From positions 248,001 through 312,000 of the forward strand of contig NZ_CP107812.1 in assembly GCF_036346105.1 (NCBI RefSeq): a DNA stretch of 64,000 nucleotides, given 5' to 3'. The notes under the pieces are model-generated. The model was not told where the DNA came from. It saw only the letters and a program-made list of their open reading frames with translations, and did no database searches. This document shows positions 1-64,000 of this stretch, in pieces. The position numbers and the translations under genes are program-made. The first letter of the stretch is position 1; each line of letters starts with the position of its first letter. The DNA comes from Streptomyces sp. NBC_00539 (GTDB lineage Bacteria; Actinomycetota; Actinomycetes; Streptomycetales; Streptomycetaceae).

Positions 1-296
1 CGGTGGGGGTCGAGCCCGGTGAGGGCCAGCCCGCTGTCGGCGAACGCCTCGCGCGCCGCCACCACGGCGAACTGTGCGGCGCGGTCCATGCGGCAGATCT
101 CCCGCGGGGTCAGCCCGTGCGCCCGCGGGTCGAAGTCGGCCTCGGCCGCCACCCGGGAGCGGAACGGCGAGGCGTCGAAGAGGGTGATCTCCCGCGTCGC
201 GGTGCGCCCTTCGCTCAGCAGGCGCCAGAAGGCCCCGGTGCCCGTGCCTCCCGGCGCCAGCACTCCGACCCCCGTGATCACTACCCGGCGAGCCAC
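1..296 (-). CDS. Type II polyketide ketosynthase alpha, N-terminal part
   Basis: The first 98 codons of a beta-ketoacyl synthase read leftward and run off the window edge. The N-terminus [15 protein letters not shown] and the segment [16 protein letters not shown] are typical of KS-alpha chains of aromatic polyketide synthases, which extend malonyl units on an acyl carrier protein together with KS-beta. The GTG start at 296 follows GGAGGG at a normal distance. The catalytic Cys-His-His residues lie outside the window, so alpha versus beta rests on the N-terminus and on the neighbouring TcmI-type cyclase. The rest of the cluster should continue to the left. Confidence 0.85.
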
Positions 297-333
297 CGGT
301 ACGGCCCTCCCCTCGTGTCGGTGTGGCGGCCGC

Positions 334-666
334 TCACTCGGACGCCGTCCAGTCGTAGAAGCGCGTGGCCATGGCGTCGGCGGGGGTGCGCCAGGTCGCC
401 GGGTCGTACGGCTGGATGAACGGCAGCAGGTCGTGGCTGATCTTCATGAAGCGGGGGTCGTTGCGGGACTCCTGGATGCGCCGGCCGCCGTCGTCCTCCG
501 CGAAGTCCTGGAGGTGGAAGTAGAGGCCCTTGTACATGAACAGCCGGCGGCGCAGGGTGCCCATCCGCTGGGGCATGTCGGTCTGGTCGAACTCGGTGAA
601 GAGACGGGCCACTTGCTCGCTGGACATGCTGTCCATCCGGGCCACGATCAGGTTGCTGTGCGTCAT
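334..666 (-). CDS. TcmI-family polyketide cyclase
   Basis: A 110-residue protein of the size of TcmI/WhiE-VII cyclases, which fold the poly-beta-ketone chain or close the last rings of aromatic polyketides. Family marks are the start [22 protein letters not shown], the segment [15 protein letters not shown] and the end ATRFYDW. It lies 37 bp upstream of the ketosynthase on the same strand, the usual cyclase-KS-alpha order. Which ring it closes cannot be read from sequence. Confidence 0.88.
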
Positions 667-699
667 CTGGTCTCTCTCTTCCGTGCGTCGGGGAGCGGT

Positions 700-1365
700 T
701 CAGGGGTGGTACAGGCGGATGAAGTCCGCGACGCCGTCGGCGATGAGCGCGTCGGCCTCGGCGCGCGGCACGGGCAGGGCGCCGAGGAAGGAGCGCTGCA
801 CGACACCGGAGGGGACCAGCAGGATGAAACGTTCCGCCGCCTGGTCGGCGTCGGGGATGTCGAGCAGTCCGCGGGCCGCGACGCCCCGCAGCCTGCGGGC
901 CAGCTCGCGGCGTGCCTGGCGGGGGCCGGCCGCCTGCCACTTCTCGACGGCTTCGACCGGCAGCCGGGTCACCTCGGCGCTGACGTGGCGCACGATCGCG
1001 AAGTGCTCGCGGAACGCCTCCAGCGGCGCCAGCCAGGCCCGGCCCAGCGCGATGAGGTCCTGCTCCAGGTCGGTGATCTCCGCCAGGCAGCTCCCGGCGA
1101 CCGCCGCGAGGGCGGCCGCGACGGAGACGGAGCTGTCCAGCAGCACGCCCACCAGCAGCTGTTCGTGGTCGGGGAAGCACCGCCGTACGGTGTCCAGCGG
1201 TACGCCCGCCTCGGCGGCCGTGGCCTCGGCGGTGCAGCGTCTCCAGCCCTCGCGGGCCAGCACGGTGCGGGCCGCCCTGACGATGGCGCGGCGGTCGTCG
1301 GCCGCTTCGTCCGACGGCCGGGGGGTGCGCTCAAGGGTGGCCGACGTCGCTCGCGGCAGTGCCAT
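700..1365 (-). CDS. TetR-family transcriptional regulator
   Basis: A 221-residue TetR-type repressor. Residues about 25-70 form the DNA-binding domain (RAIVRAARTVLAREGW, then AEAGVPLDTVRRCFPDHEQLL); the C-terminus is a divergent ligand-binding domain. The ATG at 1365 places the helix-turn-helix near the N-terminus, as is usual. It lies between the cyclase and the FAD hydroxylase on the same strand, so it may control polyketide genes or export. It is not a close relative of the butyrolactone receptors further right. The ligand is unknown. Confidence 0.85.
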   Translation of the reverse strand: MALPRATSATLERTPRPSDEAADDRRAIVRAARTVLAREGWRRCTAEATAAEAGVPLDTVRRCFPDHEQLLVGVLLDSSVSVAAALAAVAGSCLAEITDLEQDLIALGRAWLAPLEAFREHFAIVRHVSAEVTRLPVEAVEKWQAAGPRQARRELARRLRGVAARGLLDIPDADQAAERFILLVPSGVVQRSFLGALPVPRAEADALIADGVADFIRLYHP

Positions 1366-1436
1366 GTCCGGTTTCCTTTTCGTGACGTGCTCGTCCGGCC
1401 GGCGGGTGCGCCGGCCGGCAGGTGGTGCGGGCGTCG

Positions 1437-2906
1437 TCAGGGAGTGCCGAACCAGCGTTCCAGCGCCATGGGCAGGTCGTGGTGGCTGCCGGGCGCCGCC
1501 CAGGCCACGTACCCGTCGGGGCGGATCAGCAGGGCCGTGGTGTCGCGCAGTTCCCCGTCCTGCGGGTTGCCGCGCGGCCTGGCGGTGACGATGTCGACCC
1601 GGTCGGCCCAGGCCGTGGCGCGCTGACGCAGCCGCGGGTTGTCCGCGAGGTCGAGGAGCACCCCGCGGGCGGGGTGCAGCAGCTGCGTGCTGGAGGTGGC
1701 GGGGCCCGGGCCGGCCAGCTCCAGGTGCGGCATGCGCCGGCCCAGCAGCGGGTGGGTGCCCTTGCCGACGTCGTAGGCGATCTCCAGACCGCTGACCATG
1801 GCGGCGAGGTGGCGCGCCACGTCCTCGTACGCCATGAGTTCCCCGAGGGTGTCGCGCAGCGGCTGCACCTCGGCGCCGCTGAGGAACAGCAGTCCCTGGG
1901 CGCGGGTGTTCATCAGCAGCCGGCGGCCGACGGGGTGCCGCTCGTCGTGGTAGGTGTCGAGCAGGGCGGCCGGGGCGTCGCCGCGGGCCACGGCGGCGAG
2001 TTTCCAGCCCAGGTTCACGGCGTCCTGGATGCCGGTGTTCATGCCCTGACCGCCGGCGGGGAGGTGGATGTGCGCCGCGTCGCCGGCCAGCAGTACGCGG
2101 CCGCGCCGGTACTCGCTCGCCTGCCGGGCGGCGTCGCCGAAGGCGCTCACCCACACCGGCTCGGCGGCGGAGATGTCCTCGCCGGTGAGCCGCTGCCAGG
2201 CGGCCGCGACCTCCGCGAAGGGCGGCGGGCCCTCGCGCCGGCGCGGCGGTGTGCCGCGTTCGCAGACGATGATCCGGGTGACGCCGCCGGGCAGCGGTCC
2301 CACCATCACCATGCCGCCGGGCAGGGTCTCGCCGATCATGCGCGGCTTGAGCTCGACGCCCTTGACGTCGGCGAGGTACATCTCCATCGTCGCCGCCGTG
2401 CCGGGGAAGTCGAACCCGGCCGCCTTGCGCACGGTGCTGCGCCCGCCGTCGCATCCCACCAGGTAGGCGGCGCGCAGGGGGTGCGTCCCGGCGGGGCCGC
2501 GCACCTCCACCTCGACGCCGTCGCCGTCGTCGCGTACGGAGAGCACCTCGTGGCCGCGCCGGAGGTCGGCCCCGAGGCCGGTGGCCCATTCCTCCAGGCG
2601 GCTCTCCGTGACCGACTGCGGCACCGTTTTGGCGGCGCGGCACGTCGTTTCGCCGAGCACGCCGAAGTCCAGGGGCAGGCCGCCGAAGTGGCCGAGCGTG
2701 CTGGTCTCGATCTCGCCGAACCGGGCGAGGAGGCCGCGCTGGTCGAAGGTCTCCAGGGTGCGGGCGGTGAAGCCGAGGCCGCGCGATTCCCCGGTGCGCC
2801 GCTCCAGCCGCTCCAGAACGACGACGTCGACCCCCGCGAGCCGCAGTTCGCCGGCGAGCATCATTCCCGTGGGTCCGGCGCCGACGACGATGACCGGTGC
2901 GTCCAT
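1437..2906 (-). CDS. FAD-dependent aromatic polyketide hydroxylase (PgaE/RdmE-like)
   Basis: A 489-residue class A flavoprotein monooxygenase, expected to hydroxylate an aromatic polyketide using NAD(P)H and oxygen. Rossmann GxGxxG is at residues 9-14 (GAGPTG), the DG motif at 152-160 (CDGGRSTVR), and the FAD-ribityl GD motif at 275-290 (GDAAHIHLPAGGQGMN). Length and motif spacing match the PgaE/OxyS group. The ATG at 2906 has AAGGAG upstream. It is followed by the TetR gene on the same strand. Position of hydroxylation and substrate are unknown. Confidence 0.9.
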   Translation of the reverse strand: MDAPVIVVGAGPTGMMLAGELRLAGVDVVVLERLERRTGESRGLGFTARTLETFDQRGLLARFGEIETSTLGHFGGLPLDFGVLGETTCRAAKTVPQSVTESRLEEWATGLGADLRRGHEVLSVRDDGDGVEVEVRGPAGTHPLRAAYLVGCDGGRSTVRKAAGFDFPGTAATMEMYLADVKGVELKPRMIGETLPGGMVMVGPLPGGVTRIIVCERGTPPRRREGPPPFAEVAAAWQRLTGEDISAAEPVWVSAFGDAARQASEYRRGRVLLAGDAAHIHLPAGGQGMNTGIQDAVNLGWKLAAVARGDAPAALLDTYHDERHPVGRRLLMNTRAQGLLFLSGAEVQPLRDTLGELMAYEDVARHLAAMVSGLEIAYDVGKGTHPLLGRRMPHLELAGPGPATSSTQLLHPARGVLLDLADNPRLRQRATAWADRVDIVTARPRGNPQDGELRDTTALLIRPDGYVAWAAPGSHHDLPMALERWFGTP

Positions 2907-3109
2907 CACGTCTCCTTGAATTCGCCTCCGGAGACAGTGCACCGGATCTTGACTACAAGGTTCTTCGGATGCGAACGGGCATTCAATGGCGCTGGATTCA
3001 GGACTCGGTCAGGTTCCACAAGAGCCGGTCCGCAGCCTCGGAGGACGGCCAAGAGCATGTCAAGGCAAGGTCAGGGGCACGGCCCCGGACCCTGCGCGGG
3101 CGGGTGGGG

Positions 3110-3946
3110 TCAGCGGCGGGCGGCGCGGCGGCTGAAGCAGGAGCGGACGTCGCTCTCGTTGTAGTACGTGCGCCCGGCGCGGTTGCGGCGGCGCCAGCGC
3201 TCCTCGCTCGCCAGCCGGTAGACCGTGCCCATCGGCACCTGCCACAGCTGCGCGATGTCGGCGCCGGCCAGCCAGCGTTCGGCGGGCGGGGCGCCGCCCG
3301 CCGGCCGTTCGGAGTCGGCGCCGTCCAGGCAGTCGCTCAGCTCGCTCCACCGGTCGCTGGTCCAGCGGTGGGCCGGATCGGCGTCGCACACGATCGCCCG
3401 GCCGGCGTCCCGCTCGCCCCCGCGGGCGGCGAGGGCGAGGGCTCCGGCGCACTCCGGTTCCGGGCAGGCGCCCAGCCGGATGCGGCGGGCGGGGTCGGGG
3501 AAGGCGGCGCGGCGCCCGGCCCGTACCAGGCGGGCCACCTCCTCGCTGGCCTCGGCCGCGGCCGGGTGCGCGGCGAGCCAGTCCGTGTGGCGGAGCAGGA
3601 AGGAGGTGAGGGCGGTGGCGGTACGGGGCGGCGCGGCCAGCCCGCGCTGCTGGGCGACCAGGCCGCTCCACGAGCCGAGGACGGAGACGATGCGCGCCCG
3701 TACGTCGGCGGCGGCGCCGTTGAACGGCAGGCCGGGGAGGTCACCGCCGGTGGTGCGTTCGCGCAGGCTGCCGGGGGCGCCGCCGCCGAGCATCCGGCCG
3801 CACTCCTCGTAGAGGTGCGCCAGTTCGGCGAGTCCCGCGGCGAGGTGGTCCCGGCACTGGCGGCACAGCCGGGTGCCCGCGGACGTGCGCCGCCGCGTGT
3901 GGCCGCCGCGGCAGCCCTCGCCGTGGCACAGAGCCGTCACCGTCAT
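3110..3946 (-). CDS. Cys-rich protein with C-terminal HTH, of a type found in polyketide clusters
   Basis: A 278-residue protein. The N-terminus carries CHGEGCRGG and, about 20 residues on, LCRQCRDHL, which looks like a small zinc ribbon. A second Cys pair (GACPEPECAG) lies near residue 175. The last about 60 residues (WLAGADIAQLWQVPMGTVYRLASEERW, then YYNESDVRSCF) look like an excisionase/MerR-type winged helix. A regulator role is likely but not shown. GAAGGGGGAACGAC precedes the ATG at 3946. It is directly downstream of the OmpR regulator on the same strand. Confidence 0.7.
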   Translation of the reverse strand: MTVTALCHGEGCRGGHTRRRTSAGTRLCRQCRDHLAAGLAELAHLYEECGRMLGGGAPGSLRERTTGGDLPGLPFNGAAADVRARIVSVLGSWSGLVAQQRGLAAPPRTATALTSFLLRHTDWLAAHPAAAEASEEVARLVRAGRRAAFPDPARRIRLGACPEPECAGALALAARGGERDAGRAIVCDADPAHRWTSDRWSELSDCLDGADSERPAGGAPPAERWLAGADIAQLWQVPMGTVYRLASEERWRRRNRAGRTYYNESDVRSCFSRRAARR

Positions 3947-3999
3947 GTCGTTCCCCCTTCTGCTGGCGCGCCGGGTCCGGGTGCTGTCGTGGACCTGTT

Positions 4000-4770
4000 T
4001 CAGCCGTGGCCGAACCGGAAGCCGACGCCGCGGACCGTGATGATCCAGCCGGCGCCGATCTTGTTGCGCAACGTGCTGACGTGCGTGTCGACGGTCCGGC
4101 GCGACCAGGAATCGCCCCAGACCTGCTCCATGAGGAGCTTGCGCGGAATGACGGTGCCGGGGTGGGAGGCCAGGAGGTAGAGCATGTCGAACTCCTTGCG
4201 GGTGGTCTCGACGGGCTCCCCGTCCAAGGTGACCTCCCGGGTCCCCGCGTCGATCCGCAGCGGTCCGGCGGTGATGGCCGCGGCCACGGGACGCGGCGGG
4301 CGGGCCCGGCGCATGACGGCTTCCATCCGGGCCATCAGCTCGCGGAACCCGTAGGGCTTGACCAGGTAGTCGTCCGCGCCGGCCTGGAGGCCGAGTACGC
4401 GGTCCAGTTCGCTGCCCCGGGCGGTCACCGCGATCACGGCGATCTCGTGGGCGGAACGGATGCCCCGGCAGACCTCCAGCCCGTCCAGGTCCGGCAGTTC
4501 CAGGTCGAGCAGGACGAGGTCGGCGTCGGTGTAGCTGCGCAGCGCCTCGCTGCCGGTGGCGACGATGTCGACCTCGTGCCCGTGGCGCCGCAGGCCGCGC
4601 GCCAGGGTCTCGGCCTCGACGGCGTTGCTCTCGACGATGAGAATGCGCCACAGCGCCGACTGGGCGGGGCCGCTCGCCTGCGTCCTCAAACCCTCCGCGA
4701 GGGAGAGCCCTCCGTTCACTTGCGCAGCGACCGTGTGAGGTTCCAGCACAGCCATGGAACGCTGGTTCAT
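4000..4770 (-). CDS. OmpR-family response regulator (orphan)
   Basis: A 256-residue two-domain regulator. The receiver domain includes the acidic pocket and the phosphoacceptor Asp in DLVLLDLELPDLDG, then VIAVTARG and the conserved Lys in YLVKPYG. The C-terminal winged helix contains TRKEFDMLYLLASHPG and RRTVDTHVSTLRNKIG. No histidine kinase lies nearby, so it may be an atypical cluster-situated regulator of the JadR1 kind. I chose ATG 4770 because a G-rich ribosome site precedes it; the upstream ATG at 4815 lies in the palindromic operator and lacks a ribosome site. The ARE upstream suggests control by a butyrolactone receptor. Confidence 0.9.
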   Translation of the reverse strand: MNQRSMAVLEPHTVAAQVNGGLSLAEGLRTQASGPAQSALWRILIVESNAVEAETLARGLRRHGHEVDIVATGSEALRSYTDADLVLLDLELPDLDGLEVCRGIRSAHEIAVIAVTARGSELDRVLGLQAGADDYLVKPYGFRELMARMEAVMRRARPPRPVAAAITAGPLRIDAGTREVTLDGEPVETTRKEFDMLYLLASHPGTVIPRKLLMEQVWGDSWSRRTVDTHVSTLRNKIGAGWIITVRGVGFRFGHG

Positions 4771-4815
4771 CTGCCCCCCGTCCTCAAGCTCAGTTGAGTC
4801 AACGTCAACGAACAT

Positions 4816-4837
4816 ACAAACCGCTTCGTCGGTTTGT
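4816..4837. promoter_or_regulatory. Autoregulatory element (ARE), butyrolactone-receptor operator
   Basis: A 22-bp palindrome with perfect 8-bp arms (ACAAACCG and CGGTTTGT) around a 6-bp centre. It matches the ARE operator pattern bound by ScbR/ArpA-type receptors. It lies about 45 bp upstream of the OmpR regulator start and 185 bp upstream of the receptor gene at 5022, so it could control both directions. Confidence 0.75.
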
Positions 4838-4969
4838 CAAAGATCTGATTACCCCTCAAACCCTGTCGAGATATGCAGGAAACGGGTCAAAGAGGGAGGG
4901 CGACGCAGGCAGACTTCCACGCGCCTCTCGGGTAATCCACCCACCTTGCCGGAGCACACGGTGCTGGAC

Positions 4970-4992
4970 AATACCAACGAGACGGTTTAATA
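4970..4992. promoter_or_regulatory. Degenerate ARE-like site
   Basis: The stretch AATACCAACGAGACGGTTTA ends about 30 bp before the receptor gene at 5022. It keeps the CGGTTT half of an ARE and a weaker left half. Its place fits autoregulation, but the match is partial. Confidence 0.4.
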
Positions 4993-5021
4993 AGGGAGTA
5001 ACTGTCATAGGAGCAAGCGTG

Positions 5022-5621
5022 ATGAAACAGGAGCGCGCCCTCCGGACCCGCCAGGCCCTGATCAAGTCAGCGGCCACGGTGTTCGGACGGCGCGGATACG
5101 CGGAGGCGACGCTGAACATGATCAGCGCGGGAGCGGGAGTGACCCCGGGCGCCTTGCACTTCCACTTCGAGAACAAGGCGGCGGTCGCGGCGGCCGTCGA
5201 GGCCGCGGCGGCCGGCTCCCTGCGCACCGTGGCCCACGAGGTGTACGCGCGCCGGACCTCGGCCCTCCAGGCCCTCGCTGAAAGCTCACTGGCGCTCGCC
5301 CACGCGCTCCTGTCCGACGTGGTGGCCCGGGCGGGCTTCCAGCTCGGCCACGAGGTCCTGTACCCGACGGTGTACGACCTGCGCGAGGAGTGGCACGCCT
5401 ACGTGCACCGGCTGCTCAAGGAAGCGGACGCCGAGGACGCGCTGCTGCCCGGCCTGTGCCGGCGGCACGCCGCGGCGATGGTGGTGGCGGCGACCGTCGG
5501 CTTCGAGGTGCTGGGCCGGGACGACCCGAAGTGGCTCTCCCGGCGCACCCTGACCGGCTTCTGGCAGGTGGTACTGCCCTGCCTGGCGGACCCGGGGGCG
5601 CTGCGCGAGCTGGACCTCTGA
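5022..5621 (+). CDS. Gamma-butyrolactone receptor-like TetR regulator
   Basis: A 199-residue ScbR/ArpA-family repressor. The N-terminus MKQERALRTRQALIKSAATVFGRRGY and the recognition segment GVTPGALHFHFENK are diagnostic of the family. Such proteins leave AREs when they bind a butyrolactone, or, in pseudo-receptors, antibiotics. AGGAG lies 9 bp before the ATG. It diverges from the OmpR regulator with AREs between them. Whether it is a true receptor or an ScbR2-type pseudo-receptor cannot be told from sequence alone. Confidence 0.88.
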   Translation: MKQERALRTRQALIKSAATVFGRRGYAEATLNMISAGAGVTPGALHFHFENKAAVAAAVEAAAAGSLRTVAHEVYARRTSALQALAESSLALAHALLSDVVARAGFQLGHEVLYPTVYDLREEWHAYVHRLLKEADAEDALLPGLCRRHAAAMVVAATVGFEVLGRDDPKWLSRRTLTGFWQVVLPCLADPGALRELDL

Positions 5622-5664
5622 AAGCGCCTCGGGGCATCCGTACGGGGCCGCCGCAAGCCCGGTC

Positions 5665-6660
5665 TCACACCGAGCGCAGGGTGCGGGACGCCCCGCCCGC
5701 CGGCTGCCCCGCGGGACCCAGGACGGCCGCGCTCTGGCGCCCGAGCAGCTCGCGCACGTGGCGGCGCGCCGACGCCAGGTCCGCGCCCGGCCCCAGCACC
5801 TGCTCCACCGCCCGGCCGTCCAGCAGGACGGAGTGCCGGGACACCACCGTGCACCCGGCCACCGGATCGGGCAGCACCGACCACTCGCCGGTGTGAGCGG
5901 CCAGCAGCGGGTGCGGCCGGGTCTGCTTGTGGACGATGCGTCCGGCCGCCGGGAAGCACACCCGCACCGACTCCGTGGTGTACGCGGAGCCGCTGCCGTC
6001 CAGCTGGACCAGGGCGGCGCGCTGTACGCCGGGCCGCTCCTCGGTAACGTCGGCGCGCACGACGTGCGGGACCCGGCCGGGCCAGGAGCCCACGCCGTAC
6101 AGGAACTCCAGGAGCTGTCCGCCCGGTCCGGGCACCCGTACGCGGTCCTCGAAGGTCATCAGCAGCCCGTCGAGGGCCGTCCAGCGCCCGGCCGCCGCCC
6201 CGAGTCCGTCCAGTGCGGCGCGGGCGGCGCGCCCGGCGGCCGCGAGCGCCCGCTCCGTGGCCGCCGTCCGGGCCCCGGACAGGGTGCTCTCCTGCGCCAG
6301 CGTCAGTCTCGACCAGCCCGGCGCCAGTTCGCTCACCTCCAGCCCACCGGAGACGGAGGTGAAGGGGGCCTGCGGATCCTCCTGGTGGAAGCCGGCCCGC
6401 AGCGCGCCCGCGTCGAGGGTCCGGAGCCAGCGCGAGGACGTCACGGCGCTCCCCCCGGGGACGGCGGACCACAGGCAGAACCTGTCGCGGTCGCCGTCGG
6501 CGTCCAGCGGCTCGACGTGCAGGGCGTGTGGCAGGAACAGCGGCCAGTGGGTGGTGTCGGCGACCAGCGCGTACAGGACACCGGCCGGGGCGGCGGCATC
6601 GACCGCACACGACGTCCGGTGCTGCGCCGGCCCCGAAGGCCGTACCGGCTTCAAAGACAT
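5665..6660 (-). CDS. Bifunctional aromatase/cyclase (two SRPBCC domains)
   Basis: A 331-residue protein of the length of didomain aromatase/cyclases of type II polyketide pathways. These catalyse first-ring cyclisation and aromatisation of the ACP-bound chain. The N-terminal half starts HRTSCAVDAAAPAGVLYALVADTTHWPLF and the second half repeats the fold, with MTFEDRVRVPGPGG and VVSRHSVLLDG. It lies 74 bp downstream of the ACP on the same strand. Both domains look complete. Confidence 0.9.
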   Translation of the reverse strand: MSLKPVRPSGPAQHRTSCAVDAAAPAGVLYALVADTTHWPLFLPHALHVEPLDADGDRDRFCLWSAVPGGSAVTSSRWLRTLDAGALRAGFHQEDPQAPFTSVSGGLEVSELAPGWSRLTLAQESTLSGARTAATERALAAAGRAARAALDGLGAAAGRWTALDGLLMTFEDRVRVPGPGGQLLEFLYGVGSWPGRVPHVVRADVTEERPGVQRAALVQLDGSGSAYTTESVRVCFPAAGRIVHKQTRPHPLLAAHTGEWSVLPDPVAGCTVVSRHSVLLDGRAVEQVLGPGADLASARRHVRELLGRQSAAVLGPAGQPAGGASRTLRSV

Positions 6661-6734
6661 CGGACACCTCCTCCAACGCTTGACGCAGACCTTGTCCGAA
6701 GCCGCTGGAGCTTCGCATGAGCCCCGCTGGAGGG

Positions 6735-6998
6735 TCAGACGGCGGCGCGGGCGCCCAGCACGCTGTTGACGAGGGCGAGGTAGCGCCTGGGGGTGTCGGC
6801 GAGTTCGAGCAGCTCGCCGTCGAGGAGGAGGTCGAACTTCCGCTCGATGTAGCCGGTGGTCTGCAGGACCGAGAGACAGTCGTAGCCGAGTTCCACCCAG
6901 TAGAGGTCGAGGGCGTCCTCGTTCAGCTCGACGCCTTCCTCCTCGCCTCCCCAGAACCGCAGGATGCGGGTCAGGTCGGTGAGTTCGAGCCGGTCCAT
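6735..6998 (-). CDS. Polyketide acyl carrier protein with Cys at the phosphopantetheine site
   Basis: An 87-residue acidic protein of normal ACP size. The segment VELGYDCLSVLQTTGYIERKF aligns with the usual LGYDSLALLE. The Ser that receives the 4'-phosphopantetheine arm is replaced by Cys41 (TGT, read from 6878-6876). The rest of the fold, including the Asp before it and the Leu after it, is kept. If real, standard Ser-linked priming is impossible at that position. The gene lies just upstream of the aromatase/cyclase. Confidence 0.85.
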   Translation of the reverse strand: MDRLELTDLTRILRFWGGEEEGVELNEDALDLYWVELGYDCLSVLQTTGYIERKFDLLLDGELLELADTPRRYLALVNSVLGARAAV

Positions 6999-7156
6999 GG
7001 CCTACCTTCCTCCTCCTGCGGGAGCGGCCTCCCCGCCCCCTCGGCCCTGACACGGCGTGCCGGGCCGAGCAGAGTCTGGGCGCGCGCGGTCGAGCCCTCC
7101 TCGAGCGCCCGTGCCGCGCCGCTCGAGCACCGCCGCCCGTGCGGCGGCCGTCCGGC

Positions 7157-7978
7157 TTACGCCGCGTACAGGTCGAAGGTCGAGCTGCGGCGCGGGCCCG
7201 CCGCCACGTCCAGGGCGGGGTCCACCCGCAGCATCGCCTGGTGCAGGCGCTGGAGCTGGTGCGAGGGCTCCACCCCGAGGTCGTCGATCAGCCGGGTGCG
7301 CAGCCTGCGGTAGACGTCCAGTGCGGTGGCCTGCCGGCCCGAGCGGTAGAGCGCCACCATGGCCTGGGAGTGCAGGCCCTCGTGCTGGGGGTGGCGGGCC
7401 ATCAGCTCCGTCAGCTCGGCCAGCAGTTCGGTGTGCCGCCCGAGTCTCAGGTCCACGTCGATGCGCCGCTCGGTGGTCACCAGCCGGCTCTCCGCCAGCC
7501 GCAGCACCTCGATCTCCAGGACCGGTCCGACCCGTACGTCGACCAGCGCCGGCCCCTCCCACAGCGCGAGCGCCTTGCGCAGCAGGCCGGCGGCGCGTTC
7601 GTCGTCCCCGGCTTCGAAGGCGCCCTGGCCGTCGGCCACGAGCCGCTCGTACTCGTGGACGTCGACGCTCTCCGGCGGGATCTGGAGCAGGTAGCCGCCG
7701 TGCCGGGTGGTGAGCACGTCCTTGGCGGAGCCGGGGGCTCCGGGACCCATGGCCGTCCCGAGCCGCCGGCGCAGCTGGAGGATGTACGTCTGCAAGGTGG
7801 TGAGCGCGCTCTGCGGCGGTTCGCTGCCCCAGATCTCTTCCATGAGGGTGGGGATCGGCGCCACCCGGCCGGGGTGGAGCGCGAGGAGCGCCAGGATCTG
7901 GCGCGGCTTGCCCGCCGTAGGAACGATCGATCCCCCGTTGACTTCTGCGTTCAACGGTCCCAGAACCTGAATCTTCAC
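7157..7978 (-). CDS. SARP-family pathway activator
   Basis: A 273-residue Streptomyces antibiotic regulatory protein. An N-terminal OmpR-like winged helix (GKPRQILALLALHPGRV, EEIWGSEPPQSALTTLQTYI) is followed by a bacterial transcriptional activation domain (ESVDVHEYERLVADGQ, HPQHEGLHSQAMVALYRSGRQ). SARPs bind direct heptamer repeats and activate biosynthetic genes. The GTG at 7978 follows GGGAGACC. It is the most divergent of the three SARPs here and lies next to the ACP, so it probably drives the polyketide genes. Confidence 0.92.
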   Translation of the reverse strand: MKIQVLGPLNAEVNGGSIVPTAGKPRQILALLALHPGRVAPIPTLMEEIWGSEPPQSALTTLQTYILQLRRRLGTAMGPGAPGSAKDVLTTRHGGYLLQIPPESVDVHEYERLVADGQGAFEAGDDERAAGLLRKALALWEGPALVDVRVGPVLEIEVLRLAESRLVTTERRIDVDLRLGRHTELLAELTELMARHPQHEGLHSQAMVALYRSGRQATALDVYRRLRTRLIDDLGVEPSHQLQRLHQAMLRVDPALDVAAGPRRSSTFDLYAA

Positions 7979-8185
7979 GGTCTCCCGTCTCCCCTCCGGA
8001 ATGGGTCGAGATGCTCACGGCTGTCAGCATTCGACGCGAGCACGGTAGCGGCGCGGTGTGCGATGTCCCCGAAATCTCCAGCCGCTGTCGAGCGGCGCTC
8101 CGAGGGCGCTGGGGCGGACCGTCGGCCCGGAGGGGCCGTCGCTCCGCCGGCCGTCAGCCCGTAGGGGCCCTCGTCCCGCGGGCCG

Positions 8186-9022
8186 TCAGCCCGCGGGGAC
8201 CAGCCGCTTGCGCGCCGGGCGCGCCGTCTCCTCCTGCGCGTCGGCGGCGTTCTCGGGGTCGGCCAGCAGGATCGAGCGCTGGAGCGCGCGCAGGGCGCCC
8301 GAGGGTTCGATGCCCAGCTCCTCGACGAGGTTGGTGCGCAGCCGCTGGTAGGCGGTGAGCGCCTCGCCGCGGCGTCCCGAGCGGTGCAGGGCCAGCATGA
8401 ACTGGCCGTGGAGGTTCTCGTGGGTGCGGTAACGGCTGGCCAGGACGGTGAGTTCGGCGAGCAGCTCCCGGTGGCGGCCGAGCCGCAGGTCCGCCTCGAT
8501 GCGCCGGTCCAGGGCGCACAGCCGGGTCTCCTCCAGCCGCCAGGTCTCCATGTCCAGCTGTACGCCGCCCGCCACGTCGGCGAACGCGGGCCCGGACCAC
8601 AGGGCCAGCGCCTCGCGCAGCAGCCGCGCCGCGGTGCGGTGGTCACCGGCGTCCATGGCGCGGTAGCCGAGGCCCGCGAGCCGGTCGAACTCGCGGACGT
8701 CGCTGGTGCCGCCGCCGCTGTTCAGCTGGTAGCCGCCGGGCAGGGTGACGAGGACGTCCTTGGCCGTGCGCGTGCCCTCGCCGCCCCGTTCGAGGGCGGT
8801 GGTGATGAGCGAGCGGAGCTGGAGCACGTACGTCTGCAAGGTGGTGCGGGCGCTGCGCGGCGGTTCGCCGCCCCACAGCTCCTCTATCAGCGCGGACACC
8901 GGGACCACGCGGTCGGCGTGCAGGGCCAGCAGCGCGAGCACCTGCCGGGGCTTGGCGGCGGTCGGGGTGATGGAGACGCCGTTCTCCCGTACCACCAGTG
9001 CGCCCAGTACTTCGATGTCCAC
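8186..9022 (-). CDS. SARP-family activator (copy 1 of a duplicated pair)
   Basis: A 278-residue SARP with winged helix (AAKPRQVLALLALHADRVV, EELWGGEPPRSARTTLQTYV) and activation domain (TSDVREFDRLAGLGYRAMDA, THENLHGQFMLALHRSGRR). By eye it is well over 80 percent identical to the SARP at 18938-19792 across the first 250 residues, so the two are recent paralogues. The GTG start at 9022 follows GGGGGAGCACGTC. A shared operator-like element lies 57 bp upstream, and a butyrolactone receptor gene lies beyond it on the same strand. Confidence 0.92.
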   Translation of the reverse strand: MDIEVLGALVVRENGVSITPTAAKPRQVLALLALHADRVVPVSALIEELWGGEPPRSARTTLQTYVLQLRSLITTALERGGEGTRTAKDVLVTLPGGYQLNSGGGTSDVREFDRLAGLGYRAMDAGDHRTAARLLREALALWSGPAFADVAGGVQLDMETWRLEETRLCALDRRIEADLRLGRHRELLAELTVLASRYRTHENLHGQFMLALHRSGRRGEALTAYQRLRTNLVEELGIEPSGALRALQRSILLADPENAADAQEETARPARKRLVPAG

Positions 9023-9078
9023 GACGTGCTCCCCCTGCTTTGGTCCTGGATGAGTCCTTGAGTCCCGCTGGAATGAGG

Positions 9079-9104
9079 AAAAAACAGCATCGCCGGTTTG
9101 TCAA
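9079..9104. promoter_or_regulatory. Operator-like element upstream of SARP copy 1
   Basis: A 26-bp stretch that starts AAAAAAC and ends CGGTTTGTCAA. It aligns without gaps with the element at 19833-19858 upstream of the paralogous SARP, while the bases between differ. The CGGTTTGT half equals an ARE half-site. It overlaps the likely promoter. Confidence 0.55.
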
Positions 9105-9215
9105 TACCAGACCGTTCGTACTGTTTCGAACCGGACACTGTCCGGAATGCTTCCTCTAGGGCTCTGACCTGCTCGTTCACGCCTCTGGGGCCCTCTCGGC
9201 GCCGGCGCGGCCCAT

Positions 9216-9246
9216 GAAAAATCCCTTCGGGGAGAATCCCGAAGGG
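9216..9246 (-). terminator. Rho-independent terminator after the receptor gene at 9415
   Basis: A perfect 9-bp stem (CCCTTCGGG with CCCGAAGGG, 6-base loop) is followed, read leftward, by ATTTTTC. It lies downstream of the leftward receptor gene and before the SARP. A second, larger inverted repeat is at 9332-9383. Confidence 0.75.
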
Positions 9247-9331
9247 AGGGCGAAACGGGCCGGAACCCGACCGCGCGGTCCGGTCACGGGCTCCGGTCGC
9301 CCGGAGCGGTGCGCCGCGTCGGGGCGGGTGT

Positions 9332-9383
9332 CGTGCGGCCGTTGGGGCCCGTGGGACAGGTGGGGCCCCAACGGCCCGCACGG
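9332..9383. terminator. Long GC-rich hairpin downstream of the receptor gene
   Basis: The arms CGTGCGGCCGTTGGGGCCC and GGGCCCCAACGGCCCGCACG pair over about 19 bp with one bulged base and a 12-base loop. There is no U-tract. It lies 32 bp beyond the stop codon at 9415 and may act as a terminator or mRNA stabiliser. Confidence 0.5.
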
Positions 9384-9414
9384 CCCGAGTGACCCCGAGC
9401 GGCCGGTGCCGGCC

Positions 9415-10077
9415 TCAAGAGGCCTTGGCGGACCGGGCGCCGGACGAAGTGCCCGACCCTCCTGCCAGTACGTCGCCGAGCCGGTGGGGGGCCACCAGCT
9501 GGGGCAGCATCAGGTTCCAGTACCGGGTGAGCGAGGAACGGGAGGACCACTCGCGCCGGTCGGCCCCGAGCACTTCGAAGCCGACGATCGCCGCCACGAC
9601 GGCCGCGGCCGCGTCCTGCGGCGACACCCTGTCGGCCAGCAGCCCTTCGGCCGCCGCTTCGCGGAACATGGTCTCGACCCACCGCTGCCACTGCCGGCGC
9701 ACCGCCCAGCCGCGCTCGCGGCCCACCGCCGACCGGGCGCCGTTGCCCGCGACCAGTCCGAACGCCGCGCTGACGACGGCGTCCCGGGCCAGCAGGGCCA
9801 CCAGGTCATGGGTCGAGTCGATCAGCAACTGGAGGGAGTTGGATCCGGCGACCCGTGACACGGTGATCGTCCGCAGGGACTCCGCGGCCCGTTCGACCAC
9901 CGCGTCGGCCAGGGCGGTCTTGCTCCCGAAATGGAAGTGCAGCCCGCCCGTGCTGACCCCGGCCCGCTTGCTGATGGTGGCGATGGAGGCGGTTTCGTAC
10001 CCCTCCTCCGCGAACACCTCTGCTGCCGCGCGGACCAGACCTTCGCGCGTACGGGCCGCGCGCTCCTGCTTCACCAT
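9415..10077 (-). CDS. Gamma-butyrolactone receptor homologue (ScbR/ArpA family)
   Basis: A 220-residue TetR-family protein with the receptor signature MVKQERAARTREGLVRAAAEVFAEEGYETAS and GVSTGGLHFHFGSK. It pairs with the SARP to its left, the same arrangement as the receptor at 20010 with the SARP at 18938. A strong ARE covers the region 10 bp upstream of its start, so autorepression is likely. The family acts as a dimeric repressor released by a butyrolactone. The last about 20 residues (SGTSSGARSAKAS) are a low-complexity tail. Confidence 0.9.
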   Translation of the reverse strand: MVKQERAARTREGLVRAAAEVFAEEGYETASIATISKRAGVSTGGLHFHFGSKTALADAVVERAAESLRTITVSRVAGSNSLQLLIDSTHDLVALLARDAVVSAAFGLVAGNGARSAVGRERGWAVRRQWQRWVETMFREAAAEGLLADRVSPQDAAAAVVAAIVGFEVLGADRREWSSRSSLTRYWNLMLPQLVAPHRLGDVLAGGSGTSSGARSAKAS

Positions 10078-10086
10078 GACATCTCC

Positions 10087-10108
10087 ACAAACCGTACCAG
10101 CGGTTTGC
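10087..10108. promoter_or_regulatory. ARE upstream of receptor gene 9415-10077
   Basis: A 22-bp palindrome, arms ACAAACCG and CGGTTTGC around TACCAG, one mismatch between the arms. It starts 10 bp upstream of the ATG at 10077. The preceding CTCCACAAACCG is repeated upstream of the paralogous receptor at 20597, where the other arm has decayed. Confidence 0.75.
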
Positions 10109-10178
10109 CCCAGGGAACGTGTGGATCATGATGGTCGGCCGGGCCGGACGAGCCGGCCCGGAGTCCCGCTCGACCGGC

Positions 10179-10880
10179 TCAGGAGGCCAACGATTCCCTG
10201 ACCGGGGCCTGGTCCACCTCCACCTCTTCCCCGAGGGCCAGTTCCAACGCCCGGATCTCCGCCACGACCCGGTCCCCGCGGTCGGCCGCCATGTCCAGGC
10301 GGGCGAGCACGGCGGGCGTCGCGATGCTGGGGTAGAGGTGCTGGTAGAACGAGGCCACCCGGTATTCGAGGTCGGCCCGGCCGGTCAGCGTCTGGGAGTA
10401 CAGCTGCACGCCGGCCCAGCCGGCGGAGATGATCCAGGCGGCTTCGGCGGGTTCCACGTGCGGGAGCAGTTCGCCCTGTGCCTTCGCCTGCGTCAGCCGG
10501 TCCTCGGTGACCTCGATCCAGGCGGGCACCGATCCCCCGCCGAAGATCTCCCTCATGTCGGGCCCCAGGGACAGCCGGGCGCCGGCACTGAGCATGGGGT
10601 GGCGCCGCATCCGGTGACCGAGCACCATGCCGACGTCGAACAGTTCCTGGAGCTTGCTCTCACGCGGGGGGACACCGCCTTCGGCCATCTGCTCGTCGAG
10701 GACGCCCTGGGCCAGCTCCTGCTTGGAGGAGAAGTGGAAGTACAGGGCGCCCTTGGTGACGCCCGCCCGGGCGAGGATGTCCGCGATCGTCGCCGCCTCG
10801 TAGCCCCGCTCGTCGAAGACGGCGGCGGCCGCCTCCAAGATTGCGCGCCGCGTGCGGACCGCACGCTCTTGCCGTGCCAC
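10179..10880 (-). CDS. Gamma-butyrolactone receptor (ScbR/ArpA family), divergent from the AfsA-type gene
   Basis: A 233-residue receptor-type TetR regulator: VARQERAVRTRRAILEAAAAVFDERGYEAA and GVTKGALYFHFSSKQELA at the N-terminus, and the conserved ligand-domain Trp in AAWIISAGWAGVQLYS. The GTG at 10880 follows GGAGGC. It is divergent from the AfsA-family gene at 11487 with AREs in the 600-bp gap, as in scbR-scbA and other receptor-synthase pairs. This makes it the best candidate for the true receptor of the signal made here. Confidence 0.92.
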   Translation of the reverse strand: MARQERAVRTRRAILEAAAAVFDERGYEAATIADILARAGVTKGALYFHFSSKQELAQGVLDEQMAEGGVPPRESKLQELFDVGMVLGHRMRRHPMLSAGARLSLGPDMREIFGGGSVPAWIEVTEDRLTQAKAQGELLPHVEPAEAAWIISAGWAGVQLYSQTLTGRADLEYRVASFYQHLYPSIATPAVLARLDMAADRGDRVVAEIRALELALGEEVEVDQAPVRESLAS

Positions 10881-10952
10881 GATGCCTCCGGTGATGTTGG
10901 GAAACCGACCAAGGGGCCCTCTCTGGAGATGCCCCGCCCCCCCACCATAAAA

Positions 10953-10976
10953 AGAACCAGAAGGTCCGTATTTTAT
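10953..10976. promoter_or_regulatory. ARE-like site upstream of receptor 10179-10880
   Basis: On the minus strand the stretch reads AAAATACGGACCTTCTGGTT, which resembles an ARE with imperfect arms. It lies about 75 bp upstream of the receptor start. Confidence 0.4.
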
Positions 10977-11109
10977 CAACCCCAGCTAGGTAACAACCTG
11001 GAGTTCGAGGCGCTTTCATCGACGCGCCTCCTGCCTGTCGCCTCGCTCCACACGAGAACCGGGCACCCTCTTCCGGCGGGAACCCCTTCCCCGACCGTTG
11101 AAGACGTTA

Positions 11110-11131
11110 CTAAACCGCTTGATCGGTTTGT
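11110..11131. promoter_or_regulatory. ARE in the receptor/synthase intergenic region
   Basis: The arms TAAACCG and CGGTTTGT flank CTTGAT in a near-perfect 22-bp palindrome. It lies midway between the divergent receptor (start 10880) and AfsA-type gene (start 11487), where it can govern either. Confidence 0.7.
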
Positions 11132-11413
11132 TAGTCGCCCAAGAGTCGCGACCGAAGCGCTCCCGAACATGCCCGTCACGACCACTCTCCGCAGGCGGCA
11201 GGGGGTGCGGACTTTTGGCGCGATCACGTCCCGCAGCGGCGCCCGAGGAGCGGAATACCCCCTCCCACTTGGGACGGGACCTCCCGGTCCCACGCAGTGC
11301 GATCAGTTCGTAACGTGCCTGGTAGGGGTCGGGTTGGGGTGCTCCCACCCCTCGGTGGGAGGACCCCCGCGACACCGCCCATGTAACAACTGGGCGTACG
11401 AAGTACCTTGCAA

Positions 11414-11435
11414 ACAAAACCGGAGAGTACGTATC
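11414..11435. promoter_or_regulatory. ARE-like site upstream of the AfsA-type gene
   Basis: ACAAAACCGGAGAGTACGTA keeps the left ARE arm and a weak right arm. It lies about 50 bp before the ATG at 11487, a position typical of ScbR operators. Confidence 0.5.
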
Positions 11436-11486
11436 TTGCGTGACCAGGAGCACCCCAACCGTCGTTACGACTCTGTGGAGAGGTCA

Positions 11487-12566
11487 ATGACCCTGCTGAC
11501 GTTCCAGACCGACGCCCAGGTGCAACCCCTGTCTGGAACAGGAGCACCTTGGGCGCGCTGCAACGACCTTCCAGAGCTCACGAGCACGGTACCGAGGGAA
11601 TACGTCCACCGGAGTTCCGTCGCGGAGGTGTTCCTGACCGGTTACCGTCGCATCGGGGACGACCTCTTCCTGCTCAACGGCCAGTGGCCCCGCGCCCACA
11701 CCTTCTTCACCACCGCCGACGGCACCAGCCACGACCCCGTACAGGCCGGCGAGACCATCCGCCAGGCCGGGCTCCTGCTGTGCCACGCCGAGTACGGCGT
11801 ACCGCTCGGGCACAACGCCCTGCTCTGGAACCTCGGCTTCAAGGCGGATCCCGAGGAGCTCTTCATAGGAACCCGCCCCACCGACCTGGAACTGATCGCC
11901 TCGTGCCGCGACTTCGCCTGGAAGGGCAACCGGTTCTCCGGCTTCCTCGAAGTGAGCATCCGCCGCGACGGCCGGGTGACGGCCACCGGCACGGCGTTCT
12001 TCAGCTTCGTCCCGCCCGCGGTCTACAGACGGTTGCGCGGCGAGTGCACCAGCAGTGCCAACGCGCCGGTGGTCCGGGCGACGCCGATCCCGGCGGTCGA
12101 GGCCGGCCGGCTGCTTCCGGTCGACGTCGTACTCGCCCCGTCCGGGGAATCGGGCCGCTGGCTGCTCAGCCCGCACCTGAGCCACCCGATCCTCTTCGAG
12201 CACGCCAATGACCACCACCCCGCGATGGTCCTGATCGAGGCGGCCCGGCAGGCCGCGTACAGCACCTTCGCCGCCGACTCGTTCACCGTCACGGGGATCG
12301 AGTCGTCCTTCCTCAACTACGCCGAGCTCGACGCCCCGTGCTGGATCGAGGCCGAGGTGGCCCCTTCAACGGACCCCTCCGTCCGCAGCGTGCAGGTGAT
12401 CGGTCGTCAGGGCGACGTCAAGGTCTTCGAGGCGCTGGTGAGCGGTACGGTGTCCGCCGCCGGGTCCGCGCCCGTCAGCCTGTCCTCGGTCGGCCTGCCC
12501 GCCGGCGTCACCGCGGCGCCCGTCGACGTGGCGCCCCTCGCCGTCCCGGCGCTCGCCGCCCTCTGA
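11487..12566 (+). CDS. AfsA-family gamma-butyrolactone synthase
   Basis: A 359-residue protein with two hotdog-type A-factor biosynthesis repeats. The first includes STVPREYVHRSSVAEVFLTGYRR and QAGLLLCHAEYGVPLGHNALLWN; the second includes LLSPHLSHPILFEHANDHHPAMVLIEAARQAA. AfsA/ScbA enzymes condense a beta-ketoacyl-ACP with dihydroxyacetone phosphate to start butyrolactone autoregulator synthesis. Both repeats keep the catalytic-type Glu and Arg contexts (CHAEYG, IEAARQ). GGAGAGGTC precedes the ATG. The 3' end overlaps the convergent epimerase gene by 160 bp. Confidence 0.92.
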   Translation: MTLLTFQTDAQVQPLSGTGAPWARCNDLPELTSTVPREYVHRSSVAEVFLTGYRRIGDDLFLLNGQWPRAHTFFTTADGTSHDPVQAGETIRQAGLLLCHAEYGVPLGHNALLWNLGFKADPEELFIGTRPTDLELIASCRDFAWKGNRFSGFLEVSIRRDGRVTATGTAFFSFVPPAVYRRLRGECTSSANAPVVRATPIPAVEAGRLLPVDVVLAPSGESGRWLLSPHLSHPILFEHANDHHPAMVLIEAARQAAYSTFAADSFTVTGIESSFLNYAELDAPCWIEAEVAPSTDPSVRSVQVIGRQGDVKVFEALVSGTVSAAGSAPVSLSSVGLPAGVTAAPVDVAPLAVPALAAL

Positions 12567-13510
12567 TCCCGGTACCAGGAGGCGTACCTCCCGAACGCCT
12601 CCCCCAGTCCCGGGCCCGGTCCGGTCCCCAGCAGCCTCCACAGCCGCCCGCTGTCGTACCAGTGGTCGACCGTGAGCAGGGACAGCCTGCGGCGCACCAC
12701 GGGGTCGTCCGCGCCGCCCAGCAGCTCCAGCGCCTCCTCCGGGGTGACCTCGCCCTGCGGTAGCGGCACCTCCAGCGCCCGGGCCACGGCGGTGATCAGC
12801 TCACGGCAGGTGACCGGCTCCGGGTGGGAGGCGTGCAGCACCTGCCCGGCGGGCAGTCCGGGCAGCCGGGCCAGGTCCGCGACCGCCCCGGCCAGCGCGT
12901 CCACCGAGATCATCGACATCCGCGCGCGGCCGCCGTCCACCCAGTGCGGGAGCCGCACCATCAGGTCCGCGACCGCGGGGATCACCCAGGTGTCTCCGCG
13001 GCCGTAGACCAGATGCGGCCGCAGGACGGTACCCCCTGCCTCGAGCACCAGCCGCTCGCCGGCCAGCCGTGTGACGCTGGTCGGCGAGGAGGGCTCCTCG
13101 GCCAACACCCCCTCGGCTTCACCCCGGTGCGGTTCGTCCCGGTACACGGCGGCGGTGCCGAGGTGCACGAAGCGGCGTACGCCCGCCCGCGCGGCCTCGG
13201 CCAGCAGGGCGCGGGTGCCTTCGGTGTTGACCGCCCGGCACTGCTCCTGGGTGCCTCCGATGCGGGTCGCGAGGTGGACGACGGTGGTGACGCCGTCGCA
13301 GACCCCCCGCAGCGAGGCCGGGTCGGTGAGATCGCCGGTCACGGTCTCGACGGTCCGTGCACCGGCCCCGGAGCCGTCGCCGGGGCTGGGGCGGCGGTGG
13401 GTGAACAGCCGCAGCACGGGGGCGTCCGGGCCGGCGGTGCGCAGCCTCTGTGTCACGTGGGAGCCGACGAAGCCGGTGCCGCCCGTCACGAGGATCCGTT
13501 CGGGTATCAA
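12407..13510 (-). CDS. NAD-dependent epimerase/dehydratase family protein
   Basis: A 367-residue extended SDR. The Rossmann motif TGGTGFVGSHV is at residues 9-19, NAD-contacting HLAT follows near residue 98, and the active-site YxxxK is missing: the expected region has SVTRLAGERLV. Extended SDR-like reductases often neighbour afsA genes and finish the butyrolactone, which fits here. The last about 50 residues are Ala/Thr/Pro-rich and lie in the 160-bp antisense overlap with the AfsA-type gene, so the tail may be a late extension. Start ATG 13510. Confidence 0.8.
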   Translation of the reverse strand: MIPERILVTGGTGFVGSHVTQRLRTAGPDAPVLRLFTHRRPSPGDGSGAGARTVETVTGDLTDPASLRGVCDGVTTVVHLATRIGGTQEQCRAVNTEGTRALLAEAARAGVRRFVHLGTAAVYRDEPHRGEAEGVLAEEPSSPTSVTRLAGERLVLEAGGTVLRPHLVYGRGDTWVIPAVADLMVRLPHWVDGGRARMSMISVDALAGAVADLARLPGLPAGQVLHASHPEPVTCRELITAVARALEVPLPQGEVTPEEALELLGGADDPVVRRRLSLLTVDHWYDSGRLWRLLGTGPGPGLGEAFGRYASWYRDQRAASAGTARGATSTGAAVTPAGRPTEDRLTGADPAADTVPLTSASKTLTSP

Positions 13511-13629
13511 CGACAGCCTTTCGCCGGGGGGGTGGTGGGCGTGAACCGGGGTCCGGGACGTGCCCTCGTCCTGTCATACCCCATGCCGTGCCCGCTGATC
13601 ACACCGCCGTAGGAAAGTAGGCTGAGAAT

Positions 13630-14115
13630 ATGACCAGCTCAACTCCCCGTCTGGCGCCGGTGACCCCCGACAACTTCGACGCCGTGTGCGCGATCCGGCT
13701 CCATCCGCATCAGGAGGGCTTCGTCTCCCCTGTCCTGAAATCGCTTGCCGAGGCGTACGTCTACGGGCCGCTCGCCTGGCCCCGGGCCATCGTCGACGGG
13801 GACGAAGTGGTGGGGTTCGTCATGGCGTTCCTGGACTTCGCCTGGGACGGGAACCCCGCCGACCGGCGCTCGGGACTGTGGCGCCTGAACATCTCCGCCC
13901 GGCACCAGGGCAAGGGCTACGGCCGCTTCGCGGTCGGGGCCGTCGCCGAGGAGGTCCGCCGCGCGGGCGGCTCGCGCCTGTACGTCACCTGGCACGCCGG
14001 TGAGCGCGGCCCCGAACCCTTCTACCTCGGCCTCGGCTTCCGCACCACGGGCGAACTCAGCGGCGCCCAACGCGTCGGCGTCCTAGACCTCCCGCCGTCC
14101 TCAGGGCCGGCCTAG
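13630..14115 (+). CDS. GNAT-family N-acetyltransferase
   Basis: A 161-residue GNAT enzyme that would move an acetyl group from acetyl-CoA to an amine. Strand beta-4 (DEVVGFVMAFLDFAW) is followed by LWRLNISARHQGKGYGRFAV, with the acetyl-CoA-binding Q/RxxGxG/A pattern (HQGKGYG). The last strand is PFYLGLGFRTTGEL. The substrate is unknown. It converges on the small gene at 14155 across a shared terminator. Confidence 0.88.
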   Translation: MTSSTPRLAPVTPDNFDAVCAIRLHPHQEGFVSPVLKSLAEAYVYGPLAWPRAIVDGDEVVGFVMAFLDFAWDGNPADRRSGLWRLNISARHQGKGYGRFAVGAVAEEVRRAGGSRLYVTWHAGERGPEPFYLGLGFRTTGELSGAQRVGVLDLPPSSGPA

Positions 14116-14154
14116 GGCCCTGTCCGGGCGACCTCCTCGGGCCCGCACAGGGCC
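14116..14154. terminator. Bidirectional terminator between convergent genes
   Basis: An inverted repeat (GGCCCTGT-C-CGGGC and GCCCG-C-ACAGGGCC) with one mismatch fills the whole 39-bp gap between the GNAT stop and the DUF4287-type stop. Confidence 0.6.
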
Positions 14155-14361
14155 TTAGACGCCGCCGGCCAGGTGGTGGGCCACGAGGGCGTTGGCGTGG
14201 CCGTGTCCCAGCCCGTGCTCGGTCTTGAGCCAGGAGACCAGCTCCATGTGCTTCGTCAGCGGGGAGGTCCGCAGGAGCTCCTGCCACTCCGCGATCGGGC
14301 GGCCGTACTTGCGCTCGATGGACGGGAAGTAGCTCGCGGGTCCCTTCACCGGGGCGCTCAT
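14155..14361 (-). CDS. Small DUF4287-type protein
   Basis: A 68-residue protein, KGPASYFPSIERKYGRPIAEW then KHMELVSWLKTEHGLGHGHANALVAHHL, the common DUF4287 pattern of unknown role. Its ATG overlaps the stop of the DHFR-like gene (ATGA), so the two are translationally coupled. Confidence 0.85.
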   Translation of the reverse strand: MSAPVKGPASYFPSIERKYGRPIAEWQELLRTSPLTKHMELVSWLKTEHGLGHGHANALVAHHLAGGV

Positions 14362-14951
14362 GCCGTCACCGGCCGGTAGGTGCAGACGTTCACGCCCGTG
14401 GAGCCGGTGACCACGGAGACCAGTTCCAGGGTGCGCAGGCCTCCGTCGTCCGGGAAGATCGACTTCCCGCCGCCGAGCAGCACCGGCATGACGACGAGCC
14501 GCAGTTCGTCGACCAGGCCCTCGCCGAGCAGGCTGCGCACGAGCGTGGGGCTGCCCATGACGAGCAGGTCGCCGCCGTCGGTGGCGCGCAGCTTCCCGAT
14601 CCGGGCGACGGCCTCGGCGGCGGGGATGAGCCGGGTGTGCTCCCAGGTCAGGTCGGCTTCGCCGAGGGTGGCGGACACCACGTACTTGGGCAGGGAGTTC
14701 ATCCGGTCCGCGAAGGGGTCCCCGGCCCGCTCGGGCCACGCCGCGGCCATCGTCTGCCACGTCCGGCGTCCGAACAGCAGCGCTTCGGCGCCGGCCACGG
14801 TGTCGGTGAAGGCGCCGCCGACCACTTCGGGGTCGAAGAACGGGTTCGACCAGCCGCCGTGGCCGAAGCCGCCGTCGCGGTCCTCGTCGGGGCCGCCCGG
14901 GGCCTGGACGACCCCGTCGAGGCTGATGAACTCGCTGATGACGATGCGCAT
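14358..14951 (-). CDS. Dihydrofolate reductase-like (RibD C-terminal) protein
   Basis: A 197-residue protein with the pattern MRIVISEFISLDGVVQAPGG, LLFGRRTWQTMA, and DLLVMGSPTLVRSLLGEGLVDELRLVVMPVLLGGGKSIF. This is the RibD/DHFR-like family of probable NADPH-dependent reductases, common in Streptomyces and of unknown substrate. Coupled to the downstream DUF4287 gene by ATGA overlap. Confidence 0.9.
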   Translation of the reverse strand: MRIVISEFISLDGVVQAPGGPDEDRDGGFGHGGWSNPFFDPEVVGGAFTDTVAGAEALLFGRRTWQTMAAAWPERAGDPFADRMNSLPKYVVSATLGEADLTWEHTRLIPAAEAVARIGKLRATDGGDLLVMGSPTLVRSLLGEGLVDELRLVVMPVLLGGGKSIFPDDGGLRTLELVSVVTGSTGVNVCTYRPVTA

Positions 14952-15007
14952 GAGGGCAGTACTTCCGTTTCTCGGGATCTGAGTGGGTCTCACGAACGGT
15001 GGGTGCG

Positions 15008-15691
15008 CTACCGGGCCACGCCGTCCCCGGCGAGCCGGACGCACACGGCGGTCAGCCATGCCAGTCCGAGCACGGCGCCGGTGGTGAAGGCCAGGACGGT
15101 GACGGCGGAGGCCAGGAATCCGCCCGCCACCGCCACCGGTACGAGACGTGAGGCCACGGCCCAGCCACTCCGGCCGCGGGCGGTGAAGGTACGGCCCAGG
15201 ACGACGAACGCGGCGCACAGCGCGAGGTAGCCCACCATGCCGCTGAGCATGTGAACGGCCCCGTGTCCGCTGAGCGTTGCGGCGGCCGCCTCCGGCGTCC
15301 CGGCGGGGAATCCGGCTCCGGGGTCGGCGTCGAAGGCCGCCGCGGCGAGGAACGAGGCGCCGAACACCCCGAGCAGGACGGGCACCCAGCGCTCCCCGGG
15401 CCCTGCGTGCAGCGCCCGCCGGGCACCCACCGCACCGGCGAGGACGAGCGCCCCGGTCAGCAGGAAGCCGGCCACCTGGACCCAGCCGAGGTCGCCGAGG
15501 CTGAGCTGGCTGAGGGCGTTCCGCCGGAAGTCGAAGCCCGGGCGGGTCAGCCCCTGGGCGACGCCCACGGTGACGAACAGCGGCCCGCCGGCGGCCCCGC
15601 AGGCCAGCAGGGCGCGCGTCCTGCGCTCCGAGGCCACGTCGTGCGTCCGCCTCGTGACCGCAGGGCGCGCGTCGTCGAGTGTCCCGCTCAT
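15008..15691 (-). CDS. DUF998-type integral membrane protein
   Basis: A 227-residue protein with six likely membrane helices (for example ALLACGAAGGPLFVTVGVAQG, VAGFLLTGALVLAGAVGA, VPVLLGVFGASFLAAAAFDA, HMLSGMVGYLALCAAFVVLG, and two near the C-terminus). RPGFDFRRNALSQLSLGDLGW is the typical DUF998 segment. The function is unknown. Two palindromic operators lie directly upstream. Confidence 0.82.
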   Translation of the reverse strand: MSGTLDDARPAVTRRTHDVASERRTRALLACGAAGGPLFVTVGVAQGLTRPGFDFRRNALSQLSLGDLGWVQVAGFLLTGALVLAGAVGARRALHAGPGERWVPVLLGVFGASFLAAAAFDADPGAGFPAGTPEAAAATLSGHGAVHMLSGMVGYLALCAAFVVLGRTFTARGRSGWAVASRLVPVAVAGGFLASAVTVLAFTTGAVLGLAWLTAVCVRLAGDGVAR

Positions 15692-15711
15692 CCTTGACTC
15701 CCCCTTCTACA

Positions 15712-15775
15712 ATGTGGACGCCGTCCACATCCAGACAGCGGGAAGCCTACAAACAAATGTGCACGCTGTCCACAT
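15712..15775. promoter_or_regulatory. Tandem palindromic operators upstream of the DUF998 gene
   Basis: Two 19-bp palindromes, 45 bp apart start to start. The first is ATGTGGAC-GCC-GTCCACAT (perfect); the second is ATGTGCAC-GCT-GTCCACAT (one mismatch). They cover the region just upstream of the ATG at 15691 and so probably bind a dimeric repressor. The cognate regulator is not evident. Confidence 0.6.
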
Positions 15776-15845
15776 TGAATGTCCCGCTGCTCACAGGGAT
15801 GGACCCGGCTCCCGCCCGAAACTCATCGGTCCGCGGTGAACAGGC

Positions 15846-16253
15846 CTAACCACCCCGCACTTCGGTGTTCTGGCAGGCGGTCAGCAGCCAACGCCCGTCG
15901 CCCTGCCGGGTCATCACGTACAGGGGCGCCCCCTCACTGCCGGCGCCCTCCGCCGGTGCGTACACCTGACGGACCTTCACGGCGGCCACGTCCGGCCGCA
16001 GGAACGCGGTGTGCGCCACCTCGTACGTCACCCGGCCGTCCCAGCTCGCGTTCGGGAGCACGGTGCGCGTGAACGCGGCGATCTCCTCGAAGCCGATCAG
16101 CACCTTGCCGTGGGCGGTGGTCCATATCGCGTCGGGGTGGAAGAGTGCGAGGAACCCCTCGGCGTCCTTCGCCCGCTGGGTGCGTTCGACGGTGGCGACG
16201 ACCTCCGCGATGGCCTTGACCGCTGCGTTCCGCTCTTCGTTGTCGATGTCCAT
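15846..16253 (-). CDS. SnoaL/SgcJ-like NTF2-fold protein
   Basis: A 135-residue protein with the NTF2-like pattern AVKAIAEVVATVERTQRAKDAEGFLALFHPDAIWTTAHGKVLIGFEEI. This SgcJ/EcaC-type group has uncertain catalytic roles. A GTG at 16262 is an alternative start. The role here is unknown, and no partner gene is evident. Confidence 0.8.
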   Translation of the reverse strand: MDIDNEERNAAVKAIAEVVATVERTQRAKDAEGFLALFHPDAIWTTAHGKVLIGFEEIAAFTRTVLPNASWDGRVTYEVAHTAFLRPDVAAVKVRQVYAPAEGAGSEGAPLYVMTRQGDGRWLLTACQNTEVRGG

Positions 16254-16312
16254 GACGCACACCCTGGACCCTCAAGCATGGTTGAGGTCAAGAAATATGA
16301 TCACATGGCGGT

Positions 16313-16852
16313 ATGACGAGGACTCTGCACCTGCTCTGCTCAGCCGCCCCGCCCGTCTTCGACGTGGCGCACGTCATCGAGGACGCCCAGTCGCGCGGCT
16401 GGGACGTGTGCCTCGGGCTCAGCCCGACGGCCGCGCACTGGGTGGCCGGAAGCCTCGACGGACTGGCCGCGCTCACCGGAAACCCCGTGCGGTGGCAGTA
16501 CCCGCTGCCCGGTGAACCCGACCCGTGGCCGCCCGCCGACGCCGTGCTGTTCGCCCCCGCCACCTTCAACTCGCTCAACGCCTGGGCCCTCGGGCTCACC
16601 GACCGGTTCGTCGCCGGGGTCGCCGCCGAAGCCATCGGCCGGGGCACCCCGACGGTGGCCGTGCCCTGCCTGAGCCCCGCCCTCGCGGCGCATCCCCGCT
16701 TCGAGCTGTCCCTGAGCGTGCTGCGGGGCGCGGGCGTCGAGCTCCTGTACGGCGAGACCGCCCCCGTCCCGCCCGCCGAGGGCACCCCCGCCTTCCCCTG
16801 GGCCCCGGCCCTGGACGCGGTGGACCGGGCCACGACCCGCCCGGCCCCGTAA
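16313..16852 (+). CDS. Flavoprotein-family (PPC decarboxylase-like) protein
   Basis: A 179-residue protein of the HFCD-type flavoprotein fold: LHLLCSAAPPVFDVAHVIEDAQSRGWDVCLGLSPTA, ADAVLFAPATFNSLNAWALGLTD and PTVAVPCLSPALAAHP. It has the PATFNS segment in the place where PPC decarboxylases have a flavin-binding PATxN. Not linked to the RiPP decarboxylase at 44396. Substrate unknown. Confidence 0.8.
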   Translation: MTRTLHLLCSAAPPVFDVAHVIEDAQSRGWDVCLGLSPTAAHWVAGSLDGLAALTGNPVRWQYPLPGEPDPWPPADAVLFAPATFNSLNAWALGLTDRFVAGVAAEAIGRGTPTVAVPCLSPALAAHPRFELSLSVLRGAGVELLYGETAPVPPAEGTPAFPWAPALDAVDRATTRPAP

Positions 16853-16938
16853 CCGGCCACCGGATCACGGATCACGGATCACGGAGCCGGGGTCACCGGA
16901 TCACGGGGCCACGGGGGCTACGGGGCTGGGCCGCCGGG

Positions 16939-17445
16939 CTACTCCCCCGTGGCCCCATCGATCACCTCGCGCAAAAGGTCCGCGTGCCCGTTGTGCCGGG
17001 CGTACTCCTCGATCATGTGGGCCAGCACGTAGCGCAGGGAGTACGTCTCCTCCCCGAAGTGCCCCTGCACGTCGAACGACCCGGCCGCCTCCACGATGGC
17101 CCGCGACCGCGCGCAGGTCTCCTCCCAGATCCGGAACGACTCGGCCGGGTCCGCGTCCTCGACGTGGAACTCCGTCCGCTCCCCGGCCGCGTTCTGCGGG
17201 AAGTAGCCCCGTACGTCCTCGCCGTTCAGGACGTTGCGGAACCAGCCCCGCTCGACCTCCGCGAGGTGGCGCACCAGCCCCAGCAGGCTCAGCTGCGAGG
17301 GGGCGACGGCCCTGCGCCGCAGCTGCTCGTGCGTCAGGCCCGCGCACTTCATCATCAGGGTGTCGCGCTGCCACTGCAGCACGCTGGTCAGCGTGGCCCG
17401 TTCATCGCCGTCCAGTTCGGGCGGTGTCCTCTTCTCGTCATTCAC
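16939..17445 (-). CDS. DinB-family (DUF664) putative metal-dependent protein
   Basis: About 168 residues of a four-helix DinB-like protein. Key segments are LTSVLQWQRDTLMMKCAGLTHEQLRR, SLLGLVRHLAEVERGWFRNVLNGED and LAHMIEEYARHNGHADLLREVIDG. Metal-ligand histidines are in LVRHLAEVE and EYARHNGHAD. Related proteins include bacillithiol/mycothiol-dependent enzymes. I chose GTG 17445, directly before NDEKRTPPE; an upstream in-frame start at 17481 adds 12 unlikely residues. Confidence 0.85.
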   Translation of the reverse strand: MNDEKRTPPELDGDERATLTSVLQWQRDTLMMKCAGLTHEQLRRRAVAPSQLSLLGLVRHLAEVERGWFRNVLNGEDVRGYFPQNAAGERTEFHVEDADPAESFRIWEETCARSRAIVEAAGSFDVQGHFGEETYSLRYVLAHMIEEYARHNGHADLLREVIDGATGE

Positions 17446-17589
17446 CGCCCCATGATCACAGCACGCCGCGGAAGAAGGCACCTACGATCCCGACCGGCAA
17501 CTCCGGCACCCCGGTGGCCGGGCAGTGCCCGCCCGGTCGTACGAGGTCCACCGCCCGACGCGCGCGGTGGGCGTTGGTGCGTGGGGAGG

Positions 17590-18030
17590 AGCTGCGGGCG
17601 GCGGACCGCCCGTTTCCCGTGACCGGTACGGCATCACGTCGGTGAGCATCCGGTCGCGGTCGACCGGGCCCAGCGGATCGCTCCACTCCCCGCGCTTCTC
17701 CGGATCCGGGTGAGCGGCCCGAGCGGTGAAATCGTTCAGCGCCTCGGCGAGGCCCTGCGGCCGGGTCGCCCGGATGTCGGCGTACCCCTGCCGCTCCCCG
17801 GGCCGGATCCTGCCTGGCTCCCGCGAGGCGGCGGCCCACGGTCGCCGCCCTGGACCCCGTACGTCTGGTCATCCCGGGAGGTACGGCAGCGCGACCTCGA
17901 AGGCGCTCCTGGGGTCTCCCCGGTACGCCCCGCGGATCGATGGGCGGCCCCACGTCCAACCGCCCCCACAGGCCGTCCTGCTGCGCCCGCCCCGATGTCG
18001 GCCCGGGACCGCCGCAGCCCGCCCGCGCCG
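17590..18030 (-). pseudogene. Decayed epoxide hydrolase
   Basis: No frame is open through this stretch, but short pieces in different minus-strand frames match successive parts of epoxide hydrolases. In order they are AFEVALPYLPG, YGVQGGDRG (normally GGDWG), GYADIRATRPQGLAEALNDF and EWSDPLGPVDRDRMLTDVMPY. At least two frame changes and internal losses are needed, so it is a remnant, not a gene. It lies between the DinB gene and the receptor-type regulator. Coordinates are approximate. Confidence 0.65.
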
Positions 18031-18071
18031 CCCTCAGTGCCGCCTGCGGACGCGCCGTCCGGGCGCGGCCC

Positions 18072-18827
18072 TCACCCCACCGCGCCGAGCGGACCCGCCC
18101 CGGCGCCGGCCGTCTCGGTGTCCACGTGCGCCATCCCGCCCGTCCGGTACTCGCCCACCCGTGTCGCGCCCACCAGGCTCGGCAGCAGCAACCCCCACAG
18201 CGCCGCGACCTTGCGCCGCAACTCCTCGTAGGACAACCCCGTCCCGGACAGCACCTCGATGCCCGACAGGGCGGCGGCGACCAACGACTCCGCCTCCTCC
18301 CACCGCCCCGCGCCGAACTCCCCGTCCCCATCGAACCCGGCGCCCCCGGCAAAACCGGCGTCGTCACCGAACTCCCCGGCCCCGACGAAGCCCGCCGCCG
18401 CCAACTCGCCCGCGTCCCGCGCCATCCGCAGCAACCCGCACACCGACGCCAACCACGCCCCGTGGAAGTCCATCACCGCCGGCTGCTGCCCCGCACACTC
18501 CTTGGTGATCCGGAAGCTCGCCGGGACCGCCGCGTCCTCGTGCAGCGTCCGCGCCAGCCAGTGCGTCGTGTCGATCAGCACCTGCAACGGCGAGGCCCCG
18601 CCCTCCCGCAGCCCGCGTACCGCCTCGTGCAACAACCGGCACCCCTGCCGCTGCACGGCGTCGGCCAGGTCGTCCTTCGACGCGAAGTGGAAGTACAGCG
18701 CTCCCTTGGTGACGCCCGCCGCACGCGCGATGTCCCCCAGCGTCGCGTTGGCGTAGCCGTGGCGGTGGAACAACTCGGCCCCGGCGAAGACCAACCGCCT
18801 ACGTGTCCGCTCCGACCTCTCCTGCAC
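18072..18827 (-). CDS. Receptor-like TetR regulator with Gly-rich insert
   Basis: A 251-residue ScbR/ArpA-type regulator. The N-terminus has SERTRRRLVFAGAELFHRHGYANATLG and GVTKGALYFHFASKDDLA. The C-terminal domain carries an unusual Gly/Phe/Asp-rich repeat (GEFGDDAGFAGGAGFDGDGE) before SLVAAALSGIEVLSGTGLS. GTG 18827 follows GAGGAGACG. Its DNA-binding domain resembles that of the receptor at 10179. It directly follows the SARP at 18938 on the same strand and may be cotranscribed. Confidence 0.85.
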   Translation of the reverse strand: MQERSERTRRRLVFAGAELFHRHGYANATLGDIARAAGVTKGALYFHFASKDDLADAVQRQGCRLLHEAVRGLREGGASPLQVLIDTTHWLARTLHEDAAVPASFRITKECAGQQPAVMDFHGAWLASVCGLLRMARDAGELAAAGFVGAGEFGDDAGFAGGAGFDGDGEFGAGRWEEAESLVAAALSGIEVLSGTGLSYEELRRKVAALWGLLLPSLVGATRVGEYRTGGMAHVDTETAGAGAGPLGAVG

Positions 18828-18937
18828 CGTTCGTCTCCTCTCGCCCGCGCCGCCACGCACGCACCACATCGCCCCGACCCGCACGTCGGGCCGTCCTCCG
18901 GGGCCCGCACATCAGCCCCTTACCCCCAACCCGCACA

Positions 18938-19792
18938 TCAAGCCCGTACGAGCCGCTCCCGCACATCCGTCACGCCCGCACCGGCAGTCGCGCCCGCGCC
19001 GACGACCCGCCCCGCGGCCACCCCGTCCGGCCCGGCCATCAGGATCGACCGCTGCAACCGCCGCAACGCGGCCGACGGCTCCAGCCCCAAGTCCCGTACC
19101 AGCGTGGTCCGCAGCCGCTGGTACACGTCCAGCGCCTCCCCGCGCCGCCCCGACCGGTGCAGCGCGAGCATGAACTGCCCGTGCAGGTTCTCGTGCGTCC
19201 GGTACCGGCTCACCAGCACCGTCAGCTCCGCCAGCAGCTCCCGGTGCCGACCCAGCCGCAGGTCCGCCTCGATCCGCTGGTCCAGCGCGCACAGCCGGGT
19301 CTCCTCCAGCCGCCGCGCCTCCATGTCCAGCTGCACACCGCCGTGCACGTCGGCGAACGCCGGCCCCGACCACAGCGCCAGCGCCTCCCGCAGCAGCCTC
19401 GCCGCCCCCGGGTGGTCACCGGCGTCCATCGCCCGGTAGCCCAGCCCCGAGAGCCGGTCGAACTCCCGTACGTCACTCGTCCCGCCCCCGCTGTTCAGCA
19501 GGTACCCGCCCGGCAGGGTGACCAGCACGTCCTTCGCCGTCCGCGAGCCGTCGCCCCCCTCCAGGGCGAGCGCGATGAGCGAGCGCAACTGCAGTACGTA
19601 CGTCTGCAACGTCGTCCGGGCGCTGCGCGGCGGCAGGCTGCCCCACAGTTCCTCGATCAGCGCCGATACGGGTACCACCTGATCGGCATGGAGGGCCAGG
19701 AGGGCCAGGACCTGCCGGGGCTTGGGGGCTGTCGGCGTTATGGAGGTCCCGTTCTCCCGCACGGCCAGTGCGCCCAGTACATCGATGTCCAC
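18938..19792 (-). CDS. SARP-family activator (copy 2 of a duplicated pair)
   Basis: A 284-residue SARP nearly identical in its first 250 residues to the SARP at 8186-9022 (APKPRQVLALLALHADQVV, EELWGSLPPRSARTTLQTYV, TSDVREFDRLSGLGYRAMDA). The C-terminal about 30 residues are a divergent Gly/Ala/Val tail. GTG 19792 follows AGGGGAG. The same element as in copy 1 lies about 40 bp upstream, and a receptor gene follows beyond it, so the whole SARP-receptor unit is duplicated. Confidence 0.92.
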   Translation of the reverse strand: MDIDVLGALAVRENGTSITPTAPKPRQVLALLALHADQVVPVSALIEELWGSLPPRSARTTLQTYVLQLRSLIALALEGGDGSRTAKDVLVTLPGGYLLNSGGGTSDVREFDRLSGLGYRAMDAGDHPGAARLLREALALWSGPAFADVHGGVQLDMEARRLEETRLCALDQRIEADLRLGRHRELLAELTVLVSRYRTHENLHGQFMLALHRSGRRGEALDVYQRLRTTLVRDLGLEPSAALRRLQRSILMAGPDGVAAGRVVGAGATAGAGVTDVRERLVRA

Positions 19793-19832
19793 GTCGTACT
19801 CCCCTGTCCTTGGATGAGTCGCAAGAGCCAGT

Positions 19833-19858
19833 AAAAAACGGGACAGACGGTTTGTCAA
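19833..19858. promoter_or_regulatory. Operator-like element upstream of SARP copy 2
   Basis: A 26-bp element that aligns with 9079-9104. Its core AAACGGGACAGACGGTTTGT is ARE-like with imperfect arms. It lies about 40 bp before the SARP start. A further palindrome (ACCAAACCGTTTGGT, 19977-19991) lies nearer the receptor gene's 3' end. Confidence 0.5.
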
Positions 19859-20009
19859 CCGGGCTCGCACCACCTCTTTTCATGCACCCTGCTCCCCCGC
19901 CACCCCCTACCGCGTCGCCTCACCTGCGGGGTTGACGCCTCAGCCCCGGCCGTCGGGCCCACCCCCCTCACCCGATTACCAAACCGTTTGGTCTTATTCC
20001 GTTACCTTG

Positions 20010-20597
20010 TCACGTCGATGCCTGCCCGCCCAGCATGAGCGTCCAGATCCGCGCCAGCGTCTCCGGCCCCACCCACTCGGGCTCGGCGGCACCCATCAGC
20101 TCAAGGCCGACCGTCGAAGCCACCACCGCCCGCGCCGCGTCCCGCCGGGAAACGCCCTCGGCCAGGATCCCGCCGCGCTCGGCGGCCTCCAGTAACTCGT
20201 CCACCCACAACCGCCAACTTCCCCAGACGTCGACCCGGCCCCCGCGCGAGACATCGGCGGACAGCCCGAAGCCGGCCCGCACCACGACGTCCTCGGCCAG
20301 CAGCGTCATCAGCGCGGACGTGGAGTCCAGCAACACCCGCAACGGGTCCGCCGCCACCTCCCCCGCCTCCCTGGCCGCATCGATGATCCGCCGCACCGCC
20401 TCCACCGACCGGTCCTCGACGGCTCGCGCGAGCGCGGCCTTGCCGGCGAAGTGGAAGTGGAACCCCCCGGTGGTCACTCCGGCCCGGCGGCTGATCGTCG
20501 CGACGGACGCGGCGGCGAACCCCTCCTCGGCGAACACCTCCGCCGCGGCGCGCACGAGTGACTCCCGCGTGCGCGTCGCACGCTCCTGCTTATCCAT
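20010..20597 (-). CDS. Gamma-butyrolactone receptor homologue paired with SARP copy 2
   Basis: A 195-residue receptor-type TetR protein: MDKQERATRTRESLVRAAAEVFAEEGFAAA and GVTTGGFHFHFAGKAALA. It is closest in this window to the receptor at 9415, which pairs with SARP copy 1. An ARE half (CTCCACAAACCG, near 20602-20613) lies just upstream of its start, but the partner arm is degraded to GCGGT. It may no longer autoregulate as the first copy does. Confidence 0.88.
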   Translation of the reverse strand: MDKQERATRTRESLVRAAAEVFAEEGFAAASVATISRRAGVTTGGFHFHFAGKAALARAVEDRSVEAVRRIIDAAREAGEVAADPLRVLLDSTSALMTLLAEDVVVRAGFGLSADVSRGGRVDVWGSWRLWVDELLEAAERGGILAEGVSRRDAARAVVASTVGLELMGAAEPEWVGPETLARIWTLMLGGQAST

Positions 20598-20870
20598 GGG
20601 GGCTCCACAAACCGCATGCGCCGCATGCGCGGTACACCGAAGAAGGTGTGACGAGTTCGGGCGGCCACAGTCCGTGTCGGCAGCCGAGCCCGGGCGGACT
20701 CCCACTGGAGCCACAGCTTCCGAGTCCCCGTCGGCCCCTTCGCGCACCCTCCACACAACCCGCCCTCCGGTCCTCTCCCGCCGCCCGTCCCCACCCCCGG
20801 TCCGACCGACGAACCTGATCACGTGACGGCCTGGTCCCAACCCGCCTACCCGCTGCTACTGTCAGCCCTC

Positions 20871-21641
20871 ATGAGCGGTGACATCGGTGTTCTCATAGGC
20901 AAGTCGGCCCTGATCACGGGTGCCAGCGCAGGCATAGGAGCTGCCGCCGCCCGGGTGTTCTGCCGTGAAGGCGCCGCGGTCACACTGGTCGCCCGCCGTG
21001 AGCCGCAACTGGCCGCACTCACCGAGGAACTGCGCGCCGCCGGACACCGGGCCCAGTACGTCGTCGCCGACGTCGCCAAGAGCGAGGACGTGGCCCGCGC
21101 CGTCGCCGCGGCCGTGGACACGTACGGCAGGCTGGACGCCGCTTTCAACAACGCGGGGTTCGGCGTCGAGCCGAAGCCCCTGCACCTCCTCGACGAGGAC
21201 GCGTACGACACCACCATGGACACCAACGTCCGCGGCGTCTGGAACTGCATGCGCCACGAGATCCGCGCGATGCTGCTCACCGGGGGCGGCGCGATCGTGA
21301 ACAACAGCAGCACCGCCGGCCTGGTGGCCACCCCGGTGTCGGCCCCGTACATCGCCTCCAAGCACGCCGTCATCGGCATGACCAAGGCCGCCGCCACCGA
21401 GTACGCGCCCCACGGCATCCGCGTGAACGCCATCGCCCCCGGCTCCACGCGCAGCGAGATGATCGACGGCTGGCTCAAGAGCAACCCGGAGATGGAGGAC
21501 GTCCTCCTGCAGGCGGCCCCCCTCCCCCGCATCGCGGATCCGGCCGAGATCGCCGAAGCGGCCCTGTGGCTGTGCAGCGACCGCGCCTCCTTCGTGGTCG
21601 GCACCACCCTCTCCGTGGACGGCGGCTGGACCACCCGCTGA
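20871..21641 (+). CDS. Short-chain dehydrogenase/reductase
   Basis: A 256-residue classical SDR. The cofactor motif TGASAGIG is at residues 16-23, NNAG near residue 90, and the catalytic Tyr-Lys in YIASKHAVIG, with Ser in NNSSTAG. VDGGWTTR ends the protein as in most classical SDRs. NAD(P) preference and substrate are unknown. It lies between the butyrolactone block and the GTTAAC repeat array. An SDR can serve butyrolactone or polyketide ketoreduction, but the link is only by position. Confidence 0.9.
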   Translation: MSGDIGVLIGKSALITGASAGIGAAAARVFCREGAAVTLVARREPQLAALTEELRAAGHRAQYVVADVAKSEDVARAVAAAVDTYGRLDAAFNNAGFGVEPKPLHLLDEDAYDTTMDTNVRGVWNCMRHEIRAMLLTGGGAIVNNSSTAGLVATPVSAPYIASKHAVIGMTKAAATEYAPHGIRVNAIAPGSTRSEMIDGWLKSNPEMEDVLLQAAPLPRIADPAEIAEAALWLCSDRASFVVGTTLSVDGGWTTR

Positions 21642-21651
21642 CATCCACGGC

Positions 21652-21816
21652 GTTAACGCCGTTAACGCCGTTAACGCCCGACGGGCTCACGGGCTGACGA
21701 CCGGGGAGCGTTAACGCCGTTAACGCTCCGCCGCCGCGCCGGCGTTAACGCCGTTAACGCCCTGCGGCGCCCCCTCGCCCCACCCGCTCACCGTCAACGG
21801 CGTTAACGCCGTTAAC
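21652..21816. repeat. Cluster of GTTAACGCCGTTAAC palindromes (candidate centromere), group 1
   Basis: Five perfect copies of the 15-bp palindrome start at 21652, 21661 (overlapping the first), 21710, 21744 and 21802; a degenerate half (GTCAACGGC) precedes the last. The unit can be read as GTTAACGCC repeats. The last copy contains the TAA stop of the antiporter gene. Same motif as the other repeat groups up to 29.09 kb. Confidence 0.85.
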
Positions 21817-23029
21817 GGTTGCCCCCCACCATCCGCCGGACCACCGGCCCCGTGAGCGCCGTGGTCACCACGGCCATCAGCACCAGCACCGTGAACAGCT
21901 CCGGCCCGATCACCCCCAGGCCGAGCCCCACGTTCAGCACCACCAGCTCCGTCACCCCCCGGCAGTTCAGCAGCGCCCCCAGCACCACCGCGTCCCGTAC
22001 CGGCTGCCCCGCCACCAAAGCGGCCCCCGCACCTCCGCCCCACTTCGCGGCGACCGCCACCACCAGCACCGCCCCGGCCCACAGCCACGCCCCCGCGTCA
22101 CCGCCCAGCCGCCCGACGTCCGTCCGCAGCCCGCTCCCGACGAAGAACAACGGCAGGAGCACCGGCACCACCACCTCCCCCATCCGCCGGGCCGCCCCCT
22201 CCACCGGGGCCCAGTCCCGCGGCACCACCGCACCGCACACGAACGCCCCGAACAGCGCGTGCACCCCGAGGGCGTCCGTCGCGTACGCCGTCCCGCACAG
22301 CCCGGCGAACAGCCCGACCACTCCCCCACCGGCGTCGGCCCACCGCTTCGCACACCGGGCCAGCACCGGCCGTACTCCCCACCACATCCCGGCGAGGAAC
22401 GCGCCGGCCAGTACCCCGGTGACCGCCGCCCCGGCGACCCCACCCCCGCCCGCCACCGCCACGACCACCGCCAGCAGGCACCACGCCACCACGTCCGCGA
22501 CCGCCGCGCTCGCCAACGCCACCGCCCCGACCGGCGTCCCGTTCAGCCCCTGCTCCGTCAGGATCCGCGCCAGCACCGGGAACGCCGTCACGCTCATCGC
22601 CACGGCCACGAACAGGACGAACTCGCCCCGGCCCACCCCGTCCGGCGCGAAGGACCCGTACATCCCCGCCGCCAGCAGTCCGCCGAGCGCCAGCGGTACG
22701 ACGACGCTCGCCTGGCCCACCACCGCCACGACCCGCCCGCGCCCGCGCAACAGCCCGAGGTCGAGCTCGAATCCGACGAGGAACATGAAGACGACCAGGC
22801 CCAGGTTTCCCAGCACCCCCAGGTACGGGAGCACCCCCGCCGGCAGCAACCACCCCTGCCCCTGCGGCCAGACCCACCCCAGCAGCGAGGGCCCGAGCAG
22901 GATCCCGACGGCGATCTCCCCGACCACCGCCGGCTGCCCGCACCTGCGCATCACCACCGCACCCGCCCCGCACAGCAGCAGGACCACCGGTACCGCGATC
23001 AGCACTCCCGTCAGCGGATCACCCGCCAC
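21812..23029 (-). CDS. Kef/NhaP-type cation:proton antiporter
   Basis: A 405-residue CPA2-family membrane protein with about 12 hydrophobic helices, starting LIAVPVVLLLCGAGAVVMRR. Conserved segments are GEIAVGILLGPSLLG, FMFLVGFELDLGLLR and VTAFPVLARILTEQGL, with PLFFVGSGLRTDVG late in the protein. There is no C-terminal TrkA-N/RCK domain. GLNCRG-like NCRGVTELVVLNVG matches the family C-terminus. Such proteins often serve resistance or pH roles in antibiotic clusters. Its stop codon lies in a GTTAAC palindrome. Confidence 0.88.
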   Translation of the reverse strand: MAGDPLTGVLIAVPVVLLLCGAGAVVMRRCGQPAVVGEIAVGILLGPSLLGWVWPQGQGWLLPAGVLPYLGVLGNLGLVVFMFLVGFELDLGLLRGRGRVVAVVGQASVVVPLALGGLLAAGMYGSFAPDGVGRGEFVLFVAVAMSVTAFPVLARILTEQGLNGTPVGAVALASAAVADVVAWCLLAVVVAVAGGGGVAGAAVTGVLAGAFLAGMWWGVRPVLARCAKRWADAGGGVVGLFAGLCGTAYATDALGVHALFGAFVCGAVVPRDWAPVEGAARRMGEVVVPVLLPLFFVGSGLRTDVGRLGGDAGAWLWAGAVLVVAVAAKWGGGAGAALVAGQPVRDAVVLGALLNCRGVTELVVLNVGLGLGVIGPELFTVLVLMAVVTTALTGPVVRRMVGGNR

Positions 23030-23121
23030 AGGCCCCTCCCGAAGACGGCGTCCCCGGCCCCCTCCCCCCGCACCCCGGCGCGGGAAACGGACCTACGCCG
23101 CGACGCCGGGACTTCCGAAGG

Positions 23122-23850
23122 TCACCGCCGCCCCTCCACCAGCAGCCCGATCCCGTCGAAGATCCGCGCCAGCCCGAACTCCAACGCCTGGTCCTGCCCA
23201 CCGTGCGCCGCGACCGACGCCAGCGCCGCCGTCAGTGCGGGGTAGCCCTCCCCGTGCTCCCGCATCACTTCGTCCAGCGCCTTGGCGAGGTCCGCGTCCG
23301 GCCCGGCGGCGCCGCCGCCCAGCGCCCGCTCCTGTGCGACGATCCCCCGTACGTGGCCCGACACCAGCACCACCGCGTCCATCGCCTCGGCTCCGCTCAG
23401 CGCGCACCCGTCCATCGCCGCGAGCGCCCGCTCCATCCACCCCACCTCCCGCGGACCCATGACCCGCGCCCCGACCGTCGCCTCCAGCAGCCACGGGTGC
23501 GCCCGGAACCCCGCGCACAACGCCCGCGCCCACACCCCGAGCCGCTCACGCCACCCCTCCCGGGCAGCCATCTGCGTATCCAGCCCGGCCGGATCCGGCA
23601 GGGCCGCCTCCACCATCAGCGCGACCAGCTCGGCCTTCCCCGGCACGTACCGGTACAGCGCCATCTTCGTGACCCCGAGTTCGCCGGCCACCAGCTGCAT
23701 CGACACACCGCCGAGCCCCTGCGCGTCGGCGATGGCCACTCCCGCCTCCGCGATGCCCCCGAGCGTGAGCCCGCGCTTGGGCCCCCTCGCCGGCTCCACC
23801 GCCGGCCCCCACAGCAGCCTCACGACCGCGCCCCAGTCCTCGTCCGCCAT
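23122..23850 (-). CDS. TetR-family regulator (TetR_C-type)
   Basis: A 242-residue TetR protein. The DNA-binding part is LTLGGIAEAGVAIADAQGLGGVSMQLVAGELGVTKMALYRYVPGK, the type seen in TetR(A)-like regulators of efflux genes. It directly precedes the antiporter gene on the same strand (92-bp gap), so it may repress that exporter and itself. One GTTAACGGCGTTAAC palindrome lies 40 bp upstream of its start. Confidence 0.87.
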   Translation of the reverse strand: MADEDWGAVVRLLWGPAVEPARGPKRGLTLGGIAEAGVAIADAQGLGGVSMQLVAGELGVTKMALYRYVPGKAELVALMVEAALPDPAGLDTQMAAREGWRERLGVWARALCAGFRAHPWLLEATVGARVMGPREVGWMERALAAMDGCALSGAEAMDAVVLVSGHVRGIVAQERALGGGAAGPDADLAKALDEVMREHGEGYPALTAALASVAAHGGQDQALEFGLARIFDGIGLLVEGRR

Positions 23851-23890
23851 GGGATCCCCCTCACCTGAGAAAATTGCGTCCACCATACAC

Positions 23891-23905
23891 GTTAACGGCG
23901 TTAAC
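23891..23905. repeat. Single GTTAACGGCGTTAAC palindrome
   Basis: One perfect copy in the gap between the TetR start (23850) and the end of argG (23994). Confidence 0.85.
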
Positions 23906-23993
23906 GCCTCCGCGCCCCACGGCAAAAGGCCGGCCCCACGCCCGAAGGCGCTGAGCCGACCTCTCTTCCCCACTGCCGTCCGGCGGCCGCCGA

Positions 23994-25466
<1,473 letters not shown>

Positions 25467-25488
25467 TCATGCAAAACCCCACCCCACC

Positions 25489-25850
25489 ATTAACGGCGTT
25501 AACGCCCGGCCGTACGATCCCGAGCCCCAGCGCGCCCCGCGCCACCGTTAACGGCGTTAACACCGACCCGCCCTCGAAGCCCACACCTCCCCCGCACAAC
25601 GGCTCGCCCCCCTGCGCCACGGCCCGTTCCACCCCACCGGACTCCCGCCCCCACCGTTAACGCCGTTAACGGTCCCCACCCCAGGCGCGAGCCCGACCCC
25701 TCCCCGGGGCGGCAACAAGGACTGTCCCGCCATCCCCGGCACCGACCCTGCGCCCGGGCACCCTCACCCCGCACCATTAACGGCGTTAACGCCCGGCCGC
25801 ACGATCCCGAACCCCAGCGCGCGCCCCGCGCCACCGTTAACGGCGTTAAC
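25489..25850. repeat. Palindrome array (candidate centromere), group 2, with 74-bp direct repeat
   Basis: Five 15-bp palindromes start at 25489 (first base A), 25547, 25656, 25776 (first base A) and 25836. The blocks 25489-25561 and 25776-25850 are near-identical direct repeats, each with one palindrome at either end. The whole 25440-26170 stretch is noncoding apart from this. Confidence 0.85.
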
Positions 25851-26170
25851 GCCTCCCCTCCCCGCCCCGCCCAGGAACGCCGCCCTCACCCAACCCGGCA
25901 CTCCGCAACGACCCCCGCACGCACACACCGGTGCCCCCACGCACGCCCACCCGCGCCGCTCCCTTCCAAGAGGCCCGGCCACGGCCCCGATGCCAACCAG
26001 TTCCGTGGCACCGCCGGGGCCTCACCAAGCCCCCGGGCCGCCGGCCGAGTGGCCCGCCCAACGGCCCTGCGCCGTACGACCGCCCCCGGACTCCCCAGCC
26101 ACCCCGACCGGCTGACGAAACACCACGGCACCCGCACCACGCCCCCGCAACGCGCCACCCGCACCCACTT

Positions 26171-26222
26171 CGTTAGCAAAACCCAAGCGTGGCGCCCACA
26201 TCCACCCCAGAACGTTAGTAAA
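26171..26222 (+). promoter_or_regulatory. Direct repeat CGTTAGYAAA upstream of parA
   Basis: CGTTAGCAAA (26171-26180) and CGTTAGTAAA (26213-26222) are 42 bp apart, four helical turns, and the second ends 9 bp before the parA ATG. They may be an operator for ParA or for an unknown regulator. The sequence differs from the GTTAAC palindromes. Confidence 0.4.
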
Positions 26223-26231
26223 GTCCCTCCC

Positions 26232-27506
26232 ATGACTTCCCCCTCCTCCCAGAGCGACCGAGAAAAGGTCGTCTCCAAGCTCCCCCCGTGGCTCCGCCAG
26301 GAGTTGAAGATCCGCACCGCCCAACTCCGCGTCGACATCCAGGACGCCGTCCACCAGGGCATCGCCCACTGGAGCGCCCTCGCCTCCGCCCCCTCACCCG
26401 TCGACACCTCCGGCGCCGAGTCCTTCTCCACTTGGCTGCCCCTCGGCCAGTGGGAGTCGTTCCGGGCCGCCTCCAAGGACCGCGGTGTCTCCCTCATCCA
26501 GGGTCTCGCCCAAGCGGTCCACCTCTGGCTGGAGATGAACCCCGCCCCCACCGTCAAGCGGCCCTCCGTCGTACGCCGCATCGTCGTGTGCAACCAGAAG
26601 GGCGGCGTCGGCAAGACCGCCATCACCGCCGGCACCGCCGAGGCCCTCGCCGAGGACCCGTCGACCCTCCACCCCGTCCGCGTCGCCCGCCAACTGGCCC
26701 GCCTCTCCCCCGGTTCCGACGAACCGAACGGAGAACGCGGAGCCTCCTACCCGGAGACGACGCCGGTCGACCTGGAAGACCTCCCCGGCCTCGGCATGCG
26801 CGTCCTGCTGGTCGACTTCGACCCCCAGGGCCACCTCACCAAGCAGCTGGGCCAACAGCCCCTCCCCATCGGCGGCGACAGCCTCACCTGCCACATGGCC
26901 GGCGAAGCCAAGGGCCCCCTCACCGACCTGATCGTCCCCATCCCCGACGACCGCTTCGGCGACCGCCTGCACCTCCTCCCCGCCTGCACGGACGCCTTCC
27001 TCCTCGACGTCCGCCTCTCCACCGTCCGCGCCCGCGAAGCCGCCCTCGAACGCGCCCTCGCCCCCGTCGAATCCGACTACGACGTCATCCTCATCGACTG
27101 CCCGCCCAGCCTCGGGCTCAGCATGGACGCGGCCATCTACTACGGCCGCCGCCGCGACACCGAACAGCCGGGCGCCTCCGGCGCGCTGATCGTCGTACAG
27201 GCCGAGGACTCCTCCGCAGACGCCTACGACCTGCTCACCTCCCAAATCAACGATCTGCGCGACGACCTCAGTCTCGACATCGACTACCTCGGCCTCGTCG
27301 TGAACCTGTACGACGGCCGCCGCGGCTACATCGCCACTTCCTCCCTCCAGGCCTGGATGGACATAAAGGATCCGCGGGTCGTGGCGATCGTCCCCGACCT
27401 CAAGGAACAGCGCGAAGCCGTCCGCGTGAAGCAGCCCCTCTTCGTCTACGCGCCCAAGGGCGACCAGGCCGTAGCCCTCCGCGCCCTCGCCCGGGAGATC
27501 TCATGA
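26232..27506 (+). CDS. parA: ParA-family partition ATPase
   Basis: A 424-residue deviant-Walker ATPase. Walker A KGGVGKT is at residues 123-129 and VLLVDFDPQG at 191-200. The motif DYDVILIDCPPSLG follows near residue 280. The first about 110 residues form an extra N-terminal domain (PPWLRQELKIRTAQLRVDIQDAV), as in plasmid ParAs that bind their own operator. About 60 extra residues separate Walker A from the next strand, longer than usual. ATG 26232 is chosen because the upstream in-frame part lies in the promoter. The gene overlaps parB by ATGA. Confidence 0.92.
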   Translation: MTSPSSQSDREKVVSKLPPWLRQELKIRTAQLRVDIQDAVHQGIAHWSALASAPSPVDTSGAESFSTWLPLGQWESFRAASKDRGVSLIQGLAQAVHLWLEMNPAPTVKRPSVVRRIVVCNQKGGVGKTAITAGTAEALAEDPSTLHPVRVARQLARLSPGSDEPNGERGASYPETTPVDLEDLPGLGMRVLLVDFDPQGHLTKQLGQQPLPIGGDSLTCHMAGEAKGPLTDLIVPIPDDRFGDRLHLLPACTDAFLLDVRLSTVRAREAALERALAPVESDYDVILIDCPPSLGLSMDAAIYYGRRRDTEQPGASGALIVVQAEDSSADAYDLLTSQINDLRDDLSLDIDYLGLVVNLYDGRRGYIATSSLQAWMDIKDPRVVAIVPDLKEQREAVRVKQPLFVYAPKGDQAVALRALAREIS

Positions 27507-28486
27507 GCAGCAAGGCCGACAAACTGGGCGTCTCCGCCTCCTTCGCCCGGGCCCAGCCCGTCGGCGTCAGTTCCCGACGCGCGGCGATCGCCGAAGCCAC
27601 CGGGGCCCCCACCTCCGGCATCGTCCCCCCTTCCGAGGTGCCCATCGAGGCACTCGCCCACAACCCCTTCAACCTCCGCGAGGACCTCACCGAACTCGAC
27701 GAGCTGGCCCAGTCCCTCCTCTCCCGGGGTCAGCTCCAGCCCCTCGCGGTCGCCACCCGCATGGCCTTCATGGAGGCGCACCCGGGGCAGACCGACGGCC
27801 TGGGCCGCGCCCCGTACGTGGTCATCGACGGCAACCGGCGCCTCGCGGCCGCCCAGCTGGCCGGCCTCAAGACCATGCACATCCACGTCAACGACGCGCT
27901 GTCCGCGTCCGCCGCCGACATCCTCGAATCGGCCCTGATCGCCAACGTCCACCGCGTCGACGTCGCGCCCATGGACCAGGCCCGCGCCCTCCAGGAACTC
28001 GTCGACGTCCACGGCTCCCAGGCCCAGGTCGCCAAGCGGCTCGGCAAGACGGCGGCCTGGGTCTCCCAGCGGCTGGCCCTCCTCAACCTGACACCCACCC
28101 TCCAGGAGAAGGTCGACACGGGCGAGCTCAAGGTGGAGCCGGCCCGCCGTATCGGCCGACTGCCCCAAGAGGCACAGGCGGCAGCGGCCGAGGAGACCCT
28201 CAACGCCGTCAATCCCCCTCGCCAACGCACGCCCGCCAATGCCGTTAACGCCGTCAGTACCGTTAACGCCGTTAACGCCCCGCCCGCCACACCCGCCCCC
28301 AAGACCCCCTCCACCCCACTCTCCTCATCCATCACATCAACGCCCACCCCTCCCCCGCACCCCTCCCCCGCGCCCCGCATCACCATCTCCACGCACTCCC
28401 CGGAAACCATCGCGGACGCCCTCACCGCCCACCTCACCCCCGACGACCTCAAGGCCGTCACCGAGCTCCTGCTCTCCCGCATCTGA
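27503..28486 (+). CDS. parB: ParB-family centromere-binding protein
   Basis: A 327-residue ParB/Spo0J-type protein. The CTP-binding boxes are visible as VIDGNRRLAAAQLAG (residues 107-121) and SALIANVHRVDVAPMDQARA (143-162). The HTH is QVAKRLGKTAAWVSQRLALL (175-194). A Pro/Thr-rich linker with the repeat NAVNAVSTVNAVNAPP (246-261) contains a palindrome from the array. The C-terminus (ETIADALTAHLTPDDLKAVTELLLSRI) is a likely dimerisation helix. It is translationally coupled to parA and should load onto parS-like sites, probably the GTTAAC palindromes. Confidence 0.92.
   Translation: MSSKADKLGVSASFARAQPVGVSSRRAAIAEATGAPTSGIVPPSEVPIEALAHNPFNLREDLTELDELAQSLLSRGQLQPLAVATRMAFMEAHPGQTDGLGRAPYVVIDGNRRLAAAQLAGLKTMHIHVNDALSASAADILESALIANVHRVDVAPMDQARALQELVDVHGSQAQVAKRLGKTAAWVSQRLALLNLTPTLQEKVDTGELKVEPARRIGRLPQEAQAAAAEETLNAVNPPRQRTPANAVNAVSTVNAVNAPPATPAPKTPSTPLSSSITSTPTPPPHPSPAPRITISTHSPETIADALTAHLTPDDLKAVTELLLSRI
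28262..28276. repeat. GTTAACGCCGTTAAC palindrome inside parB
   Basis: One perfect copy lies within the parB linker, in the frame Val-Asn-Ala-Val-Asn. A degenerate stretch (GTTAACGCCGTCAG, 28244-28257) precedes it. Confidence 0.85.
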
Positions 28487-28500
28487 GGCGGGACCCCGAT

Positions 28501-28525
28501 GGGGCGTTAACGCCGTTAACGCCCC
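28501..28525. repeat. Extended 25-bp palindrome between parB and tap
   Basis: The 15-bp motif (28506-28520) is extended by GGGGC and GCCCC, giving perfect 12-bp arms around one central base. It lies 15 bp after the parB stop and could also act as a terminator. Confidence 0.8.
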
Positions 28526-28629
28526 ACGTGCGTTTCATGTGCGTTTGGAGGTGCGCTTCACATAGCCTTGCCGCGGAGAGACCCATCCGGACGCGGACGC
28601 GACCCAGACCGAGAGACCCGACGAGAGCC

Positions 28630-30825
28630 ATGAGCAACGACCCGGAACAGACGACGCTCTTCGCAGCGGTCGACGCCCTGCTCGAAGAGGCAGCCGCGCA
28701 GGACTTCCTGCCGCACCCCGACGAGCGAAAGCGCCTGCGCGAAGCCGCCGGACTGAGCCAGGACCAGATCGCCAAGGCCCTCTCCGTCCGCCGCGAAACG
28801 GTCACCTCCTGGGAAACCGGCCGCACCGCCCCGCGCCCGCCCAAGCGCGCGGCCTACGCCCGCCTCCTCCAAGGCCTCTCCACCCTCCACACCCCCACCC
28901 CTGCGCACCCCCCGACTCCGGAGGCCGCACCCGGCCTCCCGGCCGAGCCGAGCCAGGAGCTCGCCCCCCGAGACGGCGCCGACGGCATTAACGCCGTTAA
29001 CACCCCGCCCTCCCCCGCCCCTACCGTTAACGCCGTTAATACCCCTCCCCCCGCTCCCCCCGCGCCCACCGTTAACGCCGTTAATACCGCTCCCCCCACC
29101 CGCAAAGCGGCCCCCCTCCCTCCCCGCACCACACCCCCCGCCCCCCACCACATCCCCCTCGCCGTCCTCACCGGCACCCCCCGGGCCCACGCCGCCGGCG
29201 GCCTCCTCCTCGACCTCCCCCCCAAGGCCGCCACCGACCTGCCCACCCTCATCGCCTGGGCCCTCTCCCCCGACGCCGATCTCCGCTCCCCCCGCCTCCA
29301 CCGCAACGGCAAGGACGGCGACCCCCTCCTCGTCCTCACCGCCGCCGCCACCGAGGCACTCGGCCTCCCCCTCACCCTCGAAGACCGCCGCGGCCTGCGC
29401 CTCCCCGACAACCACCCCACCCTCAAGCTCCTCGCGAAGCACAAGTGGCAGCTCACCCGCCGCGGCTTCGGCCCCTGGCCCCGCGTCTACCGCCCCGCCA
29501 CGCCCACCACCGGCCGCCAGTGCGTCCAGCTCGCGGTCCTCCCCTGGGGCGCCCTGGACCCCCGCGCCTGGGGCGAGGACACCGCCGACCTCCCCGCCGC
29601 CGAACTCGCCGACCTGCTCACCACCTACGCCACCCGCGTCCTCACCCCCCGCGGCTCCACGGCGGTCACCGGCCTCGAACTCATGACGGCCCTGCGGCCG
29701 CCCACCCGCGCCGCCCGCAACCCCGTCACCCAGGCGTGGGAGTCCGCCCCCGTCGCCGGCTCCCTCACCCGCCCCGTCGACCCGGCGCCCCCCGAGGCCC
29801 CCGACGAACACCCCGTCGTCGCCGCCCTCTACCCCCGCGCCCACCAGCGCACCCCGGACCAGGTCCTGGACGAAGAGGCGTACGACTGGATCCGCGATCC
29901 CCAGCTCCTCACCGACGACGAGTGCACCCTCACCCACGCCGTCGGCATCGACGTGAACATGGCCTTCGCCGCGGCCGCGAACCGCCTCACCGTCGGCCTC
30001 GGCCCCGCGACCCACACCACCTCGCCCCGCTTCGACCCCAAGACCCCCGGCTGCTGGCTGGCGGACCTCTCCGCCCTCCCCCAGGACCCCCGCCTCCCCA
30101 GCCCCTTCACCCCCCACGGCCGGCCTCCGACCGGCCCGGCCTGGTACGCGACCCCGACCCTCGCCTACGCCCAGGAACTCGGCCACGCCGTCCACCCCAC
30201 CGAGGCCTGGCTCCGCCCCGACAGCGGCCCCTACCTCGACGCCTGGTACACCCGCCTCCGCGACGCCTACATGGCCACCATGGCCGACCTCGGCATCACC
30301 CCGGCCCTCACCGAGGCCGAGTTCCTCAAGGCGATGGCGGAGATGGCCACGACGCCCCACCACCCCACCCTCAAGCCGGTCCTGTCAGCCATCAAGTCCA
30401 CCGTCAAGGGCGGTATCGGCAAACTCCGCGAACGCCCCCAGGGCGCCGGCTACCGCCACGGCGAACCCTGGCCGGCCCTCGAACGCCCCACCTGGCGCCC
30501 CGACATCCGCGCCGCCGTCATCTCCACGGCCCGCGTCAACATGCACCGCAAGATGCACAAGCTCGCCACCGCCGCCGGCCAGTACCCCATCGCGGTCCTC
30601 TCCGACTGCGCGCTGTACCTTTCCCCCGGCCCCAGCCCCCTCGACTTCCTCCCCCGCACCCCCGAGGGCAAGCCCCTCCCCGGCGGCTTCCGTCTCGGCG
30701 TCAGCCCGGGCATGGTCAAGCACGAGGGCACCCAGTCCCTCCTCTGGGCCGTGGAGATGCTCGACTCACAGCTCAACCCCGCACGCCACATCAAGGGCCA
30801 CGACGCCGCGGCCGACGGAGAGTAA
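28630..30825 (+). CDS. tap: Telomere-associated protein Tap
   Basis: A 731-residue protein of Tap size. Tap binds the single-stranded 3' overhang at Streptomyces telomeres and recruits Tpg to patch the ends. The N-terminus has an XRE helix-turn-helix (residues 33-80: RKRLREAAGLSQDQIAKALS and ETVTSWETGRTAPRPPKRAA). A Pro-rich linker (90-160) holds three INAVN/VNAVN units encoded by array palindromes. The large C-terminal part includes VGIDVNMAFAAAANRLTVGLG and WYATPTLAYAQELGHAVHPTEAWL, resembling a degenerate polymerase-type fold. The ATG at 28630 follows GACGAGAG. It lies directly upstream of tpg. Confidence 0.93.
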   Translation: MSNDPEQTTLFAAVDALLEEAAAQDFLPHPDERKRLREAAGLSQDQIAKALSVRRETVTSWETGRTAPRPPKRAAYARLLQGLSTLHTPTPAHPPTPEAAPGLPAEPSQELAPRDGADGINAVNTPPSPAPTVNAVNTPPPAPPAPTVNAVNTAPPTRKAAPLPPRTTPPAPHHIPLAVLTGTPRAHAAGGLLLDLPPKAATDLPTLIAWALSPDADLRSPRLHRNGKDGDPLLVLTAAATEALGLPLTLEDRRGLRLPDNHPTLKLLAKHKWQLTRRGFGPWPRVYRPATPTTGRQCVQLAVLPWGALDPRAWGEDTADLPAAELADLLTTYATRVLTPRGSTAVTGLELMTALRPPTRAARNPVTQAWESAPVAGSLTRPVDPAPPEAPDEHPVVAALYPRAHQRTPDQVLDEEAYDWIRDPQLLTDDECTLTHAVGIDVNMAFAAAANRLTVGLGPATHTTSPRFDPKTPGCWLADLSALPQDPRLPSPFTPHGRPPTGPAWYATPTLAYAQELGHAVHPTEAWLRPDSGPYLDAWYTRLRDAYMATMADLGITPALTEAEFLKAMAEMATTPHHPTLKPVLSAIKSTVKGGIGKLRERPQGAGYRHGEPWPALERPTWRPDIRAAVISTARVNMHRKMHKLATAAGQYPIAVLSDCALYLSPGPSPLDFLPRTPEGKPLPGGFRLGVSPGMVKHEGTQSLLWAVEMLDSQLNPARHIKGHDAAADGE
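28987..29085. repeat. Three palindrome copies inside tap
   Basis: Copies start at 28987 (ATTAACGCCGTTAAC), 29026 and 29071 (both GTTAACGCCGTTAAT). Each has one changed end base. All lie in the frame that encodes I/V-N-A-V-N-T in the Tap linker. Confidence 0.85.
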
Positions 30826-30841
30826 GCGAGAGTAAGAACCC

Positions 30842-31402
30842 ATGCCCCCCTCCGACATCGACGACAGCCTCATCCGCGCCGACGAGCAGAACTTCACCCG
30901 CCCCGTCCCCCGGTCCGCGGGCGCCCAGATGCGCTTCCTCGTCAAGCAGCTCAAGTCGACGCGGGAGACGGCCCGCCTGCTCGGCATCTCCCAGCGCACG
31001 GTCGAGCGCTACGTGAAGAACCAGATCCGAACACCGAAACCGGACCTGGCGACCCGTCTGGAGACGGAGGTACGCCGCCGCTGGCAGCCGCTGGTACGCA
31101 GGCGCGCCCGCGACCGGGCCGCCCGCACCACCGGCCTCGTCATCGAGACCCGCGCCCGCTTCGGCTTCACCGCGGCCCCCGGCACCACCGACGACGGCCG
31201 CATGCGGCGCATCACCCAGCACCTGCCGCCGGAGTACGCGAGCCGCCTCTTCACCGCCCAGGAGGCCGGCGCCACCGAAGCCCAGCTCCGCCAGATCACC
31301 GCCGAAGCCCTGCAGGAGATCTACTTCAAGGACAACGGTGCCCGCGCCACCGGCCTCCTGGTCGAGTTCACCGACATCGACTACGTCGACCTGGCCTTCT
31401 GA
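30842..31402 (+). CDS. tpg: Telomere terminal protein Tpg
   Basis: A 186-residue basic protein, the size of known Tpg (about 184). Tpg is covalently linked to the 5' ends of linear Streptomyces replicons and primes end-patching. The N-terminal HTH is RETARLLGISQRTVERYVKNQ (residues 41-61), followed by the basic TRLETEVRRRWQPLVRRRARDRAA. The segment APGTTDDGRMR (112-122) contains Thr residues near where the priming Thr of characterised Tpg lies. The C-terminus GARATGLLVEFTDIDYVDLAF is conserved. It starts 14 bp after the tap stop, so the two are one operon. Confidence 0.95.
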   Translation: MPPSDIDDSLIRADEQNFTRPVPRSAGAQMRFLVKQLKSTRETARLLGISQRTVERYVKNQIRTPKPDLATRLETEVRRRWQPLVRRRARDRAARTTGLVIETRARFGFTAAPGTTDDGRMRRITQHLPPEYASRLFTAQEAGATEAQLRQITAEALQEIYFKDNGARATGLLVEFTDIDYVDLAF

Positions 31403-31428
31403 GGGACGACCCGCCGGGGGACCGGCTG

Positions 31429-31466
31429 AGGGACCGAAGGGACTGCCAGGGACCGAAGGGACTGAA
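31429..31466. repeat. Two tandem iterons downstream of tpg
   Basis: AGGGACCGAAGGGACTG at 31429-31445 and AGGGACCGAAGGGACTGAA at 31448-31466 in direct order. The same motif recurs beyond the primase/helicase operon (34.8-35.6 kb), so the operon is bracketed by iterons. Confidence 0.7.
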
Positions 31467-31524
31467 ATTCGCCATCAAAGTACGGCGCGTTTCAGCCACC
31501 CCACGCGCGCGGCCATCCGGTCGG

Positions 31525-31902
31525 TCAGGCCACGGTGGGGGCGGAGAGCCCTCGCTGCGAGCGTTCGGTCTTCCTGCCGACCTGCCTGGGCTGGATGGTC
31601 CGCGGGTCGACGGCCTCACCCGGCGCGCCTTCCCGGTACAGGCCCTCGGGCTGGGCGTCCCGGTCGTGCGGCAGGAGGTAGAAGACACGCCGCTTCTGCA
31701 GCCCGCTGTCGGGGTCCGCTTCCGCCGTGTCGCCGAGCTCGGTGAACCCGATCATCCGCCCGTCACGGTGGTAGCGCGGCTTCCCGCGCCGGCGCGGAGT
31801 CTTGTCCAGGGCCTGCCGTACGTAGTCGAGTTCTTCGGGATCCTCCAGCCACACCACTTTGACCTCGTGGGCGAGATCGCTTGCTGTCAGTAGCGAGCTC
31901 AT
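31525..31902 (-). CDS. DUF6009-like hypothetical protein
   Basis: A 125-residue protein, LTASDLAHEVKVVWLEDPEELDYVRQALDKTPRRRGKPRYHRDGRMIGFTELGD, then KRRVFYLLPHDRD. The pattern recalls small Streptomyces plasmid/chromosome-arm proteins I know as DUF6009; this family name is from memory. Role unknown. GGAAGGG lies before the ATG at 31902. It is downstream of the helicase gene and between the two iteron groups. Confidence 0.65.
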   Translation of the reverse strand: MSSLLTASDLAHEVKVVWLEDPEELDYVRQALDKTPRRRGKPRYHRDGRMIGFTELGDTAEADPDSGLQKRRVFYLLPHDRDAQPEGLYREGAPGEAVDPRTIQPRQVGRKTERSQRGLSAPTVA

Positions 31903-32118
31903 GGCCTGGACCCTTCCTCGTGCACGTCGGCCCCGCGGGGCCCCTGGTTTCTCCGCGCCGCGAGCGACGCCGATGCCGGTATGCGACGGAGCCCCGTGGG
32001 CTCCCGCCGGCTGGTGGATCCGTTCATCATCCTTGTCCATCGTAGGTGTGCCCGCCCCGGGACTGCAGCACGCATCGACCAGTCACGCCGTAGTTGCCCT
32101 GTTCGCGTCACGTGGGAC

Positions 32119-33663
32119 CTACTCTTCATCGGCCAGAAGGGCCAGCCCCGGATAAAACTTCTGCCCGTTCGAACGGAGCATCTCATTGGGCGAGGCCACG
32201 CCCACCTCGGCGCGGATGCGCGTGGCGAACGCGCGCGTCGTGGCGGGCCTCAGACCCTCCCCATCAAGGCACCAGGCACTGTAGGCGCGGTAGAGGGCTC
32301 CCTGTTCGACCTTGAGGTCGCGTGGATCGGGCAGTTCCGCGCCGGTCGTGCAGCATTCCGCGAGGAAGCGCCCGATGTGGTCCTCGGTCGTCGCGTAGGC
32401 CTGGGTGGCGGTGCGTACGACGCTGGGCCCCGTCAGGGGTGGTTTGTCGGCGAGGTAGGCCTTGGCTCCCTGGATCATCCAGTGCAGGATGCCCGGACCC
32501 TCCTCCTGTACGAGCGCCTCCGCCAGGTTGTCGATCTTCCGGTGGTCGGGGACGACCTTCTCGAAGGGGATGAGGCGGATCCGGCGCCAGAACGCGTGCC
32601 CACCGGTGCCCACTTCCGGGCGGTGGTTGCCCAGGAGCCACAGCTTGTGGGTCGGCTCGAAGCTGAAGAAGTCCTGCCGCATCCGCCGTGCCTTGAGCCG
32701 GTCGCCGCCCGTGAGGAGCTTGACGCGGGCCTCGTCGAACTTGTCGTGCGGCTTGAGCTCACTGCAGACGAACAGGCGCCGCCCGTGCAGTTCGGTCAGC
32801 TCGGTGGAGTGCTCGTTGAACTTGCCGCGCTCCATCAGGAACCCGGGCGGTGCCACGTCCGCGTAGTCACCGAGGATCTTGATCACGACGTCGAGCAGGG
32901 CGGACTTGCCGTTCGCGCCCACGCCGTAGAGGAAGGGCAGGACCTGGCCGCCCACATCACCGGTGATGGAGTAGCCGAGCAGGAGATGAAGAAAATTGAT
33001 CATCTCCTTGCCTTTGTCGTCATCCCCGAATGTCTGCTTGAGGAAGGTGTGGAACCGCGGGGTGGGCATGGCCTCGGGCGCCAGGTGCGTGGCACGGGAA
33101 TGCAGGTCGCGCGTCGGATTGGGCTTGTGCAGGTCGCCGGTACGCAGATCCACCACACCGGCGGGGGTGCAGAGCGCGTACTTGTCGCCGTCCAGCGTGT
33201 CCGGGTCCAACGCCAGTTCGGGCGACGCCTTCGCTTGCGTCAGCATGGCCTTGACGCCCGAGGTGGACATGGTGCGCTTGCGGTGCTGGGCCAGCTCCCG
33301 GTCGGTGAACACCCCGCGCGGATCGTGGGCGGGCAGATCCTCCGCCATGTCACCGGCGGCCCAGATCGCCGCCTTCTCCCCGCCGGTGCGCTTCCACCGG
33401 TACTCGTCCCAGACGTACCAGCCCAGACCCTCCACGTGCCGGAACCGGTCGTGGTGCAGGTGCGCGAACAGCTTCGCGTTGCCGCGATCGGTCAGGTTGT
33501 TCAACAACCCGGCCTGGATGAAGTCCGCGGCCCCGATGGCCGTGGGCGTTCCGCTCTGCTGGGCGGGCAGGCGTCGGCCCTGCGTCGTGGTGTCCGTCGT
33601 GAACGCGGCGAGCTGTTCCGCCGCCGCCTGGGCATTGAACCCCGTGCTTCCGGCGCTGCTCAT
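32119..33663 (-). CDS. D5/P4-type plasmid replication helicase
   Basis: A 514-residue phage/plasmid primase-associated helicase. The P4/D5 N-terminal domain (CTPAGVVDLRTGDLHKPNPTRD) leads to an SF3-like ATPase with Walker A YGVGANGKSALL (246-257) and RLFVCSELKPHDKFDEARVKLLTGGD. PTHKLWLLGNHRPEVGTGGHAFWRRIRLIPF is the typical sensor region. It probably unwinds the origin for replication of this element. Its ATG overlaps the primase stop (ATGA). Confidence 0.92.
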   Translation of the reverse strand: MSSAGSTGFNAQAAAEQLAAFTTDTTTQGRRLPAQQSGTPTAIGAADFIQAGLLNNLTDRGNAKLFAHLHHDRFRHVEGLGWYVWDEYRWKRTGGEKAAIWAAGDMAEDLPAHDPRGVFTDRELAQHRKRTMSTSGVKAMLTQAKASPELALDPDTLDGDKYALCTPAGVVDLRTGDLHKPNPTRDLHSRATHLAPEAMPTPRFHTFLKQTFGDDDKGKEMINFLHLLLGYSITGDVGGQVLPFLYGVGANGKSALLDVVIKILGDYADVAPPGFLMERGKFNEHSTELTELHGRRLFVCSELKPHDKFDEARVKLLTGGDRLKARRMRQDFFSFEPTHKLWLLGNHRPEVGTGGHAFWRRIRLIPFEKVVPDHRKIDNLAEALVQEEGPGILHWMIQGAKAYLADKPPLTGPSVVRTATQAYATTEDHIGRFLAECCTTGAELPDPRDLKVEQGALYRAYSAWCLDGEGLRPATTRAFATRIRAEVGVASPNEMLRSNGQKFYPGLALLADEE

Positions 33664-34751
33664 GGGCGCTCCTTGGGGTGGATCGGCCGATCACTGCCGG
33701 CGCGCAACCCTGTGTCGACGATGAGGACGTTTCGGCGTGGCTGGTGGGGTCGCGCCTGGTTCGCGGCGTCGAGGAGCAGTTCCCGGGCCTCTGCCCCGGT
33801 GAGGTGGCCGGAGGCTGCCAGACCTCCGGCGGTGAAGGCGGCTCGGTTGAGTTTCTCGCTGAACGCCGTTCCCGCGGGACTGGCGCCGCAGGCACGGACT
33901 TCGTCCAGGAGCGAGGCCAGGACCCGCCGGCCGGCCTGCCGGGGGCCCTGGGGGCCCCGGGAGTCCCGGGTCTTCGGTCGCGGCATGGTGGGCTCCGCAG
34001 GGGCGGGCTGCTCAACTCTGTGGCCGGTGCGTACGAGTTCGGCGGTGAGCCACATCGGCAGGACCGCCGGCAGCCGGGCCCCGCCCAGCGCCTCGTAGAC
34101 ACCTGCGGCCGTGCGCGTCGTCGGCGCCACGATGTAGCCGCCGACGGCGCGGACGTCGACCTGCCAGGCGAGCGCGACCTTGGAGCTCGAACCACTGGAG
34201 CACCGCAGGCTCGGCCCGTCCTGGGGCGTGCGGTACCAGATGTGCATGCCCCCGGAGGGCGTGCGGACGCGCAGGGTCGACTCGTCCTCGCAGGGGTTGG
34301 GCACACCCCTGTACGCCGCCAGGAGCGCCAACGTGTCGAAGCCGCTGCTGAGTCCGGTCAGGTCGACGCGCTCGTCGATGGGGATCCCGGGCAGCAGCTT
34401 CTGCCGGTCCGGCAGCGGTACGGCGTGGGCGTCGACGTCGATGACCACCAGTCCGGCAGGTCCACAGGCGACACCGATCCCGAAGTCGGGGTTGGCCCCC
34501 CACCACTGGCGCACCGTTTCGGGGTCGGTGGTCGCCGCGTGGAAACCGTGGCACCAGCGCCCCCGGGCGTGGCACGGGCAGGCGTGGGGAGGGTGCTGCC
34601 CTTCCCGGCATTCGGAACAGTTCGGAGCGGGCGTCTTGGTCCCTGGCGCGAGGGGGTGGACAGGGTAGCCGCGCAGCGCCATCCACGTGGCCACGTCCAG
34701 TGCGGTCCCGCCATTCACCTCGTGTGGCGGGCTTTCGTAACGCACGGGCAC
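33660..34751 (-). CDS. Bifunctional DNA primase/polymerase (Prim-Pol)
   Basis: A 363-residue protein of the N-terminal prim-pol type found on actinobacterial plasmids. ALDVATWMALRGYPVHPLAPGTKTP opens the domain, CSECREGQHPPHACPCHARGRWCHGFHAATTDPETV gives Zn/Cys features, and LVVIDVDAHAVPL carries the metal-binding Asp pair. TPSGGMHIWYRTP and VDVRAVGGYIVAPTTRTAAGVYE follow. GTG 34751 is chosen because AAGGA lies 7 bp upstream. It is the first gene of a two-gene replication operon with the helicase. Confidence 0.9.
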   Translation of the reverse strand: MPVRYESPPHEVNGGTALDVATWMALRGYPVHPLAPGTKTPAPNCSECREGQHPPHACPCHARGRWCHGFHAATTDPETVRQWWGANPDFGIGVACGPAGLVVIDVDAHAVPLPDRQKLLPGIPIDERVDLTGLSSGFDTLALLAAYRGVPNPCEDESTLRVRTPSGGMHIWYRTPQDGPSLRCSSGSSSKVALAWQVDVRAVGGYIVAPTTRTAAGVYEALGGARLPAVLPMWLTAELVRTGHRVEQPAPAEPTMPRPKTRDSRGPQGPRQAGRRVLASLLDEVRACGASPAGTAFSEKLNRAAFTAGGLAASGHLTGAEARELLLDAANQARPHQPRRNVLIVDTGLRAGSDRPIHPKERP

Positions 34752-34832
34752 TGGCTCTTCCTTGACGCGGTGTGAGGGGCGGCTGCTCCCAGCCCCTTGC
34801 TGCTCCCTTGAGTGGCCTTCCACCTGCAGCTC

Positions 34833-35550
34833 AGGGACCAGAGGGACTGAAGATTCACTATTGCGGAGGTTACCTCAGAGGTTGCGGCGGCTCAGGTTCA
34901 AATAGCCGCTGTATCGCCAGTTCAGTCCCTTCGGTCCCTCACTACGTGAAGGTATGGCCCGGTTCATCCAGGTAGGTTCCTCTTCTTCAACCGGCTGAGA
35001 CCCGGGCGTGTCGCACTTTCTGGCCGAGAACTGACCATTGGTCCTCCCGCCCTTGAGGCGGGCTCGACCGGGACCCTGGTCCGACCCTGTCCCAGTCCGG
35101 TCCCTCACCCCCCGCCCCGGCGGCCGCCGCGGTCCGACGCACCTCAGGGTCTGAAAGCACCCCGACTCCGGTTCAGTCCCTCCCTGTTCAGTCCCTGGAA
35201 GAAACCGCAGGTCAGAAGGGCGAGAAGCGACTGACAGGGACTAAAGGGACTGAGAATCAGCTCTTCCACTTCTCACGTGTGCGTGTGTATGCGCGGGCGT
35301 AAGGACAGGTACCTAGATGCTTATGCGGCTCATAACTAGAGATTTGAGTCCCTTCGGTCCCTGTCCACCGGGGGGAGGGCCCCTGACCTGCAGGTTTATG
35401 CAGTGACTGAACGGACAGGGACCGAAGCCAGTCCACCGGCGTTCAGTACCTTGTCCTGGGGGGAGCGGGTACCGAGGGAGGGGGCCACCCCACCGGCCCC
35501 GGCCCCTCCACCCCCGAGCACCCCGGCCACCCCGGCTTTCGGTCCCTGAG
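34833..35550. repeat. Iteron field upstream of the primase operon (candidate replication origin)
   Basis: Variants of AGGGACCGAAGGGACTGAA in both orientations: 34833-34852 (+), 34921-34940 (-), 35172-35196 (two -, half copies), 35234-35253 (+), 35344-35365 (-), 35414-35428 (+), 35536-35550 (-). The strongest are the inverted pair at 34921 and 35344. The surrounding 34.75-35.77 kb stretch shows no convincing gene. With the iterons at 31.43 kb this suggests a Rep-binding region for the primase/helicase. Confidence 0.65.
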
Positions 35551-35772
35551 CCCCTGCAACGCCCCCCGGGGCCCCAGACCCTGCCCCGGACCGGCCGGGA
35601 GCCCCACACCCCCGCCGAAGCCCCGAGGGGGAGCAGGTGACGGCCGCCCTCGATGCCACGCCCGGTCGTCGGCCGCCCCGGACACCATGCGACGATCAGA
35701 CGCCCTCCGGCGGTCGCGGTGTCCCCGCCTGGCTGTTGGTTGCGTTCACCCCTGCACAAGGAGCTCCACCGC

Positions 35773-36558
35773 ATGTCCATACCACCGCAGCCCCCGCCGC
35801 ACCCCGAGCCGTACGGACAGCCGGGACCATACGGGCAGCCGGGGCAACCCGGGCCGTACGGCGGCCCGCAGGGCTGGTACGCGCCGCCGCTGCCGCAGCA
35901 GCAGACCAACGTGCTGGCCGTCGTCGCGTTCGTCATGTCGATCGTCTGCGCGCTGCCGCTGGTCCCGCTGATCCTGGGCATCGTCGCCCTCTCCCAGATC
36001 CGCACCCGCGGGGAGAAGGGCAAGGGCTTCGCCATCGCGGCGATCGTCATCCACGCACTGACCATCGCGTTCTACGCGATCTTCCTCACCCTGGGATTCT
36101 CCGGAGCACTGGACGACAGCCCCGCGCCCAAGCGCGACACGGGTGGCCAGGTCACCGGCTCGGGCTCCAGCAAGGTCAACGACCTCCGCATGGGGGACTG
36201 CTTCACCACGAACGGCGACCTGGCGCAGTACAAGGACAAGACCGAGGGCCAGGCCGCCTTCTCGGTGCGCGTCGTGCCCTGCAGCCAGCCGCACGAGGGG
36301 GAGGCGTACGCCGTCTTCACCCTGGAGAACGGCCCGTACCCGGGCAAGGAGAAGGTCGCCACGCTGGCCGAGGAGAAGTGCGGCGGTACGGACCTCACCG
36401 ATTACGTGGGCAAGGACGCCAAGGTCTCGGACAAGCTCGAAGTGTTCTACTACTTCCCGCAGTCCACCACCTGGATCCTCGGCGACCGCAAGGTCACCTG
36501 CTTCGTGGGCGACACCAGCGGCACCAGCACCGGCTCGGTCCGCACCACCGGCTCCTGA
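35773..36558 (+). CDS. DUF4190/septum-formation-type membrane protein
   Basis: A 261-residue protein. A Pro/Gly/Gln-rich N-terminus (residues 1-45, GQPGPYGQPGQPGPYGGPQG) leads to two membrane helices (NVLAVVAFVMSIVCALPLVPLILGIVAL and AIAAIVIHALTIAFYAIFLTLGF), the DUF4190 pattern. The extracellular part has LRMGDCFTTNGD and VVPCSQPHEGEAYAVFTLENG, as in the septum-formation family domain. CAAGGAGCTC precedes the ATG at 35773. Role unknown; probably a surface protein. Confidence 0.85.
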   Translation: MSIPPQPPPHPEPYGQPGPYGQPGQPGPYGGPQGWYAPPLPQQQTNVLAVVAFVMSIVCALPLVPLILGIVALSQIRTRGEKGKGFAIAAIVIHALTIAFYAIFLTLGFSGALDDSPAPKRDTGGQVTGSGSSKVNDLRMGDCFTTNGDLAQYKDKTEGQAAFSVRVVPCSQPHEGEAYAVFTLENGPYPGKEKVATLAEEKCGGTDLTDYVGKDAKVSDKLEVFYYFPQSTTWILGDRKVTCFVGDTSGTSTGSVRTTGS

Positions 36559-36941
36559 CCCCCCGGCCACCCCCGCCGACGCCCCGACGGCGCGACCGGC
36601 CCGGACAGCCGCAGGCGGGGGAGTGGCGCCTGCGTCGCGTCGGCCAGCTCCGGAACCAGTTCCGGGAGCCGGCGCTCTCCCCCTCCTTGACCGTGGCGTT
36701 GAAGCCGGAGCCGGTGCTGATGAGGGTCCACAGCGCGGTGATGCTGGTGCCGCGCGAGGACCGGGCACCCCGTGCCGGGCGGTGTCGCAGTCGTGCGAGG
36801 ACCGGGAGGACCCTGTCAGCCCGCTGGCGCGGGCAGAGGTAGGCCAGGCGGCGTGACCTGTGACAGGTGATCTTGACCGTTTGCCCTGTGCGTTTGACCA
36901 GGCGAACAGCTCCGCAGCGGGGCTGGCTATTCTCAGCCTCC

Positions 36942-37490
36942 ATGACCGATGACGCTGACGCGCGCAAGCGCCCTTTCCTCGTTCTGCACGACTACGGCAT
37001 GGGCGGTTCGTGGTGGTGGGTCCAAGCGCGTTCCGAGCGGGAGGTCCTCGAAACGTTCGCCTGGGTTGAGGTGGTCACCGACCCGGACACTGTGGCTCGG
37101 TTCCAGGATGAGGGCCTGGAGGAAGTCGACATCGACGGTCCTCGAATGCCTCCAGGACTGGATGGTCTGCGCGCCGAGCGAGACGCCCAGCGTGAGTGCG
37201 AAGGCTTCGGTGTGCTTGCGGAGAGGGACGTCGTGTTCCTGCGGCGTCGCTGGGACGAGGAGAACGATGAAGCAGTCGTATATCTGATGGAAGTGGGGTC
37301 CGATGGGCGTCGGATTCGCCAAGTGGAACTCGCCGAGGACGGAACCGCCGTGCGAAGTGGCCCTGACGACTGGCCGTTCAACCCACCGATCGTGGACCTC
37401 TTTGACCCTGCGCTCTTGAGACAAGAGATCAGCCGGAGAGAGTTCGAGGAGCACTGGGCGACGGCTCGCCAGGCAGATGCCGGGTCGTAG
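36942..37490 (+). CDS. Hypothetical protein, acidic
   Basis: A 182-residue acidic protein: RPFLVLHDYGMGGSWWWVQARSEREVLETFAWVEVV, then VYLMEVGSDGRRIRQVELAEDG. I do not recognise the family. There are no membrane segments. Possibly an immunity- or Imm-type small protein, but without a toxin nearby this is only a guess. ATG 36942 is the first good start after the noncoding stretch. Confidence 0.65.
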   Translation: MTDDADARKRPFLVLHDYGMGGSWWWVQARSEREVLETFAWVEVVTDPDTVARFQDEGLEEVDIDGPRMPPGLDGLRAERDAQRECEGFGVLAERDVVFLRRRWDEENDEAVVYLMEVGSDGRRIRQVELAEDGTAVRSGPDDWPFNPPIVDLFDPALLRQEISRREFEEHWATARQADAGS

Positions 37491-37621
37491 GGGCAGAACC
37501 GGTCGGCTCACCCGGTTCATCGGCGCCGTCCGCGATACGCCACGCCCCGAACGTGGCCTCGACTGGTGAGCTGGCGTCTTCGGGTGTGTCCTCTCCATCC
37601 CACGTCAAGAGTCACACCACG

Positions 37622-38185
37622 TCAGGCCTTGGACTGGCCGTTGACGCGGTACTCCTCGGAAGGCATCGAGTCCCATTCAGTATTCGCGCCGTCGCGCGTC
37701 ACCATGAACAACGGAGGCGATCGGAGGACCTGCCCGACCAGTTGCCCGCGCATCACGACCCCGGAATCATCCGGCGCTGCGTAGCCCTCGGGTGTGTAGC
37801 AAAAGTGCACGTCCATTGCCTCGGCATGCGCGATTGCTTCGCTTTCCAGCTCCGACAGGTCTCTCCCGACCAGCGCAAGACCGTCGTACGCGATCTGAGG
37901 TCCGTGCACGGCGTCGGCAGCTATGCAGAACAGCCCCACAGCTCGGCTCACATAGGCCGTGACGGCAGGCGATGAAGGAGCCACCCCGCGACGGTGGACT
38001 TCGACCTTCCAAGTCGGCGTGAGGATCGCGTGGTCCCGTGCACAATCGCTGACCTTCGTCTGGCCGAGCATCTCAGCAGCCTCGACTACTTCGGCGACGG
38101 TCATACCGAACCGGAGCGGTCCGACGCCGACAGCCGGCGAATAGCACCACTCGTCCCGTTCGGCGACTGCGGTCTTGAACCTCAC
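37622..38185 (-). CDS. Hypothetical protein
   Basis: A 187-residue protein with the segment CYSPAVGVGPLRFGMTVAEVVEAAEM near the N-terminus, a pattern seen in unannotated Streptomyces proteins. Later segments are YDGLALVGRDLSELESEAIAHAEAM and CYTPEGYAAPDDSG. GTG 38185 is preceded by GGAG 5 bp away. No function can be assigned. Base composition is lower in GC than that of neighbours. Confidence 0.65.
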   Translation of the reverse strand: MRFKTAVAERDEWCYSPAVGVGPLRFGMTVAEVVEAAEMLGQTKVSDCARDHAILTPTWKVEVHRRGVAPSSPAVTAYVSRAVGLFCIAADAVHGPQIAYDGLALVGRDLSELESEAIAHAEAMDVHFCYTPEGYAAPDDSGVVMRGQLVGQVLRSPPLFMVTRDGANTEWDSMPSEEYRVNGQSKA

Positions 38186-38701
38186 AGCCGCTCCGTGAGA
38201 GACACCTGAGACTTGCCGCCGCCCATCATGCCAATCGCCGACCAGCACACTGCCGGGTGCCGGCGGGCTCGCGCAGATCACTCAGCGCGAGCCCCCTCTG
38301 GGCTCGGCCGCGAGTATGCGACACCTGAACATGCGAGCTCACCAGTCTCGCCCCCGACGTCCCCCGCACCCGTACCCAGGGACACCGACCGTCTGACCCA
38401 CTGCGCCCGGGCCCGCCGCGACCCCTCGTCTAATTCCCGGCTCCACACCGGGGGACCACCGCCACGCCACTCGCTCAGCCGCGCGTCGCCGGTCAGCCCC
38501 CGCGAGTCTCCTTTCAGCGCGTACAGCCAAGCCAGGCGCACGCCGTGACTGCGAACTCACCCCTGTCGCCAGTGGACGCGCCGACGGGGCTCGACGGCGA
38601 CCCGTTCACGACGGACCGTTTCCCTCCACACAGCCCTGGTCCTGCCTGCCGCGCGCACGTCGTTGCCACCCCAGGACGGCATCATGGGCCAGGATGCAGG
38701 T
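38186..38701. other. 516-bp gap without a supported gene
   Basis: I see no gene with a plausible start and codon bias here. Overlapping short frames on both strands look like shadow frames of noncoding DNA. No clear repeats or hairpins. Confidence 0.5.
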
Positions 38702-39136
38702 ATGGGTGATATCTCCCCGCTGGTGCAGCACCTCGGACTGGAGCCGCACGCCGAGGGCGGCTGGTTCCGGCAGACCTGGCAGACCGGACCGCAAGCCGTC
38801 CCTGACAAGCGCCGCGGGCTCCGCCCCTACGCGACCGGCATCTACTACCTCCTCCACCCCGGCGAAACCTCCCGCTGGCACCGCGTACGTTCGGACGAAC
38901 TGTGGCTCTGGCACCGGGGCGGCCCCCTCACCCTGTACCTCGGCGGCACCGCAACAACGCCCGACGAGAGGCCCACCGCCGCAATGCTGGGGCCAGACAT
39001 CGAAAACGGACAGCAGCCGCAACTCCTCGTGCCGGCCGAGGTCTGGCAGACGGCAACACCAGCCGGCCACGAACCGGCCCTGGTGTCCTGCGTCGTCGCT
39101 CCCGGCTTCCACCCCCACGACTTGGACACCCTGTGA
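38702..39136 (+). CDS. DUF985/cupin-fold protein
   Basis: A 144-residue cupin of the DUF985 type: LVQHLGLEPHAEGGWFRQTWQT, ATGIYYLLHPGETSRWHRVRSDELWLWHRGGPLTLYLGG, and PAEVWQTATPAGHEPALVSCVVAPGFHPHDLD. His/Glu of the WHRVRSDELW segment are in the place of cupin metal ligands. The function of the family is unclear. An in-frame ATG at 38684 is also possible. Confidence 0.85.
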   Translation: MGDISPLVQHLGLEPHAEGGWFRQTWQTGPQAVPDKRRGLRPYATGIYYLLHPGETSRWHRVRSDELWLWHRGGPLTLYLGGTATTPDERPTAAMLGPDIENGQQPQLLVPAEVWQTATPAGHEPALVSCVVAPGFHPHDLDTL

Positions 39137-39289
39137 TCCGCTTACACCCTTCCCCGAACGCCGTACGCGCCCAGGTGCCCTGACAGCCTCATACGACCGA
39201 GAGGCGGGCCGGGGCGGGCGTGCGACGGTGGCCGATCTATCAGCGCCAAATCGCGGGCGGTTGCCGGGGCACATCCGGGCGCTCGCGGT

Positions 39290-39591
39290 CCCGTTCCCCT
39301 CTACAAGGTCATGGGGAGGAATGGCAGGACGGCACGGCCCTGTTCTCCGTCATGAGGGTGCCGGAGTTCGAGCTCCCCGGCTGGTCGCACTCCGCCTACG
39401 AGAACGACATCCTGGTGGTTCTCACCGGTTTCGCCCTGACTATGATCGCCTGCGACCTGATCTTCCTCTGGAGAGCTCTCGACCGTCTCATCGGCCGGGT
39501 CCGCAGCCGGCGAGACCGGACTGCCGAGCCGGCCGCCGCGGCTGAGGAAACCAGGGACAAAGGGGCTGTCCATGAAGCGGAACTGGTCTGA
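39290..39591 (+). pseudogene. C-terminal fragment of an HTTM-domain membrane protein
   Basis: GEEWQDGTALFSVMRVPEF followed by the helix DILVVLTGFALTMIACDLIFLWRAL resembles the end of HTTM (vitamin K-carboxylase-like) membrane domains, which have a GexWqdGtAl segment. Upstream there is no matching N-terminal part in any frame, so the gene is truncated. A new protein starting at ATG 39352 (80 residues, one membrane helix) is possible but has no ribosome site. Family call is tentative. Confidence 0.45.
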
Positions 39592-39606
39592 TGGGGGTGG
39601 AGGCGC

Positions 39607-40461
39607 GTGCTGACGGCCACCTGCCTGCTGGGCGGCCCGGGAATCACCGACCGGACCACCCACGGCCATGACCCGGACCGCTTCGTCCAACTGGGCTCCC
39701 TCAGCAAGGTGATGACGGGAACCGTCATGATGCGGCTGAGGGACCAGGGGGTGATCGACCTCGATGCCCCTCTGCAGGACTACCTCGCCGAAGTACCCCG
39801 AGGCACCGGGATCACCCTGCGGCACCTCGCCGAGCACACCTCGGGGCTGCCACGCCTTCCACCCGGCGACACCGGCCCTGCCGACGACCCGTACGCCGGT
39901 TTCAGTGATGTCGCACTCAACGAGCTGCTGCACGACCTGGACGGGGTGGCGGTGGAGCCGCCGGGCACCGAAACCTACTCCAACCTCGGGTACGCCGTGC
40001 TCGGACGGGCACTGACCGAGGTATCGGGCCGTACGTATCAGCAGCTGGTGGACGAGTGCGTTCTGGAGCCCCTCGGGCTGGAGGCGGGCGCCGTCACGGC
40101 GCACCCCCCGGCCGACCGGCGACTGGTGGCACGCACCCTCTTCGGCCGCCCCCGCGCCCCGTGGACCCTGACCGGGCCGATCCTGCCCGCCGGCGGCCTG
40201 TGGTCCACCCCGCGGACCGTGGCTTCCGTCGTGGTACGCCTCCTGGTCGAGCACAGACTGGGGCCGCCGGCCCCCACCTGGCGCAGCGGGGGGAACTCCT
40301 CGCTGCTGTGGCACAACGGAGCCACGCGCGGGGCGTCCGCCATCGCCGTGGCACACGACGACGGACGCTGGCTCCTTCTCCATCGCCTGAGCGGCAACGG
40401 TGCGCGTACCGACCGCATGGCCATCAAGGAGTTCGAGGCGTCGGCCCCTTCCAGGACATGA
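39607..40461 (+). CDS. Beta-lactamase-family serine hydrolase
   Basis: A 284-residue penicillin-binding/class C type hydrolase. The SxxK motif is in LGSLSKVMTG (residues 31-40), the YxN motif in ETYSNLGYAVLG and the HxG-type motif in WHNGATRGA. All three catalytic motifs are present. There is no signal peptide, so it is probably cytoplasmic, or the N-terminus is shortened. GTG 39607 follows GGAGG. Substrate unknown: esterase, peptidase or beta-lactamase-like. Confidence 0.87.
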   Translation: MLTATCLLGGPGITDRTTHGHDPDRFVQLGSLSKVMTGTVMMRLRDQGVIDLDAPLQDYLAEVPRGTGITLRHLAEHTSGLPRLPPGDTGPADDPYAGFSDVALNELLHDLDGVAVEPPGTETYSNLGYAVLGRALTEVSGRTYQQLVDECVLEPLGLEAGAVTAHPPADRRLVARTLFGRPRAPWTLTGPILPAGGLWSTPRTVASVVVRLLVEHRLGPPAPTWRSGGNSSLLWHNGATRGASAIAVAHDDGRWLLLHRLSGNGARTDRMAIKEFEASAPSRT

Positions 40462-41275
40462 CGCTTCTCCTACCGCCCGCTCGGGTCTCGCCGACGGTCA
40501 AGGCCCGCAGCGCTCGGTAATCCTCTTCGTCGAGTGGGACGAGGCGATGCCGGTAGGCGCTCGCCTCCCCCTTTGCCGCCGCCTCGTCCCCTCGTCGCGC
40601 TCGCCGATCGGCTCGGGGTTGCTGTTCCCGGTGAACCACCAGCCGGTGTGCTTCGCATTCTTCAGGACGCCTACCTAGCACCTATCGAAGAGGAGAACAC
40701 CTCCTGATCGGCCTGCTACAGACCGCCGCCCCCAACATGCTGCGGCCCACTGGCGACGCGGGGTCAGTGCTCGGCCGTGTCTGTGCCGGTGCCCAGGGGG
40801 CGCCGGCCTCGGGAGCGGTGCGCGGCCACGGGTGTCGTGCCCGGCGCCTCGGCGAGCTCGGCGGCGAGGCGCCGGGGCGGCCGACGGCCGGTTGTGCTAG
40901 GAGAGTTACGGGGCGCGGGGCGGTGCCCAGGGTGCGGCTTCGGTCATTTGCCTAGTCCGCCCTTGGCCCCGCACTGCGCCAGCTGCCCGACGGCACCGGC
41001 TGGCAGCTCCCCTTCCACCTCCAGGACACCGTCGACGCCGCGAGCCTCGTCCACGGCGACCACTGGAAGCAGTGGCTCACCACCGACTGAACTCGTGATC
41101 TACGGCCTGCGCATCAGGACCTCCCCGTCGACCACGCCCAGGCCAGTGCTCCCAGCGCCCGGCACGCTCTACCACTCACTGCGAACCGACCACTTCGTTC
41201 AGCAGACCGGACCCCGGGGCTGCACCACTACGGACGGCCAGTTCCTCGCGAGCGTCCGAAGACTGCCCCCGCTGC
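40462..41275. other. 814-bp gap with gene debris
   Basis: No intact gene is visible. A plus-strand tail at about 40978-41090 (GTGWQLPFHLQDTVDAASLV then HWKQWLTTD and a stop) and a minus-strand piece near 40520-40680 (AYRHRLVPLDEEDYRALRAL) look coding-like but have no usable start or continuation. Probably remnants left of the RiPP cluster. Confidence 0.45.
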
Positions 41276-43027
41276 CTACGAGGCGGAGATCAGGGACTGG
41301 CTGGTGACCAGTTCCCGGTACGGGGCGCACTCGTCCATGAGGGCGCCGTGTGTCCCCGCATCCACCGCTGTTCCGGCGGCGAGCATGATGACGTGGTCGG
41401 CGTTCTGCACGGTCGAGAGCCGATGGGTCACGACCAGGACGGCCCGGGTCGCGGCCATGTCGTCCACGACCTGGCGGAAGCGCTCCTCGTTGATGCTGTC
41501 CATCTGGGAAGTGGGCTCGTCCATCAGGACGATCTCGGCGTCGGTGAGCAGGACGCGGGCAAGGGCCAAGCGCTGTCGCTGCCCGCCGGAGAGGTCGTTT
41601 TCCCGGCCCAGTACGGTGTCCAGGCCGTCCGGCAGGGCTTCGATGTCCTCTCGCAGTCCCACGGCGGCCAAGGCCTCGGCCAGTTCGGAGTCGGAGGCCG
41701 GACGACCGCACCCGAGCTGCAGGTTGTCGCGGACCGAGCCCTCCAGCAGGGTGAACTGCTGGTCCACGTACGCGATGCGGCGGCGCAGGTCGTCGAGGGG
41801 CCAGTCCCCGACGGGATGTCCGAGGACGGATATCCGGCCCCCGTCCGCGTGCACGAAGCGGTCGATGAGGTTGAGGGCTGTCGTCTTTCCCGCTCCGGAG
41901 GGCCCCACGAAGGCCGTCAGGCCGGTACGCGGCGCGCTGAATCCGAGGCCGGCGAGGGTGGTCGTACCGGTGTAGGAGAACGACACCGAGTCGAAGACGA
42001 CTGCCGGTGCCCCTGGTACCGGCTCGGGGCGGGGCGTTCCGGGGGACCTGTCGTCCGATTCCTGTGGCAGGGAGAGCAACTCCTCGAAGCGCACCCGGGC
42101 GGCGAGCCCCGCCTGCAGGCGGCCGATACCGGTGGCGACCACTGTGACCGGCCCGACCAGTTGCAGGAGGTAGAGCAGGAACGCCGCGAAGTCCGGGGCG
42201 GACAGCTTGCCGTCGGCCATTCGGGCGCCACCGCCGATGATCACCGAGACCAGGGCGATCTGCTGTCCCAGCCCCATGACGGGAGAAATGAATGACTGGA
42301 GCCGGGCTCCGGCCAGGGAGGTCGAGGTGAGCTGCCGGGCGTCCTCGCCCAACCGGTCGGCCGCCCCGCGCTCGAAGCGGTAGGCCTTGATGGTGGTGAG
42401 CGCGGACAGGTAGGTGGTGAAGCGCTGGGCGAGTTCGCCCATGGCGCCCTGCTGTTCGACGACGTTGCGCTTGACGCGCACCAGGACGAACCCGATGGCG
42501 ATGCCGGCGACGGCGAAAGACGCGATGCTGATGAGCACCAGCGCCCAGTCCAGGAACGCCATGACCGCCAAGGTGGCGACGACCGTCAGGACGGCGAGCG
42601 GCAGCTGTACGACTCCCACGTCTATGACGGCCCGCAGCAGGATGGCGTCCGAAGTGATCCGGGCCACGAGGTTGCCGATGCCCTGGACACGGAGGGTGGC
42701 CATGGGCAGCCGCAGCGCGTGCGCCATGACACGGCGGCGCAGTCGCAGGATCATGTGCTCGCCGACCCTGGCCAGGAGGTAGCCCGAGACCGCCAGCGTC
42801 ACCGCTGCGGCGAGCGCCGCACCCGCCATCATCAGAATGGGGCGCACGATGGGTTCGTCCTTGGCGAACGCGTCGATGACCTCCTTGACGATCAGTGGCA
42901 CGGCCAGGGTGCCGGCCGTCGAGACCAGGGCCAGCAGCAACGCCACGGCGAGCATGCCCCGGCCCGAGGCGAGGATGTCGGCACCGATGCGAACGTTTGC
43001 CCGAGGCCGGCTCGTGGACAGCGGCAC
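41276..43027 (-). CDS. ABC transporter with fused membrane and ATPase domains (LanT-type exporter)
   Basis: A 583-residue half-transporter. Six membrane helices (LAVALLLALVSTAGTLAVPLI, ILMMAGAALAAAVTLAVSGYLLA, and others) lead to an ATPase with Walker A GPSGAGKTT, signature LSGGQRQRLALARVLL, Walker B AEIVLMDEPTS and the H-loop VTHRL. There is no N-terminal peptidase domain, so it exports a peptide processed by other enzymes, here presumably the M16 pair. GTG 43027 follows directly after the stop of the small gene. Last gene of the leftward RiPP operon. Confidence 0.93.
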   Translation of the reverse strand: MPLSTSRPRANVRIGADILASGRGMLAVALLLALVSTAGTLAVPLIVKEVIDAFAKDEPIVRPILMMAGAALAAAVTLAVSGYLLARVGEHMILRLRRRVMAHALRLPMATLRVQGIGNLVARITSDAILLRAVIDVGVVQLPLAVLTVVATLAVMAFLDWALVLISIASFAVAGIAIGFVLVRVKRNVVEQQGAMGELAQRFTTYLSALTTIKAYRFERGAADRLGEDARQLTSTSLAGARLQSFISPVMGLGQQIALVSVIIGGGARMADGKLSAPDFAAFLLYLLQLVGPVTVVATGIGRLQAGLAARVRFEELLSLPQESDDRSPGTPRPEPVPGAPAVVFDSVSFSYTGTTTLAGLGFSAPRTGLTAFVGPSGAGKTTALNLIDRFVHADGGRISVLGHPVGDWPLDDLRRRIAYVDQQFTLLEGSVRDNLQLGCGRPASDSELAEALAAVGLREDIEALPDGLDTVLGRENDLSGGQRQRLALARVLLTDAEIVLMDEPTSQMDSINEERFRQVVDDMAATRAVLVVTHRLSTVQNADHVIMLAAGTAVDAGTHGALMDECAPYRELVTSQSLISAS

Positions 43028-43028
43028 C

Positions 43029-43337
43029 TCAGCGCTCCGCCGCGAGCGTGACCAGAGCGACCGCCTCGCCGAGGCCGAGACTCGGAACGGCCTGGCGAAG
43101 CTTCTTGATGGTGCGGGCACTGGTGTCGCCGGCGGGGACGCCGGCTTCGTCGAGGTACTGGCGTGCCCAGCGGACCTTGATGTCGGTGTCGCTGTGTCGG
43201 TACTCGTCTAGCAGGGACAGGGCGCGGCGCAGCCCGGGGGCTTCGGACGCGTCCGCGGTCGAGGCGGCCTGCTCGATGGCAGCCCGTACGGGGTCGAGGT
43301 CGTGGAGGACGACGAGGTTGATGCCGTGGGTTTTCAC
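43029..43337 (-). CDS. Small hypothetical protein of the RiPP operon
   Basis: A 102-residue, probably all-helical protein, HGINLVVLHDLDPVRAAIEQAA, LRRALSLLDEYRHSDTDIKVRWARQYLDEAG and the C-terminal AVPSLGLGEAVALVTLAAE. I do not recognise a family. Its place between the LanX candidate and the transporter, with one base between stop and next start, indicates a pathway role. Confidence 0.75.
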   Translation of the reverse strand: MKTHGINLVVLHDLDPVRAAIEQAASTADASEAPGLRRALSLLDEYRHSDTDIKVRWARQYLDEAGVPAGDTSARTIKKLRQAVPSLGLGEAVALVTLAAER

Positions 43338-43415
43338 AGGAGGCTCCTTCGGGAGGTGGGTGACAAGGACAACGGGGCGGGGGGTGGGGTGACGTGCGGG
43401 CCGGCCGGCGCCGGC

Positions 43416-44399
43416 TCAGACACCACCGTCGAGTGCGGCCAGCCCGTCGGTGTCGATGTAGCGGATCGCGGTCCGCGCGTAGAGTTCCAGCTCGGGGTGC
43501 CAGCCCACGTACGAGGCGAAGTCATGGGCGTGGGTGAGCATGCGCAAAGTCGCCGCCCGGCCCGCGACGACCGGGTCGACGGGGACGCCGTAGCCGGCGA
43601 GCAGTGCCTTGGGCAGCTCGGAGAGGATCGGTCGTGGTACGACGCGATGGACGGCGGTCATCCGCAGTTCCAGCAATTCGCCGAGCATCCATCCGAGATC
43701 GAACCCGGACGGACCGAGGGCCAGTTCCTCCCCGGTGAGCAGGGCCCCGGCGGTCGGAGGCGAGGCGCCCCCGTCGGTGAGTCCCTCCTCGTCCGCGGAG
43801 GGCCGGGCCGGCTCCGCTGGGAGCACGAGGGAACCGGTGCTCGGCGCACCGTGCAGGAGCGTCGCGTCCGGACCGGGTAGGGCGAGGTCGCGGCACCAGT
43901 CGCGGACCGCGGCCCAGCGTGTCGGGCCGACGCCGTCACGCAGCAGGCGGTGCATCCGGGCGGCGGCGCGGGGGCCGTGCCCGCCGTCCATCCAGGCGGC
44001 CAAGCGGGCCGGTCCGACAGGGCCTCCGGTGGCACTACCGGGCGGTGCCGGATAGGAGTGCAGCAGCCTGAGCACCTTGCCGACGGACCGGAAGGCCTCG
44101 GCCAAGCGCACGCTGTCGGCCTGTGAGGGCTCCGACCACAGCACCTTCGCTGCCGTGGTCGAGCCCGGGACCGCGTAGCGCAGTACGTCCCCGGACACGG
44201 TCGGCAGGCTGAGGGTGAGGAGGCCCGGGCGGGCCAGGGACGCCAAATGGCTCCGGGCCGCAGCGGAGGGCGCGGTGAGGGGCGTCGGCCGGTCCAGGCC
44301 GGCGCCGCGCGTCCACAGAAACGTGCCGTCGCCGATCCGGTGAATCGTCGTGCGCTGGAATCCGGTCGCGAACATGTCCACGAGGACGGGCTCTGTCAC
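43416..44399 (-). CDS. Degenerate kinase-like protein (LanX candidate)
   Basis: A 327-residue protein with a distant aminoglycoside phosphotransferase-like layout. At the HxDxxxxN position it reads HGAPSTGS (183-190), without the catalytic Asp, and at the metal-binding DFG/DxD place ELALGPSGFDLGWMLGELL (225-243). The N-terminal ATP part is also weak. This fits a pseudokinase. Class V lanthipeptide systems need a third protein, LanX, with LanK and LanY, and this is the best candidate by size and place. GTG 44399 overlaps the decarboxylase stop (GTGA). Confidence 0.65.
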   Translation of the reverse strand: MTEPVLVDMFATGFQRTTIHRIGDGTFLWTRGAGLDRPTPLTAPSAAARSHLASLARPGLLTLSLPTVSGDVLRYAVPGSTTAAKVLWSEPSQADSVRLAEAFRSVGKVLRLLHSYPAPPGSATGGPVGPARLAAWMDGGHGPRAAARMHRLLRDGVGPTRWAAVRDWCRDLALPGPDATLLHGAPSTGSLVLPAEPARPSADEEGLTDGGASPPTAGALLTGEELALGPSGFDLGWMLGELLELRMTAVHRVVPRPILSELPKALLAGYGVPVDPVVAGRAATLRMLTHAHDFASYVGWHPELELYARTAIRYIDTDGLAALDGGV

Positions 44400-45055
44400 G
44401 GGTTCGGCTCCGTCCGCTCGCTCCGCGGCGTGCCTTCCGTGGCGACCGCGCTGTCCGTGGCCCCGCCCGCGGCGGCGGCCCGCAGCCGCTCCGCGGCCAA
44501 CAGAACCTCGGGAAGCGGCGCGGCGGTCGCCGCATCGGGCTTGCCGGTGGTGATGCTCACCCCGGGATGGGGCGGGACGACGTGGACGTTGGCCCGCCGT
44601 TCGAGGGCCGCCATGTGGCACTCCCATGCGGCTGAGGTCAAGGCTCCGGGCGGCAGGGCCGGAGCCAGCACGATGGGGGCGCGCGTGCACTGCAGCGCGA
44701 GCAGTACCGGGGTGTCCGCCACTCCGAGCGCCAGGCGGCTGGTGAAGTGGAACGTGGCGGGATGCACGATGACGGTGTCGGCCCACTCGGCCATCTCGAC
44801 GTGGGCTGCGGACTCCTCGGGTTCCTCAGTCCAGGAGTCGAGCTGCGGAGTATGCCCGGCGAACACCGAGAGCGCTGTCGGCGTGACGAACTTGGTCGCG
44901 GACCGGGTGATGACCGTGCGTACGGCCAGTTCGGGGTAGGCGGCGCGGAGCCAGTGCACCCACATGGGCATGAACATCACCCCGAGGGAGCCCGTACCCA
45001 CGTAGAGCAGCCTGCGGGCGGTGAACGGCGGTGCCGCGGTGGGGTTCTCATGCAT
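44396..45055 (-). CDS. HFCD flavoprotein, peptidyl-cysteine decarboxylase (LanD/CypD-like)
   Basis: A 219-residue protein of the EpiD/CypD family. These enzymes oxidatively decarboxylate a C-terminal Cys to an enethiol, which then forms AviCys. The start LLYVGTGSLGVMFMPMWVHWLR is the flavin-binding strand-loop, the active-site His is in DTVIVHPATFHFTS and the substrate clamp region reads VLAPALPPGALTSAAW. Both precursor peptides end in Cys, which fits. Its start overlaps the upstream LLM gene by 8 bp. Confidence 0.87.
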   Translation of the reverse strand: MHENPTAAPPFTARRLLYVGTGSLGVMFMPMWVHWLRAAYPELAVRTVITRSATKFVTPTALSVFAGHTPQLDSWTEEPEESAAHVEMAEWADTVIVHPATFHFTSRLALGVADTPVLLALQCTRAPIVLAPALPPGALTSAAWECHMAALERRANVHVVPPHPGVSITTGKPDAATAAPLPEVLLAAERLRAAAAGGATDSAVATEGTPRSERTEPNP

Positions 45056-46031
45056 GGCGGCCGTCCACCGCGGCGAGGATCTGCTGCATGTCCGTCATGG
45101 CCGCCCCCATGCCGAGTGCGGTGTAGACGCCGCAGACATTGAGGATGACCTCGCCCACACCCGCCGCCCGGTACCGGTCGAGGCCGTCCGCGATCTCTGC
45201 GGGGGTACCGGAGACAAACGTGCGGGAGGAGACGAGGAGCGCCGCGCCGCCCTTGGTGTCCGCCGGGTCGGCCGGGACGCCGGCTTGGCGCAGCATGTCG
45301 GTGTAGTGCGGGCTGCCCAGGTGGGCGTAGGCCGCGGAGTGGGCTATGGCCTCGATGTCGCGGCCCGGGCGTTGCACCGCCACGTGGACGACGGTCGCCA
45401 CACGGGGAACGGGGCGCTCGGCCTGCGCCGCCCCCTGTTCCAGCGCGGGAACGAGTGCCTCCTCGATGAACCGTGGTGGAGTCAGCCAGGTGATGGCGAC
45501 ATCGGCGACCCGGCCCGCCGCGCGGGCCATGGCTGGGCGCAGGACTCCGAGCCCCAGCTCGACCGGGGGCGCGTTCATGACCGGCAGCGCTCCGTGCGTG
45601 CTGTGTTCCAGCCCGTCGGTGTCGGCCCCGCCCCGGCTCTCGATCAGTTCCCGCATCGTGGTGACGTACTGGCTGCTGACGGTGACGGGCTTCGGCATGG
45701 GGGCGGGACGGACCATGCGCTGGAACGCCTCCCCGCCCGGGCCGATGCCCGCCACGAACGGCAGCCCGGACAGTTGGGCGACGGAGCGGGCCTGCACCGC
45801 CGCGTCGTACGGATGACGTAGACCCGCCAGGGCGACCGAGGTACCGAAGGGGATGCGGATCCCCGCTCCCGCGAGCGCGGCGAAGACGTGGTGCGTTTCG
45901 ACGCCGAGGGACTGTCCCAGCCACAGACGTCCCGAGCCGCGCCGCTGGAGCAGTTGGGCGAAGGGGAGGACCTGTGCGACCTGAGTGGGCTGGACGGGGA
46001 AGACGATGCTCGTGGTGTGCGGGGAGATCAC
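45048..46031 (-). CDS. LLM-class (F420-dependent) oxidoreductase, LanJ-type reductase candidate
   Basis: A 327-residue luciferase-like TIM-barrel oxidoreductase: QLLQRRGSGRLWLGQSLGVETHHVFAALAGAG, GTSVALAGLRHPYDAAVQARSVAQLSGLPFVAGIGPGG and FVSGTPAEIADGLDRYRAAGVGEVILNV. In the class V lanthipeptide lexapeptide an F420H2-dependent reductase turns dehydroalanine into D-Ala; this gene sits in the equivalent position. GTG 46031 overlaps the stop of the M16 gene upstream (GTGA). F420 use is inferred from the family. Confidence 0.82.
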   Translation of the reverse strand: MISPHTTSIVFPVQPTQVAQVLPFAQLLQRRGSGRLWLGQSLGVETHHVFAALAGAGIRIPFGTSVALAGLRHPYDAAVQARSVAQLSGLPFVAGIGPGGEAFQRMVRPAPMPKPVTVSSQYVTTMRELIESRGGADTDGLEHSTHGALPVMNAPPVELGLGVLRPAMARAAGRVADVAITWLTPPRFIEEALVPALEQGAAQAERPVPRVATVVHVAVQRPGRDIEAIAHSAAYAHLGSPHYTDMLRQAGVPADPADTKGGAALLVSSRTFVSGTPAEIADGLDRYRAAGVGEVILNVCGVYTALGMGAAMTDMQQILAAVDGRHA

Positions 46032-47344
46032 AGGAACGTCTCCGTCTCGAAGGGGGTGGGGGAGTCTCCGAGGACGACGCCGTGGAAGTCGTCGGGATCG
46101 AAGAAGCGGCCGGCCGCGGCGGCGACATCGTTCTCGGTCACCGAGGTGAAGTCGTCCAGGATGCGGCTGATGCGTTCGGGCTCCTGCCCGGTGGCCAGGG
46201 CGAGCATCAGGCTGCTCGCCCAGCCCTGTTGGGAGGAGGCCGCCAGAGCGGTCATCCCGGTGACGTACCGCCGGGCCGCCTCGATCTCGGCCGAGGTCGG
46301 CGGTTCCGTGCGCATACGCCGCAGTTGCGCCCGCAGGTGGTCGAGGGTCCTGCGGCCGTGCTCCGTGGCGGTGTCGGCCTCCACCGCCACGACCAGCTGG
46401 TCGAGGTGGTCTCGGAAGACCGACTCGCACCGGTAGGCCAGCCCGTGCCGTTCACGGACCTCCGCGACCAGGCGCGAGGAGAAGTACCCGCCGAAGACGA
46501 TGTTGGCTAGCGTCAAGGCCGCGAAGCCGGGGTCGGTGCGGGCGAGTCCCGGGCGGACCAGGCGGATCTGGGTCTGCGTCGCCCCCGGTCGGGGCACCCG
46601 GGCGATGGTGCGGGCACGCGGCTGCGGCAGCAGAGGGCCTTCCGTCGTCTCCCACGTCGTGCCGGCCGCTTCCCACTCCGCGAAGGCTCGGGTCACCTGC
46701 TCTACGGCCAGATCGGGATCGAGATCGCCCACCAGGATCAGCGCCGCCCGGTCAGGCCGTACGCACTGGTGGTGGGCCAGGCGTACCTGTTCGTGGCCGA
46801 CCGCAGCGAGGTCCGCCTCGCGCGGCACGTCCTGCATCTGCGGCAGCGGCCCGTAGAGGTGTTCCACCAGCGCTTCGGAGGCGATGAGTTGGGGCTGTGC
46901 ACGCGTGGCGGCGAGTTGCCCCCGGGCGCGCACCATGACCGCGCGGACCACGTCGTCGGTGAAACGGGGGCGTACCAGGGACCGGGCCAGGACATCCAGT
47001 TGCAGAGGAAGGAGCGAGCTGGGGCCGGAGCCGGCGACGCCGAGCCAGCGCGCGGAGCGAGTAGCGGACAGGAGGCTTCCGGATGCGGCCAGGTCGTCAT
47101 CGGCCGGTCCCTGCTCCCCGGCCGCGGTGTGCCCCAGCAGTGATGCGGCCAGCACTTCCTGGACGGCCGCATCGGCGAACGACTCCACGTGGAGCGGGAT
47201 CGCCAGTCGCAGCTCCGTCATGGGGGTGGAGGCGTGGCGGGCGGCGATGACGCGCAGCCCGCTCTCCAGGCGTACGTCGGCCAGAGGGGGCAGGCCGACC
47301 GGGACGGGGGGACCAATTGGGGGGAGCACGCTGCTGCGGTTCAC
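46028..47344 (-). CDS. M16-family peptidase subunit, non-catalytic
   Basis: A 438-residue M16B-type protein. The zinc-binding HxxEH segment is absent: the matching place reads AAVQEVLAASLLGH. The C-terminal half keeps the family substrate-binding signature (SSRLVAEVRERHGLAYRCES). Non-catalytic chains pair with catalytic ones in mitochondrial-type processing peptidases and in RiPP clusters. It is coupled by GTGA overlap with the catalytic M16 gene upstream, so the two likely form a heterodimer that removes the leader. Confidence 0.87.
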   Translation of the reverse strand: MNRSSVLPPIGPPVPVGLPPLADVRLESGLRVIAARHASTPMTELRLAIPLHVESFADAAVQEVLAASLLGHTAAGEQGPADDDLAASGSLLSATRSARWLGVAGSGPSSLLPLQLDVLARSLVRPRFTDDVVRAVMVRARGQLAATRAQPQLIASEALVEHLYGPLPQMQDVPREADLAAVGHEQVRLAHHQCVRPDRAALILVGDLDPDLAVEQVTRAFAEWEAAGTTWETTEGPLLPQPRARTIARVPRPGATQTQIRLVRPGLARTDPGFAALTLANIVFGGYFSSRLVAEVRERHGLAYRCESVFRDHLDQLVVAVEADTATEHGRRTLDHLRAQLRRMRTEPPTSAEIEAARRYVTGMTALAASSQQGWASSLMLALATGQEPERISRILDDFTSVTENDVAAAAGRFFDPDDFHGVVLGDSPTPFETETFL

Positions 47345-48627
47345 CGGTAAACTCCCGTGGGCGTGATGAGGGACAGCACGGCGCGCCTGCCTCTCGCGAG
47401 GTGCGCCGCGGCGGAGCGGACGTCTTCGGCGCTGACGGCCGCGAGTCGTGGGGCCAGGGTGTCGACGAGTTCCGGGGCCCCGAAGAGCAACTCGTAGGTG
47501 CCGAGCGCGCGGGTCCGTACGACAAGGTTGTCGAACCCTCGCCACGTTCCGGCGGAGGCCAGTGCCCTACCCTCCTCGAGCTCCAGCCCGGTGGGGCCGT
47601 TCGCTGCCAGCTCGGCGATCTCGGTGTCGAGGACGTCGAGGACCGCGTCGACGGGTGTGGTGCGCGGGTGCATGGCCAGCACCACCAGGGTCTCGGGGGA
47701 CCGGGCGCGCAGCGGGCCGAACAGTCCGCAGCTGCTGCTGACATCCGTCAAGAGCTCGCTCCGGTGAGCCATGTGTCGTTTCAGGCGGGCGGAGTCCCGT
47801 CCGGTGAGCATCTGGGTCAGCACCATGTGACTCAGGTACTGGGGCAGCGAAGTCGCCGGATCGGGCAGGCGGTAGCCGAGAGCGGTGGCGGCGAGTACGG
47901 CATGCGGGTCACGGTGTTCGCCCCGCAGCTCCCCGGCCGGCTCGGGCTCGTCGAGGAACGGAGGCGCGGGGCGGGGGCGGGCCGGGATGCCGCCGAAGTG
48001 ACGGTCCGCGAGGTCCAGGGCGTGCCGCGGATCGACGTTCCCGCAGATGGTCAGGACCGCATTGGCCGGGGTGTAGTACGTCTCGTAGAATGCCTGGCAC
48101 TCCTCCAGCGAGGCGGCCTCCAGGTCCCCGAACGAGCCGTAGCCGTTGTGGGCGTTGCGGAACTCCCTGTAGAGGACCCCGGGCAGCACGGTCCAGGGGA
48201 ATCCGCCGTAGGGCTTGTCCGTGACCGACTGCCGGATCTCCTCCTTGACCACGGCGATCTGGGTGCGCAGCGTCTCCTCGGTGATGCGCAGGGCCCTCAT
48301 CCGGTCGGCTTCCAGAAACAGCAGCCGGTCCAGCGCCGATGCGGGCAGCACCTGGTAGAAATCGGTGTAGTCCTGGTGGGTGGAGCCGTTGGCAGTCCCG
48401 CCCGAGGCTTGGACGTGGCGGAAATGATCGGCTGGCCCGACGTGCTCGCTGCCCTGGAACATCACGTGCTCGAAGAGGTGCGCGAATCCGCTCCGGCCCG
48501 GAAGTTCGGACCGGAATCCGACGTCGTAGTGGACGGCGACGCCTACGGACGGCATGCCGGGCAACGGCTGCACCACGAGGCGCAGGCCGTTGGACAGTGT
48601 TGAGCGGATCACTGGGGCGCGGGACAT
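47341..48627 (-). CDS. M16-family zinc peptidase, catalytic subunit
   Basis: A 428-residue M16B peptidase. The inverted zinc motif HLFEH is at residues 50-54 and the third ligand region VVKEEIRQ at 126-133. SFGDLEAASLEECQAFYETYYTPANAVLTICGN is the usual following segment. It is the first gene of the leftward RiPP operon, 193 bp from the divergent LanK gene. Expected to cut the lanthipeptide leader together with the next gene product. Confidence 0.92.
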   Translation of the reverse strand: MSRAPVIRSTLSNGLRLVVQPLPGMPSVGVAVHYDVGFRSELPGRSGFAHLFEHVMFQGSEHVGPADHFRHVQASGGTANGSTHQDYTDFYQVLPASALDRLLFLEADRMRALRITEETLRTQIAVVKEEIRQSVTDKPYGGFPWTVLPGVLYREFRNAHNGYGSFGDLEAASLEECQAFYETYYTPANAVLTICGNVDPRHALDLADRHFGGIPARPRPAPPFLDEPEPAGELRGEHRDPHAVLAATALGYRLPDPATSLPQYLSHMVLTQMLTGRDSARLKRHMAHRSELLTDVSSSCGLFGPLRARSPETLVVLAMHPRTTPVDAVLDVLDTEIAELAANGPTGLELEEGRALASAGTWRGFDNLVVRTRALGTYELLFGAPELVDTLAPRLAAVSAEDVRSAAAHLARGRRAVLSLITPTGVYR

Positions 48628-48653
48628 GTCGGCACTCTAGGAATGCGCGACGG

Positions 48654-48689
48654 GGGCAAAGTAATGTCGTCCGGCGCATTACTTTGCCC
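48654..48689. promoter_or_regulatory. Palindromic operator between the two divergent RiPP transcripts
   Basis: A perfect 13-bp inverted repeat, GGGCAAAGTAATG and CATTACTTTGCCC, with a 10-base spacer. A half copy GATACTTTGCCC is at 48771-48782, nearer the LanK start, and a related half (AAAGTAGTGTCG, 51346) precedes the precursor genes. This probably binds a cluster-specific regulator. Confidence 0.65.
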
Positions 48690-48820
48690 AGGGGAAGAAC
48701 GCGTGGCCGACTGCCGTGCTGCAGGCGAATTGCCGTACGGACATGGCGCCCGCACGGGAAAAGTTACTCTGATACTTTGCCCTTGCCGAGATCCGTGGGA
48801 AGTGCCTACCGTGCCGCCGC

Positions 48821-49972
48821 GTGACAAGAATCCAAGGAGCTCCCAACAAGGAATCCGCGCCGACCCGGTCCCGGTACGCCCCTGCAGATCTCGCCGGAGT
48901 CCCGGAGGTCGCGGCGTTGCTCGGCGCGCTCGGCCTGGGTGCGTTCGACCCTGACGACGTGACATCCCGGGTGGGCCGCAACGACAACTGGGCCGGTACG
49001 ACGACGACGGGCGCACGCGTCTTCGTCAAGCGGCTGAGGGGCCCAGAGCCGGCCGAGGCCCGCAGCCGGTACGACCGCATCCTCGCCTTCGAGGCCTTGG
49101 CGGCCCGCCACCCGGGATCAGCCCTTATCGGTCCGTCCCTGCTCGGCTCCGACGCCGACGCGATGCTCGTCGTCTTCGAACTCTTGGAGGACGCCCGTTC
49201 AGGGTCTGAGCTCAACGCCGACGACGCGTTCGACGAGGAGTTGAGCCACCAGGCCGGGCGGCTCACGGGCGAGTTGCACGCCCTGCCCGCGGACGCGGGC
49301 CTGCTGGACACTACGCCCCACCCGATGCCCCCGCTACATCCGCACAACGCCGTGTCCCTGAGGGGCCTGGTCTCCTCGACGTTCGGCGAACTGGAGACCT
49401 GGAGACTGATCCAGTCCGACCGGAAGGTCGTCGACGCCCTGCACCGGTTGCGCGCAGCCGAGGCCGCGGTGCAGGACCGCAGGCCGATCCACGGAGACCT
49501 GAGGCTCGACCAGTTCCTTCTGACTCCGCAAAAGCTGCTTCTGACGGACTGGGAGGAGTTCCGTCTCGGGGACCCCGCCCGGGACCTCGGTGCCGTCATC
49601 GGCGAGTGGCTCTACACCGCCATCCACGGCATTCCCCGCTCCATCGGAGACACTCCCGGGTTCACCTTCGACCAGCAGACCTCACACGAGGAGATCCTCG
49701 AACACGGGGTACGGGAACTTGACCGGCTACGGCCCCGGATGCGTGCCTTCTGGGCCGGATACCGCTCCGTGCGCGGTGCGGCCGCCGACGACGGGCTGCG
49801 TATCCGCGCCGCCTTGTACGCCGGGTGGCACATGTTCGACCGCATGCTCGCCACCGCGATGGTCGGTGGACGCGTGATCGCCGCCGATCGGGCCGGCGCG
49901 GGCATCGGGCGCAGCATCCTGCTGGCGCCCGAGAGCAGCACCGACATCCTGGGACTGGGAGACGCACTGTGA
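48821..49972 (+). CDS. Aminoglycoside phosphotransferase-like kinase (LanK of class V)
   Basis: A 383-residue APH/HSK-type kinase. ATP-binding Lys is in ARVFVKRL (residue 70), the catalytic loop is HGDLRLDQ (224-231) and the metal-binding Asp in TDWEEFRLGDPARDL (242-255). In class V lanthipeptides this kinase phosphorylates Ser/Thr of the precursor before elimination by a HopA1-like lyase. Its stop overlaps the LanY start (GTGA). No ribosome site precedes GTG 48821, so the start is uncertain. Confidence 0.86.
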   Translation: MTRIQGAPNKESAPTRSRYAPADLAGVPEVAALLGALGLGAFDPDDVTSRVGRNDNWAGTTTTGARVFVKRLRGPEPAEARSRYDRILAFEALAARHPGSALIGPSLLGSDADAMLVVFELLEDARSGSELNADDAFDEELSHQAGRLTGELHALPADAGLLDTTPHPMPPLHPHNAVSLRGLVSSTFGELETWRLIQSDRKVVDALHRLRAAEAAVQDRRPIHGDLRLDQFLLTPQKLLLTDWEEFRLGDPARDLGAVIGEWLYTAIHGIPRSIGDTPGFTFDQQTSHEEILEHGVRELDRLRPRMRAFWAGYRSVRGAAADDGLRIRAALYAGWHMFDRMLATAMVGGRVIAADRAGAGIGRSILLAPESSTDILGLGDAL

Positions 49973-50952
49973 TACCGATGACCACCGATGCCCTCGCTCC
50001 CGCCCTCCTACGGACCGCCCGGGACATCTCCGTCTCCTCCGACGGACTGAGCGCGACGGTCGGATCGGAGTCCCTGGAGGCAGACACGCCCGGCAAGCTG
50101 GCGGGGAAGCTGTCGCAGACCCTGTATCAGCTAGTGCACACGGGTAAGGACAGGGCGGAGACCACCCGTCCACGGAGCCTGCGCGATCCGGAGTTCGACC
50201 GCCTGCTGACCGATGCCATGCCGCACTCCCACACGCTCGCCGACGCGGTCGTCCGCGAACGCACCGATGACGGCATGCTCGTGGCGGAGCTGGGCGGACT
50301 GCGCGTCCTCCTTCCCGCGGACACGCTCGTGGGCGAGCCTCCCGCAAAGCTGCCGAGCGCTGCGGCGATACGGTTGCCCGCGGCCCGGCCAGCCCTGTCC
50401 ACCGGGTTCTTCCTCACCGACGGCTCGGCGGGCACGGGTGTCGGCCGAGGGGCGCAGACCCTTCGTGTGTACGTCCACGTCACCTCGGCCGAGGCGGCAC
50501 CCCAGGTGTGGAACACGGTGCTGACGTACCTGGAGGAAAGGCGGCTGGTGTACCGGGCGAAGATCACCTCCAGTCCCCAGCTGTTCCCGCGACGCGACGC
50601 CCTCGTCGTCTACCTGCCCCCGCAGAGTTGGTCGGCTGTTCGGGGGATCGGGGCGTGCGTGTCCGGTCTCGAAGGGCTGGGTCCGGACACCTCGCCATTC
50701 GCCCACCAGGTGGTGCCCGGCGTCGCCGTCGCGTGGGAGCCTCAGGATGCCCGTCCCGGGATGCAGGGCCTGAGTTTCGGTGAACACCGCAGCGGTGCGC
50801 TGGCCCAGGCCATGGTCAAGCACCGGGTGCGCCCCGACGGCGTCGGTCTAGAAGACACGATGCGGGAGGTGTTCTGGGACGCCGGGATCGACCCGTTGGC
50901 GCCGGCCCGCAACCTGGCCTCGCCGCCGCTGCCCGACCTCGGGCTGCTGTAG
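49969..50952 (+). CDS. HopA1-effector-like protein (LanY of class V)
   Basis: A 327-residue protein I identify as the T3SS HopA1-like family. LSQTLYQLVHTGKDRAETTRP lies in the first third, GFFLTDGSAGTGVGRGAQTLRVYVHV in the middle and SPFAHQVVPGVAVAWEPQDA then SFGEHRSGALAQAMVKHR in the last third. In class V lanthipeptides HopA1-like LanY acts with LanK, eliminating phosphate to form dehydro residues. GTG 49969 overlaps the kinase stop and has GGGAG 9 bp upstream; ATG 49978 is the alternative. Confidence 0.82.
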   Translation: MIPMTTDALAPALLRTARDISVSSDGLSATVGSESLEADTPGKLAGKLSQTLYQLVHTGKDRAETTRPRSLRDPEFDRLLTDAMPHSHTLADAVVRERTDDGMLVAELGGLRVLLPADTLVGEPPAKLPSAAAIRLPAARPALSTGFFLTDGSAGTGVGRGAQTLRVYVHVTSAEAAPQVWNTVLTYLEERRLVYRAKITSSPQLFPRRDALVVYLPPQSWSAVRGIGACVSGLEGLGPDTSPFAHQVVPGVAVAWEPQDARPGMQGLSFGEHRSGALAQAMVKHRVRPDGVGLEDTMREVFWDAGIDPLAPARNLASPPLPDLGLL

Positions 50953-50960
50953 GCCGCCGC

Positions 50961-51260
50961 GTGCTGCGCTGTCCGACCGCGTCGGCAGCCCTGCGGATCC
51001 GGGCGGTCATGAGCCTGCTGTCCCGTGCGGAGCCGCGCGATGCGCTCTGTCGGCGGTTGGGCGTGTGCTCCCAGTGTCTGGAGGAGTGGGCCGATGCGTT
51101 TTTGACTCATGCCCTCCAGGGCCTGACGTCTCCGGGCGCTCCCGTAGACCGGTACGAGGTGCTTGCCAGGGAGGCGGAGGCCCTGGCCCGAGCGCTCGAC
51201 GAGACACGGACGGAACTAGAGGTGTGGTCAAGACTAGTCCGCCGCGCGACGAGCAATTGA
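50961..51260 (+). CDS. Small hypothetical protein downstream of LanY
   Basis: A 99-residue protein (or 83 residues from ATG 51009). CRRLGVCSQCLEEWADAFLTHALQG has a Cys cluster and the C-terminal LAREAEALARALDETRTELEVWSRLVRRA is a likely coiled coil. I do not recognise a family. It starts 8 bp after the LanY stop and ends before a terminator, so it belongs to the same transcript. Confidence 0.6.
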   Translation: MLRCPTASAALRIRAVMSLLSRAEPRDALCRRLGVCSQCLEEWADAFLTHALQGLTSPGAPVDRYEVLAREAEALARALDETRTELEVWSRLVRRATSN

Positions 51261-51281
51261 GGACAACGGCGGATATCGAAG

Positions 51282-51311
51282 AAAGGGACCCGTGGGCACG
51301 GGTCCCTTTTT
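51282..51311 (+). terminator. Rho-independent terminator after the LanK-LanY operon
   Basis: Stem GGGACCCG (51285-51292) with CGGGTCCC (51299-51306), flanked by AAA and followed by five Ts. It separates the enzyme operon from the precursor genes. Confidence 0.85.
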
Positions 51312-51345
51312 CGTGTGCGGAATGCCGGTGCCGACGGGTGCAGTG

Positions 51346-51368
51346 AAAGTAGTGTCGGACGCAATTTG
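51346..51368. promoter_or_regulatory. Half-operator motif upstream of the precursor genes
   Basis: AAAGTAGTGTCGGACGCAAT resembles one side of the operator at 48654-48689 (AAAGTAATGTCGTCCGG). It lies about 140 bp before the first precursor. Confidence 0.45.
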
Positions 51369-51508
51369 TTGTGGAGTCCCGGAGAACGTGCAGCTCAGGG
51401 CTTTGTGGAGAGAACCAAGCCATAAGTTTCCGGCTTCATCTAGAGGGGTCCGTGTGGTCAACTGATTCCGCAAAGCGCATTCCGAAGCACATACGAGAGA
51501 GGCCAGAC

Positions 51509-51706
51509 GTGAACGCCAGTCAGCTGATCGCCGGTTACACCGCTTACACCACCGCCGAGGAGTTCGGCGCCACTGCACAGGGTGACGCCCCGGCGACCAC
51601 GCCGTCGATCCTCAGCTTCATCGACATCTCGAGCGCCGCGTGCGGTGCCGCCGTCAGCGCCGTCAGCGCCGCGTCCGTGGGCGCCACCGCCCACGTCGGC
51701 TGCTGA
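51509..51706 (+). CDS. Lanthipeptide precursor peptide 1
   Basis: A 65-residue peptide. The leader (residues 1-32) begins MNASQLIAGYTAYTTAEEFG and ends GDAPATTP. The core SILSFIDISSAACGAAVSA... ends HVGC and carries 8 Ser, 1 Thr and 2 Cys. A C-terminal Cys after Gly is as in cacaoidin-type lanthidins and fits AviCys formation by the LanD-type enzyme. GTG start at 51509 with AGAGAGG upstream. The coding region for the leader is identical to that of precursor 2. Confidence 0.85.
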   Translation: MNASQLIAGYTAYTTAEEFGATAQGDAPATTPSILSFIDISSAACGAAVSAVSAASVGATAHVGC

Positions 51707-51741
51707 TCCACCCACCCCACTCACACCTCAGGAGAAGTTCC

Positions 51742-51942
51742 ATGAACGCCAGTCAGCTGATCGCCGGTTACACCGCTTACACCACCGCCGAGGAGTTCGG
51801 CGCCACTGCACAGGGTGACGCCCCGGCGACCACGCCGCTGACGGTCACCACGGTCTCCTCGCCCGAGTGCACCGCGTTCTCCGTCAGCGCCGCGAGCGGC
51901 GTCCTGACCAGCGTGTCCATCACGCACGCGGCGGGCTGCTGA
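51742..51942 (+). CDS. Lanthipeptide precursor peptide 2
   Basis: A 66-residue peptide, 35 bp after precursor 1. The leader is the same 32 residues. The core LTVTTVSSPECTAFSVSAAS... ends HAAGC, with 8 Ser, 6 Thr and 2 Cys in 34 residues. The SSPECTAFSVSAAS part resembles the start of the cacaoidin core as I remember it. ATG 51742 follows CAGGAGAAG. Tandem organisation suggests two products or a two-peptide agent. No methyltransferase gene was seen, so N-terminal methylation is not expected. Confidence 0.85.
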   Translation: MNASQLIAGYTAYTTAEEFGATAQGDAPATTPLTVTTVSSPECTAFSVSAASGVLTSVSITHAAGC

Positions 51943-51954
51943 TCGACTGGGAAC

Positions 51955-51993
51955 GGGGTGGAGCCGCCGAGGGGCATTCGGCGGCTCCACCCC
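51955..51993. terminator. Strong hairpin after the precursor genes
   Basis: A perfect 16-bp stem (GGGGTGGAGCCGCCGA and its complement) with a 7-base loop, no clear U-tract. It lies 13 bp beyond the second precursor stop and may end the transcript or protect its 3' end. Confidence 0.75.
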
Positions 51994-52108
51994 GCCGGTC
52001 CTAGACCGTGTTCTCCGGAGCCGTCGTACTTTCCCTGCGAGAGGATCGCGTGGAAAGTGCGGCGGCTCCGGCGCGTCCGGCCCGGGTACCGGGTCCGCGG
52101 CTCCCGGC

Positions 52109-52435
52109 TCAGCCCAGGCTAGCGCCCCGCCCCTTGGCCTGATCGGCGATCTGCTGCAGCGCCGAGAGATGGCCGGCGAGATTGCTTCGGCCAGTACCGG
52201 TCAGCGTCAGCCAGGTGCGGGGGCGTTTGCCCACGTACCCCTTCCGTACCGCGACGTACCCGGCGTCCTCCAGGGCCGTCACGATCTTGCTCAGGGCGGA
52301 GTCGGACAGGTCCAGCCCGTCGCGTACCGCCTTGAACTCGGCCTCCGTGCAACTGGACAGGAAGGCGACGACCGCGAGTTTGCTGGGGTGTTGGATGACC
52401 GCGTCCAACTGCGGCAGCGGATCTGGTCCGGTCAT
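52109..52435 (-). CDS. Winged-helix (MarR/HTH_34-like) regulator
   Basis: A 108-residue regulator: AVIQHPSKLAVVAFLSSCTEAEFKAVRDGLDLSDSALSKIVTALEDAGYVAVRKGYVGKRPRTW, a wing-type domain common in small Streptomyces regulators. It is coupled to the membrane protein gene upstream by ATGA overlap. It may bind the CAAAGTAATG operator of the cluster, which is an inference from proximity. Confidence 0.82.
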   Translation of the reverse strand: MTGPDPLPQLDAVIQHPSKLAVVAFLSSCTEAEFKAVRDGLDLSDSALSKIVTALEDAGYVAVRKGYVGKRPRTWLTLTGTGRSNLAGHLSALQQIADQAKGRGASLG

Positions 52436-52875
52436 GCCGCGATGCCGTTCCTCAAGCGCACCAGCTGGAACCAGGCAAGTACCCCCAGACCGATCCCGGC
52501 GACCGCCAGGCAGCCCACGACGCCGGCGAACAGCGCCCCGAAGCCGCCGGCGATGAACGGCAGCAGTGCAGGTAGCTGACGCAGCGTCCGCTCCCGCGTG
52601 GTGCCCGCAGGAGCGGGCACCACGCCACCGGCACGGACCGTGGAGGCGATGGCGAGAAGGAAGAGAACAAGACAGATGGCGGCTGCGACGAGGAAGGCCG
52701 GTTCGTCACGATATTTGTACGCGAGGCCGAAATTGACGAACCCTCCGGCGAGCAGCAGGCCAGCCGCCGGGGGAAGCCAGGAGGGCATCGGGCGGGGGCC
52801 GCGAGCGGTGCTACTTGCCGAACCGGCCACTGTGAGAGCCGAGTTCGCCTCATCTGGAGTGGGAAGCTTTTCCAT
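52432..52875 (-). CDS. Small integral membrane protein coupled to the regulator
   Basis: A 147-residue protein with four likely helices (WLPPAAGLLLAGGFVNFGLAYKY, FLVAAAICLVLFLLAIASTV, LLPFIAGGFGALFAGVVGCLA and VAGIGLGVLAWFQLV). It may sense envelope stress or the peptide and control the wHTH regulator, or give immunity. Family not recognised. Confidence 0.75.
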   Translation of the reverse strand: MEKLPTPDEANSALTVAGSASSTARGPRPMPSWLPPAAGLLLAGGFVNFGLAYKYRDEPAFLVAAAICLVLFLLAIASTVRAGGVVPAPAGTTRERTLRQLPALLPFIAGGFGALFAGVVGCLAVAGIGLGVLAWFQLVRLRNGIAA

Positions 52876-53430
52876 GCTTCCATCCTCGCATGCACTTTCC
52901 TGCCAGGCAAGTAGTTTCTCAGACGCGCGGTTTGGCAGTCGGGACGGACGCTCCATAGGCTCGACCGTGATCAACGAGGGCGACGACCACCTGCGCACCG
53001 GGCACGTCCCGACGCGGGCGCCCGCACTGCGCGATGGGGGATCTTTCATGAACGGGGACTGGAGCCTCGGGGAACCCGCAGGCGAGCACCCCTCGCCGGC
53101 ACGGGCCGCGCAAGGCCACCCGCTCTCCAGAACGACGGTCGTTCCCGTGCGGGGGACCCGACGGGGTTTCGACCGAACCTGAAATGCGGTGACACCAGAC
53201 CGCGATGCCCTCTTTCCGATTGGGCGGAGCGGGCTGTTCGCCCTGTCTGAAATCAGGTACTCGCACTGCGGGGCCCCTCTGAATTGTTCCTCAGATCTTC
53301 CTCAATGAACTTGCAGGCGCAGGGGGAACGTAAACAAGATGTGTCGCACACGCCTCGTTGTCGGGTCCGCGGCGACCACCAGCGGACAACTCTTTATGAC
53401 AACGACACAGACCGGGGGAGAGATTTCGAC
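52876..53430. other. 555-bp intergenic region
   Basis: No gene found. GGCAAGTAGTTTC near 52903-52915 loosely resembles the CAAAGTAATG operator and lies just upstream of the regulator/membrane operon start. The rest shows no repeat or hairpin I would support. Confidence 0.4.
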
Positions 53431-53881
53431 GTGCCCAGACCACCCGTAATACCTCCAGAAGAGAAGGCGAAGCTCGTCCTGACCGTTCTGTCCGGCGACC
53501 TGTCCGTGTCGCAGGCAGCCAGCAGTGTCGGGGTCTCGGAACAGGCGGTCGGCAACTGGAAGCGCCAGTTCATCAGCTCCGGAACCCAGGGACTCGAAGG
53601 CGGAGTCAGTCAGAGCAGCGAGCGGGAACGCCGCCTGCTCGCCCAGATCACGGAGCTCAAGACGGCGCTCGGCGAGGTGTACATCCAGCTCAGGGCCAGG
53701 CGCAACGCAGTGGACCACCATGCGGTCCCTTCCCGGACCTCGACGCCGTACGGAGCGAATGCGGGCTCAGCGTTTCGAGGTTCTGCCAGATCATCGGCAT
53801 AGCCCGCAGTACCTATACGCAAAGGCGTCTGACCCACGCCAACAGCACATCAGAACGAAAGTTCTCCACGGGGGACAAGTG
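53431..53881 (+). pseudogene. IS3-type OrfA-like HTH gene with a frame break
   Basis: From GTG 53431 one frame encodes PPEEKAKLVLTVLSGDLSVSQAASSVGVSEQAVGNWKRQFISSG and LEGGVSQSSERERRLLAQITELKTALGEVYIQLRA, an IS3/IS911 OrfA-like HTH plus leucine zipper, ending at 53802. Another frame continues as DLDAVRSECGLSVSRFCQIIGIARSTYTQRR and stops at 53881, where its TGA overlaps the ABC ATPase start. The join near 53705-53730 needs a frame change, programmed or mutational. It could be a transposase remnant or a regulator used by the cluster. Confidence 0.6.
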
Positions 53882-54808
53882 AAATCCGATCAGGCAGTAC
53901 TTGAAATAGAAGGAATCTCGAAGCGTTACGGCAGTCGCGTCGCGCTCGACGAAATGGAATTCAGCGTCGGAGCCGGAGAAATATTCGGCTTCGTCGGCGG
54001 AAACGGCGCTGGCAAGACCACGACCATGCGCATCATCATCGGGGTGCTGGAAAAGGACGCCGGAGCCGTCCGATGGAGCGGACGTCCCCTCGACGCAAAG
54101 ACCCGGACCTCATTCGGTTACATGCCGGAAGAACGCGGTCTCTATCCCAGGATGACCGTCGGCAACCACCTCCAATACCTCGCGCGGCTGCACGGTATGG
54201 ACCGGCACGCCGCTCGCACGGCCATGCATACCTGGACGGAAAGGCTCGACATCGGGCAGCACCGCGACCGCGCGGTCGACTCCCTCAGCCTCGGAAACCA
54301 GCAGCGCGTGCAGCTGGCCGCCGCCCTGGTGCACGACCCTCGGTTCCTGCTCCTCGACGAACCGTTCTCCGGCCTCGACCCACTGGCCGTCGACACCATG
54401 AGCAGCGTCCTGCGGAGCAAGGCGGACGAAGGGGTCCCCGTGCTCTTTTCCAGCCATCAGCTCGACCTTGTCGAGCGGCTCTGCGACCGCGTCGGCATCG
54501 CGAGCAAGGGGACGATGGTCGCCTGCGGCACAGTGGAGGAACTCCGCGCCGGCGCCGACAACAGCGTCTACATCGAGGTCGACGACGCGCCCGACGACTG
54601 GCCCGCCTCCATCCCGGGCGCCGATGACCTACCCGCCCACCGACGGGGCGCGGGAATCGTCCTCGGTCTGCCGCACGGCTTCGACGAGAACCGACTCCTG
54701 CACCACGCCATGAGGCTGGGACGTGTCGTGGCCTTCCACCGCCAACGACCGTCCCTCACCGAGCTCTTCCGCTCCGCGGTCACCGACGAACCGCAGGAGG
54801 CGGCATGA
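53879..54808 (+). CDS. ABC-2 type exporter ATPase (NatA-like)
   Basis: A 309-residue ATPase: Walker A GNGAGKTT (residues about 39-46), LSLGNQQRVQLAAALVHDP as a variant signature (LSGGQ expected), Walker B FLLLDEPFSGLDP and the H-loop LFSSHQLDLVERL. The C-terminal part is a NatA-type extension. GTG 53879 follows GGGGGACAA and overlaps the preceding frame's TGA. With the permease it is a likely immunity or export pump for the lanthipeptides. Confidence 0.92.
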   Translation: MKSDQAVLEIEGISKRYGSRVALDEMEFSVGAGEIFGFVGGNGAGKTTTMRIIIGVLEKDAGAVRWSGRPLDAKTRTSFGYMPEERGLYPRMTVGNHLQYLARLHGMDRHAARTAMHTWTERLDIGQHRDRAVDSLSLGNQQRVQLAAALVHDPRFLLLDEPFSGLDPLAVDTMSSVLRSKADEGVPVLFSSHQLDLVERLCDRVGIASKGTMVACGTVEELRAGADNSVYIEVDDAPDDWPASIPGADDLPAHRRGAGIVLGLPHGFDENRLLHHAMRLGRVVAFHRQRPSLTELFRSAVTDEPQEAA

Positions 54809-56016
54809 GCCCGGCACAGAAGACGGCGGGCGCGGCATCCGCGGGCACCGCGGTGCGGCTGGTCACCTGGCGGGAGATCCACGCCCGCGTCGGCACCCGT
54901 TCCTTCGTGGTGGGAACCCTGGTGAACATCGGAGTTATCCTCGGGCTCCTCTTCGCCTTCGGCTCCTCGGACAGTGAAGACCAGCCCGTCGTCGTGGTCG
55001 CAGGCACGCCGGTGGCGGCCTTCGTAACGGGGACGCCGGGCAGGGAAGCTGCACGGTGGGAAAGCGCTGCGGACGCCGCCGACGCCCGCCGGAAGGTCAC
55101 GGACAAGGAGGCGGACGCCGCCCTCGTCACCGACGGCGACCGAACTCGGCTGATCCTCCGACACAACAGCCCGCCCGCAGCCCGCGAAGCAGCGGCTGCG
55201 GCTGCGGAACGCTGGGCCACATCCCGCGCACTCCACCAGCAGAACGTCGATGAGGCACGGATGCGCGCTCTCGTGGCCGAGGCCCTTCCAGCCGCCGAAC
55301 TCGTCGGTGACCCGGTGCCCGGCGGAGCAGGGCTCGGCGCGGCACTCGGTGTCGTGACCATCTTGTTCTTCCAGCTCTTCGGTTACGGGATGACGGTCGC
55401 CCAGGGCGTAGTCGAGGAGAAGTCGACCCGCGTCGTCGAGGTCCTGCTCGCCACGCTCACCCCCTTCCGCCTCATGACGGGCAAGGTGCTCGGCATCGGC
55501 GCGGCGGCGCTCCTCCAGACTGCGCTGTTCGGAGCATCAGTGGTCCTCGCGGTCCGCTTCGGGCACGTCCTGCCCGCCACGTTCCCCGCGACGGCGACGA
55601 TGGCCGCCGCCGTGGCCTGGTTCGTACTGGGGTTCGCCTTCTTCGCCTTCCTCTTCGCCGCCGCCGGCTCCCTGGTCTCGCGTGCGGAGGAGGTCTCGGG
55701 AGCCGTGATGCCGGTTCTGATGGCGACACTGGTGCCCTACGGTGTCGCGGTCGCCGCGGCGATGGACCTGACGGCCCCGTGGGTGGGCGTTGTCCAGTAC
55801 ATACCGCCGTTCTCAATGCTGATCATGCCGTTGCAGGTGAGCGCGCACACCGCCGGGTGGACGGCGAACCTGGCCGCAGCGTCCTTGATGGCCGTTGCGG
55901 CGGTCGGCCTGGCGGTCGGTGCGGCCCGCGTCTATGAGCGGTCGATCTTGAGGATGGGATCGGCCATCCGCTGGAGCGTCGCCATGCGCGGCCACCGGGA
56001 GCCCGTCGCCGACTGA
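54805..56016 (+). CDS. ABC-2 type permease (NatB-like)
   Basis: A 403-residue permease. An N-terminal helix (SFVVGTLVNIGVILGLLFAFG) and an extracytoplasmic domain are followed by a cluster of helices (GLGAALGVVTILFFQLFGYGMTVAQG, ALLQTALFGASVVLAVRFG, FVLGFAFFAFLFAAAGSL and others). GVVEEKSTRVVEVLLATLTPFRLMTGKVLG is the classic NatB segment. The start overlaps the ATPase stop (ATGA). Confidence 0.92.
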   Translation: MSPAQKTAGAASAGTAVRLVTWREIHARVGTRSFVVGTLVNIGVILGLLFAFGSSDSEDQPVVVVAGTPVAAFVTGTPGREAARWESAADAADARRKVTDKEADAALVTDGDRTRLILRHNSPPAAREAAAAAAERWATSRALHQQNVDEARMRALVAEALPAAELVGDPVPGGAGLGAALGVVTILFFQLFGYGMTVAQGVVEEKSTRVVEVLLATLTPFRLMTGKVLGIGAAALLQTALFGASVVLAVRFGHVLPATFPATATMAAAVAWFVLGFAFFAFLFAAAGSLVSRAEEVSGAVMPVLMATLVPYGVAVAAAMDLTAPWVGVVQYIPPFSMLIMPLQVSAHTAGWTANLAAASLMAVAAVGLAVGAARVYERSILRMGSAIRWSVAMRGHREPVAD

Positions 56017-56023
56017 CGCGGTG

Positions 56024-56060
56024 CCGTACTGCCTCGGGCCGCCGGCCCGAGGCAGTACGG
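56024..56060. terminator. Perfect 17-bp hairpin after the ABC operon
   Basis: CCGTACTGCCTCGGGCC (56024-56040), loop GCC, complement to 56060. It lies 8 bp after the permease stop. No U-tract, as is common in high-GC actinobacteria. Confidence 0.8.
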
Positions 56061-57227
56061 TGTCCCCGCTCGCGCGGGAGACAGGTGACCGTCGGGGCCG
56101 AATCCAAAGTACCCCCGGCTAGACGTGACGAAGCCGCCTAAGCGGGCTGCTCGCTGCCGTGCCTGTGCTCTGAACTGCGGTTGCCACTCAATCCGGAGGC
56201 GAACTCCTCCGATGCTGTGGTTGCCTTTGCCCCAAAGCGTCGTCACCCCTGGCCCCTGAGCATGTCGAGGAGGTCCATGAGGTCCAGGCCGTACTCGCCG
56301 ATCTGCACGGCACCGACGCAGGGACACACCGATGACGGACAGAAGGGCCGGATTCACAGCCTGTCTATCAACGGCAGGCGTTCGCGGGAGCGCTGGTCCA
56401 TCAGCGCCCAGTTCTTCCTCGATGCCGCCACCCCTTGCCTGGCCGATTCGCTCGTACAGGCCCCCACGGCCGAACCCAACACCCCGGTGCGCACCACCCC
56501 GTACCCCCAGCGCCCGGACGTGAAGGACGACTTCTGGAGCGCGACCGCTCCCGTCCCGTCGGGCAGTCCTACCCCCTGAGGACCACCGGCCGCACCCCGT
56601 AGCAGGCAGCTCGTCGGACGCGGACTTGAACACCTGGCCGACTACGTCCGACCAAGCTCAGCCAGCCCTTCACCCGTTGGTCGAGCGTGGTGACGGCCGG
56701 GACCAGCGGGCCGCTCCTGACGTCGGTCCAGGGCCATCGTTTCGCAGTAGCCGAGGGCAGTTGCCGTGCAGTGGGGCGGTTCGTGTCGTGGCTGAACTCG
56801 AGTCGGACAGTCCAGTTCAAGATCAAGCCGTTGAGCTGGTGTGATCGGGGTGTCGCTCCATGACGGCCCGTCGTCCCATGTGACGGTCAGCGTGCCTCTC
56901 TTCCCCGCGACTGGCTGGATCGATGATCAGCGGGCGCGTCTGGAGAAGGGGCGGCGAGCGTTTGCCAGCTGACCGTCCCGACGTCGTCGGTCTCGGCTCG
57001 ATGTCAGCTGGCGGCTTGCTGGTCGGCGCGTGCGCGAGTGGTGGCTAGTCGGTAGGAGTCGGTGTCGTCGACGCCCGGGAGAACAAAGCTTGGCGGCCTG
57101 GCTCAGGGTGCGCCGCGGGATCTTCCGGAACGGAAAGCCGCAGGTTGGACGGCCCACACGGGCGTTCCCAGGGGGCAGTGCCGCGCGCCACTCCTGCCCA
57201 GCCCTGCCGAGGAGATAGTTCTAGGGC
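56061..57227. other. 1.17-kb region without a supported gene
   Basis: Lower-GC stretch with only short frames. The longest plus-strand frame (56181-56579) has no family signature or ribosome site; codon bias is poor. Probably a boundary of decayed DNA right of the RiPP cluster. Confidence 0.5.
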
Positions 57228-57656
57228 GTGATCCTCAACTACGGTTCTTACCTGCGACGGGTGCTGACCACTCGCTACGGCTCCTCAGACGACGACTGGC
57301 CTCCAAGCGCGAAGAACGTTGTCCCGCTCTTCTCCGCCATCATCGACGTAGTGGACCTGGACCAAGCTGTAGAGCTCTTCGAAGCCGGCATCCGAGCCTG
57401 CCGGCGGGAGACCAGTGCGCCCACGGGCGGACGGCGCGACTGGGCGGGATACTTGTCACTTGAACTCCCTGAGCAGAAGTCCCCGCCCTTTGCCGAGATG
57501 GCCGCGTGGGGAACGTTCCTCACGATCCAGAGCATCGTGCAGCAGGACGCTGCTGCCGACTTCGAGACATACGTGGAAGCCGCTCTTGAGGCGTGCAAGC
57601 GGGACACCGATCGACCCAGGCGCGAGCCCGTCACCGCTGCGGCCATGCAGCCGTGA
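57228..57656 (+). CDS. Hypothetical protein
   Basis: A 142-residue protein: MILNYGSYLRRVLTTRYGSSDDDWPPSAKNVVPLFSAIIDVVDLDQAVELFEAGIRACRRE, then AAADFETYVEAALEACKRD. Acidic and mostly helical, no family recognised. GTG start at 57228 with AGGAGAT about 11 bp upstream. Confidence 0.6.
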   Translation: MILNYGSYLRRVLTTRYGSSDDDWPPSAKNVVPLFSAIIDVVDLDQAVELFEAGIRACRRETSAPTGGRRDWAGYLSLELPEQKSPPFAEMAAWGTFLTIQSIVQQDAAADFETYVEAALEACKRDTDRPRREPVTAAAMQP

Positions 57657-57945
57657 GTCGATAGCTGGTCCGGGAGCAGCAGGCGCAGGCTGTACCGGGG
57701 AGGTCCGCCTTGCTGTAGAAGCAGCAGCGGTGTGCCGCCCCGGTCGTGCGAATGCTGCGCTGCACGCGGCAAATGTCGGACGGCTCCTACCACTGCAGCT
57801 ACGCCCCCACCTGGGTCGGTGCCAAGCTCCGCTGGAGTCTTACCGAGGTCGGGGCCGAGCGCCAGGCGCTTCCAGGGCTGGCCGAGGACTGCCCCACGAC
57901 TCAGTCGTCTACGAGAGCGCCCAATGACCCCCTCGGAACAGCCCG

Positions 57946-57972
57946 AGGCCCGGCTACGCCGTAGCCGGGCCT
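57946..57972. terminator. 12-bp perfect hairpin
   Basis: AGGCCCGGCTAC, loop GCC, then GTAGCCGGGCCT, 22 bp before the next small gene. It may be an upstream terminator or a regulatory leader. Confidence 0.6.
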
Positions 57973-57993
57973 GCACGAAAAGAAGGATCCCCC

Positions 57994-58197
57994 ATGGTTT
58001 GTCGCGCCTGTCGCCACGCCATCCTCGGCGACGAGGTCGTCGCCTACATCCACCGCGAGGTCGACGCCTCGCCGCCGCCTGACGCGGCACTGATCGAGGC
58101 ACTGAGGCCGATCCTTACCAACCCCGCGTTTCCCGACAGGGGGCCGAGGTGCACCGGGCCGAACGGTCGGGAATGCATTGCCCCCACTGGTAGCTGA
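57994..58197 (+). CDS. Small Cys-containing hypothetical protein
   Basis: A 67-residue protein. MVCRACRHAILGDEVVAYIHREVDASPPPDAALIEALRP has CRAC and a later Cys pair (RCTGPNGRECIAP), which may bind zinc. It is not a recognised family. GAAGGATCCCCC precedes the ATG. Confidence 0.5.
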   Translation: MVCRACRHAILGDEVVAYIHREVDASPPPDAALIEALRPILTNPAFPDRGPRCTGPNGRECIAPTGS

Positions 58198-58282
58198 CGT
58201 CCGCCCAAGCCAGTTCGAACTGCTACGTGCCCCGCGTCGAGCGCGGCCCGTCTGCCCTTCGGAGATCGTCTACGGAAGCCCC

Positions 58283-58681
58283 TCAGTGATCCGGATGGAC
58301 AGCCTGCACGCCCGTGCCGTCATATACCTCAGGTTCCAGGGTGAGCAGGTAGCGGCCAGCGGGGAAGTCTGCCGACGGCCGGGCCGCGTGGATGGCGTGG
58401 GCGGTGGCCCAGGGGTATCCGGCGTGCAGAAGCTCGGTGGCGCACAGCGCGGCGGCGGTGTCGAAGGGCTCAATCTCGATGAACCGCAGCCCGTTGATGT
58501 AGGCGAGCAGGCCGGGCGCTCTGGTATCACCCGCGGTCAGGGACAGCACCGGCGCGTAGAGGGTGCCCAGGCCGCCGGAGGCTTGGACGTAGAACGCGGC
58601 GACGGCCTCGTTGTACGGGTCCTTGGGGTCGTGAAGGGCGGTAGCGGTCGTGTGGTCCAGGACGACCGCGATCGGCCCCAC
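58283..58681 (-). CDS. PIN-like protein, probable toxin partner
   Basis: A 132-residue protein: IAVVLDHTTATALHDPKDPYNEAVAAFYVQASGGLGTLYAPVLSLTAGD and HAGYPWATAHAIHAARPSADFPAGRYLLTLEPEVY. Its outline is PIN-like, with the first acidic residue at D9, but the middle Glu and later Asp residues expected of active PIN nucleases are replaced, for example by His in ATAHAIHAA. Start GTG 58681 shares its G with the antitoxin TAG stop. Confidence 0.6.
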   Translation of the reverse strand: MGPIAVVLDHTTATALHDPKDPYNEAVAAFYVQASGGLGTLYAPVLSLTAGDTRAPGLLAYINGLRFIEIEPFDTAAALCATELLHAGYPWATAHAIHAARPSADFPAGRYLLTLEPEVYDGTGVQAVHPDH

Positions 58682-58947
58682 TACGCGGCCGCCGAGTCCT
58701 GGCCAGCGCCGAGGCGCTCCAGAAGTGCACGTGCCTTCGCCTCGGCCTCCTCGCTCGGCACGGTGCCCAGCATAGAGGCGAGCTCGGCACGGGCTTGCTC
58801 AGCCCGCTCCGCGTACTCGGCCTGGGTCGGCCGGCCCTCAGCGAGCTCCTCGACGAGCTGCCGGATTGTCGTGCCTTGCTCGGTCGCAAGCGCGGCCAGG
58901 CGGTCGCGGGCGGCCGTGCTCACCTTGATGCTCGTTTCGTCTGCCAT
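58681..58947 (-). CDS. Ribbon-helix-helix-type antitoxin
   Basis: An 88-residue protein. SIKVSTAARDRLAALATEQGTTIRQLVEELAEG is an RHH-type N-terminus; the acidic tail (AEQARAELASMLGTVPSEEAEAKARALLERLG) would bind the toxin. Overlap by one base with the PIN-like gene gives a type II toxin-antitoxin layout. Confidence 0.75.
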   Translation of the reverse strand: MADETSIKVSTAARDRLAALATEQGTTIRQLVEELAEGRPTQAEYAERAEQARAELASMLGTVPSEEAEAKARALLERLGAGQDSAAA

Positions 58948-59328
58948 ACGTCGACTCTACTGCGAGTAGAGGGCCTGTGGGGAAGTTCCGGCGCACCGTG
59001 CCCGTCCGCAGGCTCGCCCAGCAGGGCGACCATGAGCCGCCCGAGCTCAAGCAGGGCCCAGCTGACCGCGGAACCGGACGCGTGGATGAAGACGCTGGCC
59101 CGGATCCCGCTGCGGCCGCAGGAGTGCGCGTCCGCCGCCAATCTTGATCGTCGGCGCACGCCCCGCGGGCGGCCATCGGAGCGGGGCCGTACGGAGGAGC
59201 GGCGCCATGCCCTGCCTTTCGGATCATGCCAGCCCGGCGACCCCTAAGGGCTGTCGTCAAAAAAGTGGTCTCGGCTTGCGGATCATGGTGTGCGCCACCG
59301 CGCTCTGCCCTGCGGTTGCCACTCCGCC
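58948..59328. other. 381-bp gap
   Basis: No gene or repeat that I can support. A plus-strand stretch (RAQLTAEPDAWMKTLARIPL near 59045-59110) may be a gene scrap. Confidence 0.4.
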
Positions 59329-59595
59329 TCAGTCTTTCTCCGGCGCAGCGCCGTACTTGGCCGCCCAGCCGTCCAGCAGGCGCTGGTACGCCTGGCGTCG
59401 GGGCGGCCGCGGCTCAGAGCGGCCGGCCTCCCAGTTCTTCACGGACTGCGTCGTGGTTTGCAGCGCCTGTGCGAGGCGGGCTTGGGTGATCCCGGCCGCC
59501 TCGCGGAGTCGGGCCCGCTCTGCCGGTGGCGGCATCTCGGGCTCCCCCGCGAGCAGTGCATCCACGGCTTCGAACAGTTCCTCTTCGGTGGGCAT
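59329..59595 (-). CDS. XRE-family HTH protein resembling the Tap N-terminus
   Basis: An 88-residue XRE regulator. ELFEAVDALLAGEPEMPPPAERARLREAAGITQARLAQALQ and SVKNWEAGRSEPRPPRRQAYQRLLDGWA align along their whole length with residues 10-84 of Tap here (about half identical by eye), but there is no Tap body. It diverges from the double-zeta gene with a 106-bp gap, so it may regulate it. Confidence 0.82.
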   Translation of the reverse strand: MPTEEELFEAVDALLAGEPEMPPPAERARLREAAGITQARLAQALQTTTQSVKNWEAGRSEPRPPRRQAYQRLLDGWAAKYGAAPEKD

Positions 59596-59701
59596 AGGTC
59601 ACCTCCAAGCCCCCATCCTAGCATTCTTTACCTACAGATTTGGCATTTACTTATCCTTAGATTTACCCTTAGTTTTGAGCTGAGGTGGAGGAGGACTGCG
59701 G

Positions 59702-61528
59702 GTGTCAGAGCAGCGCGTGGTGCCGGAGGTTCTGTCGGACGGGGAGGCAGGCCGGGTCCTGACCGATGTCCTGCTGCCGACGTGGACGGCGGGGGCCGTC
59801 CCCCAAGGCCGTCCCGTCGTGGTCCTCGTGGCCGGACAGCCCGGCGCCGGCAAGACGGCCATCGCCGATCTCGTCCAAGCAGCCCTGGATCGCCGAGGAT
59901 CAGCTGTCCGGATCGGACGGGATCTCTATAGGAGCGCCCACCACAGCTACGCGAAGCTGTTGGCCGCCGACGTCCGCACCGCCGGCGCGAAGGTACGCCC
60001 GGACACGGCCCGCTGGCAGGCCGCCATCGAGGCTCACGTCCGCGCCCACTCCCTCGACGCGGTCGTCGAGTCTGCTCTCGCCGATCCCGACGAGCTCCGC
60101 ACCTCCGTGTCCGCCTTCCGAAGGTCCGGACACCGCATCGAAATCGTGGCGGTCGCGACGGCCGAAGCGCTGAGCCAGCTCGGTGTCCTCGACCGCTTTC
60201 TGTCCGAGGCTCTCCACGCTGGAGGCCGGTACGTGGCATGGGAGAACCATGACCACTGCGCCCGGCAGTTGCTCCGCACCCTGGCTGTCGCCGAAGACGA
60301 GCAGCTCGCCGAGCGCCTCACGGTTGTGCGGCGCGACGGCACGATGCTCTATGACAACGAACTGGCCAACGGCACTTGGCGGCGCAGACCTGCGGCGTGC
60401 AAGGCGGTCGCGCGCGAGCGGGCGCGCCCGTGGAGCGCACGGGAGACCGCCAGTTTCCGTACGGCTCTTACCCAAGCCGACCAGCGGCTCCACCGCGACT
60501 TGGACTGCGAGGACCGGCGCCTGGCCGTCCAGCGCGACGCCGAACGGGCTGCCGCGCTCGCCGAGCCGGTACGCCGTATTGCCCAGGCTCGGCGTAGTGC
60601 CCCGGGCGTGGACTACTACCAGCTGTCCCGCGACGAGCACCGATGGATCTTCGAAGAGCTGATCGTCCCGTCGTACCTGGGCGGCGTCGTTCCCCGTGAG
60701 GCTCCCTGCGCGGTGTATGTGCTGGGCCAGCCGGGAGCGGGCAAGTCGGCGACGGCCAGGATGGTCCGTGGGGCCATGCGCCAGGGCACGACCCACCTGG
60801 TGGGCGATGACTTCAAGGTGTCCCACCCGGACTACCTGCGCCTGCTGCAAGAGGACCCGCGCAACGCCGGAGCCGCGATCCGCGCCGATTACCGAGCCTG
60901 GTTCGCCGAAGCCGAGGAGTACGTCCGCCGACACCGCGGGGACGTCCTTGTCGAAGGTGCCCCCGGCAACGTCACGGAGTTCCTCATCAGTGCGGAGCCA
61001 TTCCACCGCGCCGGCTACCCGGTCGAACTCGTGGTGCTGGCCGTCCGGGAAGCCGACAGCCGCCTCGCCACCGCCCTGCGCTACGCCCGCGCTCAGAAGC
61101 TCGGCATCAACGGACGTTTCACCTCCCGCTCCGGACACAACCGGTGCTTCCACGCTCTCGCCGACATCGCAAGCCTCACCTCAAGCCACCCGGCGATTTC
61201 CGCAGTGACCTTGATCCGCCGCGACGGCCAGGCCCTGCTGCGGGCTGAGCACGGCGGCACAGACCTGGCCCAAGCACTCGCCGCGGAGCGGACCCGCCCG
61301 TACACCGAAGCTGAGGCCGCAGCGTTCCTTGCGCAGTACCAGGTACTTCGCAAGGCATTGCCACGGCACCGTCGGGAGCTGGACGAGATCGCGGGCCTTG
61401 CCCGGCCGCTGATGCCGACCTGGATGCAGCCGGCGCGGATCGGACGCCCCCGGACCGTGGTGTGGCCGCTGCCGTTGCCCGCCGGACGCTACAACTGGTC
61501 GGTGAGCCCCCTCAGTCGGGCCGCGTAG
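59702..61528 (+). CDS. Protein with two tandem zeta-toxin kinase domains
   Basis: A 608-residue protein made of two zeta-toxin-like P-loop domains. Walker A is AGQPGAGKT (residues 44-52) in the first and LGQPGAGKS (about 341-349) in the second. The following segments are RIGRDLYRSAHHSYAKLLAAD and LVGDDFKVSHPDYLRLLQED, with the D-x-F/Y-K-x-x-HP pattern better kept in the second. Zeta toxins phosphorylate UDP-N-acetylglucosamine and block wall synthesis. GTG 59702 follows GGAGGAGG. It is unusually long for the family, and the first domain may be degenerate. Confidence 0.85.
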   Translation: MSEQRVVPEVLSDGEAGRVLTDVLLPTWTAGAVPQGRPVVVLVAGQPGAGKTAIADLVQAALDRRGSAVRIGRDLYRSAHHSYAKLLAADVRTAGAKVRPDTARWQAAIEAHVRAHSLDAVVESALADPDELRTSVSAFRRSGHRIEIVAVATAEALSQLGVLDRFLSEALHAGGRYVAWENHDHCARQLLRTLAVAEDEQLAERLTVVRRDGTMLYDNELANGTWRRRPAACKAVARERARPWSARETASFRTALTQADQRLHRDLDCEDRRLAVQRDAERAAALAEPVRRIAQARRSAPGVDYYQLSRDEHRWIFEELIVPSYLGGVVPREAPCAVYVLGQPGAGKSATARMVRGAMRQGTTHLVGDDFKVSHPDYLRLLQEDPRNAGAAIRADYRAWFAEAEEYVRRHRGDVLVEGAPGNVTEFLISAEPFHRAGYPVELVVLAVREADSRLATALRYARAQKLGINGRFTSRSGHNRCFHALADIASLTSSHPAISAVTLIRRDGQALLRAEHGGTDLAQALAAERTRPYTEAEAAAFLAQYQVLRKALPRHRRELDEIAGLARPLMPTWMQPARIGRPRTVVWPLPLPAGRYNWSVSPLSRAA

Positions 61529-61767
61529 TCGGCGGCGACGCGGGCGGCATCGCCAGGGCCTGCGGTGTCCAGGCGCGTCTGGTCGCCGATCGCGGCCTGC
61601 CTGGCCGCCTTCAACTGCTCGATGCGTTCCTCGTCGGGCACGGGCGCCCGGCGCTCGTCGAGGATGCGGGCGTTGTAGAAGGCGATGACCTCCCGCACGG
61701 CGTCGCGCGCGAGCTGATCCTCGTCGCCGTCCAGGGGTTCGAAGCTGGCAGTGTTCCGGTCTGACAC
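61489..61767 (-). CDS. Small acidic protein antisense to the zeta-toxin 3' end
   Basis: A 92-residue helical protein: FEPLDGDEDQLARDAVREVIAFYNARILDERRAPVPDEERIEQLKAARQAAIGDQ, ending LRGLTDQL. It converges on the double-zeta gene with a 40-bp overlap. Similar small genes near zeta toxins are candidate antitoxins, but this is inferred from place only. GTG 61767 with AAAGGG upstream. Confidence 0.6.
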   Translation of the reverse strand: MSDRNTASFEPLDGDEDQLARDAVREVIAFYNARILDERRAPVPDEERIEQLKAARQAAIGDQTRLDTAGPGDAARVAADYAARLRGLTDQL

Positions 61768-62156
61768 GGGGCACCCTTTCATCTGGGCAGTAAAAGGATC
61801 ATTCTCCTCCGCCGTCCGTCGCCGCGTCAGCGTTCGCATGACAGCACCCGCCCCCGGGGGCAGCATGCCCGCGGCGACCTCGTCGGGGGCAACCGACGCG
61901 CCGCCCCGCTCGGCCAGGCCGCGCCAGAGGGCGGCCCCTCGGCGAATTCCGTGCCGGCTCGGACCTGGCCTCGAGACCTGCATGAACTCGTGTCTGCGGA
62001 CTGCCCGGACGACAGACTGCAAAAAATCTTGGAATGGGATGACAGATGAGGCCGTGCCGCGGCGTCTCTCTATCAGGACCAGCTTCCTCGGTCTGTCGGA
62101 CTCGGTCCCTCACTGGGCCGAGGGTCCGAGACGCCCTATCGGTAAAGGAGCCGTCG

Positions 62157-62840
62157 ATGCCGATCGGCGACCCCTTCTATCCGTGCTGCACTGGCGCGGC
62201 GCCCGCCCAGGTGACTGTGCTGGCGCCGCGTCGAGCAGCAGGGGGGCAGGTGGGTGCCACTCCCGCCTGCTCGCACCAGCACCACTACGTGCCCTTCCAG
62301 CTGTCGTGCGGCCTCGCCTCCGCCTATCAGCCCCGGACGGCCACGGCGCAGGAATTCGAGAAAGAGTTCGTTGACTTTCTCGAGATGAACGTGGAGCGGC
62401 TGTTCCGAATTGCCTTCCGGCAAGAGAAGAACTATCACCGGTCGCAGGACGCCCTCCAGCTGGCCACAGAAAAATTGTGGCTCAACTGGAAGCGCATTCG
62501 GTGCACGGTCGAGAACACGTCGCGATACGCGAGTTCCTGCGTAATCAGAAGTTACTACGACCTCCTGAGAAGAGAAAGGAGTGAAAATGGAAAATCAGTC
62601 AAGTTACGGCTAGAGCGTGAGGTGCTGGATCGGGAATATCTCAAAGTTGTGCAGAGGATGCACCTGGCGGGAATCTTGAAGATCCTGCCGGCTAGGCAGC
62701 GGGATATCGTCACGATGCGGTACTTCGAAGAGATGCAAGTCGCGGACATCGCGGCAGAACTGAATATATCCGTGAGTACCGTCGGTCGAGAAGAGAAGAA
62801 GGCGATGGCCCTTCTCAGAGAAGCCGAGAAGCAGGAATAG
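62157..62840 (+). CDS. ECF-like sigma factor
   Basis: A 227-residue sigma-70-family factor. After a 65-residue N-terminal extension, sigma-2 reads FLEMNVERLFRIAFRQEKNYHRSQDALQLATEKLWLNWKRI and sigma-4 reads ILPARQRDIVTMRYFEEMQVADIAAELNISVSTVGREEKKAM. TAAAGGAG precedes ATG 62157. Codon 150 is TTA (62604-62606), the bldA-dependent Leu codon, so full translation should need the developmental tRNA. The 3' half has lower GC and A/T-rich codons, unlike its neighbours. Confidence 0.88.
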   Translation: MPIGDPFYPCCTGAAPAQVTVLAPRRAAGGQVGATPACSHQHHYVPFQLSCGLASAYQPRTATAQEFEKEFVDFLEMNVERLFRIAFRQEKNYHRSQDALQLATEKLWLNWKRIRCTVENTSRYASSCVIRSYYDLLRRERSENGKSVKLRLEREVLDREYLKVVQRMHLAGILKILPARQRDIVTMRYFEEMQVADIAAELNISVSTVGREEKKAMALLREAEKQE

Positions 62841-62854
62841 GGAGGGAGGCGGCC

Positions 62855-63415
62855 ATGGACGTTGAACAACGTCTTGAGGCGGCCGTAGATCCCCGATCCG
62901 GCGAACGGTTCGACGCGGGAGCGTTCCTGGCGCGGGTCCTGCCCGCGCTCGGAATCGCTTACCGCCCGGATGTCAGCGCGGTCGGCCCCCACGGGGCCGA
63001 CCCATGGCACGGCGGAGATGAGGGGGATGCCCAGGAGTCGTTTGACCTGCCCAGCAGGGAGGAGCTCCTGGACGAGCTGCACGGGCTCATCCGTGTGGCT
63101 AAGGGCGAGGAGACGGGAGGCGTCTACAGGAGAATCGCAGAGATCATCGAGGTCGTCGACGAAGAGGAAGCGGCACACGCGTGGTGGCTCCACGCAGCAC
63201 AGGCCGGCGACAAAGTGGCGGTCGCAAAAGTCGTAGACCTTTCACTGAACGAAAATGAAGAGCGGCCCAGCGCCCTTCAAGAGGTTGAGTCCCTCTCGCA
63301 GCGAATGCACCTGATCGAACAGTCGAGGGACTGGAAGCAGCATCAAGCAACTTCTCGCGAAGTCGGCAACCCGCCGATGTGTCGCGTACCCGGCCGGGCG
63401 TATCGCCCGGCATGA
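62855..63415 (+). CDS. Hypothetical protein coupled to the sigma factor
   Basis: A 186-residue acidic protein starting 14 bp after the sigma factor. YRRIAEIIEVVDEEEAAHAWWLHAAQAGDKVAVAKVVDLSL resembles a Sel1/TPR-like helical unit. It may modulate the sigma factor, but there is no anti-sigma zinc motif. A short GC hairpin (63394-63410) lies in its 3' end. Confidence 0.7.
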   Translation: MDVEQRLEAAVDPRSGERFDAGAFLARVLPALGIAYRPDVSAVGPHGADPWHGGDEGDAQESFDLPSREELLDELHGLIRVAKGEETGGVYRRIAEIIEVVDEEEAAHAWWLHAAQAGDKVAVAKVVDLSLNENEERPSALQEVESLSQRMHLIEQSRDWKQHQATSREVGNPPMCRVPGRAYRPA

Positions 63416-63430
63416 CCAGAAAGGAAACCG

Positions 63431-63508
63431 ATGATATGTGCCATCAGTCTGAGTGGAGATTGCAGGCCTGAGCTGTGCCGGATGATAGCCCGGAAGGAGG
63501 TGGAGTAG
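63431..63508 (+). CDS. 25-residue Cys-containing small ORF
   Basis: MICAISLSGDCRPELCRMIA (last five residues RKEVE) from an ATG with AAAGGAAACC directly upstream. It has three Cys. It may be a small peptide, an upstream regulatory ORF for the following gene or chance. I know no family. Confidence 0.35.
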   Translation: MICAISLSGDCRPELCRMIARKEVE

Positions 63509-63609
63509 AGCGAGCTGGATCCGCTGGTGCGAAAGGGAGGTTAATGGTCCCTCGGGGGAGAGACCGTAACCGTCCCGTTCGTTAGCGAGATCTGACCTCA
63601 ACTCCGCAG

Positions 63610-63643
63610 GAGCCTGGTCCCACCACTTGGTGGGACCAGGCTC
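63610..63643. terminator. Perfect 15-bp hairpin with T-rich tail
   Basis: GAGCCTGGTCCCACC, loop ACTT, GGTGGGACCAGGCTC, followed by TTCACACTTATTTT. It separates the sigma-factor unit from the next zeta gene. Confidence 0.8.
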
Positions 63644-63720
63644 TTCACACTTATTTTCCCCAACACTGACCGATTCGCGCCCCTCAGGCCGTCTCCTCGA
63701 CAAACACCTGAGGAGGAGCG

Positions 63721-64000
63721 GTGAAACCCCAGCACCCAGACGCCGAAACGCCCCACCCGGGGCCACGCGCGCCGAAACGGGCCGACCAGGCCCACCGCAC
63801 GCTCAGCGCCGAAGAGCACCAGCAGATCTTCGACGAGGACATTGTCCCGGCCTTCCTTACCGGCATCACCTCCCACCAGCGCCCCGTCGTCGTATACGTC
63901 CTCGGCCAGCCCGGGTCCGGCAAGTCCCGCACCGCGGACCAGCTCCAACGCGCGCTGTGCGGCCGCGGCGCCATCCGCATCTGCGGCGACGCCTTCAAGG
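63721..64000 (+). CDS. Zeta-toxin family protein, N-terminal part
   Basis: The first 93 codons of a zeta-toxin-like gene cut by the right edge. After a Pro-rich N-terminus it reads LSAEEHQQIFDEDIVPAFLTG, then VVVYVLGQPGSGKSRTADQLQRAL (Walker A) and ICGDAFK. It resembles the second domain of the double-zeta protein at 59702. GTG 63721 follows GGAGGAGC. Confidence 0.85.
   Translation, partial: MKPQHPDAETPHPGPRAPKRADQAHRTLSAEEHQQIFDEDIVPAFLTGITSHQRPVVVYVLGQPGSGKSRTADQLQRALCGRGAIRICGDAFK

Follow-up and report, generated by a model that had tools for sequence, protein, structure and literature searches.

Class V is the lanthipeptide class described most recently, and the ring-containing peptides of class Va, though known, are a young type. 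The lexapeptide cluster (lxm) reportedly carries one precursor. The rosin cluster (ros) carries three, and rosin A1, in which a dehydrated N-terminal Thr becomes a 2-oxobutyryl group, was studied alone (PMC12291118). In a related class V family, a crude extract was active but sistertide A1 by itself was not, and kebanetides A1 and A2 were each active singly (PMC11162475). Here we describe a locus at positions 41276-56016 of the window (i.e., the whole 64,000-nucleotide stretch that was analysed), which is very probably a complete class Va lanthipeptide (lanthidin) cluster with two precursors.

Gene content and identity of the cluster

The cluster contains genes for LanK, LanY, LanX, LanD, LanJ, an M16 pair, exporters and two precursors. 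An earlier note made from the sequence had named these genes and placed them in class V, and both claims held: all were found in place, with Pfam or NCBIfam matches throughout and, for LanX, a predicted fold, and every testable feature agrees with the class. These features are an LxmK-type LanK, a HopA1-type LanY, an LxmA leader, LanD together with a C-terminal Cys, a kinase-fold LanX, and the lack of LanC, LanB, LanM and LanKC in the cluster. The last of these, also claimed earlier, was confirmed in that LANC_like, a domain also present in LanM and LanKC, had no match in the window and genome-wide matched only on another contig (C1), and LanB had no match among the scanned window ORFs. Methyltransf_25 and Methyltransf_2 likewise had no match in the window, as expected from the earlier reading that a methyltransferase is lacking. 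In a whole-genome search, the cluster is the sole place with a HopA1 match at E <= 0.001, and the only two LxmA leaders at this threshold both lie within it, so these hits are not due to chance. Gene content, residues, core types, leader identity and conservation were obtained directly in this analysis; the presence of lanthionine and AviMeCys in the product is predicted. The Streptomyces contig bearing the cluster is plasmid-like, a setting absent from the earlier note.

Biosynthetic enzymes

LanK (48821..49972, forward strand), the Ser/Thr kinase of the dehydratase, matched the NCBIfam LxmK model NF038156 at 438.9 bits (cut-off 315) and Pfam APH at 55.6 bits (cut-off 23.2), and it matched the solved LxmK structure 9dk1_A at E 5.7e-83. 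Its residues R53, K70, D226, Q231 and D243 are invariant across 16 LanK sequences. LanY (49978..50952, forward), a HopA1-type phosphate lyase, matched HopA1 PF17914 at 140.7 bits (cut-off 22.7; frame 49825-50952) and the solved LxmY 9dk1_B at E 3.4e-47, and its R163, K195, R205 and Y212 have the same spacing as CaoY R187, K219, R229 and Y236. LanD (44396..45055, reverse), a flavoprotein Cys decarboxylase, matched Flavoprotein PF02441 at 57.3 bits (cut-off 22.7) and the NCBIfam CypD decarboxylase model at 95.2 bits, below its curated cut-off of 215; its HVEMAEWAD stretch contains His85, whose role we presume. The HopA1, APH and HFCD families anticipated earlier for these three genes were thus all found above cut-off.

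LanX (43416..44399, reverse), the putative AviMeCys cyclase, had no Pfam or NCBIfam family match, APH included, and no HxD motif was found in it. Its predicted structure nevertheless has a kinase fold (pLDDT 93.2), for which Foldseek gave TvaE of thioviridamide (8jsu) as the best solved match (E 4.2e-10) and also retrieved LxmK (9dk2, E 1.3e-6). Among 46 aligned LanX sequences, E244 and H290 are invariant and D293 nearly so. From this invariance and from the spacing, they would correspond to RosX Glu220, His269 and Asp272. Putative counterparts of the residues reported as catalytic in LxmK, CaoY and RosX are thus present in the cluster.

LanJ (45048..46031, reverse), an LLM-class F420-type Dha reductase, matched Bac_luciferase at 87.0 bits (cut-off 27.9; frame 45048-46430) and the F420 reductase model TIGR03564 at 112.9 bits, below its curated cut-off of 234.25. 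The M16 pair consists of LanP2 (47341..48627, reverse), a peptidase with Peptidase_M16 (47.6 bits), M16_C (83.2 bits) and HLFEH at residue 50, and LanP1 (46028..47344, reverse), an M16-type subunit with Peptidase_M16_C (94.7 bits; frame 46028-47545) in whose sequence the HxxEH motif was not found, consistent with an inactive half. The stop of each upstream gene overlaps the next start as GTGA at P2-P1, P1-J and D-X, and J and D overlap by 8 bases; these genes therefore form a coupled operon.

Precursor peptides

The precursor genes, both on the forward strand, are lanA1 (alpha; 51509..51706, GTG start, 65 aa, core TTPSILSFIDISSAACGAAVSAVSAASVGATAHVGC) and lanA2 (beta; 51742..51942, 66 aa, core TTPLTVTTVSSPECTAFSVSAASGVLTSVSITHAAGC). 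Both matched LxmA_leader (cut-off 25), lanA1 at 48.6 bits on 51515-51706 and lanA2 at 49.0 bits. Over the first 96 bases, 95 are identical between the two leaders, third positions included (32/32). Each core has two Cys, ends in Cys, and carries a Ser four residues before the inner Cys and a Thr five residues before the last. Because of the position of this Thr, a C-terminal AviMeCys ring (Thr-x4-Cys) is expected and not the AviCys previously proposed. The N-terminus had been thought possibly unmodified; the lack of a methyltransferase stands, but the terminus may not stay plain, since the dehydrated N-terminal Thr of rosin A1 turns into 2-oxobutyryl. The products are likely new, as had been suggested, the nearest cores among the seven clusters compared being 75% (A1) and 51% (A2) identical.

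Exporters, regulator and hairpin

LanT1 (41276..43027, reverse; the start may be 43120) is an ABC exporter with membrane and ATPase parts (ABC_membrane 128.2 bits, ABC_tran 97 bits on 41276-43120), and its homologues are present in most relative loci. LanT2 (53879..54808, forward), an ABC-2 exporter ATPase, matched ABC_tran at 105.6 bits in the frame 53525-54808, the DrrA C-terminal domain at 35.7 bits, and the lantibiotic-protection ATPase model TIGR03740 at 143.7 bits, below the cut-off of 309.75; its role is probably immunity or export. LanT3 (54805..56016, forward) is the ABC-2 permease (ABC2_membrane_3, 113.9 bits).

Several features of this region were absent from the earlier note, namely two OrfA-like genes, a regulator with a partner gene (52109-52956) and a hairpin. 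The regulator (52109..52435, reverse) is a winged-helix protein of the HTH_34 family (PF13601, 77.3 bits) whose gene is near the precursors in relatives too. The partner gene (52432..52956, reverse), which overlaps it by ATGA and adjoins it in relatives, encodes a protein with hydrophobic stretches, judged by eye, and no Pfam match. Behind the precursors lies a perfect 17-bp hairpin without a T tail (51954..51994; no strand assigned), which is perhaps the end of the transcript; the fold of 51943-52008 has an energy of -50.2 kcal/mol (z -6.7). When 51261-53900 was scanned, nothing promoter-like came up, and the single terminator-like site, at 53269, compares with 1.5 expected from shuffles.

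OrfA-like genes

The OrfA-like genes, both on the forward strand, belong to a family whose members are small IS3-OrfA-like HTH proteins. Copy 1 (50961..51260) begins 8 bases past lanY; its HTH recognition helix is degenerate, and it reached 23.1 bits with HTH_28, below the cut-off of 25. As a lone query, it retrieved the post-lanY copies of relative loci L044 (E 3.1e-7) and L042 (E 6.2e-7). Against the profile of the third round, which may already contain copy 1, it scored 75.2 bits. Copy 2 (53431..53802) has a canonical HTH and a coiled coil (HTH_Tnp_1 30.8 bits, cut-off 24.1). The family was found in 16 of 393 genomes of the genus, 12 of which, the window's own included, also have a class V leader (odds ratio 32). 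It is conserved in relatives, where its members repeatedly sit right behind lanY or lanX, and related genes lie inside clusters for linaridins and close to one for a class II lanthipeptide. Searched by fold, the OrfA-like model had no counterpart at E <= 0.001; among its top rows were HTH proteins, ArdK for example (E 0.14 to 0.20), and one protein of the mitochondrial ribosome. In the open literature that was searched, the only paper retrieved dealt with fungi.

Class V clusters often hold the gene in two forms. In 8 clusters the post-lanY copy is accompanied by a second, intact one, and in 7 of these 8 it has lost its DNA-reading face and kept its coiled coil; where no other copy was found (L045, L046, L051) the face is kept. 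The decayed form may thus work by pairing with the intact copy or with the dehydratase, and not on DNA. Regulation is the likeliest role for the genes as a whole.

Possible peptide pair and alternative explanations

In the window and six chosen relatives, unlabelled k=2 clustering gave one alpha and one beta core in 7/7 clusters, also with SSxxC removed, and with types set by motif the nearest core of each of the 14 shared its type and lay in a different cluster. These seven clusters were picked after the cores had been seen; dealing 14 cores at random into two sevens would give one of each with a chance of 128/3432 (~4%), and adding L045 and L051 moved the split, isolating L051. We rejected the idea that the whole precursor had duplicated recently, since the cores are nearer to those of other species than to each other. 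Together with the 95/96 leader identity, the two core types suggest a two-peptide product, and on this pattern we lean, by a small degree, toward the two peptides acting jointly, as a pair. A somewhat weaker but serious candidate is that they are unlinked congeners, a small library from one tolerant enzyme set in which each peptide acts alone, as the singly active kebanetides and the separately studied rosin A1 from a three-precursor cluster would allow (PMC11162475, PMC12291118). The six precursor copies at L050 and the missing pair at L051, L082 (no precursor) and L084 (one precursor) also fit such a library; that the cores fall into two types, one each per cluster, and stayed distinct where the leaders became identical speaks against it. 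At somewhat less than even odds, RiPP pathways have domesticated a lineage of IS3 OrfA proteins as a functional component; with the alpha and beta cores, this would amount to a two-peptide lanthipeptide subfamily that has a control or assembly factor derived from a transposon.

That the OrfA-like genes are instead leftover IS3 fragments with no part in the cluster is unlikely, even though both belong to the IS3 OrfA superfamily, their homologues elsewhere in the class had an OrfB (rve_3) neighbour in 6/6 cases scanned, and transposase genes lie near the copy in NBC_00212 and 154 bases (DDE_5) from one copy in Streptomyces sp. NBC_01558 (L161:19079-19429). An OrfA followed by an rve-type OrfB is not what the window holds: rve and rve_3 are absent from its contig and matched at four places each in the genome, all on C1. 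The recurrent position behind lanY or lanX and the association with class V leaders also weigh against debris, as does a dN/dS of 0.05 to 0.37 in 7/7 pairs of relatives' copies (LanY, 0.25 in two pairs). Copy 2 has a dN of 0.31 to 0.38 and a dS of 1.13 to 3.00, partly saturated; copy 1, in the same place in relatives, is very divergent (dN 0.77 to 1.15 versus dS 1.21 to 1.83), and therefore selection on it cannot be claimed. The family tree is not settled: IS elements grouped together in 58% of bootstraps, and the end branch of copy 1 measures 4.25. For the family as a whole, IS debris is disfavoured, though copy 1 may still be such debris. A silent or broken cluster without product is, if anything, a little less probable still; copy 1 may be decaying, but the reading frames of the biosynthetic genes are open, some of these genes are coupled, and their catalytic residues are retained. 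Identity as a thioamitide or linaridin cluster, thioamide formation being the work of YcaO-TfuA proteins, is extremely improbable and was rejected on the LxmA leader and LxmK models, both matched above cut-off. The kinase, HopA1 lyase, LanD and LanX do have thioamitide homologues (PMC12291118, PMC9486802), and TvaE is the best fold match of LanX, but both cores contain an inner Cys, in an SSxxC motif, and the linaridin model matched precursors of other loci, not those of the window.

Proposed pathway and significance

By analogy with the ros, lxm and cacaoidin (cao) work, from which each chemical step is inferred, LanK-LanY would read the shared leader, phosphorylate core Ser/Thr and eliminate the phosphate. 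The SSxxC of each core would self-close to lanthionine (A1 Ser12-Cys16, A2 Ser10-Cys14), LanD would oxidatively decarboxylate the last Cys, and LanX would join the enethiol to the Dhb five residues earlier, giving AviMeCys (A1 Thr31-Cys36, A2 Thr32-Cys37). Some Dha would be reduced by LanJ to D-Ala, and LanP1/P2 would remove the leader, probably after APA, upon which the exposed N-terminal Dhb could become 2-oxobutyryl. LanT1 would export, LanT2/T3 would export or protect, and the HTH_34, partner and OrfA-like proteins would probably regulate the cluster, joint action, regulation and immunity being what we infer only. The outcome would be two related, non-identical bicyclic peptides.

The cluster would add a non-methylated peptide pair to class V, whose joint action is directly testable, and the OrfA-like genes could serve both as a marker and as a target for deletion. 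Should their role be regulatory, they may be of use in activating silent clusters; should they aid LanY or LanX, this subfamily would need more than the minimal enzyme set employed to date.

Comparison with known systems

The OrfA-like genes share the HTH and coiled coil with IS3 OrfA (HTH_Tnp_1 for copy 2) and differ in having no OrfB-type rve gene on this contig and in sitting inside RiPP operons. TvaE, the best fold match of LanX, is 18 to 19% identical and belongs to the thioamitide pathway.

Pristinin A3 (spr) and the sis and keb clusters are likewise class V with several precursors per enzyme set but have a methyltransferase (PMC7794033, PMC11162475); joint action has been suggested for the sistertides, as here, and the sis and keb pairs combine a 3-Cys with a 2-Cys core, whereas both cores here have 2 Cys (PMC11162475). 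The cao cluster has K, Y, X, D, J and ABC genes and a core in which S-S-x-x-C lies close to the N-terminus and T-x4-C forms the end; it differs in its methyltransferase, its glycosyltransferase and sugar genes, and its single M16 protein (PMC8068269, PMC9486802), and such methyltransferase, glycosyltransferase and sugar genes were not found among the scanned window ORFs. Besides LxmK and LxmY (E 5.7e-83 and 3.4e-47), lxm shares the M16 pair and the F420 reductase and differs in the methyltransferase LxmM, for which none was found here (PMC8068269). The earlier note had likened the gene set to cacaoidin, lexapeptide and pristinin A3; the class was right, but by gene content ros is nearer than any of these, and nearer than cacaoidin because no methyltransferase was found in the window. 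The results in PMC12291118 mention no OrfA-like or HTH_34 gene, both of which are present here, and describe three precursors against our two. As reported there, ros shares K, Y, D, X, two M16B peptidases, J, T1-T3 and several precursors, has no N-methyltransferase, and yields an S-x3-C lanthionine and a T-x4-C AviMeCys (PMC12291118).

Biosynthetic genes of the cluster

The lanthidin cluster at 41276-56016 is a genuine class Va member. LanK scores above the curated cut-off of the model for the lexapeptide kinase LxmK and matches LxmK in the PDB with an E-value of 5.7e-83. When aligned to that deposited chain, assumed to be offset by two, LanK R53, K70, D226, Q231, and D243 are the counterparts of LxmK Arg49, Lys66, Asp221, Gln226, and Asp241, which are named in PMC12291118, and all five are invariant across 16 LanK sequences. 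LanY matches LxmY (E 3.4e-47), and its R163, K195, R205, and Y212 have the same spacing as R187, K219, R229, and Y236 of the cacaoidin protein CaoY, whose roles come from PMC9486802. A family search with LanX retrieved no match; its predicted structure (mean pLDDT 93.2) retrieved the thioviridamide protein TvaE, solved with its leader peptide, as the top match of a fold search (E 4.2e-10), with LxmK at about E 1e-6. Among 46 LanX sequences, E244 and H290 never vary, no other Glu is fully conserved, and D293 is almost invariant; H290 and D293 are spaced as His269 and Asp272 of RosX from the rosin cluster. LanP2 contains HLFEH and LanP1 has no HxxEH, which agrees with the lexapeptide pair, described in PMC8068269 as an active LxmP2 and an inactive LxmP1. 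These genes and residues are present in the window, and the chemistry that they would perform is read by analogy from work on the rosin, lexapeptide, and cacaoidin clusters.

The leftward genes lanP2, lanP1, lanJ, lanD, lanX, and lanT1 follow one another in that order and, as judged from the DNA, are coupled through GTGA overlaps (P2-P1, P1-J, and D-X) and an 8-base overlap (J-D), with a gap of 388 bases between lanX and lanT1 if lanT1 starts at 43027. Rightward lie lanK, lanY, a small OrfA-like gene 8 bases past lanY (copy 1, 50961-51260, plus strand), lanA1, lanA2, and a 17-bp hairpin. Beyond the hairpin are a leftward pair encoding an HTH_34 regulator and a partner protein, and then a second OrfA-like gene (copy 2, 53431-53802, plus strand), lanT2, and lanT3.

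Pfam scans covering part of the window's ORFs detected no methyltransferase among those scanned. Of the 53 Methyltransf_25 places found genome-wide, the window's contig holds one, about 100 kb to the window's left. The cacaoidin and pristinin enzymes belong to Methyltransf_2, which was found at five places, the contig's single one coinciding with its Methyltransf_25 place. Lack of an N-methyltransferase is a known state, since PMC12291118 counts 851 class Va clusters, 151 of them lacking this gene.

Genomic setting

The genome comprises 7.5 Mb in two contigs, and the window is part of one that measures 437 kb. To the left of the cluster, a ParA-type ATPase gene (26049-27506), a D5_N gene (32119-33663), and a Prim-Pol gene (33660-34823) probably form a plasmid maintenance module. 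Streptomyces sp. NBC_00212 has a related cluster, its LanK 51% identical, on a linear plasmid of 439 kb, and because of these genes and this relative the contig looks like a plasmid. The window also encodes a protein with two zeta-toxin stretches (59702-61528; PF06414, 294.8 bits), accompanied by a weak ribbon-helix-helix match at 58681-58947, and two SARP-like regulators with BTAD and Trans_reg_C domains (7157-7978 and 18938-19873).

The OrfA-like family

Copy 2 has counterparts in 11 of 40 relative loci, and the family occurs in 12 of 80 named class V loci, some of which are partial. A profile gave 48 domain matches over all loci searched, a figure that includes the window's two and counts some genomes twice. 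Among 33 distinct rows, 11 begin 24-85 bases past the lanY match and six begin 43-122 bases past the lanX match, as measured between profile matches and not gene ends. Across 393 genomes of the genus, the family was found in at least 16 (E <= 1e-8), the LxmA leader in at least 44, and both in at least 12, the window's own included (Fisher p 1.2e-9 for co-occurrence). Four genomes among the matches listed have the family without the leader. In G191 and G194 the OrfA-like gene is beside linaridin precursors (93.4 bits in locus L074; the L075 peptide is 66% identical to that of L074), in G297 an LchA2-type precursor and LanM are about 6 kb away, and in G117 a split copy adjoins an HTH_34 pair. 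Linaridin precursors adjoin the gene in loci L074, L075, and L181, and in L181 it sits between methyltransferase and alpha/beta hydrolase genes. RefSeq names these proteins "hypothetical" or "helix-turn-helix domain-containing" on two plasmids. No papers on these genes were found in the open-access literature, which is weak evidence of novelty because only open literature was covered.

In a search of 394 genomes of the class, 14 matched the profile at E <= 1e-12: the window's own, G517 (with the linaridin precursor locus L181), and 12 others. Neighbors were scanned for six of these 12, and an rve_3 OrfB was present in all six, which argues that this family either arose from IS3 or is one that IS3 also has. 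A whole-genome search matched neither rve nor rve_3 on the window's contig, all four of each lying on the other contig. A counter-example is Streptomyces sp. NBC_01558, where one OrfA-like copy and a DDE_5 transposase gene are only 154 bases apart.

Among relatives, with the window's genes not included, dN/dS was 0.05-0.37 in seven OrfA-like pairs and 0.25 in two LanY pairs. From their dN and dS ranges, constraint is likely on the window's copy 2 (dN 0.31-0.38, dS 1.13-3.00) and is not demonstrated by this comparison for copy 1 (dN 0.77-1.15, dS 1.21-1.83). For copy 2 the predicted structure (pLDDT 83.6, pTM 0.44) shows an HTH, with helix three extending as a long coiled coil. At the invariant Trp, the motif W(K/R)(R/K/N) is kept in four of the 11 rows close behind lanY and in 21 of the other 22, the exception being L082, whose one copy has decayed and lies 734 bases behind lanY. 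The seven motif-lost copies behind lanY (the window's, reading EWADAF, and those of L038, L042, L044, L047, L081, and L084) each coexist with an intact second copy in the same cluster, which suggests that a cluster usually retains one copy able to read DNA, leaving the other free for pairing. Both copies keep the motif in L099, as does the single copy found in L045, L046, and L051.

The precursor pair

LanA1 and LanA2 share the leader (V/M)NASQLIAGYTAYTTAEEFGATAQGDAPA, and each has a core beginning TTP. The linear A1 core, with 10 Ser/Thr, has a calculated mass of 3291.61 Da, and the A2 core, with 15 Ser/Thr, one of 3552.73 Da. Fully dehydrated and decarboxylated, they would weigh 3065.50 and 3236.57 Da, to which each LanJ reduction would add 2.016 Da and deamination of an N-terminal Dhb 0.98 Da. 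Over their first 96 bases the two genes differ only in the start codon, third positions agreeing at 32 of 32, and the DNA match stops at core residue 4. When 14 cores from the window and from L042, L044, L047, L081, L083, and L099, relatives chosen after their cores had been seen, were clustered with k=2, each group received one core per cluster, with or without SSxxC. With types set by motif, each of the 14 cores had as its nearest neighbor a core of its own type from a different cluster. Adding L045 and L051 produced a split isolating L051; one precursor was found in L084 and none in L082. Leader bases are identical at 90 of 90 positions between the precursors of L083 (Streptomyces monashensis) and at 66/84 to 80/90 in the other five relatives; in NBC_00212 they are identical at 87/90, with one core of each type by eye. 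Our reading is that gene conversion may have homogenized the leaders while selection kept two cores apart.

In a sister group of class V clusters (L058, L067, L068, L070, L095, L096, and L161), the detected cores have Cys only at the C-terminus and so could form an AviCys-type ring and not a lanthionine; L067, L068, and L070 again have two core types. In L161, on a plasmid of NBC_01558, a tryptophan halogenase gene (12083-13381; Trp_halogenase 131.8 bits) separates lanY from a precursor whose core contains Trp, making a halogenated class V peptide possible. L050 and L126 (Streptomyces djakartensis) have six precursor copies with repeated core types, an array looking like the tandem duplication of a pair.

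Joint action of two class V peptides has already been suggested for sistertides A1 and A2, and kebanetides act alone, both according to PMC11162475. Within class Va, the core pair and the OrfA-like genes are variant features of the cluster.
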